From Rhodocyclales bacterium (lineage in GTDB: Bacteria; Pseudomonadota; Gammaproteobacteria; Burkholderiales; Rhodocyclaceae): a stretch of DNA of 64,000 nt. Position 1 is the first letter of the stretch; every line of letters begins with the position of its first letter. The notes under the pieces were generated by a model that saw nothing but the letters and a program-made list of their open reading frames with translations, searched no databases and had not been told where the DNA came from. The stretch spans positions 1-64,000 of the forward strand of contig JACRIX010000061.1 in the NCBI GenBank assembly GCA_016215645.1, given 5' to 3'. Positions 1 to 64,000 of the stretch are shown one piece after another. The position numbers and the translations under genes are program-made.

Positions 1-1568
<1,568 letters not shown>

Positions 1569-1601
1569 GGCGTCAGCCCCAAAGGATTGTCATTGGACTG
1601 A

Positions 1602-1629
1602 ACATGGTGATTCGCGCCGGAATTTCAAT
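1602..1629 (-). promoter_or_regulatory. sigma-32 (heat-shock) promoter of clpB
   Basis: Read on the minus strand, ATTGAAA (1629-1623) is followed after 13 nt by CACCATGT (1609-1602). This closely matches the RpoH consensus (CTTGAAA, 11-16 nt, CCCCATnT). The predicted start near 1596 gives a leader of about 28 nt before the clpB ATG. A 7-bp inverted repeat (1615-1621 with 1632-1638) overlaps the -35 region. Confidence 0.7.
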
Positions 1630-1651
1630 CCTCCGGCGACAATCGTCTGCG

Positions 1652-2635
1652 CTAGCGTCGCCCCTGCTGGCTCTGGAAATACACCACTTTGCGCGCCCGC
1701 ATCACCTCGCCCAGCGGACGGTGCTCCGCAAGGGCAATCCAGGGGTCGAAGGCCGCCGCCTCGATCGCGGCGGCCAGTTCGCGGCCCTCCGGCGACGCGG
1801 GGTCCTGCGGCGGCAGGCTCAGCACACCGACCGTAAGGTAGGGCGCGACATCCTCGGGCCAGTCGACCGACGCATCCTCGATCGGCGTGCGCGCCTCATC
1901 GACGAAAAACTGCAATTGCAGTTCGAAGCGCAACGGCCCCTGCATCAGGTGCCGGGTGAAGTCTCCCGCCCAGTCACCGGAGGCTCCTGGCCGTGGCGGG
2001 CCGCCGGCAGCCAGCATCCGCACCCGCGCCGCATAGGGCCCGCAGGATATGGGCGCGGCAGAAAAAAAGTTCTCCGTGGCGAACCCGGAAAACGGACGCT
2101 TGAAGGCTTCGCCCAGGCGCTTCATCATCTTCAAGGCGCCGAACAGGCCGTAGCGCTTCACCAGATAGCCGAGCAGCGGCCCCGGACCTTTGACCAGGTT
2201 TTTCGCCAGCCCAACGAACTCGTCGGCCCCGGCGAAGGCAAAGGCCGGGTGGTTGATCAGCAGGAAGTCCTGGGCATCGGTCGCTCCCGACCCAAGCGCA
2301 CCCGGGCCGCTGACCCCCTTGAGCTTGACCGAGAAGCCCCGGATGTCGGGCTTGCGGTCGGCCTGGCGATCAGGGCCGCCATTCGACAGGCGCACCCAGG
2401 CATCGAAGGTCGTCGGTGCCGCGAACAGGCCATGGCGGGCATGTGCCGGCAGATCGCCCAGCACCTCCAGGCTGCCCTGGAGGCCCAACTGCTGCTTGCG
2501 ATGCAGCGCCCGCCCCTTGCCGTACTTCGCCGACTTGGCGGCCTGGATCAGCTCGAAATCGCGCGCATACGCGGCATGACGTTCGGCTTCGTCGGCGCCG
2601 ACCACCTCCTTCCAACCGGTTCCCGGAGCGACCAT
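1652..2635 (-). CDS. catalase-related heme protein
   Basis: A 327-aa protein with the catalase-fold signature: HARHGLF near residue 66, then RLSNG, RGFSVKL and [13 protein letters not shown], which match the distal-side core of heme catalases. It is much shorter than typical catalases (about 480-700 aa). I do not see the canonical proximal RxxxYxDT heme-tyrosine motif before the C-terminus ([11 protein letters not shown]), so peroxidase or catalase activity is not assured. There is no signal peptide. The start lies 10 bp after the DUF1304 gene stop, so the two are probably one transcript. Family assignment is confident; the reaction is not. Confidence 0.75.
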
Positions 2636-2645
2636 GGCTCGCTGC

Positions 2646-3005
2646 CTAGGCGAACAACAGGGCGGCCAGCGCGAACACGGCAGGCCCGGCCTGGAGGTAC
2701 ATGATGCGCGGCGTTACCGTCATGCCGCCATAGATGCCAGCGACGACCACGCACGCCAGGAAGAACATCTGGATGTGAAGCCCGCTCGGGCCCGGATAGA
2801 CCACTCCCCAGAGCAGACCGGCCGCAAGAAAGCCGTTGTAGAGGCCCTGATTGGCCGCCAGCACTTTCGAATCCTCGGCCTTTTGGGCCGTGTTGCCAAA
2901 GATCTTCAGGCCTTTCGGTGTGGTCCACAGGAACATCTCAAGGTAGAGGAAGTACAGGTGTTCAAGGGCCACCAATACCACCAGCGCGTTACCGAGAAGC
3001 TTCAT
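2646..3005 (-). CDS. DUF1304 small membrane protein
   Basis: A 119-aa, four-helix integral membrane protein of the DUF1304 family. The characteristic start is MKLLGNALVVLVALEHLYFLYLE, here broken as MKLLGNALVV and EHLYFLYLEMF, with NQGLYNGFLAAGL in the second helix. The ATG at 3003-3005 is chosen over an upstream in-frame start at 3122 because it begins at the family N-terminus and follows an AAAGGA ribosome site. It is first in a two-gene unit with the catalase-related gene and diverges from the phasin gene. Its biochemical role is unknown. Confidence 0.8.
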   Translation of the reverse strand: MKLLGNALVVLVALEHLYFLYLEMFLWTTPKGLKIFGNTAQKAEDSKVLAANQGLYNGFLAAGLLWGVVYPGPSGLHIQMFFLACVVVAGIYGGMTVTPRIMYLQAGPAVFALAALLFA

Positions 3006-3093
3006 GGTTGATCCTTTGCGACGTAAAATGACTCCGGCAAGTATCCACCACCCGCGCCCCGGAAACAACACCCGGCGCGGAAGGCGCCCCCCC

Positions 3094-3151
3094 TTGACAT
3101 AGGTCAGGGTCTCGTAAGCCATTGGTGTTACATTGAATCTTTCGATTCAAT
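3094..3151 (+). promoter_or_regulatory. phasin upstream region: FNR-like box and leader hairpin
   Basis: TTGAC-ATAG-GTCAG at 3094-3107 resembles the FNR/ANR dyad (TTGAT, 4 nt, ATCAA); its first six bases could equally be a -35 element (TTGACA). Downstream, ATTGAATC (3132-3139) and GATTCAAT (3144-3151) form a perfect 8-bp stem with a 4-nt loop just before the phasin Shine-Dalgarno. No convincing -10 box follows at 17 nt. Oxygen-responsive control is an inference. Confidence 0.35.
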
Positions 3152-3166
3152 CACAGGAGAAGGATC

Positions 3167-3682
3167 ATGGCAGGCAAAGTCGAACAATTCAGCGAATTGC
3201 AGCGCAAGAACATGGAAGCCGCCATGCGTCTGGCGCAGCTTTCGATCGAGAACTCGCAGCGCATCATGGCCCTGCAAACCGAGCTGGCGAAAGAGATGTT
3301 CCAGTCCGGCGTGGAGAATGCCAAGGCCCAGACCACCGCCCGCGATCCGCAGGCGATGATGCAATTGCGCACCCAGTATGCCCAGGAGACCACGCAACGC
3401 ATGGTCGCCGCCGCCCAGCAGATCGCCGAGATCGGCAACGGCGCCCGCGCCGAATTCGCGCGCCTGATCACCGAGCAACTCGCCTCGGGCAGCCAGGACA
3501 TGGCCGAGTCCTTCCAGGCCTTCATGAAGAACCTGCCGGGCCAGACGCCGAACATGATGGAGTCCTTCCAGCAGGCGATCGCCACCGCCAACCAGGCTTT
3601 CGAGCAGATCGCCAAGACCTCCACCGCCGCCATGAACACCGTCGGCGAGTCGGTCAAGAAGGCCGGCGCCAAGCGCAAGTAA
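3167..3682 (+). CDS. phasin family protein
   Basis: Granule-associated protein that coats polyhydroxyalkanoate inclusions. The 171-aa sequence is almost entirely amphipathic helix rich in Q, A, M and E. It has the phasin-type run ENSQRIMALQTELAKEMF near residue 30 and a lysine-rich tail (KKAGAKRK) and no membrane or signal segment. The ATG is preceded by AGGAGAAGG. It is monocistronic, closed by a strong terminator at 3708-3739. It implies PHA storage in the host. Confidence 0.85.
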   Translation: MAGKVEQFSELQRKNMEAAMRLAQLSIENSQRIMALQTELAKEMFQSGVENAKAQTTARDPQAMMQLRTQYAQETTQRMVAAAQQIAEIGNGARAEFARLITEQLASGSQDMAESFQAFMKNLPGQTPNMMESFQQAIATANQAFEQIAKTSTAAMNTVGESVKKAGAKRK

Positions 3683-3707
3683 GCATCAGGGAGGAGGAGC
3701 CCCCCGG

Positions 3708-3739
3708 ACGGCTGGCCGCGCAAGCGGTCAGCCGTTTTT
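3708..3739 (+). terminator. Rho-independent terminator of the phasin gene
   Basis: A 12-bp stem (3708-3719 with 3724-3735) closed by a GCAA tetraloop is followed by a T-run (TTTTT). It overlaps the moaE stop codon by 2 bp but is oriented for the plus strand only, because no T-run follows on the minus side. Confidence 0.85.
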
Positions 3740-4217
3740 ATTGTGCGCAGCCGCTCCAGCGCTCCGCGGCCGCATCGTCGCTGTCGCGGGCATCGACCCA
3801 GTGTCCGCCCTGCGGGGTCTCTTCCTTCTTCCAGAAGGGTGCGCGAGTCTTCAGGTAGTCCATGATGAATTCGCAGGCGGCGAAGGCATCACCGCGATGC
3901 GATGAGGCCACCGCGACGAAGACGATCCGGTCGCCCGGCAGCAGGCGGCCGACCCGGTGAATGACGCGCACGCCGAGCAGTTCCCAGCGCGCTTGTGCCT
4001 GGACCACGATTTCCTGCAGCGCCTTCTCGGTCATGCCGGGATAGTGCTCCAGGGTCATGGCCTTCACGGCGGCGACCGTACTGGCTTCGCCCTCCGCCTT
4101 GTCGGCGCGCACCAGACCGACGAAGCTCGCCACCGCGCCAACATCGTCACGCCCGGCACTCAGCGCCGCGATTTCGTTGCCGCTGTCGAAGTCGGCTTCC
4201 TGGACGCTGACGCTCAT
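3738..4217 (-). CDS. moaE: molybdopterin synthase catalytic subunit MoaE
   Basis: Large subunit of molybdopterin synthase; with thiocarboxylated MoaD it puts the dithiolene sulfurs into precursor Z (cPMP). The 159-aa protein has the diagnostic stretches FVGLVR (residue 32), LEHYPGM (57), HRVGRLLPGD (87), SSHRGDAF (105) and KTRAPFWKKE (123). K123 and K130 have the same 7-residue spacing as the catalytic lysines K119/K126 of the E. coli enzyme. It starts 1 bp after the moaD stop, the usual arrangement of the two subunits. Confidence 0.95.
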   Translation of the reverse strand: MSVSVQEADFDSGNEIAALSAGRDDVGAVASFVGLVRADKAEGEASTVAAVKAMTLEHYPGMTEKALQEIVVQAQARWELLGVRVIHRVGRLLPGDRIVFVAVASSHRGDAFAACEFIMDYLKTRAPFWKKEETPQGGHWVDARDSDDAAAERWSGCAQ

Positions 4218-4218
4218 C

Positions 4219-4473
4219 TCAGCCCCCGGTCACCGGCGGGAAGAAGGCCACCTCGTCGCCGGACTTGACGGCGGCGTCGAGGCCGACCATTTGCTGATTC
4301 ACCGCCACGCGCAGGTTCCTGGTCGTCGCCAGCGCCACCCAGGGATCGCCGCGCGTGGCGAGGTGATCGCGCAATGCGCCGGCGGTGCTGACACCCGACG
4401 GCAGGGCCAGGGACTCGGCGCCGACGCCGAGCGCCTCACGCAGGCCGGCGAAAAAAAGGACTTTGATCGTCAT
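4219..4473 (-). CDS. moaD: molybdopterin synthase sulfur carrier subunit MoaD
   Basis: Ubiquitin-fold sulfur carrier of molybdopterin synthase. It is 84 aa and ends in the required Gly-Gly (FFPPVTGG), the site of adenylation and thiocarboxylation. The family core VAVNQQ and DEVAFFPPV is present. The ATG at 4471-4473 is preferred over a start at 4530 because the protein then begins MTIKVLFFAGLRE, the normal family N-terminus. It lies between moeA (7-bp gap) and moaE (1-bp gap). Confidence 0.95.
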   Translation of the reverse strand: MTIKVLFFAGLREALGVGAESLALPSGVSTAGALRDHLATRGDPWVALATTRNLRVAVNQQMVGLDAAVKSGDEVAFFPPVTGG

Positions 4474-4480
4474 CGTTTGA

Positions 4481-5686
4481 CTATAGCAGCTCGGAAAAGG
4501 GCAGGAAGCGCAGCATGTCGCCGGATGCAATGGCGCGGCGCGGCGGATTGTCGATCAGGCCGTCGGCCCAGGTGCAGGAAGTGAGCACTCCGGAACTCTG
4601 GTTGGCGAACAGGTCGAGCCCGCCGGTTTCGTTGATCCTGGCGCGCAGGAACTCGCGGCGTGGATCGCCCTTGTAATCGAAATCCGCCTGTAACGCGCGC
4701 GCCCTTGGCCTCAGTTCGGAAGCGCCCTGCGCCTTGAGGATGAAGGGCCGCACCAGCATCAGGAAGGTGACGAAGCTCGACACCGGATTGCCCGGCAGGC
4801 CGATGAAGGCCGACCCGCCCTCGCCCGCCGGCCGCCGCACGCTGCCGAAGGCCAGCGGCTTGCCCGGCTTGATGGCGATCTTCCACAGATCGAGCGAGCC
4901 TTCGGCCTCGACCGCGGGCTTGACGTGGTCTTCCTCGCCGACCGAAACGCCGCCGCTGGTCAGGATCAGGTCGTTGCCGGCGGCGGCGGAGCGCAGGGCG
5001 GCGCGCGTGGCCTCGCGGGTATCGGGCACGATGCCGAGGTCGGCGACCACGCAGCCCAGGCCTTCGAGCAGGGCCCGCAGCGTATAGCGATTCGAGTTGT
5101 AGATGCCGCCCGGTTTGAGTGGTTCGCCCGGCATCGCCAGTTCGTCGCCGGTGGAAAACAGTGCCACGCGCAGGCGCCGGAACACCCGCAATTGCGCCGC
5201 GCCCACCGAGGCGGCAACGCCGACATGGGCGGCCGTGAGTCGCGTACCCGGGGTCAGCACCTCGGCACCGGCGGCGATGTCCTCGCCGCGACGGCGGATC
5301 CACTCGCCGGGATGCGGCACATGGTTCACCGTGATCGCCTCGCCCGCGACGCTGCACAGCTCCTGCATCACCACCGCATCGGCGCCGACCGGCACCGGCG
5401 CGCCGGTGAAGATGCGCGCCGCCGTGCCCGGCGCCAGGCTGTGGCCGACGCTGCCGGCGGGTATGCGCTGCGCCACGACAAGCGCGGACCCGCTTGCCGG
5501 CAGGTCGGCGCAACGCAAGGCATAGCCGTCCATCGAGCTGTTGTCGAGCGGCGGCACGTCTATGGGCGAGCGCAGGCCTTCGGCGAGAATGCGGCCGGCA
5601 GCCGAGTGCGTCGCCACGCTCTCCGTCGCTTTCAGGGGCACGGCACCCGCCAACAGGCGCGCCAACGCGTCGTCGTAGTCAAGCAT
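4481..5686 (-). CDS. moeA: molybdopterin molybdenumtransferase MoeA
   Basis: Inserts molybdate into adenylylated molybdopterin. The 401-aa protein has the family motifs PPLDNSSMDGYA near residue 43, GAVVMQE-like DAVVMQE, STGDEL, TSGGVSVGEEDHVK and GLPGNPVSSFVTF. Length is normal. The ATG at 5684-5686 overlaps the end of mobB by 8 bp and gives the usual N-terminus (MLDYDDALARLL). Together with mobB, moaD and moaE it forms the later half of the Mo-cofactor pathway; moaA and moaC are not in the window. Confidence 0.95.
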   Translation of the reverse strand: MLDYDDALARLLAGAVPLKATESVATHSAAGRILAEGLRSPIDVPPLDNSSMDGYALRCADLPASGSALVVAQRIPAGSVGHSLAPGTAARIFTGAPVPVGADAVVMQELCSVAGEAITVNHVPHPGEWIRRRGEDIAAGAEVLTPGTRLTAAHVGVAASVGAAQLRVFRRLRVALFSTGDELAMPGEPLKPGGIYNSNRYTLRALLEGLGCVVADLGIVPDTREATRAALRSAAAGNDLILTSGGVSVGEEDHVKPAVEAEGSLDLWKIAIKPGKPLAFGSVRRPAGEGGSAFIGLPGNPVSSFVTFLMLVRPFILKAQGASELRPRARALQADFDYKGDPRREFLRARINETGGLDLFANQSSGVLTSCTWADGLIDNPPRRAIASGDMLRFLPFSELL

Positions 5687-6194
5687 TCCGGAACCCCAGG
5701 TGACGAAGGATGAAAGCCGCGATCGCGTCGCGGTCGTTGAGTTCGAGTATCGGCAACGTCGTCTTCCCCGCCAGCGCCGCCGGGTCATCGGTGGCGACGG
5801 CGACGATGGTCTCGACGCCGGTGCCGGCGATCAGCGGCTTGCCCACCGACGGGCGATGCACTTCCAGTTTGGGAATCGGCGTCTGCTTGAAGCCTTCCAC
5901 CAACACCAGGTCGCAGTCCGAGAAGCGCGCCATCTGGTCATCGAACGACGGCTCGGGCGCACCGCGCAATTCGTGCATCAGCACCCAGCGGTGGTCGGAG
6001 ACCAGTAGCACCTCGGAGCAGCCCGCCTCGCGCAGGCGGTAGGAATCCTTGCCCGGCTGATCGATGTCGAAACGGTGGTGGGCGTGCTTGATCAGCGAGA
6101 CCCGCAGACCAGCTGCATTGAGGCGCGGAATCAGTTCCTCCAGCAGGGTGGTTTTGCCCGAGCCGGAAAATCCGGCGAGTCCGAATACCTTCAT
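5679..6194 (-). CDS. mobB: molybdopterin-guanine dinucleotide biosynthesis protein MobB
   Basis: GTP-binding adaptor that helps form the guanine-dinucleotide version of the molybdenum cofactor. The 171-aa protein has Walker A GFSGSGKTT (residues 8-16), then SLIKHAHHRFDID, DSYRLREAG and LVLVEGFKQTPIPKLEVHR, all typical of MobB. Its start sits in an ATGA overlap with the upstream ATP-grasp-like gene, and its end overlaps moeA by 8 bp, so translation is probably coupled along the run. Confidence 0.93.
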   Translation of the reverse strand: MKVFGLAGFSGSGKTTLLEELIPRLNAAGLRVSLIKHAHHRFDIDQPGKDSYRLREAGCSEVLLVSDHRWVLMHELRGAPEPSFDDQMARFSDCDLVLVEGFKQTPIPKLEVHRPSVGKPLIAGTGVETIVAVATDDPAALAGKTTLPILELNDRDAIAAFILRHLGFRNA

Positions 6195-7486
6195 GCCACG
6201 GCCTCCGGCGACGGCACGGTCAGCACCGGCGCGAATCCCCCGCCGGGGGTGCGGAAATTGGTGGTCTGACCCTGCCACAGGCGCGCCGCGATCAACTGCA
6301 CGTGGCCGGCATAGACATAGTTGCGCAGGTCGAGCTTGAGTTCCACCGGCGCTTCCCCAACCCGCAAGGTGCGTGACGAGGGCGGCACCAGGGCCTGGGC
6401 GATGTAATTGCCGGCCAGGACTTCCTCGAATACGCGCCTGGTCATCTTGTCGCCGCGATAGGCGGCCTTCGAGCCATAGCCCGCCGCCGGCTTGAAGAAG
6501 AGCTGCCGGCGCCGCGCCCAGAGATCATCCGCCATGTGCGGCTGAACCAGTTCAGTGCGCGGAATCTTCGCCGCCAGTATCGACCGCGTTTCCGCATCCA
6601 CGCCCCATGAGGCGAGCCGGGCCTCGTCGCACAGTGCCACCAGGTTGCGCTTGTCGGCATACAGCGCATGGGCCTGCGGATGCGGCGTGATCAGCGCGGC
6701 GTCGGCCAGCCAGGCGGCGCGCAGCGCGGCACTGGCCGGTGCATCCAGCGTGAAGTCGGTGAGCCGGTTGTACACCAGGTCGATGCGCAGGTCCCTGCAC
6801 CACAATCCGCCATCGCGAACCGCCAGCTCGGCCGGATCGCAGATCACGGCGCGGATGCCGGCCTGCTCGAAGAGGCGCTGGAACAGCACGAATTCGGGAT
6901 ACAGGTATTGCCCGCGCGGGGCTTCGTCGACGATGGCCACGCTGCGCAGCGGCGTGACGTTGCCTGCGCCGTCGGCGTACGCCCGCCACTCGGCGCGGAA
7001 CATTTCAAGGAAGAGGTGCTCCGGGGTGTCGGCGCCGAGGTCGCCCGGCAAGAGTGCTTCGACATCGTCGCAGCAGGCCTTCTGCGCGCGGGCCAGCAGC
7101 GCATTGAGCAGGCCGCCGCCGGCATTGGTGTTGATCTCGATCAGTTGCGGACCGCTGATACCGAGATGGAAGTCATAGCCGAGGAAGACCCCGCGCGCCG
7201 GCGTCGCGTGCCGCGCGCTCTCCGGCGCCCAGGACAGGACATGCGCGCGGTACGCCGGCAGGGCCACCACGCGCTCGACGGCGGCCACCAGCCGCGCCAT
7301 GCGCGCCACGTGCTCGGCACCGACGAAGGCCACCGAGGACGAAAACAAGTGCGGACGCCCCGCCATGACCTCGGCGTGGAAGCCGGGACTGACGCGCTCC
7401 AGTTCCACCTCCAGGCGCCCGCGGTCAAGCGAGACGCACTGGCAGTCGGCATTCAGGCGCTCGGCGAGTTGGATGCTGCTGTTCAT
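6191..7486 (-). CDS. ATP-grasp-like protein of unknown function
   Basis: A 431-aa soluble protein that I do not recognise as a named enzyme. Features that suggest an ATP-grasp ligase fold are LIEINTNAGGG near residue 115, DLVYNRLTDF, a lysine in FFKPAAGYGSKAAY that fits the nucleotide-binding strand, and ELKLDLRNYVYAGHVQLIAARLWQGQ near the C-terminus. It is joined by ATGA overlaps both to the helicase upstream (7483-7486) and to mobB downstream (6191-6194). A role linked to Mo-cofactor work is only suggested by this context. Coding status is secure; function is open. Confidence 0.7.
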   Translation of the reverse strand: MNSSIQLAERLNADCQCVSLDRGRLEVELERVSPGFHAEVMAGRPHLFSSSVAFVGAEHVARMARLVAAVERVVALPAYRAHVLSWAPESARHATPARGVFLGYDFHLGISGPQLIEINTNAGGGLLNALLARAQKACCDDVEALLPGDLGADTPEHLFLEMFRAEWRAYADGAGNVTPLRSVAIVDEAPRGQYLYPEFVLFQRLFEQAGIRAVICDPAELAVRDGGLWCRDLRIDLVYNRLTDFTLDAPASAALRAAWLADAALITPHPQAHALYADKRNLVALCDEARLASWGVDAETRSILAAKIPRTELVQPHMADDLWARRRQLFFKPAAGYGSKAAYRGDKMTRRVFEEVLAGNYIAQALVPPSSRTLRVGEAPVELKLDLRNYVYAGHVQLIAARLWQGQTTNFRTPGGGFAPVLTVPSPEAVA

Positions 7487-9462
7487 GTCTCCGATTTTAC
7501 CGGCTGGGCGCCAACGAAGAAGGCCTCGACATCGGCGATCTCGCGCGTGCGCCGCATCGGCGGCAGCGAGCGCCACACCGCCTTGCCGTAGGGTTTGCCG
7601 GTCAGTCGCGGGTCGCAGATCATCAGCACGCCGCGGTCGTCCTCGTCGCGGATCAGGCGGCCCGAGCCCTGTTTCATGCTGATCACGGCGCGCGGCAGCT
7701 GGTATTCCATGAAGGGATTGCGCCCCGCCGCGCGCAACTTGTCGATGCGCGCGGCGAGCACCGGATCGTCGGGCGGGGCGAAGGGCAGCTTGTCGATCAC
7801 CACCAGCGAAAGCGCTTCGCCGCGCACGTCCACGCCCTCCCAGAAGCTCTGGCTGGCCACCAGGATCGCATTGCCGAGGAAGCGGAAGCGCTCCAGCAGC
7901 TCGCTGCGCGAACCCTCGCCCTGCATCAAGAGCGGCAGGTCGAGCCCCTCCGCGGCGAGCTTTTCCTGCAGCAGCTCGCGGAGGCGACGCATCGCGCGCA
8001 AGCTGGTGCACAACACGAAAGCCCGCCCGCCGGAAGCGCGGATCGCCGGCCAGGCGGCCTCCGCCACCGCCTCCTGGTAAAGCGGGCTGTTCGGGTCGGG
8101 CATGTGCGTCGGCGCGTACAGCAGCGCGTTCTTCTCATAGTCGAAGGGGCTGCCCCAGACGCCCGTGACGGCCTCGGCCAGGCCCAGCTCGCCGCAGTAA
8201 TGCGAGAAATTGCTGCCCACGGCGAGCGTCGCCGAGGTAAAGATCCAGGCGCGCGGATGGCCCTCCATCTGGCGCTGGAAGATTGGCGCGATGTCCAGCG
8301 GCGTGAGATTGAGGGATAGCGCCTGCAGGTACACCTCGACCCACTTGACGACCTCGTCCCCCCCCGCGACTTCGGGATCGGCACTGCCACCGCGCCAGCG
8401 CTGCAGGGCCGCCGCCAGCTCCTGGCTGCGGCGCAGGCAGTTGGCCAGGCCCTCGCCGCGCTCGGCCTGGGTGCCGAGATGACGGTCAAGCTCGGCGATC
8501 GCCGCCGCCAGGCCATGCAGGGCCTCGATGAACGCGGCCTCGGACTCGATGCGCGCCGCCGGCAGGCGCAGGTTCTCGCCCTTCACCGCCAGGCGCAGGT
8601 CACGGGCCGCCTTGTCCAGCACGTTCGCCGCGTCCTGCAAGGGGGCGTAATCCTTGGCCGAAACAATGCCTTCGTTACGGGTATCGCGCGCCAGCTCGAT
8701 GATCTGGTTGGTGGAGAGACTCTCGCCGAAGAACAGGCCGGCGACCTCGGGCAACTGGTGGGCTTCGTCGAAGATGATGGTATTGCAGGCCGGCAGCAAC
8801 TCGCCCATGCCCTCGTCCTTGAGCATGACATCGGCAAAGAACAGGTGATGATTGACCACCACCACGTCGGCCATCAGCGCCTCCTGCCGCGCCGCCGTGA
8901 CGAAGCAGCCCTTGGCGTGGGGACATTCCTGGCCCAAGCAGTTTTCGCGCGTCGAGGTCGCCACCGCCCAGGCGCCCGAGTCCTCGGGCACGTCGTCGCA
9001 TTCCGCCTTGTCGCCAGTCCGGGTGCGCTCGGCAAAGCGCACGATCTTGCGCAGGTGTGTCGCCTCCTCGCGCGTGGCCAATCGCGCCGCCGACAGCGCG
9101 CGCTCCAGGTGATACGGACAGACGTAGTTGGCGCGCCCCTTGAGCAGGGCGATGGTCGCGCCCACGCCCAGCGCATCGCGCACCGTCGGCAGGTCGCGGT
9201 TGAAAAGCTGGTCTTGCAGGGTCTTGGTGCCGGTAGAGATGATCACTTTGCCGCCCGAGAGCAGCGCCGGCACCAGGTAGGCGAACGTCTTGCCGGTGCC
9301 GGTGCCGGCCTCGGCCACCAGCGCCTGGTTGTTCGTTATCGCCGCGGCGATGCACAGCGCCATTTCGACTTGCTGCGGACGCGCACGAAAGCCCGGTACG
9401 GCGCCGGCAAGCGGCCCCTCGGGGGCGAAGATGCGCTCAATGTGTTGCTTGGGATCGGGCAT
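7483..9462 (-). CDS. YoaA/DinG-family ATP-dependent DNA helicase
   Basis: XPD-like superfamily 2 helicase (5'-3') acting on damaged or structured DNA. The 659-aa protein has Walker A EAGTGTGKT (K59), STGTKTLQDQL, the iron-sulfur cysteines in NYVCPYH and NCLGQECPHAKGCF, Walker B-type FDEAHQLPE, and the C-terminal motif GSGRLIRDEDDRGV. The size and compact Fe-S region favour YoaA over the longer E. coli DinG. The ATG at 9460-9462 gives the expected start (MPDPKQHIERIF). First gene of the minus-strand run that continues into the Mo-cofactor genes. Confidence 0.88.
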   Translation of the reverse strand: MPDPKQHIERIFAPEGPLAGAVPGFRARPQQVEMALCIAAAITNNQALVAEAGTGTGKTFAYLVPALLSGGKVIISTGTKTLQDQLFNRDLPTVRDALGVGATIALLKGRANYVCPYHLERALSAARLATREEATHLRKIVRFAERTRTGDKAECDDVPEDSGAWAVATSTRENCLGQECPHAKGCFVTAARQEALMADVVVVNHHLFFADVMLKDEGMGELLPACNTIIFDEAHQLPEVAGLFFGESLSTNQIIELARDTRNEGIVSAKDYAPLQDAANVLDKAARDLRLAVKGENLRLPAARIESEAAFIEALHGLAAAIAELDRHLGTQAERGEGLANCLRRSQELAAALQRWRGGSADPEVAGGDEVVKWVEVYLQALSLNLTPLDIAPIFQRQMEGHPRAWIFTSATLAVGSNFSHYCGELGLAEAVTGVWGSPFDYEKNALLYAPTHMPDPNSPLYQEAVAEAAWPAIRASGGRAFVLCTSLRAMRRLRELLQEKLAAEGLDLPLLMQGEGSRSELLERFRFLGNAILVASQSFWEGVDVRGEALSLVVIDKLPFAPPDDPVLAARIDKLRAAGRNPFMEYQLPRAVISMKQGSGRLIRDEDDRGVLMICDPRLTGKPYGKAVWRSLPPMRRTREIADVEAFFVGAQPVKSET

Positions 9463-9506
9463 GGCGGGCGCGGCATGGTAGCACGCGCTGCCGGGGGCAA
9501 AGACAA

Positions 9507-9530
9507 GAGTCGGCGCTGGCGGCACGGCGA
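9507..9530 (+). repeat. dispersed 24-bp repeat, copy 1 (intergenic)
   Basis: GAGTCGGCGCTGG-CGGC-ACGGCGA in the 324-bp gap 9463-9786 between the divergent helicase and kinase genes. Apart from this element and undefined promoter DNA, I see nothing else supportable in the gap. It is one of at least 12 copies in the window. Confidence 0.7.
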
Positions 9531-9786
9531 TATGCAAACCCGGATGGACCAGGCGGCAAGGAGGGTGCCCATCCCGCAGGCGGTGGAGGAGGCGCTTGGC
9601 CTGGCGTGCACGCCCTCGCCGACGGTGCCCTCTCGCTGCCAGGACCGAGAGGTGCTCTGGTCGGACGAGGCCGACGCCGACCCGACCGACGACGGTCGAG
9701 CGCTGGATTGGAAACGGCAACGGGCACTGCCCGGCGAGCCCCACGACGGACTATCCATTGCTCGGCGGAAGACATAGACTGCGCGA

Positions 9787-11808
9787 ATGTCATCCAAGGC
9801 CTTCAACCCTGACCAAGGCTGGTTCAGGAGGCTGTTCGAGTCGTCGCCGGATCCGACCTGGATCATCGACGACCACCGATTCGTTGAATGCAACGAGGCG
9901 GCGCTGAGCATGCTCGGCTACCGTAACCGGGTTGAATTTCTCAGCCTGCATCCGTCGAAGCTCTCGCCACCGACCCAGGCCGACGGCGAGGATTCCTACG
10001 CCAAGGCGGAGCGGATGATGTCGATCGCACAGGAGAAGGGGCAGCACCGCTTCGAGTGGACCCATACCCGCGCCGATGGCAGCAACTTCATCGCCGAGGT
10101 CACGCTCTGTGCGATCGACGTCGGCGATCGCCAGGTGCTGTACTGCACCTGGCGCGACATCGGGGCGCGCAAGCGTATCGAGGCGGCGCTGGCAGAAAGT
10201 CAGCGGCGCTTCCGGGCCCTGTCGACCCTGTCGTCCGACTGGTTCTGGCAGCAAGATGAAAACTTCCGCTTCACCGGGTTTTCCGGCGCCTTTGCCCAGG
10301 ACTTCACGCCGCCGGCCGACACCATCGGCAAGACGCGCTGGGAGCTCAACATCGACTTGACGCCGCAGCAATGGGCAGCCCATCGCGCCATCCTCGACGC
10401 CCACCTGCCCTTCCGCAACTTCGAATACCGGATCGCCGACGACAAGGGCGAAGTCCGCTGGTACAGCATCAACGGCGAGCCCTGGTTCGACGACACCGGT
10501 CGCTTTGTCGGCTACCACGGTACCGGCAGCAACATCACCGCGCGCAAGCAGGCGGAAGAGGAAGTCCGCGCGTTCAACGCCGAACTCGAACGGCGCGTCC
10601 GCGCGCGCACCGCCGAACTGGAGCTGGCAAATCGCCTGCTCACTGCGGCCAAGGAGGCTGCGGAGGCGGCCAACCAGGCGAAGAGCGCGTTTCTCGCCAA
10701 CATGAGCCACGAAATCCGTACGCCGATGAATGCCATCCTCGGCATGGCCCACCTGCTGCGCCGCGATCAGATCACGCCACACCAGGCCGAACGCCTCGAC
10801 AAGATCGACGGCGCCGGCAGACATCTGCTGGGCATCATCAGCAACATCCTCGACCTGTCGAAAATCGAAGCCGGGAAGTTCAGCCTGGATGACAGCCCGC
10901 TCGATATCCGGCGTCTGCTCGCCGACGTCACGTCCATCATCGGCGAACGCGCCCGGGCCAGGGGATTGGTCCTGCGTGTCGAATCGGCGACGATTCCAGC
11001 CGGCTTGCGCGGCGACGCCACCCGCCTGCAACAGGCCCTGCTCAACTACGCCAGCAACTCCGTCAAATTCACCGAAGCCGGCACCGTCACGCTGCGCCTG
11101 GAGGTGGAGGAGGAGTCCGGCGACCACGCCCTGCTCCGCTTCACGGTCGAGGATACCGGGGTGGGCATCGGCTCGGAAACCATGGCGCGCCTGTTCAGCG
11201 CCTTCGAGCAGGCGGACAACTCGACCACGCGCAAGTACGGCGGCACCGGACTCGGGCTCGCCATCACTCGGCGCCTGGCCGTGCTGATGGGCGGGCAGGC
11301 GGGGGCCGAAAGCGTTCCCGGCATGGGCAGCCGCTTCTGGTTCACCGCCCGGCTGAAAAAGGGCCGGAACGGCGATGCCGGGGTGGCAGCGGCGATCGGA
11401 CAGGCCGAGGCGGAACTGCGACGCCGCCACGGCGGTTGCAGCATCCTGGTGGTGGACGACGACCTGCTCAACCGCGAAGTCGCGCGACTCCAGCTGGAGG
11501 CGGCCGGCCTGGTGGTCGACACGGCGGAGGACGGCGCCCAGGCAATTGCCCGGGCGCGGCACGCCACCCACGCGGCGATACTGATGGACATGCAGATGCC
11601 GAACATCGACGGCCTCGATGCGACACGGCGGATACGCGAGCTTCCCGGCCATGAGCGCACGCCCATCGTCGCCATGACCGCCAACGCCTTCGCCGAGGAC
11701 AAGGCACGCTGCCTGGCGGCCGGCATGAACGACTTCCTGGTCAAGCCCGTCGTTCCGGAGCAGTTGTTCCTCATGCTGCTGCAGTGGCTCGATCCGGAGC
11801 GGCATTGA
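9787..11808 (+). CDS. hybrid sensor histidine kinase (PAS-PAS-HisKA-HATPase-REC)
   Basis: A 673-aa cytoplasmic sensor with no membrane segment. Two PAS domains lie at about 12-130 and 136-265, the second with a PAC-type end ([17 protein letters not shown]). A short coiled coil leads to HisKA with phospho-acceptor H308 ([11 protein letters not shown]). The HATPase has N-box [15 protein letters not shown] and [12 protein letters not shown]-terminal receiver has VVDDD and acceptor D601 ([11 protein letters not shown]). No DNA-binding output is fused, so it probably signals to a separate partner. It stands alone; the next gene, a TAXI protein, begins 102 bp downstream on the same strand. Confidence 0.9.
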
Positions 11809-11836
11809 CTGGGACGACGACCTGCCGGTGATCGGG

Positions 11837-11860
11837 AAGTCGGCGCTGGCGATACGGCGA
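11837..11860 (+). repeat. dispersed 24-bp repeat, copy 2 (intergenic)
   Basis: AAGTCGGCGCTGG-CGAT-ACGGCGA lies between the kinase stop (11808) and the TAXI gene (11911). The flanks GATCG and CGATC, just outside and at the edge of the element, are inverted copies of each other. Confidence 0.7.
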
Positions 11861-11910
11861 TCTTTCAGCACCAACGCTAGAATCGACGCCATCCCTTCAC
11901 GCCGCGCCCC

Positions 11911-13251
11911 ATGACCTCGCCGAAAATCCTCCTGCTCCATGCCTGGAACCGGCTCACCAACGTCTTCGGTCGCGGCCTGGTCATCACGGTAGGCTCCATC
12001 CTGCTGGTCGGCTTGGTGGTGGCACTGACCGCCTTCCTCTTCCTCAATACCGCCGCACCGCGCACGCTGACCATCACCAGCGGGCCGCCCGGCTCCAGCT
12101 TCCAGCGCACGGCCGAGCGCTACCAGAAGATCCTCGAACGCGAGGGGGTTGCAGTCAAGATCCTGCCCTCCGACGGCTCGGCGGACAACCTGAAGCGCCT
12201 GGCCGATCCGAAGCAGCCTGTCGACATCGGATTCGTGCTCGGCGGCGCGGCGGGCGACAAAACCTACGATCAGCTGCTGTCCCTGGGTGCCGTGGCCTAC
12301 CAGCCATTGACGGTGTTCCATCGCGGCAGGAAGGAAGAACTGCTGTCGGCCTTCAAGGGCCGCCGCATCAACATCGGCCCGGCCGGCAGCGGCACACACG
12401 GCCTGGCGCTGGCGCTGCTCAAGCTCAACGGCATCGCGCCGGGCGACGGCACGGTGATCGACGAGACGGATTTCGAGGATCCGGCGAAGGCGCTCGCCGA
12501 AAATCGCGCGGATGTGATCTTCCTGATGGGCGACTCGACGGACCGCACCGTGATCCGCAAGCTGATGCGCGACGGCGGCGTGCAGCTGTTCAGTTTCACC
12601 CAGGCCGACGCCTATGTGCGGCGCATGCATACGCTGAACAAGCTGCATCTGCCGCGCGGCAGCCTCGACCTGGGCAATGACCTGCCGCCGGACGACATCT
12701 GGCTGATCGGCCCGACGGTGCAGCTGGTGGCGCGCGAATCATTGCATCCGGCCCTGTCCGACTTGCTGCTGGAAGCCGCGCGCGAAGTGCATGGACGCCC
12801 GGGGTTGTATCGCAAGCAGGGCGAGTTCCCCGCCGCGCGTGAAGGCGAGTTCCGCCTCAGCGCCGATGCCACGCGCTACTACGCCACGGGCAAGACCTTC
12901 CTCTACCGGACCTTCCCGTTCTGGCTGGCGACGCTGATCGCGCGCGTGCTGGCCTTCCTGGTGCCCATCGTGCTGTTGCTGCTGCCGGCGCTGAAATTCG
13001 CGCCCATGATCTACCGCTGGCGCATCGAGTCGCGCATCTATCGCTGGTATCAGGTATTGCTGGACCTTGAACGCGAGGCCTTCAAGCCGGACGTCGACGC
13101 CAGGCGCCGCGAAGAACTGCTGCGCCAGCTCGATCACATCGAGTCGGCAGTGAATCGCATCGCGATCCCGGCTTCCTTCGGCGACATGTTCTATGGGCTA
13201 CGCGTTCATATCGGCTTTGTCCGCCGCAACCTGCTGCCGGAAACCCAATAG
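11911..13251 (+). CDS. TAXI-family TRAP transporter solute-binding protein, membrane-anchored
   Basis: Periplasmic substrate-binding protein of the TAXI type, which usually feeds a fused DctQM TRAP permease. The 446-aa protein has an N-terminal membrane helix (about 22-46, VITVGSILLVGLVVALTAF), a binding-protein body with ITSGPPGSSFQ (75) and INIGPAGSGTHG (149), and a second helix near 330-352 followed by a basic cytoplasmic tail. The C-terminal helix and tail are characteristic of a long TAXI subgroup. No TRAP permease gene is adjacent, so the partner must be elsewhere or it acts as a sensor-like orphan. Confidence 0.85.
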   Translation: MTSPKILLLHAWNRLTNVFGRGLVITVGSILLVGLVVALTAFLFLNTAAPRTLTITSGPPGSSFQRTAERYQKILEREGVAVKILPSDGSADNLKRLADPKQPVDIGFVLGGAAGDKTYDQLLSLGAVAYQPLTVFHRGRKEELLSAFKGRRINIGPAGSGTHGLALALLKLNGIAPGDGTVIDETDFEDPAKALAENRADVIFLMGDSTDRTVIRKLMRDGGVQLFSFTQADAYVRRMHTLNKLHLPRGSLDLGNDLPPDDIWLIGPTVQLVARESLHPALSDLLLEAAREVHGRPGLYRKQGEFPAAREGEFRLSADATRYYATGKTFLYRTFPFWLATLIARVLAFLVPIVLLLLPALKFAPMIYRWRIESRIYRWYQVLLDLEREAFKPDVDARRREELLRQLDHIESAVNRIAIPASFGDMFYGLRVHIGFVRRNLLPETQ

Positions 13252-13253
13252 AA

Positions 13254-13279
13254 AACGGCGCGGGGTTTGCCGCGCCGTT
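13254..13279 (-). terminator. terminator between convergent TAXI and hydrolase genes
   Basis: A perfect 10-bp stem (13254-13263 with 13270-13279) has a 6-nt loop. Read on the minus strand it is followed by TTTTC, so it best serves the hydrolase gene at 13298-14467. It starts 2 bp after the TAXI stop and could act in both directions. Confidence 0.7.
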
Positions 13280-13297
13280 GCGTGTCGCCGTTGCCGG

Positions 13298-14467
13298 CTA
13301 GCGCGCCATGAAGCCGCGGATGGCCTCGCCGGCCTTGGCGACGTTGAGCACACCGTCGAGATGGCCGCCGTCGCCCTCGATGACGAAGACCTCGGCCTTG
13401 CCGCCCTGGGCGATGAAGCGCTCCGCTGCCTTCTTCGAAAACTCCGGCGGGAAAATCAGGTCGGAGGCCGCCGGCACAAAGAGGATCTTCGCCTTGATCC
13501 TGCCGACCTCGCTCTCGACGTTGTAGAGCTGGTTGGCCTTGGCCATGTAGATCTTGTTGTTGGCGTCGGTGGTTTTGGCGCGCGCCATGCCGGCTTTCTG
13601 CAAGGTGTCCTCGATCAGGAAGACGTTGGATAGTTCGTCACCCGGACTCTTGTTGGCGTCGGCCAGCTTGTAGCCGAAGCTCTTCTCCGCCCAGCCCCAG
13701 TGGCGCGCCGTCAGGGTCACCAGCTTCAGCGCCTGGGCAACGCCATCGAGCGGCTCTTCCTTGCCGTAGTAGTCGCCCTTGTTCCACTTCGGATCGAGCT
13801 TGATCGGCAGCACCCAGGCGTCGAGCAGGCCGATGACCCAGGGCGAGATCGAGAATCCGGGCCCGATGACGTGGATCACGCGCTCGACGTAGTCGGGGTA
13901 ATTCACCGCCCACTCCATGGCCTGCACCGAGCCGCCCGAGGCACCTGCGACCGCCTGCAATTTCTTCACGCCCAGCGAGTCGAGCAAGGCCTTGTGCACG
14001 CGCACCGAATCACGCATCGAAACCACGGGGAAGGACATGCCGTAGTGCTTGCCGGTTGCCGGGTTGATCGAGGACGGGCCGGTGGTGGTGACGTTCGGGT
14101 CCTTGGTATTGAGGTTGGCCAGCGTGTCGGCCGAGATCACGAAATACTTGTCGGTATCGATCGGCTTGCCCGGCCCGATGATCGAGTTCCAGTAACCCGG
14201 CGCGGCATCGCTTTCCTTGTATTTCCCGGCGGCATGCGAGGTGCCGGAATAGAAGTGGGCGATGAACACGGCATTGTCGCCGGCGGCATTGAGCGTGCCG
14301 TAGGTCTCGTAGCCGACCTTGACCGGGGCGATGGCCTTGCCGCCCGCGGTGGTGTAGGACGACAGCGTGAAGCTCTTTTTCTCGACCGGCTTGTCGTAGG
14401 CCTGCGCGATCCCGCCGAACGTCAGTAACGCGGCGGCGACCAGTTTTGCCAGCAGATATCGGGGCAT
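13298..14467 (-). CDS. exported MetX-like alpha/beta hydrolase
   Basis: A 389-aa protein of the homoserine O-acetyltransferase (MetX) superfamily with a cleavable signal peptide (MPRYLLAKLVAAALLTFGGIAQA). The nucleophile elbow is GASGG with S177; an acid fits in PAASDLIFP, and the histidine in GDGGHLDGV. YETYG, GMSFP and AMEWAVNYPDYVERV are MetX-type stretches. Export to the periplasm makes a role in methionine synthesis unlikely even though metY is nearby, so it is more probably an esterase or acyltransferase on an external substrate. It is followed by a terminator and preceded by two other exported proteins on the same strand. Confidence 0.82.
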   Translation of the reverse strand: MPRYLLAKLVAAALLTFGGIAQAYDKPVEKKSFTLSSYTTAGGKAIAPVKVGYETYGTLNAAGDNAVFIAHFYSGTSHAAGKYKESDAAPGYWNSIIGPGKPIDTDKYFVISADTLANLNTKDPNVTTTGPSSINPATGKHYGMSFPVVSMRDSVRVHKALLDSLGVKKLQAVAGASGGSVQAMEWAVNYPDYVERVIHVIGPGFSISPWVIGLLDAWVLPIKLDPKWNKGDYYGKEEPLDGVAQALKLVTLTARHWGWAEKSFGYKLADANKSPGDELSNVFLIEDTLQKAGMARAKTTDANNKIYMAKANQLYNVESEVGRIKAKILFVPAASDLIFPPEFSKKAAERFIAQGGKAEVFVIEGDGGHLDGVLNVAKAGEAIRGFMAR

Positions 14468-14519
14468 GCGGATTCTCCTTGTTGTGGGGTGGACGTTTCC
14501 ATCGGCGTCAGGCCTCGGC

Positions 14520-15296
14520 CTATTTGCCGGCGGCGGATGCCTGGTATTGGCGGATCCAGTCGGCGATCTTCTGCGTCACCGCCGCCTCGATGCCGAGGAA
14601 CTGGTGGTGTCCGGTATGGCAGGGATTGCCCTGGTTGTCCCCACCGTCGACGCTGATCAGCTCGACCCGCCTGGATTTCTTCATCGTCGCCATCACGCCG
14701 GGAATGGCGTCGTAGGGTGTCACCTGGCAGCGATCGTCCCGGTGATGGACAAACAAGGCCGGCTGGGTGATCTGGTCCAGCTTCGCCAGCGTCACCGGGT
14801 GCGCCGCCGCCACCGGCTGGCGCGTGGTCGAGGCCGTCAACACGATGCCATCCGGGCCGCGTTCGCCAAGCATGGCGGCAGCCGTCGCCGCCGAAAGCGA
14901 TCCATTGCTGGTGCCGATGGTCCATACCGGCAGCCTTTCCCGCTGGCGCAGGAAAGCGATCACCGCGGCGGCATCCTCCGCATGCTCGCGCGTATGGCGA
15001 AAATCGTCGAGCACGCGCCGATCGGAGGGCGCATCGACGATGGCCACGCTGATCCCGTTGTCGTTGAAGCGACGTGCGCCGCCGGAAAGAAAATTCTCGA
15101 CTCGAATCGAGCCGTTGGGGAAGATTCCGATGGCGCCGGCGCCCCCCTGGAACAACACGGCGCTGGCGACCGCGTTCGGTGCCCTGGAGTACACGAGGCG
15201 CAGCGTCACCTCGGGGCGGGTCGTCAACTCGTGGACTTCCACCTGGGCAAAACACAGGGCGGGAGCAACGGCGGCAATGCACAGCAAGTACTTCAT
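14520..15296 (-). CDS. exported alpha/beta hydrolase
   Basis: A 258-aa protein starting MKYLLCIAAVAPALCFA, a signal peptide. The body has GTSNGS as a GxSxG elbow around residue 140, HHRDDRCQVTPY as the acid region and GHHQFLG as the histidine region: a small dienelactone-hydrolase-like fold. The ATG at 15294-15296 is chosen because it begins the signal peptide; the frame stays open far upstream. Substrate unknown. It lies 52 bp upstream of the MetX-like gene, probably in the same transcript. Confidence 0.78.
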   Translation of the reverse strand: MKYLLCIAAVAPALCFAQVEVHELTTRPEVTLRLVYSRAPNAVASAVLFQGGAGAIGIFPNGSIRVENFLSGGARRFNDNGISVAIVDAPSDRRVLDDFRHTREHAEDAAAVIAFLRQRERLPVWTIGTSNGSLSAATAAAMLGERGPDGIVLTASTTRQPVAAAHPVTLAKLDQITQPALFVHHRDDRCQVTPYDAIPGVMATMKKSRRVELISVDGGDNQGNPCHTGHHQFLGIEAAVTQKIADWIRQYQASAAGK

Positions 15297-15340
15297 GTGG
15301 TATCCCTCGAATGGCCATCCAACTGAAGCGTTCCGCGAGC

Positions 15341-16129
15341 TTAGTGCAGTTCCTCGACCTTGAGCAAGAGTCGGCGCTGGCGGGACGCCGATTGGGTGCC
15401 ATAGCTGGTGATCGCGCCGGTGCTGCCACGCTGTTCGCCCACCGAGCCGCCCAGTTCCATCCACTCGCCGAGCCGGCCGCTGACGGTGGTGATCAGCCGC
15501 GTGCTGTTCACCGATCCCGGCGCTGCCCCCGCCGTGTCGTCGCGCGGGCTGATCTCCAGGGTCACGCGCTCGCCCGCGAGGCGCGGCGCGGCGACGAAGC
15601 CGGTGCCGAGGTCGCGCTGCACCAGGGTTTCCGACACGACGGCGCCGGCCGGCGTCAGCACCAGTTGCCGCATCGGCAGGAAGTAGCTTTGCCCGACCAT
15701 GATCGCGGCGCGGCCACCGTCGATGGTCTGCACCTGCTGCGCGATGTCGCGCCGGCTGCGGCTGTCCGACTGGTAGAGATGCCCGCGGCCCGAAATCGCC
15801 GTACCGCCGGCGCCGACGTCCACGCGCCCGGTGACGCCGGCGCCGCGATCCGATCCGCTGTCGGCGCCTTCCTGGCGGACGCTGATCATCAGGCGCCGCT
15901 GCGGTGTATCCAGTGCCACGATGAGCTGGCGGATTTCCGCCACGTTGCGCGCCGACGCACGGATGAACAGCTTGTCGTTCATGCCGTTCAGCGCGCCGCC
16001 CGGCTCGACGAAAGGCAGCAATTGCGGCAGCAGCTGCTCGGCGCTGCGGTGGCGCAGGCCGATGATCTCCAGTCCCTGGCCCCAGGCCAGCGCAGACAGA
16101 AAATACAATGCAATAAAGAGTCGTTTCAT
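15341..16129 (-). CDS. exported protein with a secretin N-type domain
   Basis: A 262-aa protein with a signal peptide (MKRLFIALYFLSALAWGQG). Residues about 20-90 (LEIIGLRHRSAEQLLPQLL, then KLFIRASARNVAEIRQLIVALD) match the NolW/secretin N1 fold found in PilQ and GspD. The rest has beta-rich blocks (QQVQTIDGGRAAIMVGQ, FVAAPRLAGERVTLEI) reminiscent of the secretin barrel, but the protein is much shorter than a full secretin. Two dispersed repeats lie inside it, encoding VGAGGTA at 15796-15819 and the C-terminal region at 15368-15391. It may be an orphan periplasmic or outer-membrane protein; role unknown. Confidence 0.7.
   Translation of the reverse strand: MKRLFIALYFLSALAWGQGLEIIGLRHRSAEQLLPQLLPFVEPGGALNGMNDKLFIRASARNVAEIRQLIVALDTPQRRLMISVRQEGADSGSDRGAGVTGRVDVGAGGTAISGRGHLYQSDSRSRRDIAQQVQTIDGGRAAIMVGQSYFLPMRQLVLTPAGAVVSETLVQRDLGTGFVAAPRLAGERVTLEISPRDDTAGAAPGSVNSTRLITTVSGRLGEWMELGGSVGEQRGSTGAITSYGTQSASRQRRLLLKVEELH
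15368..15391 (+). repeat. dispersed 24-bp repeat, copy 3 (in CDS)
   Basis: GAGTCGGCGCTGG-CGGG-ACGCCGA, one mismatch to the consensus, antisense to the last codons of the secretin-domain gene. Confidence 0.6.
15796..15819 (-). repeat. dispersed 24-bp repeat, copy 4 (in CDS)
   Basis: On the minus strand ACGTCGGCGCCGG-CGGT-ACGGCGA, in frame in the secretin-domain gene, encoding DVGAGGTA. Confidence 0.55.
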
Positions 16130-16185
16130 AAGTCTGCCCCCTGACCCTATACTCCCGCCTTCCATCGCCAGGAGGAAGCCAGAAC

Positions 16186-17457
16186 ATGAAAATCGAAACC
16201 ATCGCCGTGCATGGCGGATACAGCCCCGACCCCACCACCAAGGCCGTCGCGGTGCCGATCTACCAGACCACATCCTACGCCTTCGACAATACCCAGCACG
16301 GCGCCGACCTGTTCGACCTCAAGGTCGCCGGCAACATCTACACGCGGATCATGAACCCGACCACCGACGTGCTGGAAAAGCGCCTGGCGCAACTCGAAGG
16401 TGGCATTGGTGGTCTCGGTCTGGCATCGGGCCAGGCGGCCATCACCTATGCCATCCAGACCATTGCCGAAGCCGGCGACAACATCGTCTCGGTCAGCACG
16501 CTGTATGGCGGCACCTACAACCTGTTCGCCCACACCCTGCCGCAGTACGGCATCGAGGTGCGCTTCGCCGACTACCGCAACCCGGACAGTTTCAATCCGC
16601 TGATCGACGCGCGGACCAAGGCGATCTATTGCGAGTCGCTCGGTAATCCGCTGGGCAACATCGTCGACCTTGCCGCGCTGGCGAAAATCGCCCATGACGC
16701 CGGCGTGCCGCTGATCGTGGACAACACGGTGCCGACGCCCTACCTCTGCCGCCCCTTCGAGCACGGCGCCGACATCGTGGTGCACTCGCTGACCAAGTAC
16801 CTCGGCGGCCATGGCAACAGCATCGGCGGCGTGATCGTCGATTCCGGGCGTTTCCCCTGGGCCGAACACAAGGCCCGCTTCAAGCGCCTCAACGAACCCG
16901 ACGTGTCCTATCACGGCGTGGTCTACACCGAGGCCCTCGGCCCGGCGGCCTACATCGGCCGCGCCCGCGTGGTGCCGCTGCGCAACATGGGCGCGGCGAT
17001 CTCGCCCTTCAATTCCTTCCTGATCCTGCAGGGCATCGAAACCCTGGCGCTGCGCATGGACCGCATCTGCAAGAACACCCTGGCGGTGGCGAACTACCTC
17101 AAGGGCCACGCCAAGGTCGGCTGGGTGAATTACGCCGGCCTGCCCGACCACGCCGATCACGGCCTGATCCAGAAGTACATGGGCGGCCGTGCCTCGGGCA
17201 TCCTCTCCTTCGGCGTCAAGGACGGCGCCGCCGGAGGCGCACGCTTCCAGGATGCATTGAAGCTGGTGACGCGCCTGGTGAACATCGGCGACGCCAAGAG
17301 CCTGGCCTGCCATCCGGCCTCGACCACGCATCGTCAGCTCTCGCCGGAAGAAATGAAGAAGGCCGGCGTCTCGGAAGACATGGTGCGCCTGTCGATCGGC
17401 ATCGAGCACATCGACGACATCAAGGCCGACCTGGAGCAGGCGCTGGCGGCGGTGTAG
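16186..17457 (+). CDS. metY: O-acetylhomoserine sulfhydrylase (PLP-dependent)
   Basis: Converts O-acetyl-L-homoserine and sulfide to homocysteine in direct sulfhydrylation. The 423-aa protein of the Cys/Met metabolism PLP family begins [20 protein letters not shown] and has YTRIMNPT (residue 52), LASGQAA, the PLP lysine K204 in [10 protein letters not shown], and [11 protein letters not shown] at the end, which is the MetY pattern. An AGGAGGAA ribosome site precedes the ATG. It diverges from the secretin-domain gene across 56 bp. I see no SAM riboswitch in this short leader. Confidence 0.95.
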
Positions 17458-17483
17458 GCCGTTCGCCGCAACGGCACGCGCAG

Positions 17484-17506
17484 GCCGAAGGACGCGAGTC
17501 CTTCGG

Positions 17507-17507
<1 letters not shown>
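17484..17507. terminator. hairpin between convergent metY and pgm
   Basis: GCCGAAGGAC (17484-17493) and GTCCTTCGGC (17498-17507) form a perfect 10-bp stem with a GCGA tetraloop. There is no T-run on either side, so it is probably a shared mRNA-end hairpin rather than a classical intrinsic terminator. Confidence 0.55.
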
Positions 17508-20649
<3,142 letters not shown>

Positions 20650-20657
<8 letters not shown>

Positions 20658-21624
20658 GATGGAGTTCCTCGTTCAACGCCGCCAGTTCGGCCAGGTGCAG
20701 CACCGGCACGTCGGTGACGCGGCGCAAGAGCTCGCGCTCGGCCGCATCCTCGACCACGATGCGCGCGGGCCGTCGGCCCTGCAGCAGCCAGCGCGCCTGC
20801 TCCAGGTCGTCGCGCGCCGGCCCCATGCGCAGACCGGGATAGGCGCTGGCGCGTGGCGGCATGGCGATGCGTTGCAGGTCGAGGTTCATGGTGCAGCCAC
20901 GATCCTTGCGCAGAGCGTCGTAGTGCGCCACCAGGCGCGCATGGTCGGCATGGAAGGCGCGCGCCTCGACCACATAGAAGTCGGCGCTGGTGATACGGCG
21001 ACGTATCGCCGGCAGATTGCCCAGGGCCTCGCCCAGGCCTTGCAGGCGCGCACCGGGCAGCCAGCGACGCAGCGCGCGCAGCAGCAGGCCGTCGCCCACC
21101 ACCAGGCTGCGACCGTCGATGGCGGCAAGGAAGCGCCGTTTGCGCTGCAACTCGATGTCGCCGCCGATTTCCAGCGCGACGGCGAGGTCAGCCCCGTCAT
21201 CCTCGGCACTGCGCAAGCCGAGCAGTACCGCGACTTGCGCCAATAGCGGCGGATCGGCGCGCAACGCGGTGCCGGGCAGCAGCAGGGCACCGGCAGGGGC
21301 CGGGGTCGCCCGCGCCGCCGCCTGTTCGTAGCCAACCTGAAGCACCGCGAGATCCGGCGGCAGTTCCAGTTCGCGGCGCAGGTCCATGATCATGTCGGAA
21401 AGCGCGATGTCCTCGGGACACACCGGATCGCAGGCCCCACAGAGCGTGCAGGCGTCGAGCACATCGGCAAGTTCGGTCACCCCGGCGCCGTTCTGCCTTG
21501 CCTTGGCAATGCCCTCGGGGCTGAAGCGCGGATCGCGGCGATGGCGCCACATCGGGCAGACCAGGCGGCACAGGCTGCAGCCGCTGCAGGCGGGATAGTC
21601 GCGGGGATGGGTAGTCGCGTACAT
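20650..21624 (-). CDS. two-[4Fe-4S] ferredoxin-type protein
   Basis: A 324-aa protein whose first 75 residues carry two ferredoxin motifs, CSGCSLCRLVCP and CTLCGACDPVCP, as in GlcF and HdrC-type electron carriers. The remaining 250 residues (arginine- and leucine-rich, with MPPRASAYPGLRMGP near 255) lack the CCG cysteine-rich domains of a full GlcF and have no recognised fold. Its start abuts the FAD-oxidase stop at 21624 and its end overlaps the flavoprotein gene. It may relay electrons between the two flavoproteins. Confidence 0.8.
20978..21001 (+). repeat. dispersed 24-bp repeat, copy 5 (in CDS)
   Basis: AAGTCGGCGCTGG-TGAT-ACGGCGA, antisense within the Fe-S protein gene, where the complementary strand encodes RRITSADF. 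Confidence 0.65.
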
Positions 21625-23180
21625 CAGAAGATCACGTCGCGGTTGAGGATCATCGCCGGATCGGCCTGGCGCTTCATGGCCAGGTGGCGATCGACCAGCG
21701 CATCGCCGAAGACGCGGCGGATGTAGCCTTTCATCATGCCGCCGAAGCGGTAGTAGCTGGCACCCATATCCACACCGATGTCGTAGATCGCATTCTTGAA
21801 GGACTGGAAGTGGTCGCGGCTGTACACCTCGCCCTCGATCATGGGTTCGAACTCGCAGCCATAGGCCCAGCCTTCGGCGCCGGGCGGAACGCAGCTCATC
21901 TCGTAATGCGGGGCGTGGTCGGCGCGCAGCTTTATGCCGACGCAATACAACGTGTAATGGCGGAAATACTTGCGGCAGACCGCGTTGCCGCGCTCGACAG
22001 CCTCGACGAAACGATCGGCCGATGTCGCCAGGTCGGGGATCACCATGTTGCGCGAGCCCCAATGCTTCCAGACCGCGCGCGAGAAGACCACGCTGCGGTC
22101 GTCCATGCGCCCGTCGCGATGAAACTCGGGACGGCGGAACTCGGGAAATACGGCCTGCTTGCGCCTCAGCAGGTAGAGCGCCTCACCGATCTGCCACGGC
22201 CGCAACGCGTAGTGCCCGGCCATGCACAGGGCGAAACCGAACTCGCCATAGCCGCGCAGGCGCTGTTCCCAGGTCGCCTTGAAGGCCGCCTCACGCTCGT
22301 CGGAATCGAAGGCGACCAGGAGGTTCACCGCGCAGTCCATGATGGTGAGGATGCCCGAGTAATCGCTGGCGTCATTGCGGTCCAGCAATTGCAGGTCTTC
22401 GATTGCCGTGCGCAGCGAGGAGTAATAGTAGTAATGCATGCGCAGCGGGGTGTAGGGCCGGACGCGCAGGGTGACTTCGGTGATCACGCCGAACTGGCCG
22501 TAGCCGAGGATCACGCGCTGGAAGAGCTCGGCATTCTCGCTGTCGGAACACTCGACGATGTCGCCGGTCGGCGTCACCACCCGCAAGGCGATGGCCTGGT
22601 CGGCGCTGCACCCGAGGCGCGCGGAATTCACATCGATGCCGCCGACGCCCAGCGTGCCGCCGACTGACGAGGTCATGTTGAGCGGCGCCGAGAGGTAATC
22701 CAGATTCTCCCGCCGCAATTCCTCGGCCAGCGCGTGCCAGTAAATGCCGGCCTCGCAGCGCACGGTCAACGCGTCCGCGTCGACATGCAACACGCGGCTC
22801 ATGCCGGTCATGTCCAGCAGCACGCCGCCATAGGCGACGGATTCGCCTTCGGTGGTGAGGCCACCGCCGCGCACCGTGACCGGCACGCGATGCGCCTGCG
22901 CTGCCTTCAACAGCGCAGCAACCTGGGCCGTGCTGCGCGCGACCACCACCCCGTGGGGCATGCCGTAGGCCGTGCCGCCGGCATCGGTGGCGAAAATGCC
23001 GCGTGTGGCCATGCTTTCCGCGACCTCGACACCGGCCGCGCGCAATTCGGCGACGTAGGCATCCCAGCCGCCGCCGTTCCAGCGCGCAGGATTGGTCTGC
23101 TGTCGAACAATGCCCTTCAGGGCGTCGGGGGCCACCGGACAGGGGCCGACGGTGCCGGGTACTACGGGGGGGATCAACAA
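21624..23180 (-). CDS. FAD-linked oxidase (PCMH/GlcD-type)
   Basis: A flavoenzyme of up to 518 aa of the FAD-binding PCMH superfamily. It has GVVVARSTAQVAALLKAA, VTVRGGGLTTEGESVAYGGVL, SSVGGTLGVGGI and GYGQFGVITEVTLRV, the usual pyrophosphate-binding series, and a cytokinin-dehydrogenase-like C-terminal half. The longest frame starts at TTG 23180 without a good ribosome site; GTG at 23135 is an alternative. The downstream Fe-S and flavoprotein genes follow with overlaps, giving a three-gene module resembling a membrane-independent glycolate-oxidase-like electron chain. Substrate unknown. Confidence 0.82.
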   Translation of the reverse strand: MLIPPVVPGTVGPCPVAPDALKGIVRQQTNPARWNGGGWDAYVAELRAAGVEVAESMATRGIFATDAGGTAYGMPHGVVVARSTAQVAALLKAAQAHRVPVTVRGGGLTTEGESVAYGGVLLDMTGMSRVLHVDADALTVRCEAGIYWHALAEELRRENLDYLSAPLNMTSSVGGTLGVGGIDVNSARLGCSADQAIALRVVTPTGDIVECSDSENAELFQRVILGYGQFGVITEVTLRVRPYTPLRMHYYYYSSLRTAIEDLQLLDRNDASDYSGILTIMDCAVNLLVAFDSDEREAAFKATWEQRLRGYGEFGFALCMAGHYALRPWQIGEALYLLRRKQAVFPEFRRPEFHRDGRMDDRSVVFSRAVWKHWGSRNMVIPDLATSADRFVEAVERGNAVCRKYFRHYTLYCVGIKLRADHAPHYEMSCVPPGAEGWAYGCEFEPMIEGEVYSRDHFQSFKNAIYDIGVDMGASYYRFGGMMKGYIRRVFGDALVDRHLAMKRQADPAMILNRDVIF

Positions 23181-23235
23181 GGGACGCTACCGGGAAATCG
23201 AAGGCGCCAATGATACCGCCGCGCCGACGGCGGTA

Positions 23236-23439
23236 TCACAAATCACGCACGCGTCCAGGCCCGATATACGCCTGCGCCGCATCCTTCACCCTGGACTCCA
23301 GTCCGCCGGCGGGCAACCAATTCGGCAGCCCGACGAGAAGTCCGTCTGGTCCTTCGGCGTCGAGCGCGGCTCGGATCGCTTCGCGGGCACAGGCGTGCAG
23401 GCCGCAGATCCAGGGTGGAGCCGCGGCGCGGGTCACCAT
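23236..23439 (-). CDS. possible small protein upstream of the FAD-linked oxidase
   Basis: A 67-aa frame beginning MVTRAAAPPWICGLHACAR and ending at TGA 23236. Codon use is like that of the neighbours, and the sequence (GLLVGLPNWLPAGGLESRV) looks protein-like rather than like a shadow frame. There is only a weak ribosome site and I recognise no family. The frame stays open upstream, so it could also be the tail of a decayed longer gene. The rest of the 23181-23667 gap holds only AT-richer DNA near 23470-23510 that may contain the kinase promoter. Confidence 0.35.
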   Translation of the reverse strand: MVTRAAAPPWICGLHACAREAIRAALDAEGPDGLLVGLPNWLPAGGLESRVKDAAQAYIGPGRVRDL

Positions 23440-23667
23440 GTCCAGCCAGGACGGCTTCCCCGCCCCGGCAAAATGTCTTGTATCGTGTGCACTTTTGGAA
23501 AACTGGTACCTCATGGGCGCCCAGATAGACCGAAATGGTTTCACCACCTGCCGCGTCCCTTCGACGGATGATGGTGGCCTGACCTTGATCGCTGTTGCCA
23601 CCGAATTGAGCAACGCCGGGTGTCGACACCCCATGGGGGAGCGCCCGATGAGCGGACGCCTGACGAC

Positions 23668-25953
23668 ATGAACGACTACGCCAGCCTGTCGCGCGAGCAA
23701 CTGATCGAGCGCCTGTCCGCCCTGGAGCACCTCATGCCCGACAGTGAGCGGGCCTCGCCTGGTCACAGCCGATCCGACCAGGAATACCGCACCATCATCC
23801 AGGCATCGATGGACGGATTCTGGAAGATTGCGGCCGATGGCCGCCTCCTCGACTGCAATGACGCCGCCTGCGCCATGCTGGGCTACCGGCGGGACGAGAT
23901 GCTGGCGCTTTCCATCCACGACATCGATCTACTTGAGGACGACGCGCGAGCCGCCGAGCACATGCGCCAGATCATCGCGCGCGGCCATGATCGATTCGAG
24001 ACCCGGCACCGGCGCAAGGATGGCGACAGCATCGTCGTCGAGGTCAGCGCCTATTGCGTGCCCGCCGTCGAGGCGCCGCTGCTGTTTGGCTTTATCCGCG
24101 ACATTTCGGCCGGCAAGGTGGCGGACGAGGCGCTGCGCCAGAGCCAGGAACGGTACCGGACGGTGGTCGACCAGCAGACCGACCTGATAATCCGTTTCCT
24201 GCCGGACGGAACACTTACATTTGTCAACGCTGTCGCTTGCAGCAGATCGGGCAAGACATCCGCGGAGCTCATTGGCCGCCGCTGGCAACCGATGGTACAT
24301 CCCGAAGACCTGCCCGGCGTCGAGGCCGAATTGAGGGAACTGGCGCCCGGCAGGCCCACGGCGGTGAGCGAGATCCGCTTCCGTACCGAGAATGGCGATC
24401 TGGGCTGGATGCAGTTCGCCAGCCGGGCTTTCTTCGACGATGCCGGAAGGCTTGCCGAGATCCAGTCCGTCGGCCGCGACATCACCGAGCGCAAGCAAAC
24501 CGAACTCGCCCTACGGGAGATGCAAACGTTCAAGCAGGCGATCCTCGACGGCGTCTCGGCCCAGGTGGCGGTGGTGGACAGGCGAGGAGTCGTTGTCGAG
24601 GTAAACGCGGCCTGGCGCCGCTTTGCCCACGACAACCCCCCGGCGCCGGGCCGCCTGCCCTGCAACGTCGATGTTGCCACGAACTACCTGGACATCTGCC
24701 GCACGGCTGCCGGCCACGATGCCGGGGACGCCCTGGCGGCGGCCAGCGGCATCCAGGCGGTTCTCGAGGGCCGCCTTCCCAGGTATGAGCAGGAATACCC
24801 ATGCCATGAGCCGCATGCGCAGCGCTGGTTCGCGATGACCGTGACGCCCCTGGAGCGGGACGGACGGGGCGCGGTAGTCTCGCATCACGACATCAGCGCA
24901 CCCCGACGGCTGGCTGAAGAATTATCGATGAGCGATGGGCGGCTCCGCAGCATCCTGCGGTCGGCCCCGGTGGGCATCGGCGTTCTGGCGGACCGGGTCT
25001 TCATCGAAGTGAATCCGGCGTTTTGCGCCATGACGGGCTATGCGACGGAGGAACTCGTCGGCCGGTCGGCGCGGATGCTGTACCCGACCGAAGCGGATTT
25101 CGAGCGCGTGGGCCTGGAGAAGTATCGGCAGATCGCCGACGAGGGTATCGGCCACATCGAATGCCGCTTCCTCACCAAGGATGGCCGCATCATCGATGTC
25201 GCGCTGTCCTCCGCACAGGTCGTACCGGGGAACTGGTCGCGCGGAGTCACGTTCGCCGCGGAAGACATCACCGCCAGGAAGCTGTCTGAACAACAAAGGT
25301 TCGCACAGGAGGCCAGGCAGCGGGAAGCCCTGATTCGCGAGGTGCACCACCGCATCAAGAATCACCTGCAAGGGGTGCTGGGCCTGATGGCCAATTCGAT
25401 CGCCAGGCACCCGGAACTGGCCGAGGCAATGGAAGCCATCTTCACGCGAGTGAATACGATCGCCAAGGTGTACGGCTTGCAGGGCAGCAAGCCGCATGCT
25501 CACGTGCGCATTTGCGACCTGATGGAAACCATGCTCGAAGGCACGCCAAGCTCCGCTCCAATCCAGCAGCGGAACCTGAGCGAGCACATGGAGGCCATCC
25601 TGTCGCCGCAGGAAGGGGTACCGATGGCACTGGTGATCAACGAGTTGACTACCAATGCCGACAAGCATCGGCGGGTGCAGGACGTCGCGCGGCCGGTACA
25701 GGTCAGTTACAGGATCGAAAGCGACAAGGTGACACTGCTGGTGACCAATGCACCGGCGAGCCTGCCGGAGGGCTTCGATCTCGCGAGTGGTGTGGGAACC
25801 AGTACCGGTCTCGAATTGCTGAAGGCGCTGCTGCCGCGAACGGGTGCGAGCCTAAGCTACCGACAGGAGGGCGACACCGTAATCGCCGAGCTGGTGCTGG
25901 TACCGCCTCTGGTGACCTGCCGCGCGCGCAACACGAACGCGCCGCCCACCTGA
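23668..25953 (+). CDS. multi-PAS sensor histidine kinase (HisKA_2/HWE-like)
   Basis: A cytoplasmic 761-aa kinase with four PAS domains (about 40-155, 160-280, 290-425 and 435-550). The third is the recurring module with NAAWRRFA, TNYLDIC and EYPCHEP followed by RWF. The kinase core is of the HisKA_2 type: EVHHRIKNHLQG with phospho-acceptor H561, N-box ALVINELTTNADKH, and GTSTGLELLKALL. It has no receiver and no membrane segment. ATG 23668 is preferred to GTG 23620, but neither has a strong ribosome site. This type often pairs with separate receivers such as ANTAR regulators. Confidence 0.88.
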   Translation: MNDYASLSREQLIERLSALEHLMPDSERASPGHSRSDQEYRTIIQASMDGFWKIAADGRLLDCNDAACAMLGYRRDEMLALSIHDIDLLEDDARAAEHMRQIIARGHDRFETRHRRKDGDSIVVEVSAYCVPAVEAPLLFGFIRDISAGKVADEALRQSQERYRTVVDQQTDLIIRFLPDGTLTFVNAVACSRSGKTSAELIGRRWQPMVHPEDLPGVEAELRELAPGRPTAVSEIRFRTENGDLGWMQFASRAFFDDAGRLAEIQSVGRDITERKQTELALREMQTFKQAILDGVSAQVAVVDRRGVVVEVNAAWRRFAHDNPPAPGRLPCNVDVATNYLDICRTAAGHDAGDALAAASGIQAVLEGRLPRYEQEYPCHEPHAQRWFAMTVTPLERDGRGAVVSHHDISAPRRLAEELSMSDGRLRSILRSAPVGIGVLADRVFIEVNPAFCAMTGYATEELVGRSARMLYPTEADFERVGLEKYRQIADEGIGHIECRFLTKDGRIIDVALSSAQVVPGNWSRGVTFAAEDITARKLSEQQRFAQEARQREALIREVHHRIKNHLQGVLGLMANSIARHPELAEAMEAIFTRVNTIAKVYGLQGSKPHAHVRICDLMETMLEGTPSSAPIQQRNLSEHMEAILSPQEGVPMALVINELTTNADKHRRVQDVARPVQVSYRIESDKVTLLVTNAPASLPEGFDLASGVGTSTGLELLKALLPRTGASLSYRQEGDTVIAELVLVPPLVTCRARNTNAPPT

Positions 25954-26030
25954 GCCGCGCTGTCGCGCGCGGGCCTTGCGGTCCGCCATCGCTTCGCCCG
26001 TTCAGATCGAAAGGAACGGGATCGGCGGTC

Positions 26031-27269
26031 TCAGGGCGCGATCGCCCCCACCGTCAGCGCCGCGGGCTGCTGCCGCAGCCGCGCCCCCCAGGTTTCGATC
26101 CACCCGGCCAGATCCGCGGCCGGCATCGGGCGTGCGACGAAATAACCCTGTGTCATGTCGCAGCCAGTGCTAACCAGGAAGTTCCAGTCGGCACTGTCTT
26201 CCACACCCTCGGCAACGACGTCGATGCCCAGTTGTCGGGCGAGGGTCAGGTTGGCTTCGAAGATCGCGCGCAAGGTGGGATCGGCATAGGCGCGGTGCAC
26301 GAAGCTGCGGTCGATCTTGAGTTCGTCGAACGGAATATCGCGCAACTGGACCAGGGAGGAATGCCCGGTACCGAAATCGTCTATCGACAGGCGAAAACGC
26401 TTCAGACGCAGCCGGGTAAGGATTTCGAGCGGCACGCGCAAGTCCGCCATGAGGCGGCTTTCCGTCACCTCGAGCACGATATCCGCGGGAGACACCCCCG
26501 CCGATGCCGCCTCGCAAGAGACAAAATCGGCGAAGCTCAGCGAACGCAGGTTGTCCATCGACACGTTGATCGCCACCTTGAGTGACAGCCCCGTGTCGCG
26601 CCACCTGCGCGCCTGCGCCAGGGCTTCGCGCAAAACAGCGCGGGTAAGGTCGTCAATCAACCCGCCGGCTTCCGCGATTCCGATGAACTGGTCGGGATAG
26701 ACCATGCCATCTTTCGGGTGCCGCCAGCGCACCAGAGTCTCGACGCCAACCACGCGGCCGTCACCGACGTTGACCTTCGGCTGGTAGAAATTGACCAGCT
26801 CCCCATTGGCGATCGCGGCGCGCAAGGTTTCGACGCCATAGGCGTCGCGCCGGACCCGGCCCTCGCCGCGCCGCGGCGGCGTCCAGCCCTCCAGCAGCCG
26901 CGCCAGCGCGTCGGGCGGGACGGGCTTGTGCAGATAGCCGAGCACATCGATGCTGTGCGCCTGTACCAGCTTGCTGGCGGCCGCCAGCATGCGTTCGTCT
27001 TCGCCGCTGATCAGCACCAGGCTGCCCGTGTAACGCAGTTCGACGAGATGGCGGACGAACTCGATGCCATCCATTCCCGGCATGTTGAGGTCGAGCAGAA
27101 TCAAGTCCGGCGCCCCCCCAGGGCCGGCGATGGCATCGAGCGCCGCGGCGCCGCTGACGTGCGGAAACAAGGTCGCGAAGCCGAGGTTTTCCAATTGTCG
27201 ACCGAGCAGCCTGAGCATGAAGGGCTCGTCGTCGAGCAGCATGATCTTGACCGTGGAGTTATGTGCCAT
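26031..27269 (-). CDS. REC-EAL cyclic-di-GMP phosphodiesterase response regulator
   Basis: A 412-aa response regulator whose output is predicted to hydrolyse cyclic di-GMP. Residues 8-130 form a receiver with MLLDDE and acceptor D60 (LLDLNMPGMDG). Residues about 150-395 form an EAL domain with ETLVRW, the substrate and metal residues in INVSMDN, EVTES, IDDFGTGHSS, KIDRSFV and EGVED. The catalytic set looks complete, so it should be active. Its start overlaps the end of the MHYT hybrid kinase by 11 bp, which makes that kinase its likely phospho-donor. Confidence 0.92.
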   Translation of the reverse strand: MAHNSTVKIMLLDDEPFMLRLLGRQLENLGFATLFPHVSGAAALDAIAGPGGAPDLILLDLNMPGMDGIEFVRHLVELRYTGSLVLISGEDERMLAAASKLVQAHSIDVLGYLHKPVPPDALARLLEGWTPPRRGEGRVRRDAYGVETLRAAIANGELVNFYQPKVNVGDGRVVGVETLVRWRHPKDGMVYPDQFIGIAEAGGLIDDLTRAVLREALAQARRWRDTGLSLKVAINVSMDNLRSLSFADFVSCEAASAGVSPADIVLEVTESRLMADLRVPLEILTRLRLKRFRLSIDDFGTGHSSLVQLRDIPFDELKIDRSFVHRAYADPTLRAIFEANLTLARQLGIDVVAEGVEDSADWNFLVSTGCDMTQGYFVARPMPAADLAGWIETWGARLRQQPAALTVGAIAP

Positions 27270-30200
27270 GGTTCGTTTCCTCTTGGTGATGTCGCGCGGT
27301 CAAGCCGGCAAGTGCCGTATCGACCGCGGCCAGTTCAACTGTAAAGCGCTGCAGCAACGTCCCCACCTCGTCCGTCCGGCCAGCCTTGCCGGCCACTTCG
27401 AGTTCGGCGCACACCTCGCCAAGCGCCAGGGCGCCGACCGAGCGCGCCGCCGACTTGAGCTTGTGTGCCGCCATGGCGGCGGCGGCGAGGTCGCCGGCAT
27501 GGCAGGCCGTGCGCAGTTCGGCGGCGCTCGTGCCGGCGCTGTCGGCGAAAATGAGAAGCAGACTGCGTATCGTCGACGGATCGTCGCCAACCAGTCCTTG
27601 CAGAACGCTGACATCGAGCGCCGGTGCCTTGCCGCGACGTGCGGGACTGGCGGCAGCCGGCGCTGCTGGCGCCCGATCGGTAACGCTTGCCGGCGCATCG
27701 ATATCATGGTGCGCAGGTTCGTTTCCCGCCGGCATCCATTTGGCCAGCACGGTCTTCAGCTTTTCCAGCGCCACCGGCTTGCTCAGGTAGTCGTCCATGC
27801 CCGCAGCCCGGCAGCGTTCCGCCTCCCCCGCGAGGGCGTTTGCGGTCAGGGCGATGATTGGTAGGCGGCCGCGGCCCTCGCGGGCGCGGATGGAGGCGGC
27901 CAGCTCATAGCCGTCCATGTGCGGCATGTGCAGGTCGGTCAGCAGCAGTGCGAAGTCGCCACTGGTCCAGGCATCGAGGGCCTTGAGCCCGTCCTCCGCG
28001 ATGTGGGCCGCGTAGCCGAGCAAACCCAATTGCCTCTGGATCACTTTCTGGTTGGTTTGGTTGTCCTCGGCAACCAGAATCAGGCGGCCCAGCCGCCTCG
28101 CCTCATCGCGCGACAGCCGACTGGCGAGAGCCACGGCGTCACCGGAGGTAGTTACCCGGGGCGCTTCCGCTGCCACGCGCCCGGCGGCGGCCGCCACTGC
28201 CCAAAGAAAAGTCTCGCGATCGAGCAGATTGCCATCCACCAGAACCAGTTCGGCACAATCGATCCGCGGCTTGCGCCGCTGGCCGCGTCCGATCACGACG
28301 AAGCGCAGGTCCTCGGCCGGACGGCTGGCGGCGATCCGGTCGAGCTCGCCGCCGGACGGCCCGGCCCCACCGCCATCGATGATCCATAGCGCGAGACCGG
28401 GCGGATCACGCCGAGCCCGTGCGGTGGCCAGATCCGTTTCCCGTGCGACGGTCGCTCCACCATGGGTCAGGTAGGCGGCAAAATCATCGGCCAGGCTCTG
28501 CGCGTCGCCAACGATGACGCATCGCAGTCCTTGCACGGGCGCGGCCGACTCCTCGGCGTCGGCGGCCGCCGGCAGTGACACGAAGGGCAGGCGCATGATG
28601 AAGACGGCCCCCTTTCCCGGCTGGCTCTCCACCGTGATCGCACCTCCCATCATCTGCAGCAAATGATGGGAAATGGCCAGGCCCAGGCCGGTACCACCAA
28701 ACCGCCGGGTGGTGGATATATCGGCCTGGCTGAAGGGGGTGAACAGCCGCGCCCGAGCCTGCTCGTCCATGCCGATGCCATTATCGGTCACGACGAACTC
28801 GATGGTCACGCCCGTGTCGCTGCGCGCGGCAAGGGTCGCGCGCAGCGACACCCTGCCCGGCCGCTCGCCATCGCCGCAGAACTTGATCGCATTGTTGGTG
28901 AGGTTGACCAGGATCTGGCGCAGGCGCAGTTGGTCACCGAGGACTTCCGCGGGTATCGCCGGATCGACGAACAAGCTCAGATCAACCCGCTTCCTGGCCG
29001 CCAGGTGATCGAGCATCTTGCAGACTTGTGTCACCACCTGGTTCACCGAAATCGCTTCGTTCTCAAGTTCCAGGCGGCCGGCTTCGATCTTGGAAAAGTC
29101 GAGGATGTCCTCGATGATGCCCAGCAGGGAATAGGCCGAGTCACGGATGGTGTCGACGATCTCCACCTGTTGACCTTCGAGCCGGGTCTGGTGCAGCACA
29201 TCCGCCATGCCGACGACGCCGTTCATCGGCGTGCGGATCTCGTGGCTCATCGCGGCGAGAAAGGCCGATTTGGCCTGGCTTGCAAGTTCAGCCTCGACTC
29301 GCGCCTGCTGCAGGTCGGCGGTACGGGCTTCGACCTTGGCTTCGAGCTCCAGGTTGAGCAGTCTCAGCGATTCCTCGGCCCGCTCACGCTCGGTGATGTC
29401 ACGCAAGTCGACGACCACCATCGGGCCTTCGGGCGTTTCCAGATCGCTGAGCTTGATTTCGACCGGGATGGAATCGCCATTGCGATGGCGTACCCGGATG
29501 CCACGGGCGGCGCCCGGCGCAGCGGAAGCCGAATCCGTCAGGCAGGCCCGCCAGCCGTCCGGTTCGGCCACCGCGGGGGGATTGGTGATCAGGCGCCCCA
29601 GATTCGAGCCGATCAGATCCCGCGTTTTCCACCCGGACAGGACTTCGACGGTGCGATTCGCCGCCCGTATCCTGCCGGCGGCGTCGATCATCAACACCGC
29701 ATCGGGCGAACCCTCGAACAAGTCCTTGAACTTCTTTTGCTCGCGCTCCCGCTCCAGTTCGGCACCGACGCGGATGGCCATCAGTTGCAGCAGCGTCCTT
29801 ACCGCCTCGGCGTTGCCCAGCGGACGGCGCGACATGATGCCGACCAGACCGAGCGGCAAGTGCTCCGCGCTCCAGAGCGGTGTCGCCGAGTAGGATTCGA
29901 CGCCCATCTGCGCCAACAGAACGTCGGTGGGAAACAACTTCTGAACAGCCGCCGGAAAGACGCAGAAGTCCTTGCCGACAACATCGGCGCAGGGCGTCCC
30001 GGCCAGATCGTAGGAGAAATTCGCGACCAATTCGCCGTCGGCGCACAGGGCCCGTGTCGTCACCCGCCCGCCCGAGGCATCGACTTCACCGATGAAAGCG
30101 AATTCGACGTTCAGCAACTCGCTCAAGGACAGCGTCACCAGCCGCAGGAACGCCTCGCCTGACTTGTCGGAGGCCAGCGCCAGCAGCGCACGTTCGGTCA

Positions 30201-31725
30201 GCTTGCGCTGCTGGATGTCCTCGGAATAGATCGCCATGCCCTCGGCCACCGGCTGACTGATCAGGCGGAACCAGCCCCTGCTGCCGTCCGGAAGGGACAA
30301 CTGGGCGTCGAACTTGTGCGTGACGCGCTGCTCCAGGCTGCTTTTCATCAGCGCATAGGCCTCGGTCAACTCCAGTTCCGGCCAGCATTCGGTCACGGTC
30401 CTGCCCAGCATCTGGTCACTGGCGCGCCGGTTGTGGGCTTCGGCGGCCTTGTTGATATAGCGGTAGCGCCAATCGAAGCCGACGATCTGGCAGCCTTCGA
30501 GCATGGAGTCGAGCATGCTGCGCATGCCGGATTCGCTCTCACGCAAGGCGAATTCAACTTCCTTGCGTGCCGTGATGTTGACGTGCGACACCACGACAAA
30601 CTGCGCACCGGCGGTTTCAAAGCGGGTGGCGCGAAAAACGAACCAGCGCCGTTCCCGCGCCGAGTGGCAGGGATACTCGAACACACCCTCCTCGCGCCGG
30701 CCGGCAAGCAGTTCGCGGATCAGCGCCGCGGCGGTCGCGGCCTCGCCAACCCCTTGTGCCGCCGCCCGGTCGCATACGTCGAGGTAATTCACTCCCTTGC
30801 CGGCCCGATCCGCCGGCAGCCCATTCTGCTCGGCGAACTCGCGCCAGGCACGGTTGGCGAGGAGGATACAGCCGGCATTTTCGAGCACGGCGATATGCGC
30901 ACTCAGGGAATCGAGCGCGGCGTGGGTGAAGCGTTTCGAGTCGTCCAGCCGACGATCCAGATGCGACCGTTCGATCTGCACCAGCATCAGCGCGTGCTGC
31001 CGCGCCCTGCGTTGATCCACCAGGGCGACGAGGATTCCCCCGCCAAACCAGAGCAGCGCGACCAGCGACACCAGCAGCGCCGACTCCGCCTGGCCGATGC
31101 CGGGGGCGGCGCTCAGGCAAATGCTGCCCGGCCGCACCTGCACGGCGAACATGGCGGTGTAGTGCATGCCGGCAATGGCCAGGCCCATGATCAGGCTGCC
31201 CAGTGCAATGCGCGGCACGGTCGGGATCCTTAACCGACCGCCCTGATACATCATCAGCAGCGCTCCGAGCGAAGCGACAACGGCAATCAGGAGCGAAACC
31301 GCAACCATGACCGGATCATGCTCGATCGGTGGCGACATCCGGATCGCCGCCATGCCGGCGAAATGCATGACGGCGATACCGGACCCCATCAACAGGCTGC
31401 CAGCGGCAAGCCGGAGCATGCCGACCTGCGCCGCGCCCAACACGTGGAATACCAGCAGGGCGGCGGCGATTGCCGGCAACGCCGAGAGCAGCGTCATCCC
31501 AAGGTCGTAGCCGACGGGAATCGTCCAGTGAGCCGCCAGCATGCCAACAAAATGCATGGACCAGATCGTCAGACCCAGGGTACCGCCCCCGGCAAGCATC
31601 CATGCCCTTGCCCTGCGGCCGCTGCTGGTGCGCATGCGCTCGGCGTGCGCCAGCGACGTCAGCGAGCCGACCACGGCGATCAGCAGGCTCAGGAGCACCA
31701 GCGGGATATCCCAGCCGATCGTCAC
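27259..31725 (-). CDS. MHYT-PAS-GAF hybrid histidine kinase with receivers and Hpt
   Basis: A 1488-aa membrane sensor. Seven or so helices in residues 1-245 carry three MHYT-type repeats (SMHFVGM, VMHFAGM, GMHYTAM), a predicted copper/diatomic gas sensor. Then follow PAS (about 275-395, NYLDVC and EYPCHS module), PAS, GAF (515-660), PAS, HisKA with H828, HATPase, a degenerate receiver (1065-1170), a receiver with D1264 and an Hpt domain with H1421. The GTG at 31725 is preferred over ATG 31749 because CGGGAGG lies 5 nt before it. It probably phosphorylates the overlapping REC-EAL protein. Confidence 0.9.
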   Translation of the reverse strand: MTIGWDIPLVLLSLLIAVVGSLTSLAHAERMRTSSGRRARAWMLAGGGTLGLTIWSMHFVGMLAAHWTIPVGYDLGMTLLSALPAIAAALLVFHVLGAAQVGMLRLAAGSLLMGSGIAVMHFAGMAAIRMSPPIEHDPVMVAVSLLIAVVASLGALLMMYQGGRLRIPTVPRIALGSLIMGLAIAGMHYTAMFAVQVRPGSICLSAAPGIGQAESALLVSLVALLWFGGGILVALVDQRRARQHALMLVQIERSHLDRRLDDSKRFTHAALDSLSAHIAVLENAGCILLANRAWREFAEQNGLPADRAGKGVNYLDVCDRAAAQGVGEAATAAALIRELLAGRREEGVFEYPCHSARERRWFVFRATRFETAGAQFVVVSHVNITARKEVEFALRESESGMRSMLDSMLEGCQIVGFDWRYRYINKAAEAHNRRASDQMLGRTVTECWPELELTEAYALMKSSLEQRVTHKFDAQLSLPDGSRGWFRLISQPVAEGMAIYSEDIQQRKLTERALLALASDKSGEAFLRLVTLSLSELLNVEFAFIGEVDASGGRVTTRALCADGELVANFSYDLAGTPCADVVGKDFCVFPAAVQKLFPTDVLLAQMGVESYSATPLWSAEHLPLGLVGIMSRRPLGNAEAVRTLLQLMAIRVGAELEREREQKKFKDLFEGSPDAVLMIDAAGRIRAANRTVEVLSGWKTRDLIGSNLGRLITNPPAVAEPDGWRACLTDSASAAPGAARGIRVRHRNGDSIPVEIKLSDLETPEGPMVVVDLRDITERERAEESLRLLNLELEAKVEARTADLQQARVEAELASQAKSAFLAAMSHEIRTPMNGVVGMADVLHQTRLEGQQVEIVDTIRDSAYSLLGIIEDILDFSKIEAGRLELENEAISVNQVVTQVCKMLDHLAARKRVDLSLFVDPAIPAEVLGDQLRLRQILVNLTNNAIKFCGDGERPGRVSLRATLAARSDTGVTIEFVVTDNGIGMDEQARARLFTPFSQADISTTRRFGGTGLGLAISHHLLQMMGGAITVESQPGKGAVFIMRLPFVSLPAAADAEESAAPVQGLRCVIVGDAQSLADDFAAYLTHGGATVARETDLATARARRDPPGLALWIIDGGGAGPSGGELDRIAASRPAEDLRFVVIGRGQRRKPRIDCAELVLVDGNLLDRETFLWAVAAAAGRVAAEAPRVTTSGDAVALASRLSRDEARRLGRLILVAEDNQTNQKVIQRQLGLLGYAAHIAEDGLKALDAWTSGDFALLLTDLHMPHMDGYELAASIRAREGRGRLPIIALTANALAGEAERCRAAGMDDYLSKPVALEKLKTVLAKWMPAGNEPAHHDIDAPASVTDRAPAAPAAASPARRGKAPALDVSVLQGLVGDDPSTIRSLLLIFADSAGTSAAELRTACHAGDLAAAAMAAHKLKSAARSVGALALGEVCAELEVAGKAGRTDEVGTLLQRFTVELAAVDTALAGLTARHHQEETNHGT

Positions 31726-31815
31726 GCCAGCCTCCCGTCCGCGCGGCATCCGCCTGACCGGGCGGCCATCGTGTCTACAGGTTCATGTCGCGGTCCGCGG
31801 TTCAGCATACCGGCT

Positions 31816-34800
31816 TCACTCCTTCGGCAGGTCATCGAGAAATGCCTTGACGGCCGCCATTTCGCCCTCGAACTCCGTCAGCAGGCCGGCCAGCAGGTCG
31901 CGATCTCCCGATCGCCCGGCTTGCTCGATGGCGGCGCAGATATCGCCGAGCCGCAGCGCGCCCGTGGCGCGCGCCGCCGACTTGAGCTTGTGCGCGGCGC
32001 GCCCCGCCGCTTCGGCATGTCCATCCGCGCAGGCCGCCGACAGCTCGGCCGCGATCGAGGTCGCGCTGGCACGGAATTCGAGCAGAAGCTCATGGATCAC
32101 CGCCGGATCGTCACCCACCAGCGCACCCAGTACGCCGACATCGAGAACCGCAGGAGTCGGCGCCGACGACACGGCGACCGGCCCGGCCGCCGCCAGCCAT
32201 CGATCCAGCACGGCCCCCAGCTTCTCCAGCTGCACCGGCTTGCTCAGGTAGTCATCCATGCCGACCGCGCGGCAACGGTTTGCCTCGTCCTTCAGCGCGT
32301 TGGCGGTCAAGGCGACGATAGGCAGGCGATCACCGGTTTCCGCCGCCCGAATCGCCAGGCTCAACTCGTAGCCGTCCATCTGCGGCATGTGCAGATCGGT
32401 CAGCAGCAGCCCGTAGTCACCACGCTTCCAGTATTCCAGCGCCTCGCGACCGTTGCCGACCACATCCGCGGCATACCCCAGCAAGGCCAGCTGGCGCAGG
32501 ATCACCTTCTGGTTCGTCTCGTTGTCCTCTGCCACCAGGATCAGTCGCCCCTGACGCCTCGCCACGTCCCGCGCCGATCTCCTGGCGGATTCATCCGCCG
32601 CCTGACTGCCCGCCGCATCGCTGCGATACGCGGCTGCCGTAGCGGATTCGCCGGTCGCTTCCGCCACCGGTCGCCCCGCGGCCATGGCCACCGCATCGAG
32701 AAAAGTCCGCGGTTCCAGCACGTTGGCGTCCACCACCACCCAGCCGCCGGCCAGCGTGCGCGGCGTCCGCCGCTGGCCGCGTCCGATGAGCACGAAGCGC
32801 AGGTCCTGGTCGGGCCTGGCGGCGGCGGCTTGCAGGAGATCATCATTCGCCGCCGCCGCGTCGGCGGCATCGATGATCCACACCGTCAGTCCGGGCGTAC
32901 CCGGCTGACGCCGCGCCTGGATCAGGTCCGGTGCTCGCTTCACCGCCGCGCCGCTGTGCGCGAGATAGGCGCCAAGATCATCGGCCACGCCCGGCGAGGC
33001 ACCGACCACCAGGCAGCGCAAGCCAGCCAGTGCCGTCGCGCCCTCGGCAGGAGAGTCCGGCAGCGCCACGAAGGGGATTTGCGCGATGAAACTGGAGCCC
33101 GCGCCGGGCGCGCTGCGTACCGCGATCTTGCCGCCCATCAGCTGCACCAGGTTTCCCGCAATGGCGAGGCCCAATCCGGTGCCGCCGAAGCGTCGGGTGG
33201 TGGAAGCATCCGCCTGGGTGAAGGAGTTGAACAGGCGTGCCTGGGTCGCTTCGTCCATGCCGATGCCGTTGTCGGTCACTTCGAACTCGACCGACAGGCC
33301 CTCGGCGTCGCGCGCCGTCAGGCGCGCCCGCAGCGACACCTTTCCCGGCAGTTGCATGCCGCTGGAAAACTTGATCGCATTGTTTGTCAGGTTGACCAGC
33401 ACCTGGCGCAGCCGCAGCGCATCGCCCAGGACCTGGACGGAAAGCAGCGGGTCGACGAACAGCGTCAGCTCCACCCCTTTGCGCGCGGCGAGGTGGTCAA
33501 GCATCTTGCAGACCTGCGCCAGCACCGCGCTCACCGACATCGGCTCGCGTTCGAGCTCCAGGCGCCCGGCCTCGATCTTGGAGAAGTCGAGGATGTCCTC
33601 GATGATGCCCAGCAGGGAATAGGCCGAGTCGCGGATGGTATCGACGATCTCCACCTGGTAGCCCTTGAGGCTCGTCTGGTGCAGCACATCCACCATGCCG
33701 ATCACGCCGTTCATCGGTGTGCGGATCTCGTGGCTCATCGCGGCGAGGAAGGCCGACTTGGCCAGGCTCGCCTGTTCCGCGTCGTGTCGCGCCCGTTCCA
33801 GCTCCTGCACCACCCGCAGCCGATCGCGAACGTCGCGCAGGATGCCGGTGAAATAGCGCCGGCCATCGACGAAGTATTCGCCGACGGAAAGCTCCATCGC
33901 GATCGGCGAGCCATCCTTGTGCCGGCCGTCGACCTGGCGGCCGACACCAATGATCCGGGCCTCGCCGCCACGACGATAGCGCTCGATATGTTTGTCATGA
34001 TGGGCGCCATCGGCGGGCATCAGCAGCAGCGAAACATTGTGGCCGACAAGATCGGCGGCACCATAGCCGAGGATTCTTTCCACCGCACGGTTGGCGGACT
34101 GGATGATGCCATTCTCGTCAATGCTGATGACGCAATCCACCAGGTTGTCCACCAGCGAGCGGGTTGCCAGTTCGCTGCGGATCAGGGCGGCGTTGGCCAC
34201 CGCCAGGTCATGGGTGCGTTCCTCGACGCGACGCTCGAGTTCCACCGCCGCCTCGCGCAGCGCCTGTTCGGCGGCCTGGCGCAGCGTGACGTCGTGGGCG
34301 ATGCCCTCGACCCCGACGATGGCGCCGGAGGCGTCGCGCAGCGCGACTTCGGAGACCTCCAGCGTGACCCGCCGGCCATCCTTGTGGGCCATCTCGACCA
34401 GATACGGCGGCTGATCCTCGCCGCGCAGGCTGGCTTCGGCCTGCGCCACCACCCCTGGCTGGCCTGGAGGATCGGCAAGGTACGTGGTGAAATGGACGCG
34501 AAATTCCTCCGGTGCATAGCCAAGGATGTTCATCACCGAAGGACCCACGTAACTGAAAATGCCGTCGCAACCCCGCTGGTAGAAGAAATAGTCGGCGCCG
34601 ATGCTTTCCACCAGGCGCCGGAATTTCTCCTCGCTGGCCCGCAGACGCGCGGTATCGCGTGCACGCTCGAGTTCGGCACCGACGCGCAGCGCGCTCAGTT
34701 GCAGCAAAGTGGTAAGGGAGTCGGGCTCGGTGATCGGCTGCCGCCCCACCACGCCGATCACCCCCAGCGGCCGTTGCTGGCTGTCGAACAGCGGCGCTCC

Positions 34801-37800
34801 GGCATAGGAGACCGCGCCCAGCCCGGCCAGCATGACGTCGGCGGGAAAGCGTTGCCGGACCCGATCCGCGATGACGCAGACGGACTTGCCGGCGACAGTC
34901 TCGCAGGGCGTGCCGGCGAGCGCGTAGTCGACTTCCGGAAGCGCCTCACCATCGACGATCAGGGCCACGGTGCGCATCTGCGCAGGGTCGCGCAGGACGC
35001 CGACGAAAACGATTTCGCTCGCGGTCAGTTCGGCCAGCGTGCGGCAGATACGCTCGAAGAACGGGGCGCCGGTCTCGACGCTGTTGAGCGCCTGCAGCGC
35101 AGCCTCGACCGCGTGGCGCGCGGTGATGTCGCGTCCGATGCCGATCACGCCGAGTAGTGCGCCATCCGGCCCCGACAGCGGTGTCTTGACGGTCTCGATC
35201 AGATGGCGCCTGCCATCGGCGCGGGAGCGGATCCAGTGCCGGTCGCAGACCGGCCGGCCGCCGGCCATGGCCTGTCGTGCCTGCTGGCGGAGCCTGTCGG
35301 CCAACTCCGGCACCATCAGGTCGCGGTCGTCGCGGCCGACAATGTCCACCTTGCCGGCGCCTATTTGCCGTTCGAAGGCCGGATTGCAGTCCAGATAGGT
35401 GCCTTCGGCATCTTTCAGCCAGATCGCATCGGGAATCGCATCGAGCAGCGTGCGCAGGCGCTTTTCGCTTTCACCGAGTGCATCCCGGGCCCGGTGGATC
35501 GCGGTGATGTTCTCGTGGGCGATCACCAGATGCTCGGCCAGTTCCCCGCCCTGGCGAGTGATCCGGCAATAGAACCAGCGCTGCTCGTCCGGGGCATGGC
35601 AGGTGTATTCCAGGTTCCAGTATTCCGCTTCGCCCTTCGCCACCGCGCGCAGGCCCCGCAGCAGGCGCGCCGCATCGGCGTCGCCCGTGGCCGCGGCCGC
35701 TTCGCAGACCGCCAGGTAGTTGACGCCGACGCCGAGGGCAGGGTTGTTGCCGCCGCCGTTGGCGGCAGCGAAATCGCGCCAGGCCCGATTGGTGGCAATG
35801 ATCCGGCCCGCGCCATCCACTATTGCGATATGTGCCGTCAGCGCATCGAGCGTGGCGTTGAGGAATCTCCTGGCGGCGATGAGTTCCTGTACCGCACGTT
35901 TGCGCGTGTCGATGTCGGCGATGAAACCTTCGAGATGGCTGAGCTCGCCCTCGCTGTCCCATACGCCGACACCCTGTTCCCACACCCAGCGCCAGCCGCC
36001 ATCGGCATGGCGTACGCGGTATTCGATGCGCCAGGGCAGGCGCTGTGCCAGTGCCGCCTGCACGCCATCCCAGACGCGGCCGCCGTCCTCGGGGTGAATC
36101 AGGCTGCCGTAGGTCGGCCGACCGGCGACGAGATCTTCCGGCTCCAGGCCAAGCAGTTCGCTACAGCCCTTGCTGGCAAATTCGATGGTCCAGTCGGGGT
36201 CATTGCGGCAGCGGTAGACCATGCCGTTGAGGTTCTGCGTCAAGCTGCGATAACGGCTCTCGCTGGCGGCAAGCACCGCGGCGCGGCCATTGCCGGAAAG
36301 AACGCCGAAACTCACCAGCAGCGCCGCCAGCACCAGCAATGTGTCCAGCAGCTTGCCGGCGTGGCCGCCGGCAAGCTGCTGGAGCGGTATTGCCGGGCGC
36401 ATCTCCAGCCGCCAGCGGCGCCCGGCCAGTTCCAGCTCGCGCTGCCAGTCGGCACCGGCAGCGGTCGCCAGGGTCGGCGGCCAGTTGCCGCCCAGCACGG
36501 CGTCCGGCCCGGTGAGACCGAGATCGGTGACGCGAAAATACAGGTTCTGCTTCTTCGCGTCGATGCCTAGCGATGCGAACAGGCGTTCCCGATCGAAGAC
36601 CACCGCCGCGAAACCGCGCAAGGCCTCGCGCCGGTCTGCTTCACTGCCCACCGCAGGATCGAAGCCGCGGCGGAAGGCCGGCATGAAGACGGCAATGCCC
36701 TGCCGGCCGTCGCGCGGCATGTGCACGGGGACGGACGCGATCATGCCGCCAAGGTCGGCGGCGCGAACCATGGCGGCCTGGTGCCGGGGCTCCGCCCAGC
36801 GGTCGACTCCCAGGTTCGGCCCGCCCGCGGCACGTGGTTCGACCAGGGCCACCGGAAAGTAGTCGGAACGCTGGCCGGCGCGTGCCCGGCCGCCATTCGC
36901 CTCGCCCTCGGAAATTTCCACCCTGCCGCGTCCTTTGCCGGCCAGGGTCTGCTCGAACGCCGCGCGCTCCGCATGCCTCACACGCGGCAGCCATTCGACG
37001 GCGAGAACCTCGGGACGGCGCAGGATCGGTCGGGTGAATTCGGCGAATTCGTCACGCGTGACCGCTTCGCTGGCGACAATGAAGCGCTCCACGCTCTCCA
37101 GCGCGGCGAGGTCCCGATACAGGCCCGGAACATACTTGTCGAACACGTGTTCCAGACTTTCTTCAATCTCGTGGCGGACGCGTTCCTTGTCATACAGGTC
37201 GTAGGCAACATGCATCGGGGCCAATGCGGCAGCCGCCAGCAGCAGGGGCAGGGCGATCGCGGTCCGGCTGGCCGTGCGCAAGGGACGCCCGCCGGGGAGA
37301 AGCAGCAGGGTCAGCGGCGCAAACAGCGCAACGCCCAACACGTCGCCCGACCACCAGGTGAACCAGTGACCGGCAAGCTGTTGCGCCGGGAGCAAACCGT
37401 CAATGGAAAGCACGGCCGCGGCCAGGCTGGCCGAAACCAGGCAGGAGAGCGGTCCGGCCAGAGCAAGGAAGCGCAGGATGTCGCGGCGTTCCTGCAGCGG
37501 ATACTGCCGTGCCAGCAGGCCGCGCGTGAGCCAGTAGCCCGCCAGCGCCTGTAGCAGCGGCCCGAGTGCGCTCATCAGTGCGCCGCCGAGTGAAACGCCG
37601 AGCCACAGATCCTTGCCCAGGGCACCCAGGTATACGCCCGCCGCGCAGCGCGGTCCCCACACCAGCAGCGCGCCCAGGGCAAAGCCGGCCGCCGGCCAGA
37701 TCGTCGCCGCAATTCCGCCTGGCAGGCTGGACTGCAGGCCGAGCAGGGCGAGGGCGAAGTACAGGGCGGCAACGAGCAGGCAACGCGCGCCGGCGGTTTG

Positions 37801-37857
37801 CAGGATGGCGCGCCAGGGCCGCACCCCCACGCCCGCAAGGTTCTGGCTCACAGGCAT
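31816..37857 (-). CDS. giant MASE1-CHASE-PAS-GAF hybrid histidine kinase
   Basis: A 2013-aa sensor. Helices at about 25-215 match MASE1; residues 225-490 are a CHASE periplasmic domain (EEVFD-type start HEIEESLEHVFDKYVPG) followed by a helix near 505. Then come PAS (535), PAS with NYLAVC and EYTCHAP (660-780), PAS (803), GAF (930-1060), PAS (1076), PAS (1226), HisKA with H1376, HATPase, a degenerate receiver (1610-1720), a receiver with D1821 and Hpt with H1956. The ATG at 37857 precedes the first helix. From the GAF domain onward it parallels the MHYT kinase 90 bp downstream, which points to duplication. Confidence 0.9.
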   Translation of the reverse strand: MPVSQNLAGVGVRPWRAILQTAGARCLLVAALYFALALLGLQSSLPGGIAATIWPAAGFALGALLVWGPRCAAGVYLGALGKDLWLGVSLGGALMSALGPLLQALAGYWLTRGLLARQYPLQERRDILRFLALAGPLSCLVSASLAAAVLSIDGLLPAQQLAGHWFTWWSGDVLGVALFAPLTLLLLPGGRPLRTASRTAIALPLLLAAAALAPMHVAYDLYDKERVRHEIEESLEHVFDKYVPGLYRDLAALESVERFIVASEAVTRDEFAEFTRPILRRPEVLAVEWLPRVRHAERAAFEQTLAGKGRGRVEISEGEANGGRARAGQRSDYFPVALVEPRAAGGPNLGVDRWAEPRHQAAMVRAADLGGMIASVPVHMPRDGRQGIAVFMPAFRRGFDPAVGSEADRREALRGFAAVVFDRERLFASLGIDAKKQNLYFRVTDLGLTGPDAVLGGNWPPTLATAAGADWQRELELAGRRWRLEMRPAIPLQQLAGGHAGKLLDTLLVLAALLVSFGVLSGNGRAAVLAASESRYRSLTQNLNGMVYRCRNDPDWTIEFASKGCSELLGLEPEDLVAGRPTYGSLIHPEDGGRVWDGVQAALAQRLPWRIEYRVRHADGGWRWVWEQGVGVWDSEGELSHLEGFIADIDTRKRAVQELIAARRFLNATLDALTAHIAIVDGAGRIIATNRAWRDFAAANGGGNNPALGVGVNYLAVCEAAAATGDADAARLLRGLRAVAKGEAEYWNLEYTCHAPDEQRWFYCRITRQGGELAEHLVIAHENITAIHRARDALGESEKRLRTLLDAIPDAIWLKDAEGTYLDCNPAFERQIGAGKVDIVGRDDRDLMVPELADRLRQQARQAMAGGRPVCDRHWIRSRADGRRHLIETVKTPLSGPDGALLGVIGIGRDITARHAVEAALQALNSVETGAPFFERICRTLAELTASEIVFVGVLRDPAQMRTVALIVDGEALPEVDYALAGTPCETVAGKSVCVIADRVRQRFPADVMLAGLGAVSYAGAPLFDSQQRPLGVIGVVGRQPITEPDSLTTLLQLSALRVGAELERARDTARLRASEEKFRRLVESIGADYFFYQRGCDGIFSYVGPSVMNILGYAPEEFRVHFTTYLADPPGQPGVVAQAEASLRGEDQPPYLVEMAHKDGRRVTLEVSEVALRDASGAIVGVEGIAHDVTLRQAAEQALREAAVELERRVEERTHDLAVANAALIRSELATRSLVDNLVDCVISIDENGIIQSANRAVERILGYGAADLVGHNVSLLLMPADGAHHDKHIERYRRGGEARIIGVGRQVDGRHKDGSPIAMELSVGEYFVDGRRYFTGILRDVRDRLRVVQELERARHDAEQASLAKSAFLAAMSHEIRTPMNGVIGMVDVLHQTSLKGYQVEIVDTIRDSAYSLLGIIEDILDFSKIEAGRLELEREPMSVSAVLAQVCKMLDHLAARKGVELTLFVDPLLSVQVLGDALRLRQVLVNLTNNAIKFSSGMQLPGKVSLRARLTARDAEGLSVEFEVTDNGIGMDEATQARLFNSFTQADASTTRRFGGTGLGLAIAGNLVQLMGGKIAVRSAPGAGSSFIAQIPFVALPDSPAEGATALAGLRCLVVGASPGVADDLGAYLAHSGAAVKRAPDLIQARRQPGTPGLTVWIIDAADAAAANDDLLQAAAARPDQDLRFVLIGRGQRRTPRTLAGGWVVVDANVLEPRTFLDAVAMAAGRPVAEATGESATAAAYRSDAAGSQAADESARRSARDVARRQGRLILVAEDNETNQKVILRQLALLGYAADVVGNGREALEYWKRGDYGLLLTDLHMPQMDGYELSLAIRAAETGDRLPIVALTANALKDEANRCRAVGMDDYLSKPVQLEKLGAVLDRWLAAAGPVAVSSAPTPAVLDVGVLGALVGDDPAVIHELLLEFRASATSIAAELSAACADGHAEAAGRAAHKLKSAARATGALRLGDICAAIEQAGRSGDRDLLAGLLTEFEGEMAAVKAFLDDLPKE
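32154..32177 (+). repeat. dispersed 24-bp repeat, divergent copy (in CDS)
   Basis: GAGTCGGCGCCGA-CGAC-ACGGCGA, antisense in the giant kinase between its receiver and Hpt domains. Two mismatches to the consensus. Confidence 0.45.
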
Positions 37858-37988
37858 AGCCGGACCGACTTGGCGTTCGGGCCCGAGTCCGTTACCGGCG
37901 CAAGCGCCCAGCACGGCGCGACCGGACCGCCACCCCCGACTGCCGGTGGCGAACTGCCGATGCGCTGTTGCGAGAAACCTGTCTTGCC

Positions 37989-38073
37989 CATGCGTCGCTC
38001 CATGTACCTGGAGTCGCATTGCCTGCGGCGACGCGACTTCGGCTTCACAAGCGAGGCAGTTTTTTGGGCCTCG
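37989..38073 (-). ncRNA. duplicated 85-nt block, possible structured leader (copy B)
   Basis: Aligned without gaps to 41278-41362 with about 72 of 85 positions identical. Read on the minus strand it lies 131 nt before the giant kinase ATG. It can form a stem whose loop is GCA (GTCGCGT with ATGCGAC plus GCC/GGC) and a second hairpin CTCCA-GGTACA-TGGAG. Several differences between the copies keep pairing (G-U against G-C, A-U against G-U). It does not fit the c-di-GMP riboswitch consensus. A structured RNA is an inference. Confidence 0.35.
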
Positions 38074-38173
38074 TCAGCAGGCGACCGACATCATCGCCGC
38101 CTGTCGCCAACCCGGCTGCCTGGATTTCCAGGCTGGCCGGCTCGGCCCTGGTGTTCAATGCACCGACATTGTC

Positions 38174-38446
38174 TCAATGCACCTGCGCGAAGTTTATTCG
38201 TAGATTACGCGACAAGCTGCGGTGATTACGTAGGCTTGCCCCCGCCGCGTCAGGCAACGGCCCGGCAACCATGCCCATGCCGGCGGTGACGTCGGCGCGG
38301 ATGCGGGCGCCAAAGCGGGGTGCCGGCTTGATCTCGCCGCAGAGATGGACGGTCGGATTCAGCTGCGCCTCGTCGGTTGAGGCCAGGTAGCGGGCGGCGG
38401 CCAGGGCCCGTGAATTCGGCCGGCCGGGTATGGCAAGCGGTTTCAC
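38174..38446 (-). CDS. small protein of unknown function after the MCP gene
   Basis: A 90-aa frame starting at GTG 38446, 14 bp after the MCP stop, with GGGAG as a plausible ribosome site. The first 70 residues (MKPLAIPGRPNSRALAAAR, then HLCGEIKPAPRFGARIRAD, GMGMVAGPLP) look like a real soluble protein. The last 20 run into the duplicated promoter-like block at 38192-38233, so the native C-terminus may be altered. Family not recognised; the position suggests co-transcription with the chemoreceptor. Confidence 0.5.
   Translation of the reverse strand: MKPLAIPGRPNSRALAAARYLASTDEAQLNPTVHLCGEIKPAPRFGARIRADVTAGMGMVAGPLPDAAGASLRNHRSLSRNLRINFAQVH
38192..38233 (-). promoter_or_regulatory. duplicated 42-bp promoter-like block (copy B)
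   Basis: About 34 of 42 bases are identical to 41560-41601. On the minus strand it reads CCGCAGCTT, 12 nt, ACGAATAA, which loosely resembles a flagellar sigma-28 promoter (AGTTT, 11-12 nt, GCCGATAA). It lies upstream of the giant sensor kinase gene. Confidence 0.35.
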
Positions 38447-38460
38447 GGCGGACTCCCGGT

Positions 38461-40107
38461 TCAGAAGCGTTCGAAGTCACCGCCGGCCACCGGCGCGGCA
38501 GTCGCGCTACGTACCGTCTTCGTTGGGCGAAGTTCGGGAGCCGGTGTCGCCGGACAGCTACGCTTCGCCGTACCACCAGCGCCGACTCTTGAACCCCCCT
38601 GCGCCTCGACCCTGAAGAACCCCATCAGCTCCTGGAGTTGGGCGGCCTGGCCGCCCATTTCTTCGGCGGTGGCGGCGAGTTCTTCAGACGCCGAGGCGTT
38701 CTGCTGCGTGGCCTTGTTCAGCTGCCCCATGGCGCCGTTGATCTGGCCCACGCCGGCGGATTGTTCCTGGCTCGATGCGGCGATTTCCTGCACCAGGTCC
38801 GAGGTCTTCCTGATGCTGGGCACCATCGCGTCGAGCAGCTTGCCGGCCTGTTCGGCCATCTTGACGCTCGACCCGGCGAGTTGCCCGATCTCCTGCGCGG
38901 CGACCTGACTCCTTTCGGCGAGCTTCCTGACTTCGGCGGCGACGACGGCAAAGCCCTTGCCGTGTTCGCCGGCACGCGCGGCTTCGATCGCGGCGTTGAG
39001 CGCCAGCAGGTTGGTCTGGTAGGCGATGTCGTCGATGATGCCGATCTTGTCGGCGATCGACTTCATGGCCTCGACCGTGTCCTTCACCGCCTTGCCGCCC
39101 TGTTCGGCTTCGACCGAGGACTGGGTGGCCATGTTGTCGGTGACCTTGGCGTTCTCGGTGTTCTGGGTGATGGATGCGGTCATCTGTTCGATGCTGGCGG
39201 TGGTTTCTTCAACGCTGGCGGCCTGCTCGGAACTCGATTGCGAGAGCGACTGCGCGGTGGCGGACACCTGGCCGGAAGCGTTGGCCAGCGCATCGGCCGC
39301 GCCCTTCACGTCGCCGATGATCTGCGACAGCTTGACGACCATGCCCTTGACGGCGGCCAGCATGCTCGCGCTGTCACCGGTGGACGTCTCGATGCGGACC
39401 GAAAGGTCGCCGCCGGCGACGGCCTGGACCACCTCCGACACATAGGCCGGTTCGCCGCCGAGCTGCCGGAGTACGTTGCGCGAGATCAACCAGCCGAAGA
39501 TCGCAACCAGCAGAACCGAAATGACGCCCAGGGCGATGATCAGGCTTTCGGTTGCCGTCACCAGTTCCTCGGCATCCTTGCCGGACCTGGTCATCATCTC
39601 CGCCTGGAAATTGATCAGCTTTTCCACGGTGGCGAGATACTCGGTCTGGGTCCGGCGCAGCTCACCCTGCATCAGGGACACGATGTCCGCCTTCTTGTCG
39701 GCCTTCAGCAGTTCGATGAACTTGTCCTGCGTCGCAATATAGGCCAATCGCGCATTGCCCAGATTCTTGATCAGCTCGCGCCCTTTTTCGCTCTTGATGG
39801 ATTTGTTCAGTTTCTCGAGGTTGTCGCTGATGATTTTTCGCTGCGCGGGGATGGCGTCCAGCGCCTTTTGCTGTTCGGCGCCCGAGTAGATGTAGGCATT
39901 GCGCAGCTGGCGAGCGATGGTGTGGATCGCGTCGCCGATGTCGCCCGCCGACCGGGTCTTGGGAAACCGGTCCTCGACCATCAATTGGATGCCGTCGCTG
40001 AGCGCTTCCAGCCGGACGTAGCTCACCGTGGCGATGATCACCAGCAGGGCCAGGGTGACCGCATAACCGATTCCCAGGCGAACGCCTAGTTTGAGATTGT
40101 TGAACAT
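38461..40107 (-). CDS. methyl-accepting chemotaxis protein
   Basis: A 548-aa chemoreceptor. TM1 is at about 10-30, a four-helix-bundle periplasmic domain runs to residue 185, and TM2 at about 190-210 is followed by HAMP ([22 protein letters not shown]). The signalling tip is [43 protein letters not shown], cited here in parts: [20 protein letters not shown] and [16 protein letters not shown]. The protein ends GGDFERF, which resembles the C-terminal NWETF-type tether for CheR. Its last third shares a 115-bp near-identical segment with the remnant at 40933-41165. It lies downstream of cheW. Confidence 0.93.
38565..38588 (-). repeat. dispersed 24-bp repeat, copy 6 (in CDS)
   Basis: On the minus strand GAGTCGGCGCTGG-TGGT-ACGGCGA, in frame in the MCP C-terminal region, encoding RVGAGGTAK. 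Identical to copy 7. Confidence 0.65.
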
Positions 40108-40185
40108 GATGCGGACTCCTTCTGCGATGTGGCGAAACGTCTGTGTGCGCCGTTGCCGGTGCGTTGGATAGCGGGTAGTGCGTGC

Positions 40186-40923
40186 TTACGGCCATGGCCT
40201 GGGAACTGACGGGCGAACATCCGCCGAGGCTGCGGATGCGGAATCGGTTGCATGGCCCCCGCCCGGCGCCGCCAACTGCCAGGCGGCCACGGCAATCAGG
40301 ATCAGGGCCGCCACCGCCCACGGCGTCCAGTGGCGAGGCGCGTGCGGAGTCGGCGGCGGGGTCGCGGCGGGCTTCCTGTCGGCGGCGCGCGCCACCGCTT
40401 GGGGCTTGACCGGCAGCGGGTCGGCCGCCGCCAGTCTTTGCAGGTCGAGAAGCGTCACCGGCCGGCCGTCGCAGTGGCTCATGCCGAGCACGTACTCGCC
40501 GCGAATTCCCGACGGACTCGGCCGCGCGGGACGGATGGCGGCGACCGGCAGTTCGGCAATCGTCCAGGCCGCGTCGACCATGATGCCGATGTCGTTGCAG
40601 TCATCGCCGCTGCGCACCCGCAGCACCATGATGCAGCTGCGCAAGGAGATCGCGCTTCGCGCTCCGCCCATGCGCGTGTCGAGATCGATCACCGGCAATA
40701 TGCTGTCGCGCACCCGGATTACGCCGCGCAGGTAACCGTTCATTCCGGGAACCGCGTCAACCGGGCAGAATGGAAGGATCTCGCGGACTTCGCGCACATC
40801 CGTTGCGTAGAGCTCGCCGCCATGCTCGAAGGTCAGGTACAGGCGCGTCTTCGCCTGGTTGACACTGTCGCCGGGCATGGATGCCCGGGGCTCGGCGGGC
40901 AGGATAGGAGGGTGCTTTTCCAT
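40186..40923 (-). CDS. cheW: CheW-domain protein with a C-terminal membrane helix
   Basis: Chemotaxis coupling protein linking receptors to CheA. Residues about 25-170 form the CheW domain (TRLYLTFEHGGELYATDVREVREI, given in parts: ELYATDVREVREIL, VPGMNGYLRGVIRVRDSILPV, VIDLD, GMSHCDGRPVTLLDLQRL). Unlike normal CheW (about 160 aa, soluble), it continues through a proline-rich linker to a hydrophobic helix WAVAALILIAVAAWQLAA (about 205-222) and a short tail, so it is probably membrane tethered. It starts 9 bp after the MCP remnant and precedes the intact MCP gene. Confidence 0.88.
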   Translation of the reverse strand: MEKHPPILPAEPRASMPGDSVNQAKTRLYLTFEHGGELYATDVREVREILPFCPVDAVPGMNGYLRGVIRVRDSILPVIDLDTRMGGARSAISLRSCIMVLRVRSGDDCNDIGIMVDAAWTIAELPVAAIRPARPSPSGIRGEYVLGMSHCDGRPVTLLDLQRLAAADPLPVKPQAVARAADRKPAATPPPTPHAPRHWTPWAVAALILIAVAAWQLAAPGGGHATDSASAASADVRPSVPRPWP

Positions 40924-40932
40924 GATTCGGAG

Positions 40933-41165
40933 CTACTGGGTCTGGTAGCGCTCAAAGCGGCCCGCGACTGCCGGCCCATTGCTGGCAGTCGAACCCGCCC
41001 GCTTCGCCGTACCACCAGCGCCGACTCTTGAACCACCCTGCGCCTCGACCCTGAAGAAAGCCATCCGCTCCTGGAGTTGGGCGGCCTGGCCGCCCATTTC
41101 TTCGGCGGTGGCGGACACCTGGCCGGCGGCGTTGGAGAGTTGTTCCGACGCGAGCCTGGCCGTGG
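40933..41165 (-). pseudogene. remnant of a second methyl-accepting chemotaxis protein
   Basis: The frame encodes [22 protein letters not shown] and then [30 protein letters not shown], the C-terminal end of an MCP. The block 41000-41114 is almost identical to 38561-38675 in the intact MCP. The start of the remnant resembles the earlier MCP segment [11 protein letters not shown], so an internal deletion between two similar SATA/AATA sequences seems to have removed the signalling tip. The frame is open to ATG 41337, but no receptor part remains. Confidence 0.7.
41004..41027 (-). repeat. dispersed 24-bp repeat, copy 7 (in pseudogene)
   Basis: On the minus strand GAGTCGGCGCTGG-TGGT-ACGGCGA, identical to copy 6 and within the same duplicated segment. 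Confidence 0.65.
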
Positions 41166-41277
41166 CGCACCAGGCCGGCCTCTGGCGAGGCCAGGCAGAG
41201 GGCTGGTTGCCGGATACGGCAAGACATCCGGGATACCGCGGAAGGAGAAACTGCCTGTCTGAAAGATCCGACCCTGC

Positions 41278-41362
41278 CATGCGTCGCTCCATGTTCCTGG
41301 AGGCACATCGCCTGAGGCGGTGCGACTCCGGTTTCATAAGCGAGGCAGTTTTCAGGGCCTCG
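41278..41362 (-). ncRNA. duplicated 85-nt block, possible structured leader (copy A)
   Basis: Gapless counterpart of 37989-38073. On the minus strand it contains the hairpins GTCGCAC...ATGTGCC (loop TCA, imperfect) and CTCCA-GGAACA-TGGAG. It lies between the promoter-like block at 41560-41601 and the MCP remnant/cheW. It also falls in an open frame starting at 41337, but most differences from copy B change the amino acid, which argues against protein constraint. Confidence 0.35.
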
Positions 41363-41559
41363 ATACTGCGGCGACTGCTTCAGCCGCTTGCGTTGTGTCC
41401 TGCGTCGATACCGATGATGCCGGTGACGGGAGATCCTTCACCACCGGCGGCGGTGGGTGCCACGTTGCAGGGCGCCAACCCGGGTACATTGCCTTGATGT
41501 CCTCCCGGACGAATGTCGAGGTCCGGTACAAGCGAATTCTGTCGAGCTGGCGGACAATT

Positions 41560-41601
41560 GTTTATCCGTAAAATATGCGACAAACTGCGGTTCATACGTA
41601 G
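41560..41601 (-). promoter_or_regulatory. duplicated 42-bp promoter-like block (copy A)
   Basis: On the minus strand CCGCAGTTT, 12 nt, ACGGATAA: a fair match to a sigma-28 (FliA) promoter. The rest of the gap 41363-41645 shows no other gene I can support. Confidence 0.4.
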
Positions 41602-41645
41602 CGCCACAGTGCCGTGGCAGCCGGACGAACGGGGCAGACCCGGTA

Positions 41646-43793
41646 TCACTGCGCAAGGCCGGCCGGGATCACGACAGGCCCGGTGAGCCTCAGGCGTGTA
41701 GTCATGAGCCCCTCGGCATCGAGCTCGCGGCTCAGTTCCGCGCCCTGTTGCGGCAGCAGGGCGCGCACCAGGCGCAAACCCATGCCGCCAACATGGCCGT
41801 TGTCGATGTCAAACGTCGGCCCGGTCTTCGACACATTTACTATGCATATTTTGGCACCCGTCTCATCGGCGCTCAGCGATACCCACGGATCGCGGCTGCC
41901 GACGGGCGAATGCTTGACCGCGTTCAGGATCAGTTCATTCAGTACCAGCGCCACGGCAACGGCTTCGTCACTGTTGACGCGGATCGCGCGAACACGGTTT
42001 TCCTCGCCCTCGATGCGAAGCCCCACCCCCCGCGACGACAGGCCCGACACCGCCCTGCAGATGTTGCCGACGCTATCGCACAGGCGAATCGCTTCGTCGC
42101 TCGAAGACGCCTGCAATCCATGCACCACGGCTATCGCATACACCTGGCTGATCGCGGTTTCGAGCCGCGGGTTGTGCTCGGCCTGCCGCCCCAGTTCGTT
42201 CTCCAGCAGTCCGGCCAGTCCTTGCAGGTGGTTCTTGATGCGGTGATGGACCTCCCGCACCAGCGTATCCCGCTGCTGGCGGGCCTCCGCCAGACGCTGT
42301 TCCTCGGCCAGCTTGCGCTCGGTAATATCCTGCACGGTGCCATTCGCGTGCAGCGGCGCGCCCAGGGCGTCGAAACTGACGACGAAGCGGTCATGAACCC
42401 ACTTGATGCGGCCGTCCCGCATGCGCAGCCGATGCGTGATTTCGGTCGGCAGCCGGGTCTTAAAGGCGCGGGTGTACGTCGTCTTGACGGCTGCCACGTC
42501 ATCCGGGTGAACCGCGGCGACGAAATTCTCATACGTCGCCAGGGCCGGATCGGGATCGACCTCGAGCAGACGAAACAGCTCCAGCGTCCATACCAGCTTG
42601 CCGACCGCCAGGTCGATGGTCCAATTGCCAAGATGGGCGATGCTTTGCGCCTCGTTGAGTCTTTCTTCGCTCTCGCGCAGGTCCGCCTCGCGTTGCGTGA
42701 GGGCCTCCAGCAGGCTGTTGAATCCCGTGATCAGCTCACCGATCTCGTCGTGCCGGGTAACGGGCAGGGCCTGCAGCGGCTGGCCCGCATGCAGCCGCGA
42801 CAGTTCCTTCAAGGCCGCCAGCAGCGGTGAAAGCTGGCGGCGCAATATCCACCAGGTCAGCCCCCCGGAAAGCACGGTAAGGACGATCGCACCCAACAGC
42901 GTGCGCCGCTGGACATTGCGGATCGGCGCAAAGGCCTCCGCCGTCGGCAGCGCTGCCACGAGGAACCAGTTCGCGGCGGGGACGCCCTTGGCCGAGGCCA
43001 GCACCTCGACTCCGAAAAAATTGGTGGCGATACCCGAGCCTTCGTAGCCGGCGATGAAACGCTCTCGCAGTGCATTCGCGCCGACGCCGGGCAGCGGTTT
43101 CATGATCAGGCGCCGGTCCGTGGAGGTGACGATCAGCCGGTGCGGCTTCGAGACCAGTGAAAAGCTACCCCGCTGGCTGCTGCCGCCGCTGAAGACCCGT
43201 TCCAGGAAATTCGGCAGATCGAGCCGGGTCACGCCGCTCACGGCGCCGACAACCCGTCCGGCGGCATCGCGCACCGGCACGGTCATCGCAAACATCGGTG
43301 CCGGCGACGTCTTGCCCATGTGCGGCCGACCGATCCTCGCCTTGCCTTCGCCGAGTGTCGCGGCGACACCATCGTCGTCAAGGAGATTGCCGCCGATCCG
43401 GCCCGTGGCGCGCGGCACTTCGGCGATTGCCGTGCCGTCGGGACGCAGCACCAGCACGCCGTCATTGAACATGCTCGCGAGGACCGGGCGCTGTTCCAGC
43501 AGATCTTGCAGACCCGCCGCATTGCGTAGCCCGCCATGATCGATGCTGGCAGCCAGGCCCTCGAGCGCCGCCAGCCGGTTTTCGACTTCATGATTGATTC
43601 CCGCGGCCAGCGTGGAAGCCGTGGCGAATTGCTGGCGGCTCAGGATCGCCTGCATGTCGTCGTGCAGCGTGCGGCTGCTGAAGACGACCAGCGACCACAA
43701 GCCGACCAGGAAGCTCGCCACCGTGAGCAGCGTCAAGCGTGTCTTCAGGGAGCCCCATTGAACGTGGGCCTTGATCTTGGCCAGCCAGCTCAT
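41646..43793 (-). CDS. dCACHE-HAMP-PAS sensor histidine kinase (HisKA_2/HWE-like)
   Basis: A 715-aa membrane sensor. TM1 (about 20-40), a periplasmic double-CACHE-type domain (45-300, with FAMTVPVRDAAGRVVGAVSG), TM2 (about 303-325) and HAMP (ELSRLHAGQPLQAL, IGELITGFNSLL) are followed by a PAS domain (385-500). The kinase core has EVHHRIKNHLQGL with H517, the N-box LVLNELILNAVKHS, and GGMGLRLVRALL. HisKA_2 kinases with ANTAR partners form known pairs, and the ANTAR regulator gene is directly upstream (157-bp gap). Confidence 0.9.
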   Translation of the reverse strand: MSWLAKIKAHVQWGSLKTRLTLLTVASFLVGLWSLVVFSSRTLHDDMQAILSRQQFATASTLAAGINHEVENRLAALEGLAASIDHGGLRNAAGLQDLLEQRPVLASMFNDGVLVLRPDGTAIAEVPRATGRIGGNLLDDDGVAATLGEGKARIGRPHMGKTSPAPMFAMTVPVRDAAGRVVGAVSGVTRLDLPNFLERVFSGGSSQRGSFSLVSKPHRLIVTSTDRRLIMKPLPGVGANALRERFIAGYEGSGIATNFFGVEVLASAKGVPAANWFLVAALPTAEAFAPIRNVQRRTLLGAIVLTVLSGGLTWWILRRQLSPLLAALKELSRLHAGQPLQALPVTRHDEIGELITGFNSLLEALTQREADLRESEERLNEAQSIAHLGNWTIDLAVGKLVWTLELFRLLEVDPDPALATYENFVAAVHPDDVAAVKTTYTRAFKTRLPTEITHRLRMRDGRIKWVHDRFVVSFDALGAPLHANGTVQDITERKLAEEQRLAEARQQRDTLVREVHHRIKNHLQGLAGLLENELGRQAEHNPRLETAISQVYAIAVVHGLQASSSDEAIRLCDSVGNICRAVSGLSSRGVGLRIEGEENRVRAIRVNSDEAVAVALVLNELILNAVKHSPVGSRDPWVSLSADETGAKICIVNVSKTGPTFDIDNGHVGGMGLRLVRALLPQQGAELSRELDAEGLMTTRLRLTGPVVIPAGLAQ

Positions 43794-43950
43794 TGGCGAG
43801 TCTTCCGCCCTTTGGCAACGGCGCGCCGTGCCGGCCGCGCCACGGCGGAATCAACGGCTCCGGGATCACGACGCAGCGGCTTGGACAGGAAGTTGACCTT
43901 CATCGCACCCAAGATTTTGCCGACAGTGCGCAGCCGATTCCGACGTCCGT

Positions 43951-44610
43951 TCACTCGGTCTTTTCGGTCCGGTCCGTCTTCCGCCGCTGGCCGCTACCTG
44001 CGGGCCGGCCCTGGCCAAAGCTGCTCAGGAGATCGGCCGCGGCGGCAATCTGCTTCGCCAGTTCGCCGAGCTTTCGACCCTCGTTGCGCGCGCGCTGGCG
44101 CAACGCGTCGAAGGCGGCTTCGCTGCTGAGATGGTGGCGTTCCATCAGGATCCCCATCGCCAGGTTGATGCTGCGATCACCTTCCAGCGCCCGGCTCAGG
44201 TTATCGCGCGCGTCTTCCAGTCGATCCAGTTCCGCCGCCCGCGCCAGCGCCGCCATGATCGCCGGTACCAGTTGGTTGATCCGTATCGGTTTGACAAGGT
44301 AACCAAGCCCGCCTTCGGCTACCGCCTGTTCGACCAGTGCCTTCTCGTCGTAGGCGCTGAGAAACATGACCGGGGTGCCCGAAGTCTCGCGTATCCGGCG
44401 CGCCGCCTCGATACCCGACATGCCAGGCATATTGACGTCGAGCACCGCAATGGCCGGGCCAAGTTGCAGGCACTTTTGCACGGCTTCCTCGCCCGATGCC
44501 GCCTTTTCCACAAGAAAGCCCATTTCGGAGAGACCCATGGCCAGCGCGGCCAGCACCACACGATCGTCGTCGACCAGCAGGATGGGCTTTCCAGTATCGG
44601 TTTGATTCAC
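43951..44610 (-). CDS. REC-ANTAR response regulator
   Basis: A 219-aa regulator predicted to bind nascent RNA hairpins and prevent transcription termination. The receiver (8-125) has LLVDDD and acceptor D58 (AVLDVNMPGMSG); the ANTAR helices (about 140-190) include RSINLAMGILMERHHLSSEAAF and FDALRQRARNEGRKL, split here at the phenylalanine. The start is GTG at 44608-44610, with CAGGAG 8 nt upstream. It precedes the HisKA_2 kinase on the same strand, a common two-component pair. Its RNA targets (tandem hexaloop hairpins) were not found in this window. Confidence 0.9.
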   Translation of the reverse strand: MNQTDTGKPILLVDDDRVVLAALAMGLSEMGFLVEKAASGEEAVQKCLQLGPAIAVLDVNMPGMSGIEAARRIRETSGTPVMFLSAYDEKALVEQAVAEGGLGYLVKPIRINQLVPAIMAALARAAELDRLEDARDNLSRALEGDRSINLAMGILMERHHLSSEAAFDALRQRARNEGRKLGELAKQIAAAADLLSSFGQGRPAGSGQRRKTDRTEKTE

Positions 44611-45340
44611 GATTCGGTCTCCTGGCAGTTGCCGGGCATCGGCCCGACAGAGGAACGGAACAGGTCGACGTCGCCGTCATCGCCGGCCTGGTCACGGCGG
44701 ATCGACTGCCCCGGCCACGGCGACCATTCCCGGGTCGAGCCGGTACGAAATCCATTCTCCGCGGGGCCATCAAAGCCGGCCGGCCGCTTGCCTGGGCTCA
44801 CCCGGAAGGTGCCGACCTGGCAGTGCGGACTGGGCTCCACGGAGCACATCGAATCGCGGTGTTTCACGGCGGCGAATAGCTGTTCGCTGGCGAAGTAGAT
44901 CGTGCAACGGTATCACGGATGGCAAATCGTCATGCATTCCCGGCGGTGACAAGCCTGGCACGTCAGGTGCCGTGTCGGCACGTCCGGCGTCGGCAGCGAG
45001 CCTTGCCGGCGCGAAGGACGAATCCGGCCTGTTGCCGATGATATCCTTCTACTTGACCATCATGCGCAAGCGGTGCTAGCGTATGCATCGGCTGCGTCTT
45101 TTCAACCAGCTCTGTCTTCCTGGCCCCTGCCCCGGCCACCCGTAACCGATTCGGCGCGAACACACCCGCCCCGTTCGTCGCCCCGCCCGGCTCCATCCCC
45201 GTCAGGCCCAGCATTGACGATTGTCCAATTGCCATGGCATGCCCTGGCCGCATCGCGGCTCGAGGGCAGCTTGGAGTCGGAACCGGGAGGCCGCCATGAT
45301 CGACCGCATTTCGCATCGCCGCAACGCGTTTACCTGAACG
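44611..45340. other. 730-bp divergent intergenic region
   Basis: The gap separates the divergent ANTAR and hybrid-kinase genes. It presumably contains both promoters. GGCAC-GTCAG-GTGCC at 44957-44971 is a 5-bp dyad and also a weak sigma-54-like pattern. Small frames here lack protein-like composition, and I support no gene. Confidence 0.4.
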
Positions 45341-48300
45341 ATGTCTTCCGCCGCCGAATCCGCCGTCGACCCGAATCCGCGACAGGGTAGGGATGTGTCC
45401 GTCGCGCCGGAACGGGATCCGCACGCGCCAGGCGCGTCATCGTCAGCGCCGCGCGATCCGGCCGTTGCCCTCAGGTCGCGCATCGCCGCCTGGATAACGG
45501 CCAGTGGCACGCTCGCGCTGATTGCCGTCGTGGTCATCGGAACGCACGGTATCTTCGGCATCGGCCAGATGCGCTCGGTGGCCAACCAGCTGTTCAACCA
45601 GTCTTTCACCGAAGCCAATGCCGTCACCGAGCTGCGCCTGAACCTGGCGTTGATACGCAGCCGCATGCAGCAGCTTGCGCTTAGCGACAGCACCGAAGAA
45701 TCCACCCGTCTGCTGGCCGAATTGCGCCAACTCAGCTCGAAAACCGAAATCCTTGCTGCCCGGCTGGGCGGACTTCTGGCCGATCCCCGGCGACCGGCAG
45801 AGGATCTGATGGACCAGGTGCGCGGCTACGTGGATTTCAGGAGCAAGGTCATTGCGCTGATCCGGCAGGGCAGACGCGACGAGGCACGAGGACTGATCGC
45901 CACCACCGGAAACCGCATCTACGGCAATCTCGACGGCGGGATCGCGCGGATATCCGACCGGGTGGCCACCGAGGCCCAGGGCCTCAGCGAGGATGCAGAG
46001 CGGCAGGCGAGTGCCCTGTCCCGCGAGGTCGCCATGTCCCTGGCGGCCATGACCTGCCTGATCCTGCTGATCGGCATCGGGGTAGTGAATCGGGTCACCG
46101 GTCTGCTGGACAGCGAAAGCAAACGCCGGCACGAGGCCGAAAGCGAGATGCGCAGCAGCGAGGCCAGGCTGAAAGCCGTATTCGAATCGACCCTCGATGC
46201 GATTTTCCTCGTCACACCGGACGGCGTGATCGAGAGCGCCAATTCAGCGACGGAGAAGATATTCGGCTACCGCCGTGACACGCTCCCGGGCATGAATATC
46301 CGCATGCTGATGCCGCAATCCGCCCGCAGCCGCCATGACGCCGTCCTCCGCAGCTATGTACCGGGCGGCAACAACCGCCTCCTCGATCGGCGGCGCGAAG
46401 TGCGGGGCTTGTCTGCGAGCGGTTCGCCGCTCGATCTGGAACTCGTCGTCACCGAGATTCGCATCGACAGCGGATATCGCTTCGTCGGGGTTGTCCGCGA
46501 AATCAGCGCAGCCCGTCGGGGGCGCGAGGAACTGGAGCAGTTGCGCGACTTCGTCCAGCGTACCCTGGATGCCCTGACAGCACAGGTCTGCGTGCTCGAT
46601 CATGACGGCACCGTCATCCATGTGAATCAGGCCTGGCGCGAGTTCGGCCGCGCCAATGGCTTGCAGAGCGCGAATGACGGCGTCGGCAGCAACTACCTCC
46701 GCGTCTGCGAGGCGGCACGCGACAGCGGCGACCCCGACGCCAGAGAGGGGCTACTGATCGGCAAGGGCCTGCGCCGGATGCTCGACGGCGAGGCGACCAG
46801 CTTCTACGCCGAGTATCCCTGCCACAGTCCGACGCAGGCCCGCTGGATGGTGGTCAATGCCACCTATTTCGACAGCCGGGACGGCCGCCGGCTGGTGATT
46901 GCCCACGAGGACGTCACCGAACTTCGACGTGCGCAGCACGACCTGGCGCGCAAGATCGAAATACTGCACACGACGCTGGATGCCATGGACCACGGCATCG
47001 TGATGGTCGACAACAAGCTGACGGTCATGGCGTCAAACCGCAAGTATTACGAACTGATGCGCATGCCGGTGGAATGGCATGGACGCACCATGACCCTGCC
47101 CGACCTGATCCGCTACCAGGGGCGGCGCGGCGACTATGGCACATGCGACGTCGACCAGCAGGTCGGCTTGCGGACGGCCGTGCTGTCCCACCCGACGCTG
47201 CACCGGACCGAGCGCGTTTTCGACGATGGGGCGGTAGTCGAGATCCACTGGAACACCCTGCCCCATGGCAAGGGCGCGGTGGCCACGTTCCGGGACGTCA
47301 CCTCGCGCAAACGCGCTGAACGGGAGCTGCGGCTGGCCAAGGAGGATGCGGAAGCGGCGAGCGCGGCGAAAAGCGCGTTCCTCGCCACCATGAGCCACGA
47401 GATCCGCACGCCGATGTACGGCATCATCGGCATGGCCGAACTGCTCGATGGCACGTCGCTGGCCGAAGACCAGCGCAAGATGGTCGCCACCGTGCGCGAC
47501 TCCGGCAACGCGCTGCTCGCGATCGTCAACGACATCCTCGATTTCTCGCGCATCGAGGCCGGCAAGCTGCAGATCGACGCCGAGCCGATGTCGCTGCGCG
47601 CGGCCATCCGTTCCGTGGTGGATATACTGACGCCCGCCGCGAGTAAGAAGAACCTCAGCTTCTATGCCAATGTTTCTTCGCTGGTCCCGGACCGGCTGAT
47701 CGGCGATGCGGCACGTTTGCGGCAAATCCTGTTCAATCTCGGCGGCAATGCCATCAAATTCACCGACGGCGTTGGCGCCGATGGCCGGCGCGGGCGCGTC
47801 ACGCTTCGCGTACAGATCGAGGCCGGGGAGATGGTCAGCCCTGCCGTGATCCGCTTCCTGATCGAGGACAATGGCATCGGCATGGACGAGGGGGCGATTG
47901 CGCGCCTGTTCCAGCCATTCTCCCAGGCCGACTCGGCTACCACCCGGCGCTTCGGCGGCTCCGGACTTGGCCTGTCGATCTGTGCCCGCCTGGCAAACAT
48001 GATGGGCGGCGAGATCGATGTCGTAAGCCATCCCGGCGAGGGGTCGATCTTCACGCTGCGCCTGCCCTTCGTGGTCGACGAGACCCGCGGCAACGAGGTC
48101 GGCGACGCGCCGGCGACGCACTACGCCGAGGCCAACGGCAACGCCGGAGCGGCGATATCCGACCCTGCGCGGGTGCCTTCCGCGGCAGCGACCGCCAGCG
48201 CGCTGCTGGTGGCGGAGGACAATCCCGTCAATCAGCAATTGATCATGCGTCAGCTGGGTCTGCTCGGCTATACCGCCGACCTGGCCGCCAACGGACGCGA

Positions 48301-49009
48301 CGCGCTTCAACTGCTGACCCACAAGCGATACGATCTGCTGCTCACCGATTGCCAGATGCCGGAGATGGACGGCTACGAGCTGACGCGCGCCCTGCGCGAA
48401 CGAGAACAGCTGGACCACCGCCAACCGCGTCTGCCCATCATCGCATTCACCGCCAACGTCCTGGCGCACGACGTGCAGCTATGTCGCGAGGCGGGCATGG
48501 ATGACGTAATCGGCAAGCCCGTCACGCTGAATGAACTGCGGGCGAAGCTGCTGCGCTGGCTGGAGTCGGTCCCGGCCGGGCTGGCAGAGGACGGCGACGG
48601 CCCAAGGGAGGCCGAGGCATCGCCAGATGTATCACCGCGACCGGTGAATTTCGATCGCCTCACCGAAGTGATTGGAGCGAATCCGGTTTCGCGCGCACGT
48701 ATCCTGACCATGTGCAGGCAGTCTACGTGCACCCTGCTGGACGAGCTTCGAGCGGCAGCTGCCAACAGCGAGCTGGCAACGCTTGGCGCACTTGGTCACA
48801 GGTTCAAGTCCTCGGCCCGGACCATCGGTGCCGATGCGCTCGCCGATGCTTGCGAGGCTCTGGAGCAGACTGCCGGCAGCGGCGATATCCAGGCCTGCGT
48901 CGTGCGTGTCGAGGCGGTACTGCGGCATGGCGCCACGGCGATAGCGGAGATCGATGCGCACCTGGGCGAGACCGGGCTGGATCAGGAAAAGACCGCGACA
49001 GAAACCTGA
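45341..49009 (+). CDS. membrane hybrid histidine kinase (4HB-PAS3-HisKA-REC-Hpt)
   Basis: A 1222-aa sensor kinase. TM helices at about 46-68 and 232-252 bracket a helical periplasmic domain resembling a four-helix bundle. Then PAS (270-385), PAS with SNYLRVC and EYPCHSP (400-520), a PAS_7-like domain (540-650), HisKA with H686 ([12 protein letters not shown]), HATPase ([10 protein letters not shown]), a receiver with D1003 ([12 protein letters not shown]) and an Hpt domain with H1153 ([12 protein letters not shown]). No obvious ribosome site precedes ATG 45341; GTG 45395 with GGGTAGGGA upstream is an alternative. No cognate regulator is adjacent on this strand. Confidence 0.88.
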
Positions 49010-49037
49010 TCGCCGGTTGACTTGACGGGTAATTCGG

Positions 49038-49214
49038 CGAGCACTGGCGCACAGCCTGCCGGACAACGTGGAAGCCGCCTACCGGCGCGGCGACCTCATC
49101 GACAAGCGCGTTCAGTTGATGAAAGCCTGGGCCGACTACTGCGCCAAGCCGCACGCCGAAGCCAGCATTTCGCCCCTCAGCAGCAAACGGAAAACCACCC
49201 TACGCCCGGCCTGA
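49038..49214 (+). pseudogene. C-terminal remnant of a tyrosine-recombinase (P4-type integrase)
   Basis: The frame, open after a stop at 49023-49025, encodes RALAHSLPDNVEAAYRRGDL and then IDKRVQLMKAWADYCA. This is the typical tail of P4-type phage/island integrases, where the catalytic tyrosine lies shortly before EAAYRRGDL. The catalytic core is missing and the fragment is not an independent gene. Together with the nearby toxin-antitoxin pair and tRNA-Asp it marks the scar of an integrated element. Confidence 0.7.
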
Positions 49215-49218
49215 AACA

Positions 49219-49271
49219 TGGACTTGAATCCATATTGTTTTAAGTCCATAATCTGTCCATGAGTTGGACAG
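49219..49271 (+). promoter_or_regulatory. toxin-antitoxin promoter with TGGACTT-type operators
   Basis: TTGAAT (49224-49229), 17 nt, CATAAT (49247-49252) is a strong sigma-70 promoter whose start would be at 49258-49260, i.e. on the toxin ATG at 49259, giving a leaderless mRNA. TGGACTT (49219-49225) and AAGTCCA (49242-49248) are inverted around the promoter; CTGTCCA (49253-49259) and TGGACAG (49265-49271) flank the ATG. These fit an autoregulatory HigA-type operator. Confidence 0.65.
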
Positions 49272-49648
49272 TCCTGTTCCACGATGCCTTTGATGCCGAG
49301 TTTCAGGCGCTCGATGAAGCCGTGCAGGATGAACTCTTGGCCCATGCCAAGCTGCTCGGCAAATTCGGCCCGAATCTCGGGCGGCCGACGGCGGATGGCC
49401 TGAAAGGCTCGAAGCACGCCAACATGAAGGAGTTGCGTTTTGATGGGGGCGGAGGTGTTTGGCGCATTGCCTTCGCCTTTGACCCGAAGCGACAGGCGAT
49501 TCTGCTGGTGGGTGGCGACAAGGGCGGTGCCGACCAGCGAAGGTTTTACAAGCGACTGATCGCCGTCGCCGACAAGCGATTTGATGAACATCTGGCGGAA
49601 CTGGCAGCAACAAAAGCAAAGGAGCACAAGCATGGCAAAAAAACTTGA
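49259..49648 (+). CDS. HigB-type (Gp49/RelE-ParE family) toxin
   Basis: A 129-aa toxin of the phage-derived Gp49-like HigB family, predicted to cleave mRNA. Typical blocks are LLAHAKLLGKFGPNLGRP (residue 27), LKGSKHANMKELRF, WRIAFAFDPKRQAILLVGGDK and FYKRLIAVADKRFDEHL, the last two here just within 20-residue limits. The order toxin first, antitoxin second is the HigBA arrangement. It overlaps the antitoxin by 17 bp. GC content is slightly lower than that of its neighbours, in keeping with transfer. Confidence 0.88.
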   Translation: MSWTVLFHDAFDAEFQALDEAVQDELLAHAKLLGKFGPNLGRPTADGLKGSKHANMKELRFDGGGGVWRIAFAFDPKRQAILLVGGDKGGADQRRFYKRLIAVADKRFDEHLAELAATKAKEHKHGKKT

Positions 49649-49985
49649 TGACGTGATGGCAGCCCTCCCTGCCAAGCGCCGCGCGAAAATTGAACGGCGC
49701 GCGCAGGAGCTTGCCTCGCTCAAAGACCTGCGGCAAGCCGTCGAGAAAACTCAAGTCGATCTGGCCGAAGCGCTGGGTGTCGGGCAGGACACCATTTCGC
49801 GCCTGGAACAACGCAGCGACATGCTGCTCTCCACGCTACGCCGCTACGTGGAGGGCATGGGCGGCAAACTCGAACTGGTAGCGCAGTTCCCGAACCGCCC
49901 GCCCGTCGTGATCGATCATCTGGCGAAGGACAAGCCCGCCCGCACCGTGCGGCGTACAGCCCGCATCGCGGGAGCAGCGGCATAA
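49632..49985 (+). CDS. HigA-type XRE antitoxin
   Basis: A 117-aa helix-turn-helix antitoxin that should neutralise the toxin and repress the operon. The HTH is at about 38-60 (KTQVDLAEALGVGQDTISRL), followed by EQRSDMLLSTLRRYVEGMGG, the usual XRE continuation. A long N-terminal helix (MAKKLDDVMAALPAKRRAKI) and a C-terminal basic tail flank it. ATG 49632 is chosen because the sequence then starts in the family-like MAKKLDDV and lies in the toxin 3' end. It is followed by a terminator. Confidence 0.88.
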   Translation: MAKKLDDVMAALPAKRRAKIERRAQELASLKDLRQAVEKTQVDLAEALGVGQDTISRLEQRSDMLLSTLRRYVEGMGGKLELVAQFPNRPPVVIDHLAKDKPARTVRRTARIAGAAA

Positions 49986-50014
49986 CCTGACGAGTCGGAA
50001 CATCGACAGCAGCG

Positions 50015-50047
50015 CAGCGGCCACCATCGAGTGGCCGTTGTCATTTT
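50015..50047 (+). terminator. terminator of the toxin-antitoxin operon
   Basis: A 10-bp stem (50015-50024 with 50031-50040, one G-U) has a 6-nt loop and is followed by TCATTTTT. Confidence 0.75.
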
Positions 50048-50173
50048 TCCCCTCTACGCGCTCCATCACGAGGCTTGCGGGGTTATCAGCAAGACCCGTG
50101 ACGGAGCGGTCAGAGAGTAATTCCTACCAAAAGTCAGACCTGGCGTGACGGCAATCCAGCCCAAAAAAGCGAC

Positions 50174-50192
50174 GTGGGTAGAAATGTGGGTA
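50174..50192 (+). repeat. GTGGGTA direct repeats beside tRNA-Asp
   Basis: GTGGGTA at 50174-50180 and 50186-50192, spaced 12 bp, lie just 3' of the tRNA-Asp gene. Similar GTGGGTA repeats accompany integrase attachment regions of P4-type islands, so they may be relics of arm-type sites; this is an inference. Confidence 0.35.
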
Positions 50193-50199
50193 CGAAAGC

Positions 50200-50221
50200 A
50201 AAAACGCCCCGAAAGGGGCGT
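50200..50221 (-). terminator. terminator of tRNA-Asp
   Basis: On the minus strand ACGCCCC-TTTC-GGGGCGT (50221-50204) is followed by TTTT, 14 nt beyond the tRNA 3' end. Confidence 0.8.
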
Positions 50222-50235
50222 CGTTGCGATGTACT

Positions 50236-50312
50236 TGGCGGAGTGGACGGGACTCGAACCCGCGACCCCCGGCGTGACAGGCCGGTATTCTAACCAACTG
50301 AACTACCACTCC
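50236..50312 (-). tRNA. tRNA-Asp (anticodon GTC)
   Basis: A 77-nt cloverleaf on the minus strand. The acceptor stem GGAGTGG/CCACTCC, D-arm AGTTCAGTTGGTTAGA, anticodon loop CTGTCAC with GTC, T-arm GGGTTCGAGTCCC and an encoded CCA are all visible. It has a terminator downstream and a strong promoter upstream. tRNA 3' ends are common integration targets, and an integrase remnant lies about 1 kb to the left. Confidence 0.97.
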
Positions 50313-50329
50313 CCGCTGAAGAGGCGCGC

Positions 50330-50358
50330 ATTCTGCCACAGGCCGGCGGTCCGTGCAA
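50330..50358 (-). promoter_or_regulatory. promoter of tRNA-Asp
   Basis: On the minus strand TTGCAC (50358-50353), 17 nt, CAGAAT (50335-50330). The expected start near 50323 is about 11 nt before the mature tRNA. Confidence 0.7.
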
Positions 50359-50420
50359 GAAAACTTGCCCAAGAAAACTGGCCCCCGGTGCGGACCGCCG
50401 GACGCGGGCACCGCCGGGCC

Positions 50421-50449
50421 TTGACTAAACCGCCCCGGCACGCTGCAAT
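50421..50449 (+). promoter_or_regulatory. promoter of the mmsA operon
   Basis: TTGACT (50421-50426), 17 nt, TGCAAT (50444-50449); the predicted start near 50456 lies 25 nt before the mmsA ATG. Confidence 0.5.
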
Positions 50450-50480
50450 GCGCCTCTTCCCGCGACACACGGAAATCGAC

Positions 50481-51998
50481 ATGGCTTATCAGTTCATAAA
50501 TGCCGCCGACCTCGTCGGTCACTGGATCAACGGCCAGCCCGATGCCGGCGGCGGCCAGCGCCGCGGCGAGGTCTACAACCCGGCGCAGGGACGCGTGGCG
50601 CGCCGGGTCGCGCTGGCCTCCCGCGCCGACGTTGATCGCGCGGTGGCCGCAGCGAAGGCGGTCGCGGCCGACTGGGGATCGGCCGCACCGCAGCGCCGCG
50701 CCCGGGTGATGTTCAAATTTCGTGAGTTGGTCGAAACGTACCAGGCCGACATCGCCCGCCTGCTTTCCGCCGAACACGGCAAGACCCTGCCCGACGCCCT
50801 GGGCGAGGTGCAGCGCGGCCTCGAAGTCATCGAGTTCGCCTGCGGCATTCCGCAGCTGCTCAAGGGCCAGCATTCGCATGGCATCGGCGGCGGCATCGAC
50901 CACTGGCACCAGCGCATGCCGCTGGGCGTCACGGCCGGCATCACGCCCTTCAACTTCCCTTTCATGGTGCCGATGTGGATGGCGCCGATGGCGCTGGCCT
51001 GCGGCAATACCTTCATCCTCAAGCCCTCCGAGCGTGATCCCTCGCCGTCGCTGTTCGCCGCCGAACTGCTGCACGAGGCCGGGCTGCCGGCCGGCGCCTT
51101 CAACGTGGTGCAGGGCGACAAGGAGGCGGTGGACGCGCTGCTCGAACATCCGGACGTGCAAGCGATCTCGTTTGTCGGCTCGACCCCGATCGCCAAATAC
51201 ATCCAGGCGCAGGGGATTGCCCACGGCAAGCGCATACAGGCCCTGGGCGGGGCCAAGAACCACATGCTGGTGATGCCCGACGCCGACCTCGACGGTGCCG
51301 CCGACGCGCTGATCGGCGCCGCCTACGGCTCGGCCGGCGAACGCTGCATGGCGATCTCGGTGGCCGTGGCCGTGGGCTCCTGCGCCGACGCGCTGGTGGC
51401 CAAGGTGGTCGAGCGCGCAAAGAAACTGAAAGTCGGCGCTGGCGACACGGCGAATGTGGACATGGGACCGCTGGTCACCGGCATCCACCGCGACAAGGTG
51501 GCCGGCTACATCGCCGCCGGCGTGCGGGAAGGCGCCACGCTGGTGCTCGACGGCCGCCAGGGCTTGACGGGCGAACTGGCGCAAGGCTACTTCATCAACC
51601 CGACGCTGTTCGACCACGTGACCACCGGCATGAGCATCTACCAGGAAGAGATCTTCGGCCCGGTGCTCTGCGTGGTGCGCGTGCCGACCTTCGCCGAAGC
51701 CGTGGTGCTGATCAACCGCCACGCCTTCGCCAACGGCGTTGCCTGCTTCACCCGCGACGGCGGCACGGCCCAGGCCTTCGTGCAGAAGATCGAGGTCGGC
51801 ATGGTCGGCATCAACGTGCCGATCCCGGTGCCCATGGCCTGGCATTCCTTCGGCGGCTGGAAGGCGAGCCTGTTCGGCGACCACCACATCTATGGCGAGG
51901 AAGGCGTGCGCTTCTACACCCGCTACAAGGCCATCATGCAGCGCTGGCCGGGGTCGGAATCCAAAGGGCCCGAGTTCGTCATGCCGGTCAACAAATGA
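50481..51998 (+). CDS. mmsA: CoA-acylating methylmalonate/malonate-semialdehyde dehydrogenase
   Basis: Oxidises (methyl)malonate semialdehyde with CoA and NAD to propionyl- or acetyl-CoA plus CO2. The 505-aa protein has GHWINGQ at the start, [50 protein letters not shown], the catalytic C289 in [26 protein letters not shown] and [12 protein letters not shown], the full MmsA pattern. ATG 50481 gives [15 protein letters not shown]. First gene of a three-gene operon with ATGA overlaps. One dispersed repeat encodes VGAGDTA at 51430. Confidence 0.93.
51430..51453 (+). repeat. dispersed 24-bp repeat, copy 8 (in CDS)
   Basis: AAGTCGGCGCTGG-CGAC-ACGGCGA, in frame in mmsA, encoding KVGAGDTAN. Confidence 0.65.
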
Positions 51999-53617
51999 AG
52001 GACTTTGGCGCATTCGACTACGTCATCGCCGGCGGCGGCACGGCCGGCTGCGTGCTGGCCAACCGGCTGTCGGCCGACCCCGAGGTCACCGTACTGCTGC
52101 TCGAAGCCGGAGGCAAGGATGACTGGATCTGGATCCACATCCCGATCGGCTATCTCAAGTGCATCAACAATCCGCGCACCGACTGGTGCTACAAGACCGA
52201 GGCCGAGCCCGGGCTCAACGGCCGCTCGATCATTTACGCGCGGGGCAAGGTGCTCGGCGGCTGCTCGTCGATCAACGGCATGCTCTACCTGCGCGGCCAG
52301 GTGCGCGACTATGACGAGTGGGCGCGGATCACCGGTGACTCGCGCTGGAACTGGGACAGCGTGCTGCCCGTGTTCAAGCACAGCGAAGACTACTGGAATG
52401 GTGCCGACGCCAAGCACGGCGACAAGGGCGAATGGCGCGTCGAGAAGCAGCGCCTGCACTGGGACATCCTCGATCGCTACACCCAGGCGGCGCAGGAAGC
52501 CGGCATCCCGTTCAAGCAGGACTACAATCGCGGCGACAATTTCGGCATCGGCCACTTCGAGGTCAACCAGAAGAAGGGTGTGCGCTGGAATGCTTCCAAG
52601 GCCATGCTGCGCCCGGTACTGCACCGGCCCAACCTGAAGGTGGTGACCGGCGCGCTGATCGACACGCTGATCATGTCTGGCCGCGAAGTGCGCGGCGTCG
52701 AGTTCAGCCTCGAAGGCGTGCCGCATAAAGTGACGGCGCGCATCGAGACCCTGCTGACCGCTGGCGCCATCGGCTCGCCGACCATCCTGCAACGTTCCGG
52801 CATCGGCCCCGGCCATCTGCTGCAGAACCGCGACGTGCCGCTGCTGCATGAGCTGCCCGGCGTCGGTGGCAACCTGCAGGATCACCTGCAACTGCGCATG
52901 ATCTTCAAGGTGCATGGCATCACCACGCTCAACCAGCGCGCCAACAGCGTGTGGGGCAAGGCGATGATGGGCCTCGAATATGCGCTATTCCGCTCCGGGC
53001 CGCTGTCGATGGCGCCGAGCCAGTTGGGCGGCTTCTTCCATTCCTCGCCCGAGGTGGCCACACCCGACCTCGAATTCCATGTCCAGCCGCTGTCGCTGGA
53101 AAAGTTCGGCGACCCGCTGCATCCCTTCCCGGCCTTCACCGCCAGCGTCTGCAACCTGCGGCCCACATCGCGCGGCGTGGTGCACATTCGCGACCGCAAT
53201 CCGGCGACGGCGCCCGTCATCGCGCCCAACTACCTGTCCACCGACAACGACCGCCTGGTCGCCGCGCGCGCCCTGCGCCTGACGCGCCACATTGTCGCCC
53301 AGCCGGCGATGGCGCCCTACCGCCCGCAGGAACACCAGCCCGGCGCGCAGAAGCAGACAGACGAGGAACTGGCCAAGGCGGCCGGCGACATCGGCACCAC
53401 CATCTTCCATCCGACCTGCACCTGCGCCATGGGCCGCACGGACGACCCGTACGCGGTGGTGGATTCCGAGCTGCGCGTGCGCGGCATTGCGCGACTGCGC
53501 GTGGTCGATGCATCAATCATGCCGACCATCACCTCGGGCAACACCAACGCGCCGACGGTGATGATCGCCGAGCGCGGTGCCCAACTGATCCGCGCTGCGA
53601 GGAAAGCCGCCCCATGA
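51995..53617 (+). CDS. GMC-family FAD-dependent alcohol oxidoreductase
   Basis: A 540-aa choline-dehydrogenase-like flavoenzyme that oxidises primary alcohols to aldehydes. It has [17 protein letters not shown] (FAD), [20 protein letters not shown] (GMC signature 1), [17 protein letters not shown] (signature 2) and the catalytic His in [10 protein letters not shown], with [16 protein letters not shown] at the end. ATGA overlaps join it to mmsA and to the next gene. Together with an aldehyde dehydrogenase such a pair serves alcohol, glycol or polyether oxidation; the substrate cannot be named from sequence. Confidence 0.93.
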
Positions 53618-54564
53618 CCGGCCCGCTGATTGATTACCACAACGGCATCTTTGCCTTCGATGCCGGCTACGTGCGGCCGCTGCTGGCGGCCATCCACCTG
53701 ATCGAGAGCGAAGGCCGCACGGCCTTTGTCGACACCGCCAACTTCGAGGTCATGCCGCAGGCGCTGGCGGCGCTGGAAGCGCGCGGCCTCGGCCCGGAGA
53801 GCGTGGACTACGTGATCCTGACCCACATCCACCTCGACCACGCCGGCGGCGCCGGGGTGATGATGGAGGCCTTCCCCAAGGCCAAACTCGTGGTGCATCC
53901 GCGCGGCGCGCGGCACATGATCGAACCCTCGAAACTGATGGCCGGCGTCGAGGGGGTTTACGGCCAGGAGCGGGCGCGACGCATGTACGGCAAGCTGATC
54001 CCGATTCCCGCCGAGCGCATCATCGAGGCCCATGACAACACCGTGCTCACGCTCGGCTCGCGTGAGCTGCTGTGCATCGACGCACCGGGACATGCGAAAC
54101 ACCACATCGCCATCGTCGACCGCCAATCGAGCGGCATTTTCACCGGCGACACCTTCGGCATTTCCTATCGCGAACTCGACGTCGATGGCAAACCGCTGAT
54201 TTTCCCGTCATCGACGCCGATCCAGTTCGACCCCGACGAGATGCGCGCCTCGATCGAGCGCATGCTCTCCTTCAATCCGGACGCGGTCTATCTCACGCAT
54301 TTCAGCCGCCTCGCCCCGCCCGCCGAGCTGGGGCAGAAAGTGCTGCGCCTGCTCGACCGCTACGTCGATATCGCGCTCGCTGCCAGCACCGCCGACGACA
54401 AGACCGCCGCGATCCGCGACGGCCTGACCCAGCTCCTGCTCGACGAGGCGCGCCACCACGGCGTGCACATCTCGGACCAGAACATCCTGGAAATCTGGCA
54501 CCTCGACCTGGAGCTAAACGCCCAGGGCCTGGCCTACTGGCTGGAGTCGCAGGAAGCGGCCTAG
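53614..54564 (+). CDS. metallo-beta-lactamase-fold hydrolase
   Basis: A 316-aa zinc-dependent hydrolase of the MBL superfamily. Metal ligands are seen in THIHLDHAGG (near residue 70), PGHAKHH (150), FTGDTFG and YLTHFS. The long C-terminal helical region (residues 235-316) is an extension beyond the core. ATG 53614 overlaps the GMC stop by ATGA. In this operon it may open a lactone or hydrolyse a thioester made by the other two enzymes, but this is inference. Confidence 0.88.
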   Translation: MTGPLIDYHNGIFAFDAGYVRPLLAAIHLIESEGRTAFVDTANFEVMPQALAALEARGLGPESVDYVILTHIHLDHAGGAGVMMEAFPKAKLVVHPRGARHMIEPSKLMAGVEGVYGQERARRMYGKLIPIPAERIIEAHDNTVLTLGSRELLCIDAPGHAKHHIAIVDRQSSGIFTGDTFGISYRELDVDGKPLIFPSSTPIQFDPDEMRASIERMLSFNPDAVYLTHFSRLAPPAELGQKVLRLLDRYVDIALAASTADDKTAAIRDGLTQLLLDEARHHGVHISDQNILEIWHLDLELNAQGLAYWLESQEAA

Positions 54565-54626
54565 GCATCCAACTCCCGTAAGGCAAGTCACCGAATCAAC
54601 CTGCGCCGCAATCGCGGCTGAACACC

Positions 54627-57029
54627 ATGGCCATCAAGAAATCCGAGCTTTACTCTTCCCTCTGGGCATCCTGCGACGAGCTGCGCGGCGGCATGGACGC
54701 CAGCCAGTACAAGGACTACGTGCTGGTCATGCTGTTCATCAAGTACGTCAGCGACAAGTACGCCGGCGTGCCCTTCGCCCCGATCCAGATTCCCAAGGGT
54801 GCATCCTTCCGCGACATGGTCGCCCTCAAGGGCCAGCCCGACATCGGCGACCAGATCAACAAAAGGATCATCGCGCCGCTGGCCAACGCCAACAAGCTGG
54901 CCGACATGCCGGACTTCAACGATGCCGGCAAGCTCGGCAGCGGCAAGGAGATGGCGGACAAGCTCAGCAACCTGATCGCCATCTTCGAAGACCCCGCGCT
55001 GGATTTCTCGAAGAACCGCGCCGAGGGCGACGACATCCTCGGCGACGCCTACGAATACCTGATGCGCCACTTCGCCACCGAGAGCGGCAAGAGCAAGGGC
55101 CAGTTCTACACCCCGGCCGAAGTCAGCCGCATCATGGCCAGGATCATCGGCATCGGCGGCGCCGGCACGACGAACAATACGACCGTGTATGACCCGACCT
55201 GCGGCTCGGGATCCCTGCTGCTGAAAGTCGGCGCTGAAGCCACGGCGAAGGTCACGCTCTACGGCCAGGAGAAGGATGCGGCCACCAGCGGCCTGGCGCG
55301 CATGAACATGATCCTGCACAACAATCCCGGCGCGCTGATCATGCAGGGCAACACCCTGGCCGATCCCAAGTTCAAGGATGGCGAAGCCCTCAAGACCTTC
55401 GACTACGTGGTCGCCAATCCGCCGTTTTCCGACAAACGCTGGAGCACCGGCTTCGACCCGCTGCACGACCCTTACGAGCGCTTTCAGACCTTCGGCGTGC
55501 CACCGGCCAAGCAGGGCGACTACGCCTACCTGCTGCACATCGTCCGCTCGCTCAAGAGCACCGGCAAGGGCGACTGCATCCTGCCCCACGGCGTGCTGTT
55601 CCGCGGCAACGCCGAGACCGAGATCCGCCGCAAGCTGGTCAGGCGCGGCTACATCAAGGGCATCATCGGCCTGCCGGCCAACCTGTTCTACGGCACCGGC
55701 ATCCCCGCCTGCATCGTCGTCATCGACAAGCAGGACGCCCAGGCGCGCAAGGGTATTTTCATGCTCGACGCCAGCGCCGGCTACATCAAGGATGGCCCCA
55801 AGAACCGCCTGCGCGAACAGGACCTGCACAAGATCGTCGACGTCTTCACCCGCCAGGACGACAGCGACCCGAAGTACGCGCGCCTGGTCGGCGTGGCCGA
55901 GATCGAGAAGAACGACTACAACCTCAACCTGCCGCGCTATATCGACAGCAGCCAGGCCGACGACAAGCAGGACATCGAAGGCCACCTCAGGGGCGGCATC
56001 CCGGCGGCGGATGTCGATGCGCTGGCGCACTACTGGACCGTCTGCCCCAAGCTCAGAGCCGCGCTGTTTCGACCCAATCGCCCCGGCTACCTCGAGCTCG
56101 CCGTTGAGAAAGCCGCAATCAAGGCCACCATCTTCGGGCACCCGGAGTTCAAGGCCTTCATCGCCGGCATCAAAGCCCACTTCGCCACCTGGCGCGAGCA
56201 AAGCGCCGCCGTGCTGAAAACCCTGGAACCCGGCTTCCACCCCAAGGCACTGATCGAGCGCATGTCCGAGAGCCTGCTCTACTCCTTCACCGACCAGCCC
56301 CTGCTCGACCCCTACGACATCTACCAGCACCTGATGGACTACTGGGCCGAAACCATGCAGGACGACGCCTACCTGATCGCCGCCGATGGCTGGAGGGCCG
56401 AGACCTACCGCCTGATCGAGAAGGACAAGAAGGGCAAGGAGAAAGACAAGGGCTGGGCCAGCGACCTGCTGCCCAAGACTTACATAGTCGCCCGCTACTT
56501 TGCCGCCGAGCAGGCCGCCATCGAGCAGTTAAGCGCCGAACTCGACGCCACCGCCGCCCGGCTCGCCGAACTCGAAGAGGAACACGGCGGCGAGGATGGC
56601 GCGTTTTCCGGCTTCGACAAGATCAATGCCGCCGCAGTGAAGGACCGCATCAGAGAAGTCAGCGCTGACGATACGGCGATCGATGAACTCACCGTGCTCA
56701 AGCAATGGCTGCAACTCGCGGCCGACGAAGCGACGCAGAAGAAACAGCTCAGGGAGGCTGAAGCCGAACTCGACGCCAAGGCTTACGCCCATTACCCCAG
56801 GCTCAGCGAAGTGGAGGTCAAGACGCTGGTGGTGGACGACAAATGGATCGCCGCACTCGATGCCGCGATCCACGGCGAACTCGACCGCATCAGCCAGACC
56901 CTGACCCGGCGCGTCAAGGAACTTACCGAGCGCTACGAAGCACCGTTGCCGCAACTGACCGGGCGCGTCGCTGAACTCGAAGCCCGCGTGAGCCGCCACC
57001 TGAAAAAGATGGGTTTCGCATGGATGTGA
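54627..57029 (+). CDS. hsdM: type I restriction-modification methyltransferase subunit HsdM
   Basis: Adenine-N6 methyltransferase subunit of a type I R-M system. The 800-aa protein has the HsdM N-terminal helical domain, the SAM-binding DPTCGSGSLLL (D189), and the catalytic NPPF (N264-F267). GQFYTPAEVSRIMA is typical. It is longer than the usual 500-aa HsdM: residues about 480-800 add a coiled-coil-rich region (AELEEEHGGEDGAFSGF) ending in VAELEARVSRHLKKMGFAW. No strong ribosome site precedes ATG; a small GCCGC-AATC-GCGGC hairpin does. Two divergent dispersed repeats lie inside. It overlaps hsdS by 10 bp. Confidence 0.93.
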   Translation: MAIKKSELYSSLWASCDELRGGMDASQYKDYVLVMLFIKYVSDKYAGVPFAPIQIPKGASFRDMVALKGQPDIGDQINKRIIAPLANANKLADMPDFNDAGKLGSGKEMADKLSNLIAIFEDPALDFSKNRAEGDDILGDAYEYLMRHFATESGKSKGQFYTPAEVSRIMARIIGIGGAGTTNNTTVYDPTCGSGSLLLKVGAEATAKVTLYGQEKDAATSGLARMNMILHNNPGALIMQGNTLADPKFKDGEALKTFDYVVANPPFSDKRWSTGFDPLHDPYERFQTFGVPPAKQGDYAYLLHIVRSLKSTGKGDCILPHGVLFRGNAETEIRRKLVRRGYIKGIIGLPANLFYGTGIPACIVVIDKQDAQARKGIFMLDASAGYIKDGPKNRLREQDLHKIVDVFTRQDDSDPKYARLVGVAEIEKNDYNLNLPRYIDSSQADDKQDIEGHLRGGIPAADVDALAHYWTVCPKLRAALFRPNRPGYLELAVEKAAIKATIFGHPEFKAFIAGIKAHFATWREQSAAVLKTLEPGFHPKALIERMSESLLYSFTDQPLLDPYDIYQHLMDYWAETMQDDAYLIAADGWRAETYRLIEKDKKGKEKDKGWASDLLPKTYIVARYFAAEQAAIEQLSAELDATAARLAELEEEHGGEDGAFSGFDKINAAAVKDRIREVSADDTAIDELTVLKQWLQLAADEATQKKQLREAEAELDAKAYAHYPRLSEVEVKTLVVDDKWIAALDAAIHGELDRISQTLTRRVKELTERYEAPLPQLTGRVAELEARVSRHLKKMGFAWM
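55225..55248 (+). repeat. dispersed 24-bp repeat, divergent copy 9 (in CDS)
   Basis: AAGTCGGCGCTGA-AGCC-ACGGCGA, in frame in hsdM, encoding KVGAEATAK. Confidence 0.45.
56656..56679 (+). repeat. dispersed 24-bp repeat, divergent copy 10 (in CDS)
   Basis: AAGTCAGCGCTGA-CGAT-ACGGCGA, in frame in hsdM, encoding EVSADDTAI. Confidence 0.45.
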
Positions 57030-58294
57030 GGGAGCCCAGCGCCAAGTATCTGGCGAGGCCTGCCTACAAGCATACTGAGGTGGGCGTGATTCCTGAAGAT
57101 TGGGAGGTACGCTGCATCAAGGAATTTGCTGAAGTAAAGGGAGGCAAGCGATTGCCTCTTGGCTGGCTTGTTACGGGTGAGGTAACGCCACACCCCTACT
57201 TGCGAGTTACAGACATGAGGCCGGGAGGCGTAGACCTACGGGACATAAAGTACGTACCCGAGGAAGCCTTCCCGCCAATTCGAAACTACAGAATTTTCGT
57301 GGAAGACATTTTTATCAGCGTTGCCGGAAGCCTCGGTATCGTTGGGAAAATTCCTCAAGAACTGGATGGTGCAAATCTCACCGAGAACGCCGACAGAATT
57401 ACGGCTATTCAGTGCAGTCGCGATTATCTTTTGTATTGGCTGCTTTCAGACAAGATTCAAGGAACCATAGAAGCGGAGAGAACTGTTGGCGCGCAACCAA
57501 AACTTGCACTGAATCGAATTGAAGACTTTGCGATAGCGCTGCCGCCAACCTATGCCGAGCAACAAGCCATTGCCGAAGCCCTGAGCGATGCAGAAGCGCT
57601 GATCGAATCGCTGGAACAACTGCTCGTCAAGAAGCGCCAGATCAAGCAAGGCGCGATGCAGGAACTGCTCCGTCCCAAGCCCAGCGATGAAATTCGATTG
57701 TTGCGAGAAGTGTCGTCGCTGAAGGGGCGAATTGGATGGCAAGGGTTAAAGCAGGCGGAGTTTTCGTCTAACGAAGACGAACCCTTCCTGATCACCGGTA
57801 TGAATTTCAAAGATGGTGCCATTGCGTGGGATCAGGTCTACCACATCTCCGAAGCCCGCTACGAAATGGCACCCGAAATTCAGTTGGCGGCGGGTGATTT
57901 ATTGATGACCAAGGATGGAACGATTGGGAAAGTTCTTTACATCGATACGATCCCCTTCCCCGGCAAAGCCTCACTTAACAGCCATCTGCTTTTATTTCGT
58001 CCAATTCGAGGCAGCTATAACCCGAAGTATCTGTATTACCAGCTGAGTACTGAACGCTTCAAGAGTTTCGTTGAGCTCAGTAAGTCGGGCACAACTTTTT
58101 TTGGTTTGTCCCAAACGGCTGTCGGCGCATATCCAGTACTGCTCCCACCCATCGAAGAACAAACCGCCATCGCCACCGTCCTCTCCGACATGGACGCCGA
58201 ACTCGCCACGCTGGAGGCCAAACTCGCCAAGGCCCGCAATCTCAAGCAAGGCATGATGCAGGAACTGCTGACCGGGCGGATACGCTTGGTCTGA
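57020..58294 (+). CDS. hsdS: type I restriction-modification specificity subunit HsdS
   Basis: DNA-recognition subunit with two target recognition domains (TRDs). The 424-aa protein has TRD1 (about 15-175), the conserved helix PPTYAEQQAIAEALSDAEALIESLEQLLVKK in parts (PPTYAEQQAIAEALSD, LIESLEQLLVKKRQIKQGAM), TRD2 (about 225-375), and the second helix PPIEEQTAIATVLSDMDAEL with AKARNLKQGMMQELLTGR. TRD DNA is clearly more AT-rich than the conserved parts, a sign of TRD exchange. Recognition sequence unknown. It overlaps hsdM by 10 bp. Confidence 0.93.
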   Translation: MDVREPSAKYLARPAYKHTEVGVIPEDWEVRCIKEFAEVKGGKRLPLGWLVTGEVTPHPYLRVTDMRPGGVDLRDIKYVPEEAFPPIRNYRIFVEDIFISVAGSLGIVGKIPQELDGANLTENADRITAIQCSRDYLLYWLLSDKIQGTIEAERTVGAQPKLALNRIEDFAIALPPTYAEQQAIAEALSDAEALIESLEQLLVKKRQIKQGAMQELLRPKPSDEIRLLREVSSLKGRIGWQGLKQAEFSSNEDEPFLITGMNFKDGAIAWDQVYHISEARYEMAPEIQLAAGDLLMTKDGTIGKVLYIDTIPFPGKASLNSHLLLFRPIRGSYNPKYLYYQLSTERFKSFVELSKSGTTFFGLSQTAVGAYPVLLPPIEEQTAIATVLSDMDAELATLEAKLAKARNLKQGMMQELLTGRIRLV

Positions 58295-58313
58295 GGGTCG
58301 GCCTGCTTCCGGG

Positions 58314-58337
58314 GCGCCGTCCCGCCAGCGCCGACTT
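58314..58337 (-). repeat. dispersed 24-bp repeat, copy 11 (intergenic)
   Basis: On the minus strand AAGTCGGCGCTGG-CGGG-ACGGCGC, 20 bp after the hsdS stop. The remaining 190 bp to the next gene show nothing else I can support. Confidence 0.65.
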
Positions 58338-58527
58338 TTGTGGAATGAGACGGTTGGAAATGGCGCCGCCTGACAGGCTTGGACGAAAGCGGGCCCAAGC
58401 ATGGCATGATGCGGAAAATGCCAATCGGGAGCGCATGCCTGCCATGAACACTTTGCCCGCCGCACCTTCGGCCTCGCCCTTGTCTCCGCGCCGCGGAGAC
58501 TTTTGCCGGCGAGTTCACTGACACACC

Positions 58528-59955
58528 ATGAGCAACAGCAGCAAACCCGGGCATGGCGCCATATTGAGCGTGCGGGAGCACCAGCACATCGAGTGGAAGG
58601 AGTCCTGGCGCGACGAATACCTGAGATGGATTTGCGGATTCGCCAATGCCGAGGGCGGCGTACTGGTGATCGGCCGTAACGACAAGGGCGTGGCGGTCGG
58701 TGTCAAGGGTGCGAGGAAGCTGCTGGAGGACATCCCGAACAAGGTGCGCGACGTGCTGGGCATCATGGTGGATGTGAATCTGCTTGAAGAGGCAGGCAAG
58801 GAACTGCTGGAAATCCGCGTCGAGCCCTACCCGAGCCCGATCAGCTACAAGGGCGAATACCACTATCGCAGCGGCAGCACGAAACAGGAGTTGAAGGGCG
58901 CGGCGCTGAGCCGCTTTCTGCTGAAGAAATACGGTTTGCAGTGGGACGGCGTGCCGGTTCCCGGCCTGTCGCTCGGCGACTGTAGCGCTTCGGCGCTGCA
59001 ATGGTTCCGCGACAAGGCCGCCAGGAGCGGGCGCCTGGACGAGGCCGTGCTCGGCGATAGCGATGCCGCGCTGCTGTCCAGCTTGCAACTGGAAGAGGGC
59101 GAGTATCTGAAGCGCGCTACTGCGCTGCTGTTCGGCAAGCAGCCGGAGCGCTTCGTGCCGGGAGCCTGGATCAAGATCGGTTTTTTTGTTACCGACGACG
59201 ACCTGCGCTACCAGGACGAAATCCATGGTGACCTGTTTGCGCAGGTGGAAAAGACACTGGAACTGCTGTACACCAAGTACCTGAAGGCCTATATCAGCTA
59301 CGAGGGGATACAGCGCCTGGAGACCTTCCTGTTTCCCCGTCAGGCCTTGCGCGAGGCGCTGCTCAATGCGGTGATCCATAAGGACTACGGCAGCGGCATC
59401 CCGATCCAGCTCAGCGTGTATGAGCATCAGATCGTGCTGTGGAATGCCGGCCACCTGCCCGAAGGCTGGACCATGGACCGCCTGCTCGGCAAGCATCCCT
59501 CCCGACCGGCCAACCCCTTGCTGGCAGATGCCTTCTTCCGGGCGGGCTATATAGAGTCCTGGGGCCGCGGCATCGAGAAGATCGCCCGCGAATGCCGTGA
59601 GCATGACACCGATCCGCCGGGCTACGATTTCAGCATGTCCGGGCTGATGCTGACCTTTCGGGCCAATCCGGCCCACTTGGCGGCGGCTGGATTGCAGCCG
59701 ACTACCCCGGCCACTACCCCGGCCACTACCCCGGCCACTACCCCGATCACTACCCCGATCACTACCCCAATTGACGATTCAAACCGTCTACTGCCCCTGA
59801 TCAAGGCCAATCCCCACATCTCGCAAACCGAGTTGGCAGGGGCCTTGGGGCTGACCCGTGACGGCATCAAGTACCACATCAACAAGCTCAGGCGGAATGG
59901 CATCATCCGCCATATCGGGCCGGCACGGGGCGGGCACTGGGAGGTGTTGAAATGA
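58528..59955 (+). CDS. AlbA_2-domain, GHKL-like and winged-helix protein in the hsd operon
   Basis: A 475-aa protein of the AlbA_2 (Schlafen-type) putative DNA-binding/transcriptional-regulator family. EWKESWRDEYLRWICGFANA and GGVLVIGRNDKGVAVGV form the AlbA_2 domain (1-130). FPRQALREALLNAVIHKDYG and GYIESWGRGIEKI match the HATPase_c_4 region (about 270-365). A linker with six TTPA/TTPI units (392-415) leads to a C-terminal winged helix (LLPLIKANPHISQTELAGAL). It starts between hsdS and hsdR and overlaps hsdR by ATGA. It may regulate or modulate the R-M genes. Confidence 0.88.
   Translation: MSNSSKPGHGAILSVREHQHIEWKESWRDEYLRWICGFANAEGGVLVIGRNDKGVAVGVKGARKLLEDIPNKVRDVLGIMVDVNLLEEAGKELLEIRVEPYPSPISYKGEYHYRSGSTKQELKGAALSRFLLKKYGLQWDGVPVPGLSLGDCSASALQWFRDKAARSGRLDEAVLGDSDAALLSSLQLEEGEYLKRATALLFGKQPERFVPGAWIKIGFFVTDDDLRYQDEIHGDLFAQVEKTLELLYTKYLKAYISYEGIQRLETFLFPRQALREALLNAVIHKDYGSGIPIQLSVYEHQIVLWNAGHLPEGWTMDRLLGKHPSRPANPLLADAFFRAGYIESWGRGIEKIARECREHDTDPPGYDFSMSGLMLTFRANPAHLAAAGLQPTTPATTPATTPATTPITTPITTPIDDSNRLLPLIKANPHISQTELAGALGLTRDGIKYHINKLRRNGIIRHIGPARGGHWEVLK
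59701..59772 (+). repeat. in-frame 12-bp tandem repeat (6 units)
   Basis: Units ACTACCCCGGCC (three), ACTACCCCGATC (two) and ACTACCCCAATT (one) follow each other without gaps. Each encodes TTPA or TTPI, so copy-number change keeps the frame and alters only linker length. Confidence 0.95.
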
Positions 59956-62900
59956 ACGGCATCGGCCAGCCTGAACGCGCCACGCAGAACCGCGTCGTCG
60001 CCCTGTTCCGCGACGAGCTGAATTACCGCTACCTGGGTGACTGGACCGACCGGGCGGGCAACAGCAACATCGACGAGGGTTTGCTGACGAGTTACCTGAG
60101 CGGCGCGGGATACTCGCCGGCGCAGATCAGCCGTGCGCTCGACGTGCTGCGCCGGGAAGCCGACCACCATGGCCGCACGCTCTACGGCAACAACCAGGCC
60201 GTGTATGGCCTGCTGCGCTATGGCGTGCCGGTGAAGATCGAAGCCGGTCAGGTGACCGAGTCGGTGCAACTGATCAACTGGCGCGAACCGGAGTGCAACG
60301 ACTTCGCCCTGGCCGAGGAAGTGACGCTGCAGCGAGGTTACGCAAACGCGCACGAGCGCCGGCCGGACATCGTGCTCTACCTGAACGGCATTGCCATCGG
60401 CGTGCTGGAACTGAAGAACAGCCGGGTCAGCATCGGCGATGGCATCCGCCAGAGCCTGTCCAACCAGTTGCCGGAATTCAATGCGTGGTTCTTCAGCACG
60501 GTGCAACTGATTTTCGCCGGCAACGATTCCGAGGGCTTGCAGTACGGCAGCATCGGCACGCCGGAGAAGTACTTCCTGAAGTGGAAGGAAGACGAGGCCG
60601 ACAACAGCCGCTTCAAGCTCGACAAGTACCTGCTGAAGATGTGCGACAAGGCGCGGTTGATCGAGCTGCTGCGCGATTTCGTGCTGTTCGACAACGGGGT
60701 GAAGAAGCTGCCGCGGGTGCATCAGTACTTCGGCATCAAGGCGGCACAGGAACATGTACGCGGCAAGCGGGGCGGCATCATCTGGCACACCCAGGGCGCG
60801 GGCAAGAGCATTCTGATGGTGCTGCTGGCGAAGCGGATCCTGGAAAACAATCCGCACGGCCGGGTGGTGATCATCACCGACCGCGACGAGCTGGACAAGC
60901 AGATCAAGCGCGTGTTCACCGAGGCCGGCGAGACCATCTACCGGACCAACAGCGGGCGCGACCTGATGCGCCAATTGGGGCAGACCCGGCCGCGGCTGCT
61001 GTGCTCGCTGGTACACAAGTTCGGCCCGGACGCGCGAGGCAAGAAGGATCAGGACTTCGAGGCCTTCATCCGGGAAGTGGAAGCGCAACCGTGCCGGACC
61101 GAGGGCGAGCTGTTCGTGTTCGTAGACGAATGCCACCGCACCCAGAGCGGCCGCCTGAACCGGGTGATGAAGGCAATGATGCCGGGTGCCGTTTTCATCG
61201 GCTTCACCGGCACGCCGCTGCTGAAGCAGGACCGGGCGACGAGCCAGGAAGTGTTCGGCGGCTACATTCACACCTACAAGTTCAGCGAGGCAGTGGAAGA
61301 CGGCGTGGTGCTCGACCTGGTTTACGAAGCACGCGACATCGACCAGACGCTGGGTGCCAACGACCAGATCGACCAGTGGTTCGAAACCAAGACCAGGGCG
61401 CTCAACGACTGGCAGAAGGACGAACTCAAGAAGCAGTGGGGCACGATGCAGAACGTGCTGAGTTCGAAGGCGCGCATGGACCGCGTGGTGGCCGACATCA
61501 TTTTCGATTTCGCCGTGAAGACGCGGCTTTCCAGCGAACGCGGCAACGCGATCCTGGTGGCCTCCAGCATTTACGAGGCCTGCAAGTATTTCGTGCTGTT
61601 CCAGAAGACGCCGTTCAAGGGCCGCAGCGCGGTGGTGACCTCCTACAACCCGCAGGCGAAGGACGTGACGCTGGAGGAAGTCGGCGCCAACACCGAGACC
61701 GACAAGCAGTTCATCTACAACACCTACACCGAACTGCTGAAGGATGTCGAGCCCAACCCCGGCATGAACAAGACCGAAACCTGGGAAGAAAAGGTCAAGG
61801 CGCTGTTCATCAAGGAGCCGGCCAGCATGCGGCTGCTGATCGTGGTGGACAAGCTGCTGACCGGCTTCGACGCGCCGCCTTGCACCTATCTCTACATCGA
61901 TAAGTCGATGCAGGACCACGGCCTGTTCCAGGCCATCTGCCGCACCAACCGGCTCGATGGCGATGACAAGGATTTCGGCTACATCGTCGATTACAAGGAC
62001 CTTTTCAACAAGGTCGAGAATGCGATCGCGGTCTATACCTCCGAACTGGATCACAGCACGACGGGCGCCGCCCCCGAAGTGATCGTGAAGGATCGGCTGA
62101 AGCTGGGCCGAGAGCGGCTGGATGCGGCTATCGAAGCGCTGGCACTACTCTGCGAGCCGGTGGAGCCGCCCAAGGGGGAGCTGGAGCACATTCACTATTT
62201 CTGCGGCAATACCGAGATACCGTCCGACCTGACGGCGCGCGAGCCACATCGCGCGGCGCTCTACAAGGGAGTGGTGGCGCTGGTCCGTGCCTGGGCCAAT
62301 ATCGCCGACGAACTCGAGCCGGCGGGCTACAGCCCGGCCGACATCGAGCGTATCAAGACCTTGCAGAAGCAGTACCTCGACCTGCGCGAGATCTTGCGCA
62401 TGGCCGCCGGGGAAGCGCTGGACCTCAAGCCTTTCGAGGCCGATATGCGCCACCTGATCGATACCTATATCGAAGCCTCGGCGCCGCGCAAGATTTCGCC
62501 TTTCGACAACATCGGCCTGCTCGACCTGATCGTGAAGACCGGCATCGCCAGCGCCATTGCCAGCCAGCTCGGCGGGCTGAAGGGCAACCGCGATGCGATT
62601 GCGGAGAGCATCGAGAACAACGTTCGCAGCAAGATCATCAAGGAACACCTGGCCGACCCGGCCTACTACGAGAAGATGTCCGCACTGCTCGACGAGATCA
62701 TCCGGCTGCGCAAGGAAAAGGCCATCGAGTACGAGGAGTACCTGAAGCGCATCGCCGCGCTGGCGATCAGTGTTCAGGCAGGCAAGGCTCCCGACGCCCC
62801 CGGGCAATTGAATACGCCGGGACGACTGGCGCTGTACAACAATCTGAAGGATCACGTTGCCACCAACAAGGCCAAGCAAGGCGCTGCGACCTATGGCGCG

Positions 62901-63083
62901 GCCGACGCGGCGCTCGATCTGGCTCTGCGGATCGACGCGGCAGTGAAGCAGAAGCGCCCCGACGGCTGGCGCGGCGTGCCGGCGCGGGAACAGATGGTGA
63001 GGCAGGCGCTGTATGAGGTGCTGATGGACATCGACGAAGTGAATCGCCTCTACCCGATCATCTTCGCGCAAAAGGAGTATTGA
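59952..63083 (+). CDS. hsdR: type I restriction endonuclease subunit HsdR
   Basis: Motor and nuclease subunit of the type I R-M complex. The 1043-aa protein has a PD-(D/E)xK nuclease (D139, E153 and K155 in PDIVLYLNG and GVLELKNS), Walker A HTQGAGKS (K285), the DECH box (D392), GFTGTPLL and the late helicase motifs DKLLTGFDAP and QAICRTNR. Length is normal. ATGA overlap couples it to the AlbA_2 gene, and its TGA overlaps the next ATG. Confidence 0.95.
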   Translation: MNGIGQPERATQNRVVALFRDELNYRYLGDWTDRAGNSNIDEGLLTSYLSGAGYSPAQISRALDVLRREADHHGRTLYGNNQAVYGLLRYGVPVKIEAGQVTESVQLINWREPECNDFALAEEVTLQRGYANAHERRPDIVLYLNGIAIGVLELKNSRVSIGDGIRQSLSNQLPEFNAWFFSTVQLIFAGNDSEGLQYGSIGTPEKYFLKWKEDEADNSRFKLDKYLLKMCDKARLIELLRDFVLFDNGVKKLPRVHQYFGIKAAQEHVRGKRGGIIWHTQGAGKSILMVLLAKRILENNPHGRVVIITDRDELDKQIKRVFTEAGETIYRTNSGRDLMRQLGQTRPRLLCSLVHKFGPDARGKKDQDFEAFIREVEAQPCRTEGELFVFVDECHRTQSGRLNRVMKAMMPGAVFIGFTGTPLLKQDRATSQEVFGGYIHTYKFSEAVEDGVVLDLVYEARDIDQTLGANDQIDQWFETKTRALNDWQKDELKKQWGTMQNVLSSKARMDRVVADIIFDFAVKTRLSSERGNAILVASSIYEACKYFVLFQKTPFKGRSAVVTSYNPQAKDVTLEEVGANTETDKQFIYNTYTELLKDVEPNPGMNKTETWEEKVKALFIKEPASMRLLIVVDKLLTGFDAPPCTYLYIDKSMQDHGLFQAICRTNRLDGDDKDFGYIVDYKDLFNKVENAIAVYTSELDHSTTGAAPEVIVKDRLKLGRERLDAAIEALALLCEPVEPPKGELEHIHYFCGNTEIPSDLTAREPHRAALYKGVVALVRAWANIADELEPAGYSPADIERIKTLQKQYLDLREILRMAAGEALDLKPFEADMRHLIDTYIEASAPRKISPFDNIGLLDLIVKTGIASAIASQLGGLKGNRDAIAESIENNVRSKIIKEHLADPAYYEKMSALLDEIIRLRKEKAIEYEEYLKRIAALAISVQAGKAPDAPGQLNTPGRLALYNNLKDHVATNKAKQGAATYGAADAALDLALRIDAAVKQKRPDGWRGVPAREQMVRQALYEVLMDIDEVNRLYPIIFAQKEY

Positions 63084-63799
63084 TGCTCGCGCAGATCGAT
63101 CTCGGCGATATGCGGATCGAGGTGCTCAGGAAGGACATCAGGAACATACACCTGAGCGTGCTGCCGCCGCACGGCAGGGTGCGCATTGCCGCACCGCGGC
63201 AGATGAATCTGGACACGATCCGGGTTTTCGTGATCTCGAAGCTGGAATGGATCCGGCGCCAGCAGCGAAAAATGGACGCGCAGGAACGCGAAGCGCCGCG
63301 CGAATACCTCGACCGCGAAAGCCACTACGTGTGGGGCCGGCGCTACCTGCTGAAGCGGGTAGACAAGGATCAGGCACCGAGTGTGGAGCTGCGGCATCGC
63401 ACGTTGGTGCTGCAACTGCGTCCCGCGACGAGCCAGGCGCGCGCAGAGGGGATTCTCGACGCCTGGTACCGGGAACAACTACGCACCGCCGCCCTTGAGC
63501 TGATCGCCAAATGGGCGCCGAAAATGGGTGTCCGGGTTGGCAGGCTTTTCGTGCAGCGCATGAAGACGCGCTGGGGAAGCTGCAATACGGCATCCGGCGC
63601 GATACGGCTCAACACCGAACTGGCGCGAAAACCTCCCGAGTGCCTGGAGTACATCGTGCTGCACGAGATGGCGCATCTGATCGAACCGAGCCATAACGCC
63701 CGCTTCGAGTCATTGATGAACACCTTTCTGCCAACCTGGCCCCATCTGCGCGAGCAACTCAACCGCCTGCCGGTACGCCACGAGGACTGGGCCTACTAG
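63083..63799 (+). CDS. YgjP-like M48-family metallopeptidase
   Basis: A 238-aa protein of the YgjP/DUF45 group, often encoded next to type I R-M genes. The zinc site is HEMAHLIEPSHNARF: H-E-x-x-H with a third histidine. MKTRWGSCNTASGAIRLN before it is the family WGSC motif. GGAG lies before ATG 63083, which overlaps the hsdR TGA by one base. Its task in R-M systems is not established; processing of a subunit is speculation. Confidence 0.9.
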   Translation: MLAQIDLGDMRIEVLRKDIRNIHLSVLPPHGRVRIAAPRQMNLDTIRVFVISKLEWIRRQQRKMDAQEREAPREYLDRESHYVWGRRYLLKRVDKDQAPSVELRHRTLVLQLRPATSQARAEGILDAWYREQLRTAALELIAKWAPKMGVRVGRLFVQRMKTRWGSCNTASGAIRLNTELARKPPECLEYIVLHEMAHLIEPSHNARFESLMNTFLPTWPHLREQLNRLPVRHEDWAY

Positions 63800-63831
63800 C
63801 GGACCGGTCGCCGCGGCGACACTATTCCCGC

Positions 63832-64000
63832 TCAGAGGATTTGCGCCGCCTCCTCGAAGCCCAGGCGCGGACCGCGCGGATAGTAGCCGCCCGTGTCGAG
63901 GCCGTAACCCATGTTGACGATGAAGTTCGACTTCCAGCGCCCGTCGGGGAAGAACTCGGCATCCACCTTCGCCGGATCGAATCCGCTCATCGGCCCGCAG
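63832..64000 (-). CDS. nitroreductase-family protein (malonic semialdehyde reductase-like), C-terminal end
   Basis: Read on the minus strand the last 55 residues are visible, including [24 protein letters not shown] and [17 protein letters not shown]. This is the C-terminal pattern of the RutE-type flavin reductases that convert malonic semialdehyde to 3-hydroxypropionate. The N-terminal FMN region is outside the window. It is convergent with the YgjP-like gene. Confidence 0.8.

Follow-up and report, generated by a model that had tools for sequence, protein, structure and literature searches.

Repeat copies in the window

The window, that is, the whole stretch of 64,000 nucleotides that was analysed, contains a 24-bp repeat scattered over both strands, in and between genes. 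The copy at 9507..9530 (+ strand, 0 mismatches) sits in an upstream region flanked by genes for a DinG-like helicase (− strand) and a hybrid histidine kinase (+ strand), its intergenic status hinging on the start codon chosen for the helicase gene, and that at 11837..11860 (+, 0 mismatches) is flanked by genes for a hybrid histidine kinase and an NMT1-like protein. A gene with weak similarity to secretins holds two copies, one antisense near its end (15368..15391, +, 1 mismatch) and one in sense orientation (15796..15819, −, 2 mismatches), where the peptide is VDVGAGGTAIS. Further antisense copies are found in a 4Fe-4S protein gene (20978..21001, +, 0 mismatches) and towards the 3' end of a gene for a CHASE/PAS hybrid histidine kinase (32154..32177, +, 2 mismatches), and sense copies towards the 3' end of a gene for a chemotaxis receptor (38565..38588, −, 0 mismatches) and in an aldehyde dehydrogenase gene (51430..51453, +, 0 mismatches). 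Moreover, hsdM contains two sense copies, at 55225..55248 (+, 3 mismatches; peptide LKVGAEATAKV) and 56656..56679 (+, 2 mismatches; peptide REVSADDTAID), and another copy lies directly downstream of hsdS (58314..58337, −, 1 mismatch). The copy at 41004..41027 (−, 0 mismatches) is located between called genes; the ~60 bp upstream of it are nearly identical to the ~60 bp upstream of the copy at 38565.

All 12 copies claimed by an earlier, sequence-only reading of this DNA, and no others, were recovered on the strands it gave, with at most 3 mismatches to RAGTCGGCGCTGGYGRNACGGCGA, and dinucleotide shuffles (n = 100) yielded 0. The pattern as written in that reading fits exactly in six of the 12 (9507, 11837, 20978, 38565, 41004 and 51430), and the other six deviate from it, by 1 mismatch at 15368 and 58314, by 2 at 15796, 32154 and 56656, and by 3 at 55225. 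Its description of copies on both strands, inside and between genes, holds, and its count of three intergenic copies becomes four of 12 with the simple gene caller used here (9507, 11837, 41004 and 58314).

Abundance, form and carriers of the word

The assembly to which the window belongs (3.41 Mb in 106 contigs, 79.6% complete) holds 534 copies at ≤3 mismatches, 252 of them forward and 282 reverse, versus 0 for the reversed pattern. A sample of 462.5 kb of this genome holds 17, 18, 21, 16 and 9 copies at 0, 1, 2, 3 and 4 mismatches, respectively; the reversed control gives 0, 0, 0, 0 and 1 in the same sequence and equals the real pattern from 5 mismatches upwards. Similarly, 400 kb of G002, a genome in one contig of 3.80 Mb, contain 17, 26, 24, 11 and 8 copies at 0 to 4 mismatches, and none of the control. 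The conserved stretch amounts to about 26 bp, since some two more upstream bases (R, A) extend the 24, and the flanks are near background. The word is not palindromic, carries about 37 bits of information and has sharp edges; together with counts that fall to the level of the reversed control at 5 mismatches, these properties strongly support the earlier proposal of a recognition sequence. Both strands are used about equally in the two genomes (252/282, and 77/71 for 148 sites in G002). A strand-polar signal was considered and rejected, since a part of G002 that had seemed to hold + copies only has 31 − and 17 + copies (≤5 mismatches) in the sequence from 2.1 to 2.3 Mb.

Records with exact matches bear, among the matches listed, the names Sulfuritalea, Rugosibacter, Sulfurisoma, Rhodocyclaceae/Rhodocyclales and a few broader ones, and from these titles we infer that the genus of the genome studied (g1) is Sulfuritalea-like; NCBI taxonomy places Sulfuritalea in Sterolibacteriaceae, Betaproteobacteria. 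The word was present at ≤3 mismatches in all 30 other g1 genomes sampled, with 44 copies in G017, 162 in G022, 232 in G026 and 352 to 749 in the remaining 27, versus 0 to 4 in 30 genomes of other genera. Of 399 genomes of the order, 15 contain the exact 22-bp core, and just two of these, the genome studied (151) and G284 (26), have it in more than three copies. A looser pattern detects 453, 544 and 327 copies in G061, G186 and G284, all members of the family, and at most seven per genome elsewhere in the order, where the reversed control reaches 4. Among 297 family genomes from 68 genera, 37 that belong to six genera (g1, g32, g36, g166, g192 and g215) hold 24 to 401 copies of the exact left half, AAAGTCGGCGCTGGC; the remaining 260, which include two exceptional members of carrier genera, G017 (3) and G655 (0), hold 0 to 10. 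Apart from the genome studied, no genome in a survey of the class (369 genomes) has more than two copies. Thus, abundance of the word is nearly restricted to one family and is near background elsewhere in the order and class. The carriers do not form one clade in an alaS tree; alaS itself may have moved between lineages.

The logos of the six carrier genera, each drawn from a sample of 31 to 86 sites, differ at set positions. The g1 form ends in ACGGCGA and the g192 form is close to it, the g36 form goes without the final A, the g32 form favours GGACGGCAC, the g166 form has a T in GGTGCTGG, and in the g215 form an A is favoured before the variable base and the end is less strict. Reversed-matrix controls for these logos gave 0 or 1 match. 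Such dialects among related genera are a feature expected of DNA uptake sequences. A 12-mer count in 40-kb samples of eight genomes from motif-free genera and of G017 revealed no other dialect, a search of low power, as the known carrier G284 was missed too.

Placement, origin in place and transfer context

Placement was analysed for 167 sites (≤4 mismatches) in 862.5 kb comprising stretches of the genome studied and of G002, with simple gene calls: 106 are wholly genic, 3 cross gene edges and 58 are intergenic. The intergenic share exceeds the 25.4 ± 4.7 sites obtained by random placement on the same calls; the simple caller misses some genes, a fault that the random-placement control shares. 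The wholly genic sites occupy five of the six frames (49, 25, 17, 12 and 3). This use of both strands and several frames, in genes and between them and with no orientation bias, is expected of uptake sequences. Ten site-bearing genes were named with NCBIfam models, namely, hslU, alaS, mutY, queA, dnaX, fmt, lysA, uppS, glmU and purK. Close pairs of sites are scarce, distances below 300 bp making up 0.6% versus 5.8% expected and those below 1 kb 10.6% versus 18.2%, and overall variation in spacing is like random (CV 0.93 vs 0.98 ± 0.07). Site density rises with the GC content of 5-kb windows (26, 37, 45 and 58 per quartile; rho 0.42), which is weak evidence for a shortage in foreign DNA because the word itself is GC-rich. 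Among three long site-free stretches checked, one of 14.8 kb in G002 (57% GC) carries cytosine-methylase and TrwB-like genes and the other two carry ordinary genes, so that depletion in foreign DNA is not established.

Genome-wide counts and a codon-shuffled control, the checks that the sequence-only reading had proposed, both bear out the enrichment. The called genes of the 862.5 kb hold 97 copies (≤3 mismatches), versus means of 9.7 after synonymous shuffling (n = 10) and 0.1 after full codon shuffling (n = 10), so the word has left its mark on the protein sequences themselves. Over-representation of this kind is a further feature expected of uptake sequences.

Codon alignments of alaS and hslU show that the word forms in place by substitutions. 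All 28 genomes compared align over the alaS site region with no gap. Motif-free family members have peptides such as TVGNGVAAK or TVGNNVTAK, and Sulfuritalea has mostly KVGNGVTAK or KVGGGVTAK and once KVGAGVTAK, the codons shifting towards the word. By a slightly looser pattern (≤4 mismatches), 15 of 18 Sulfuritalea, one of three other carriers and none of seven motif-free genomes have the alaS site, all 15 sites in Sulfuritalea being near-matches with 2 to 4 mismatches. In hslU, where the site occupies a loop of variable length, it is present in 17 of 19 Sulfuritalea (six perfect), two of three other carriers and none of seven motif-free genomes; G017 is without a site in both genes. An insertion element had been considered and was rejected in view of the alaS codon alignments.

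A wider comparison led from 366 sites to 47 orthologue pairs, of which 30 have the site and 17 lack it. Among the latter, eight have identical spacing, eight show other length differences and one lacks ~30 bp. By blastn, 73 pairs comprise 46 conserved, 8 diverged without a gap and 19 with small gaps, and none of these aligned pairs has a gap of ≥18 bp at the site. The pair comparisons cover 80 of 117 named loci, each chosen for holding a site, and the share of pairs with a site is therefore inflated. Gain and decay by substitution in place, as expected of an uptake sequence, were thus found with one exception, the ~30-bp-shorter pair, and clean empty sites of repeat length, as MITE or REP elements would leave, were not (0 of 73, and 1 of 17 with the shorter partner).

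The word also occurs in phages. At least 120 stretches of viral contigs from metagenomes carry the exact core, and 120 of them, some sharing a contig and totalling 1.14 Mb, contain 186 sites at ≤3 mismatches, which is 66 more than one for each stretch. The 108 distinct viral contexts span all six frames, by a crude choice of frame. In 82 of 134 viral instances the exact core is followed by G; in hosts, A is the leading base at this place (10 of 15 in the genome studied, 20 of 30 in G002). Ten viral-contig proteins that were scanned include a RecE-like nuclease, a DNA polymerase, a primase, DNA methyltransferases, one match to a DarB-like antirestriction protein and one head-tail adaptor/portal protein. 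The possibility that these contigs are mere host DNA was rejected, as phage-family proteins are encoded and only 11 of the 120 stretches match any host-type sequence, in a sample that covers a small part of the hosts. The host aldehyde dehydrogenase was looked for in the viral contigs and was not found, a result on which no weight is placed. Annotated phages and plasmids, queried with 42 bases containing one variant of the word and hence with limited sensitivity to others, gave partial matches only (6 and 22 records, respectively, none covering 80%). In other families of the order, stray copies adjoin genes for phage integrase, primases, transposase or restriction methylase at five of seven loci.

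With regard to competence, ComEC is encoded in 30 of 31 g1 members and in 25 of 30 genomes outside g1; the genome studied has no ComEC match in its 79.6% complete assembly. ComP_DUS-family pilins, with minor-pilin genes adjoining the matches, are found in 34 of 35 genomes, in carriers and non-carriers alike, and this family was rejected as a discriminating receptor for want of specificity. Neither ComEC nor ComP_DUS pilins separate carriers from non-carriers.

Explanations for the word and known systems

Conserved peptides such as KVGAGDTA, or base composition, could in principle yield such a word as a by-product, and synonymous shuffling does retain about 10% of in-gene matches. This explanation is refuted, as the word occurs in five frames, on both strands and between genes, full codon shuffling leaves 0.1 of 97 copies, and genomes of like composition are without the word. 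The many dispersed, sharp-edged copies and the one site-less orthologue shorter by ~30 bp, out of 17, might instead recall a MITE, REP or other small mobile repeat that spreads to new places, an option that the sequence-only reading had also raised. This seems very improbable, given a non-palindromic word that leaves several frames open in conserved genes, gapless alaS alignments with stepwise substitutions, and the lack of gaps of ≥18 bp in orthologue pairs.

Chi words measure 5–8 bp and are polar to replication. A Chi-like or other recombination or repair signal that protects or stimulates DNA, and that phages use too, would account for a word on both host chromosomes and phages, but a word of 24–26 bp with balanced strands makes this only marginally more credible than a mobile repeat. 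A binding site for a chromosome-organising, segregation or replication protein that these genera alone possess, kept by selection for chromosome function, is the more serious rival, albeit an unlikely one. It would suit a strict word of sharp edges present in hundreds of copies with few close pairs, and the site of a receptor and that of another protein are indistinguishable from sequence alone. Nevertheless, balanced strands, genus dialects and the presence of copies on numerous phage contigs and, in other families, beside mobile genes all speak against it, and the near absence of exact left halves from G017 and G655 would be surprising if the site were essential.

The comparative evidence is best fitted by the uptake signal among the functions first suggested, with the nucleoid or segregation protein site as its rival, and the repeat is probably a DNA uptake sequence, similar in kind to the DUS of Neisseria and the USS of Haemophilus but of 24–26 bp and in a third family. 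Over-representation, origin by substitution, the use of both strands and many frames, few close pairs, dialects, near restriction to one family, copies in phages and a ComEC gene in the genus are observed; to these, the uptake explanation would add a bias in uptake, a receptor and a loop of recombination. The competence apparatus would have a DNA receptor, most probably a minor pilin of the type IV kind, that prefers DNA with the word, and word-bearing fragments from kin would be imported via ComEC and then recombined into the chromosome. As import would favour word-bearing alleles, near-matches would be drawn to the consensus where they stand, whatever their strand or frame, as far as the protein can accommodate the change. 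Changes in the receptor would let each genus develop a dialect of its own, and the word would also accumulate in phages that infect these hosts.

Several observations are against the uptake explanation: the word far exceeds the 9–12 nt of known uptake words (PMC12616744), the machinery is not specific to carriers, the spacing varies as if at random, a shortage of sites in foreign DNA is not established, one pair is ~30 bp shorter, the alaS tree does not unite the carriers and the genome studied lacks a ComEC match. The chances seem about even that a third lineage of self-specific uptake is involved, with the longest known word, dialects in at least six genera of a single family, a new receptor and phage genes in the same transformation traffic. 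Uptake words are credited in PMC12616744 to two families only, and a search limited to the open-access literature found no report of one for this bacterial group. If the uptake explanation is true, these bacteria would be the third such group, an environmental one whose word is much longer and has six or more dialects, and would offer a testbed for the co-evolution of receptor and word, Sulfuritalea-type freshwater and groundwater bacteria would be likely self-selective transformers, and the word would serve as a sequence tag to trace the flow of genes and phages in metagenomes.

Among known repeats, REP and MITE elements are likewise dispersed in hundreds of copies, whereas the word described here is not palindromic, arises in place by substitution and lies mostly in genes. 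Chi resembles it in being frequent and also present in phages, but the present word is long and balanced between the strands genome-wide. The meningococcal DUS, which has a CTG core, shares at most TGCCGTC with the other strand of the word, an overlap that is a lead to descent and not proof of it. The USS word, which has no known relation to the present one, likewise differs in sequence, and the repeat is neither a Neisseria DUS nor a Pasteurellaceae USS proper. USS has a core of 9 bp (PMC1626085) and hosts of another class in NCBI terms. It is similar in being abundant, in lacking a general orientation bias, with 65% of copies in ORFs in H. influenzae (PMC2346458), and in being gathered by the phages that lysogenise Pasteurellaceae, one cluster excepted (PMC6776037). 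In Neisseriaceae, the DUS is recognised by the minor pilin ComP and measures 10–12 bp versus 24–26 bp here, and its dialects with counts in PMC3630211 reach 2,245 to 5,918 copies per genome versus ~350 to 750 (≤3 mismatches) in most genomes here; like the present word, it is abundant on both strands, in and between genes, and has genus dialects that follow lineages (PMC3630211).

Copies of the word in the window

Two copies of the word, the 24-bp dispersed repeat read as a putative DNA uptake sequence, lie inside hsdM, and one further copy is found directly downstream of hsdS. These genes belong, together with hsdR, to a type I restriction-modification set that extends over positions 54627-63083 of the window and among which an AlbA_2/HATPase gene also sits. 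Within positions 38400-41400, about 60 bp adjoining the copy at 38565 recur, nearly identical, beside the copy at 41004, and this repeated flank at 41004 may be what is left of the end of another chemotaxis receptor gene.

Genomes nearly devoid of the word and genus borders

Two members of carrier genera are nearly without the word: G017 retains 44 copies at ≤3 mismatches, and a count of exact left halves of the word found none in G655, a genome that is also long-branched in the alaS tree. Both genomes are read as natural losses of the word and, as such, as potential pointers to its proposed receptor. In the alaS tree, the gene of G015 (genus g1, Sulfuritalea-like) clusters with that of G435 (g166), and the gene of G542 (g32) with that of G254 (g34). 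These groupings are a hint either that genes have passed from one genus to another or that the genus labels should be checked.

The word in viral contigs

Among the viral stretches carrying the exact 22-bp core (L218-L337), one 14-residue peptide is a recurring coding context of the word and, in one case (L246), falls within a DNA methyltransferase gene. Additionally, a single viral stretch (L248, positions 884-2239) holds five copies of the word, spaced 316 to 385 bp apart.

The base that follows the exact core is G in 82 of the 134 matches listed for these stretches, a preference that, in the logo comparison, differs from the genera sampled here. Thus, the main hosts of these phages may use another genus-specific form of the word, a dialect outside the genera sampled so far.
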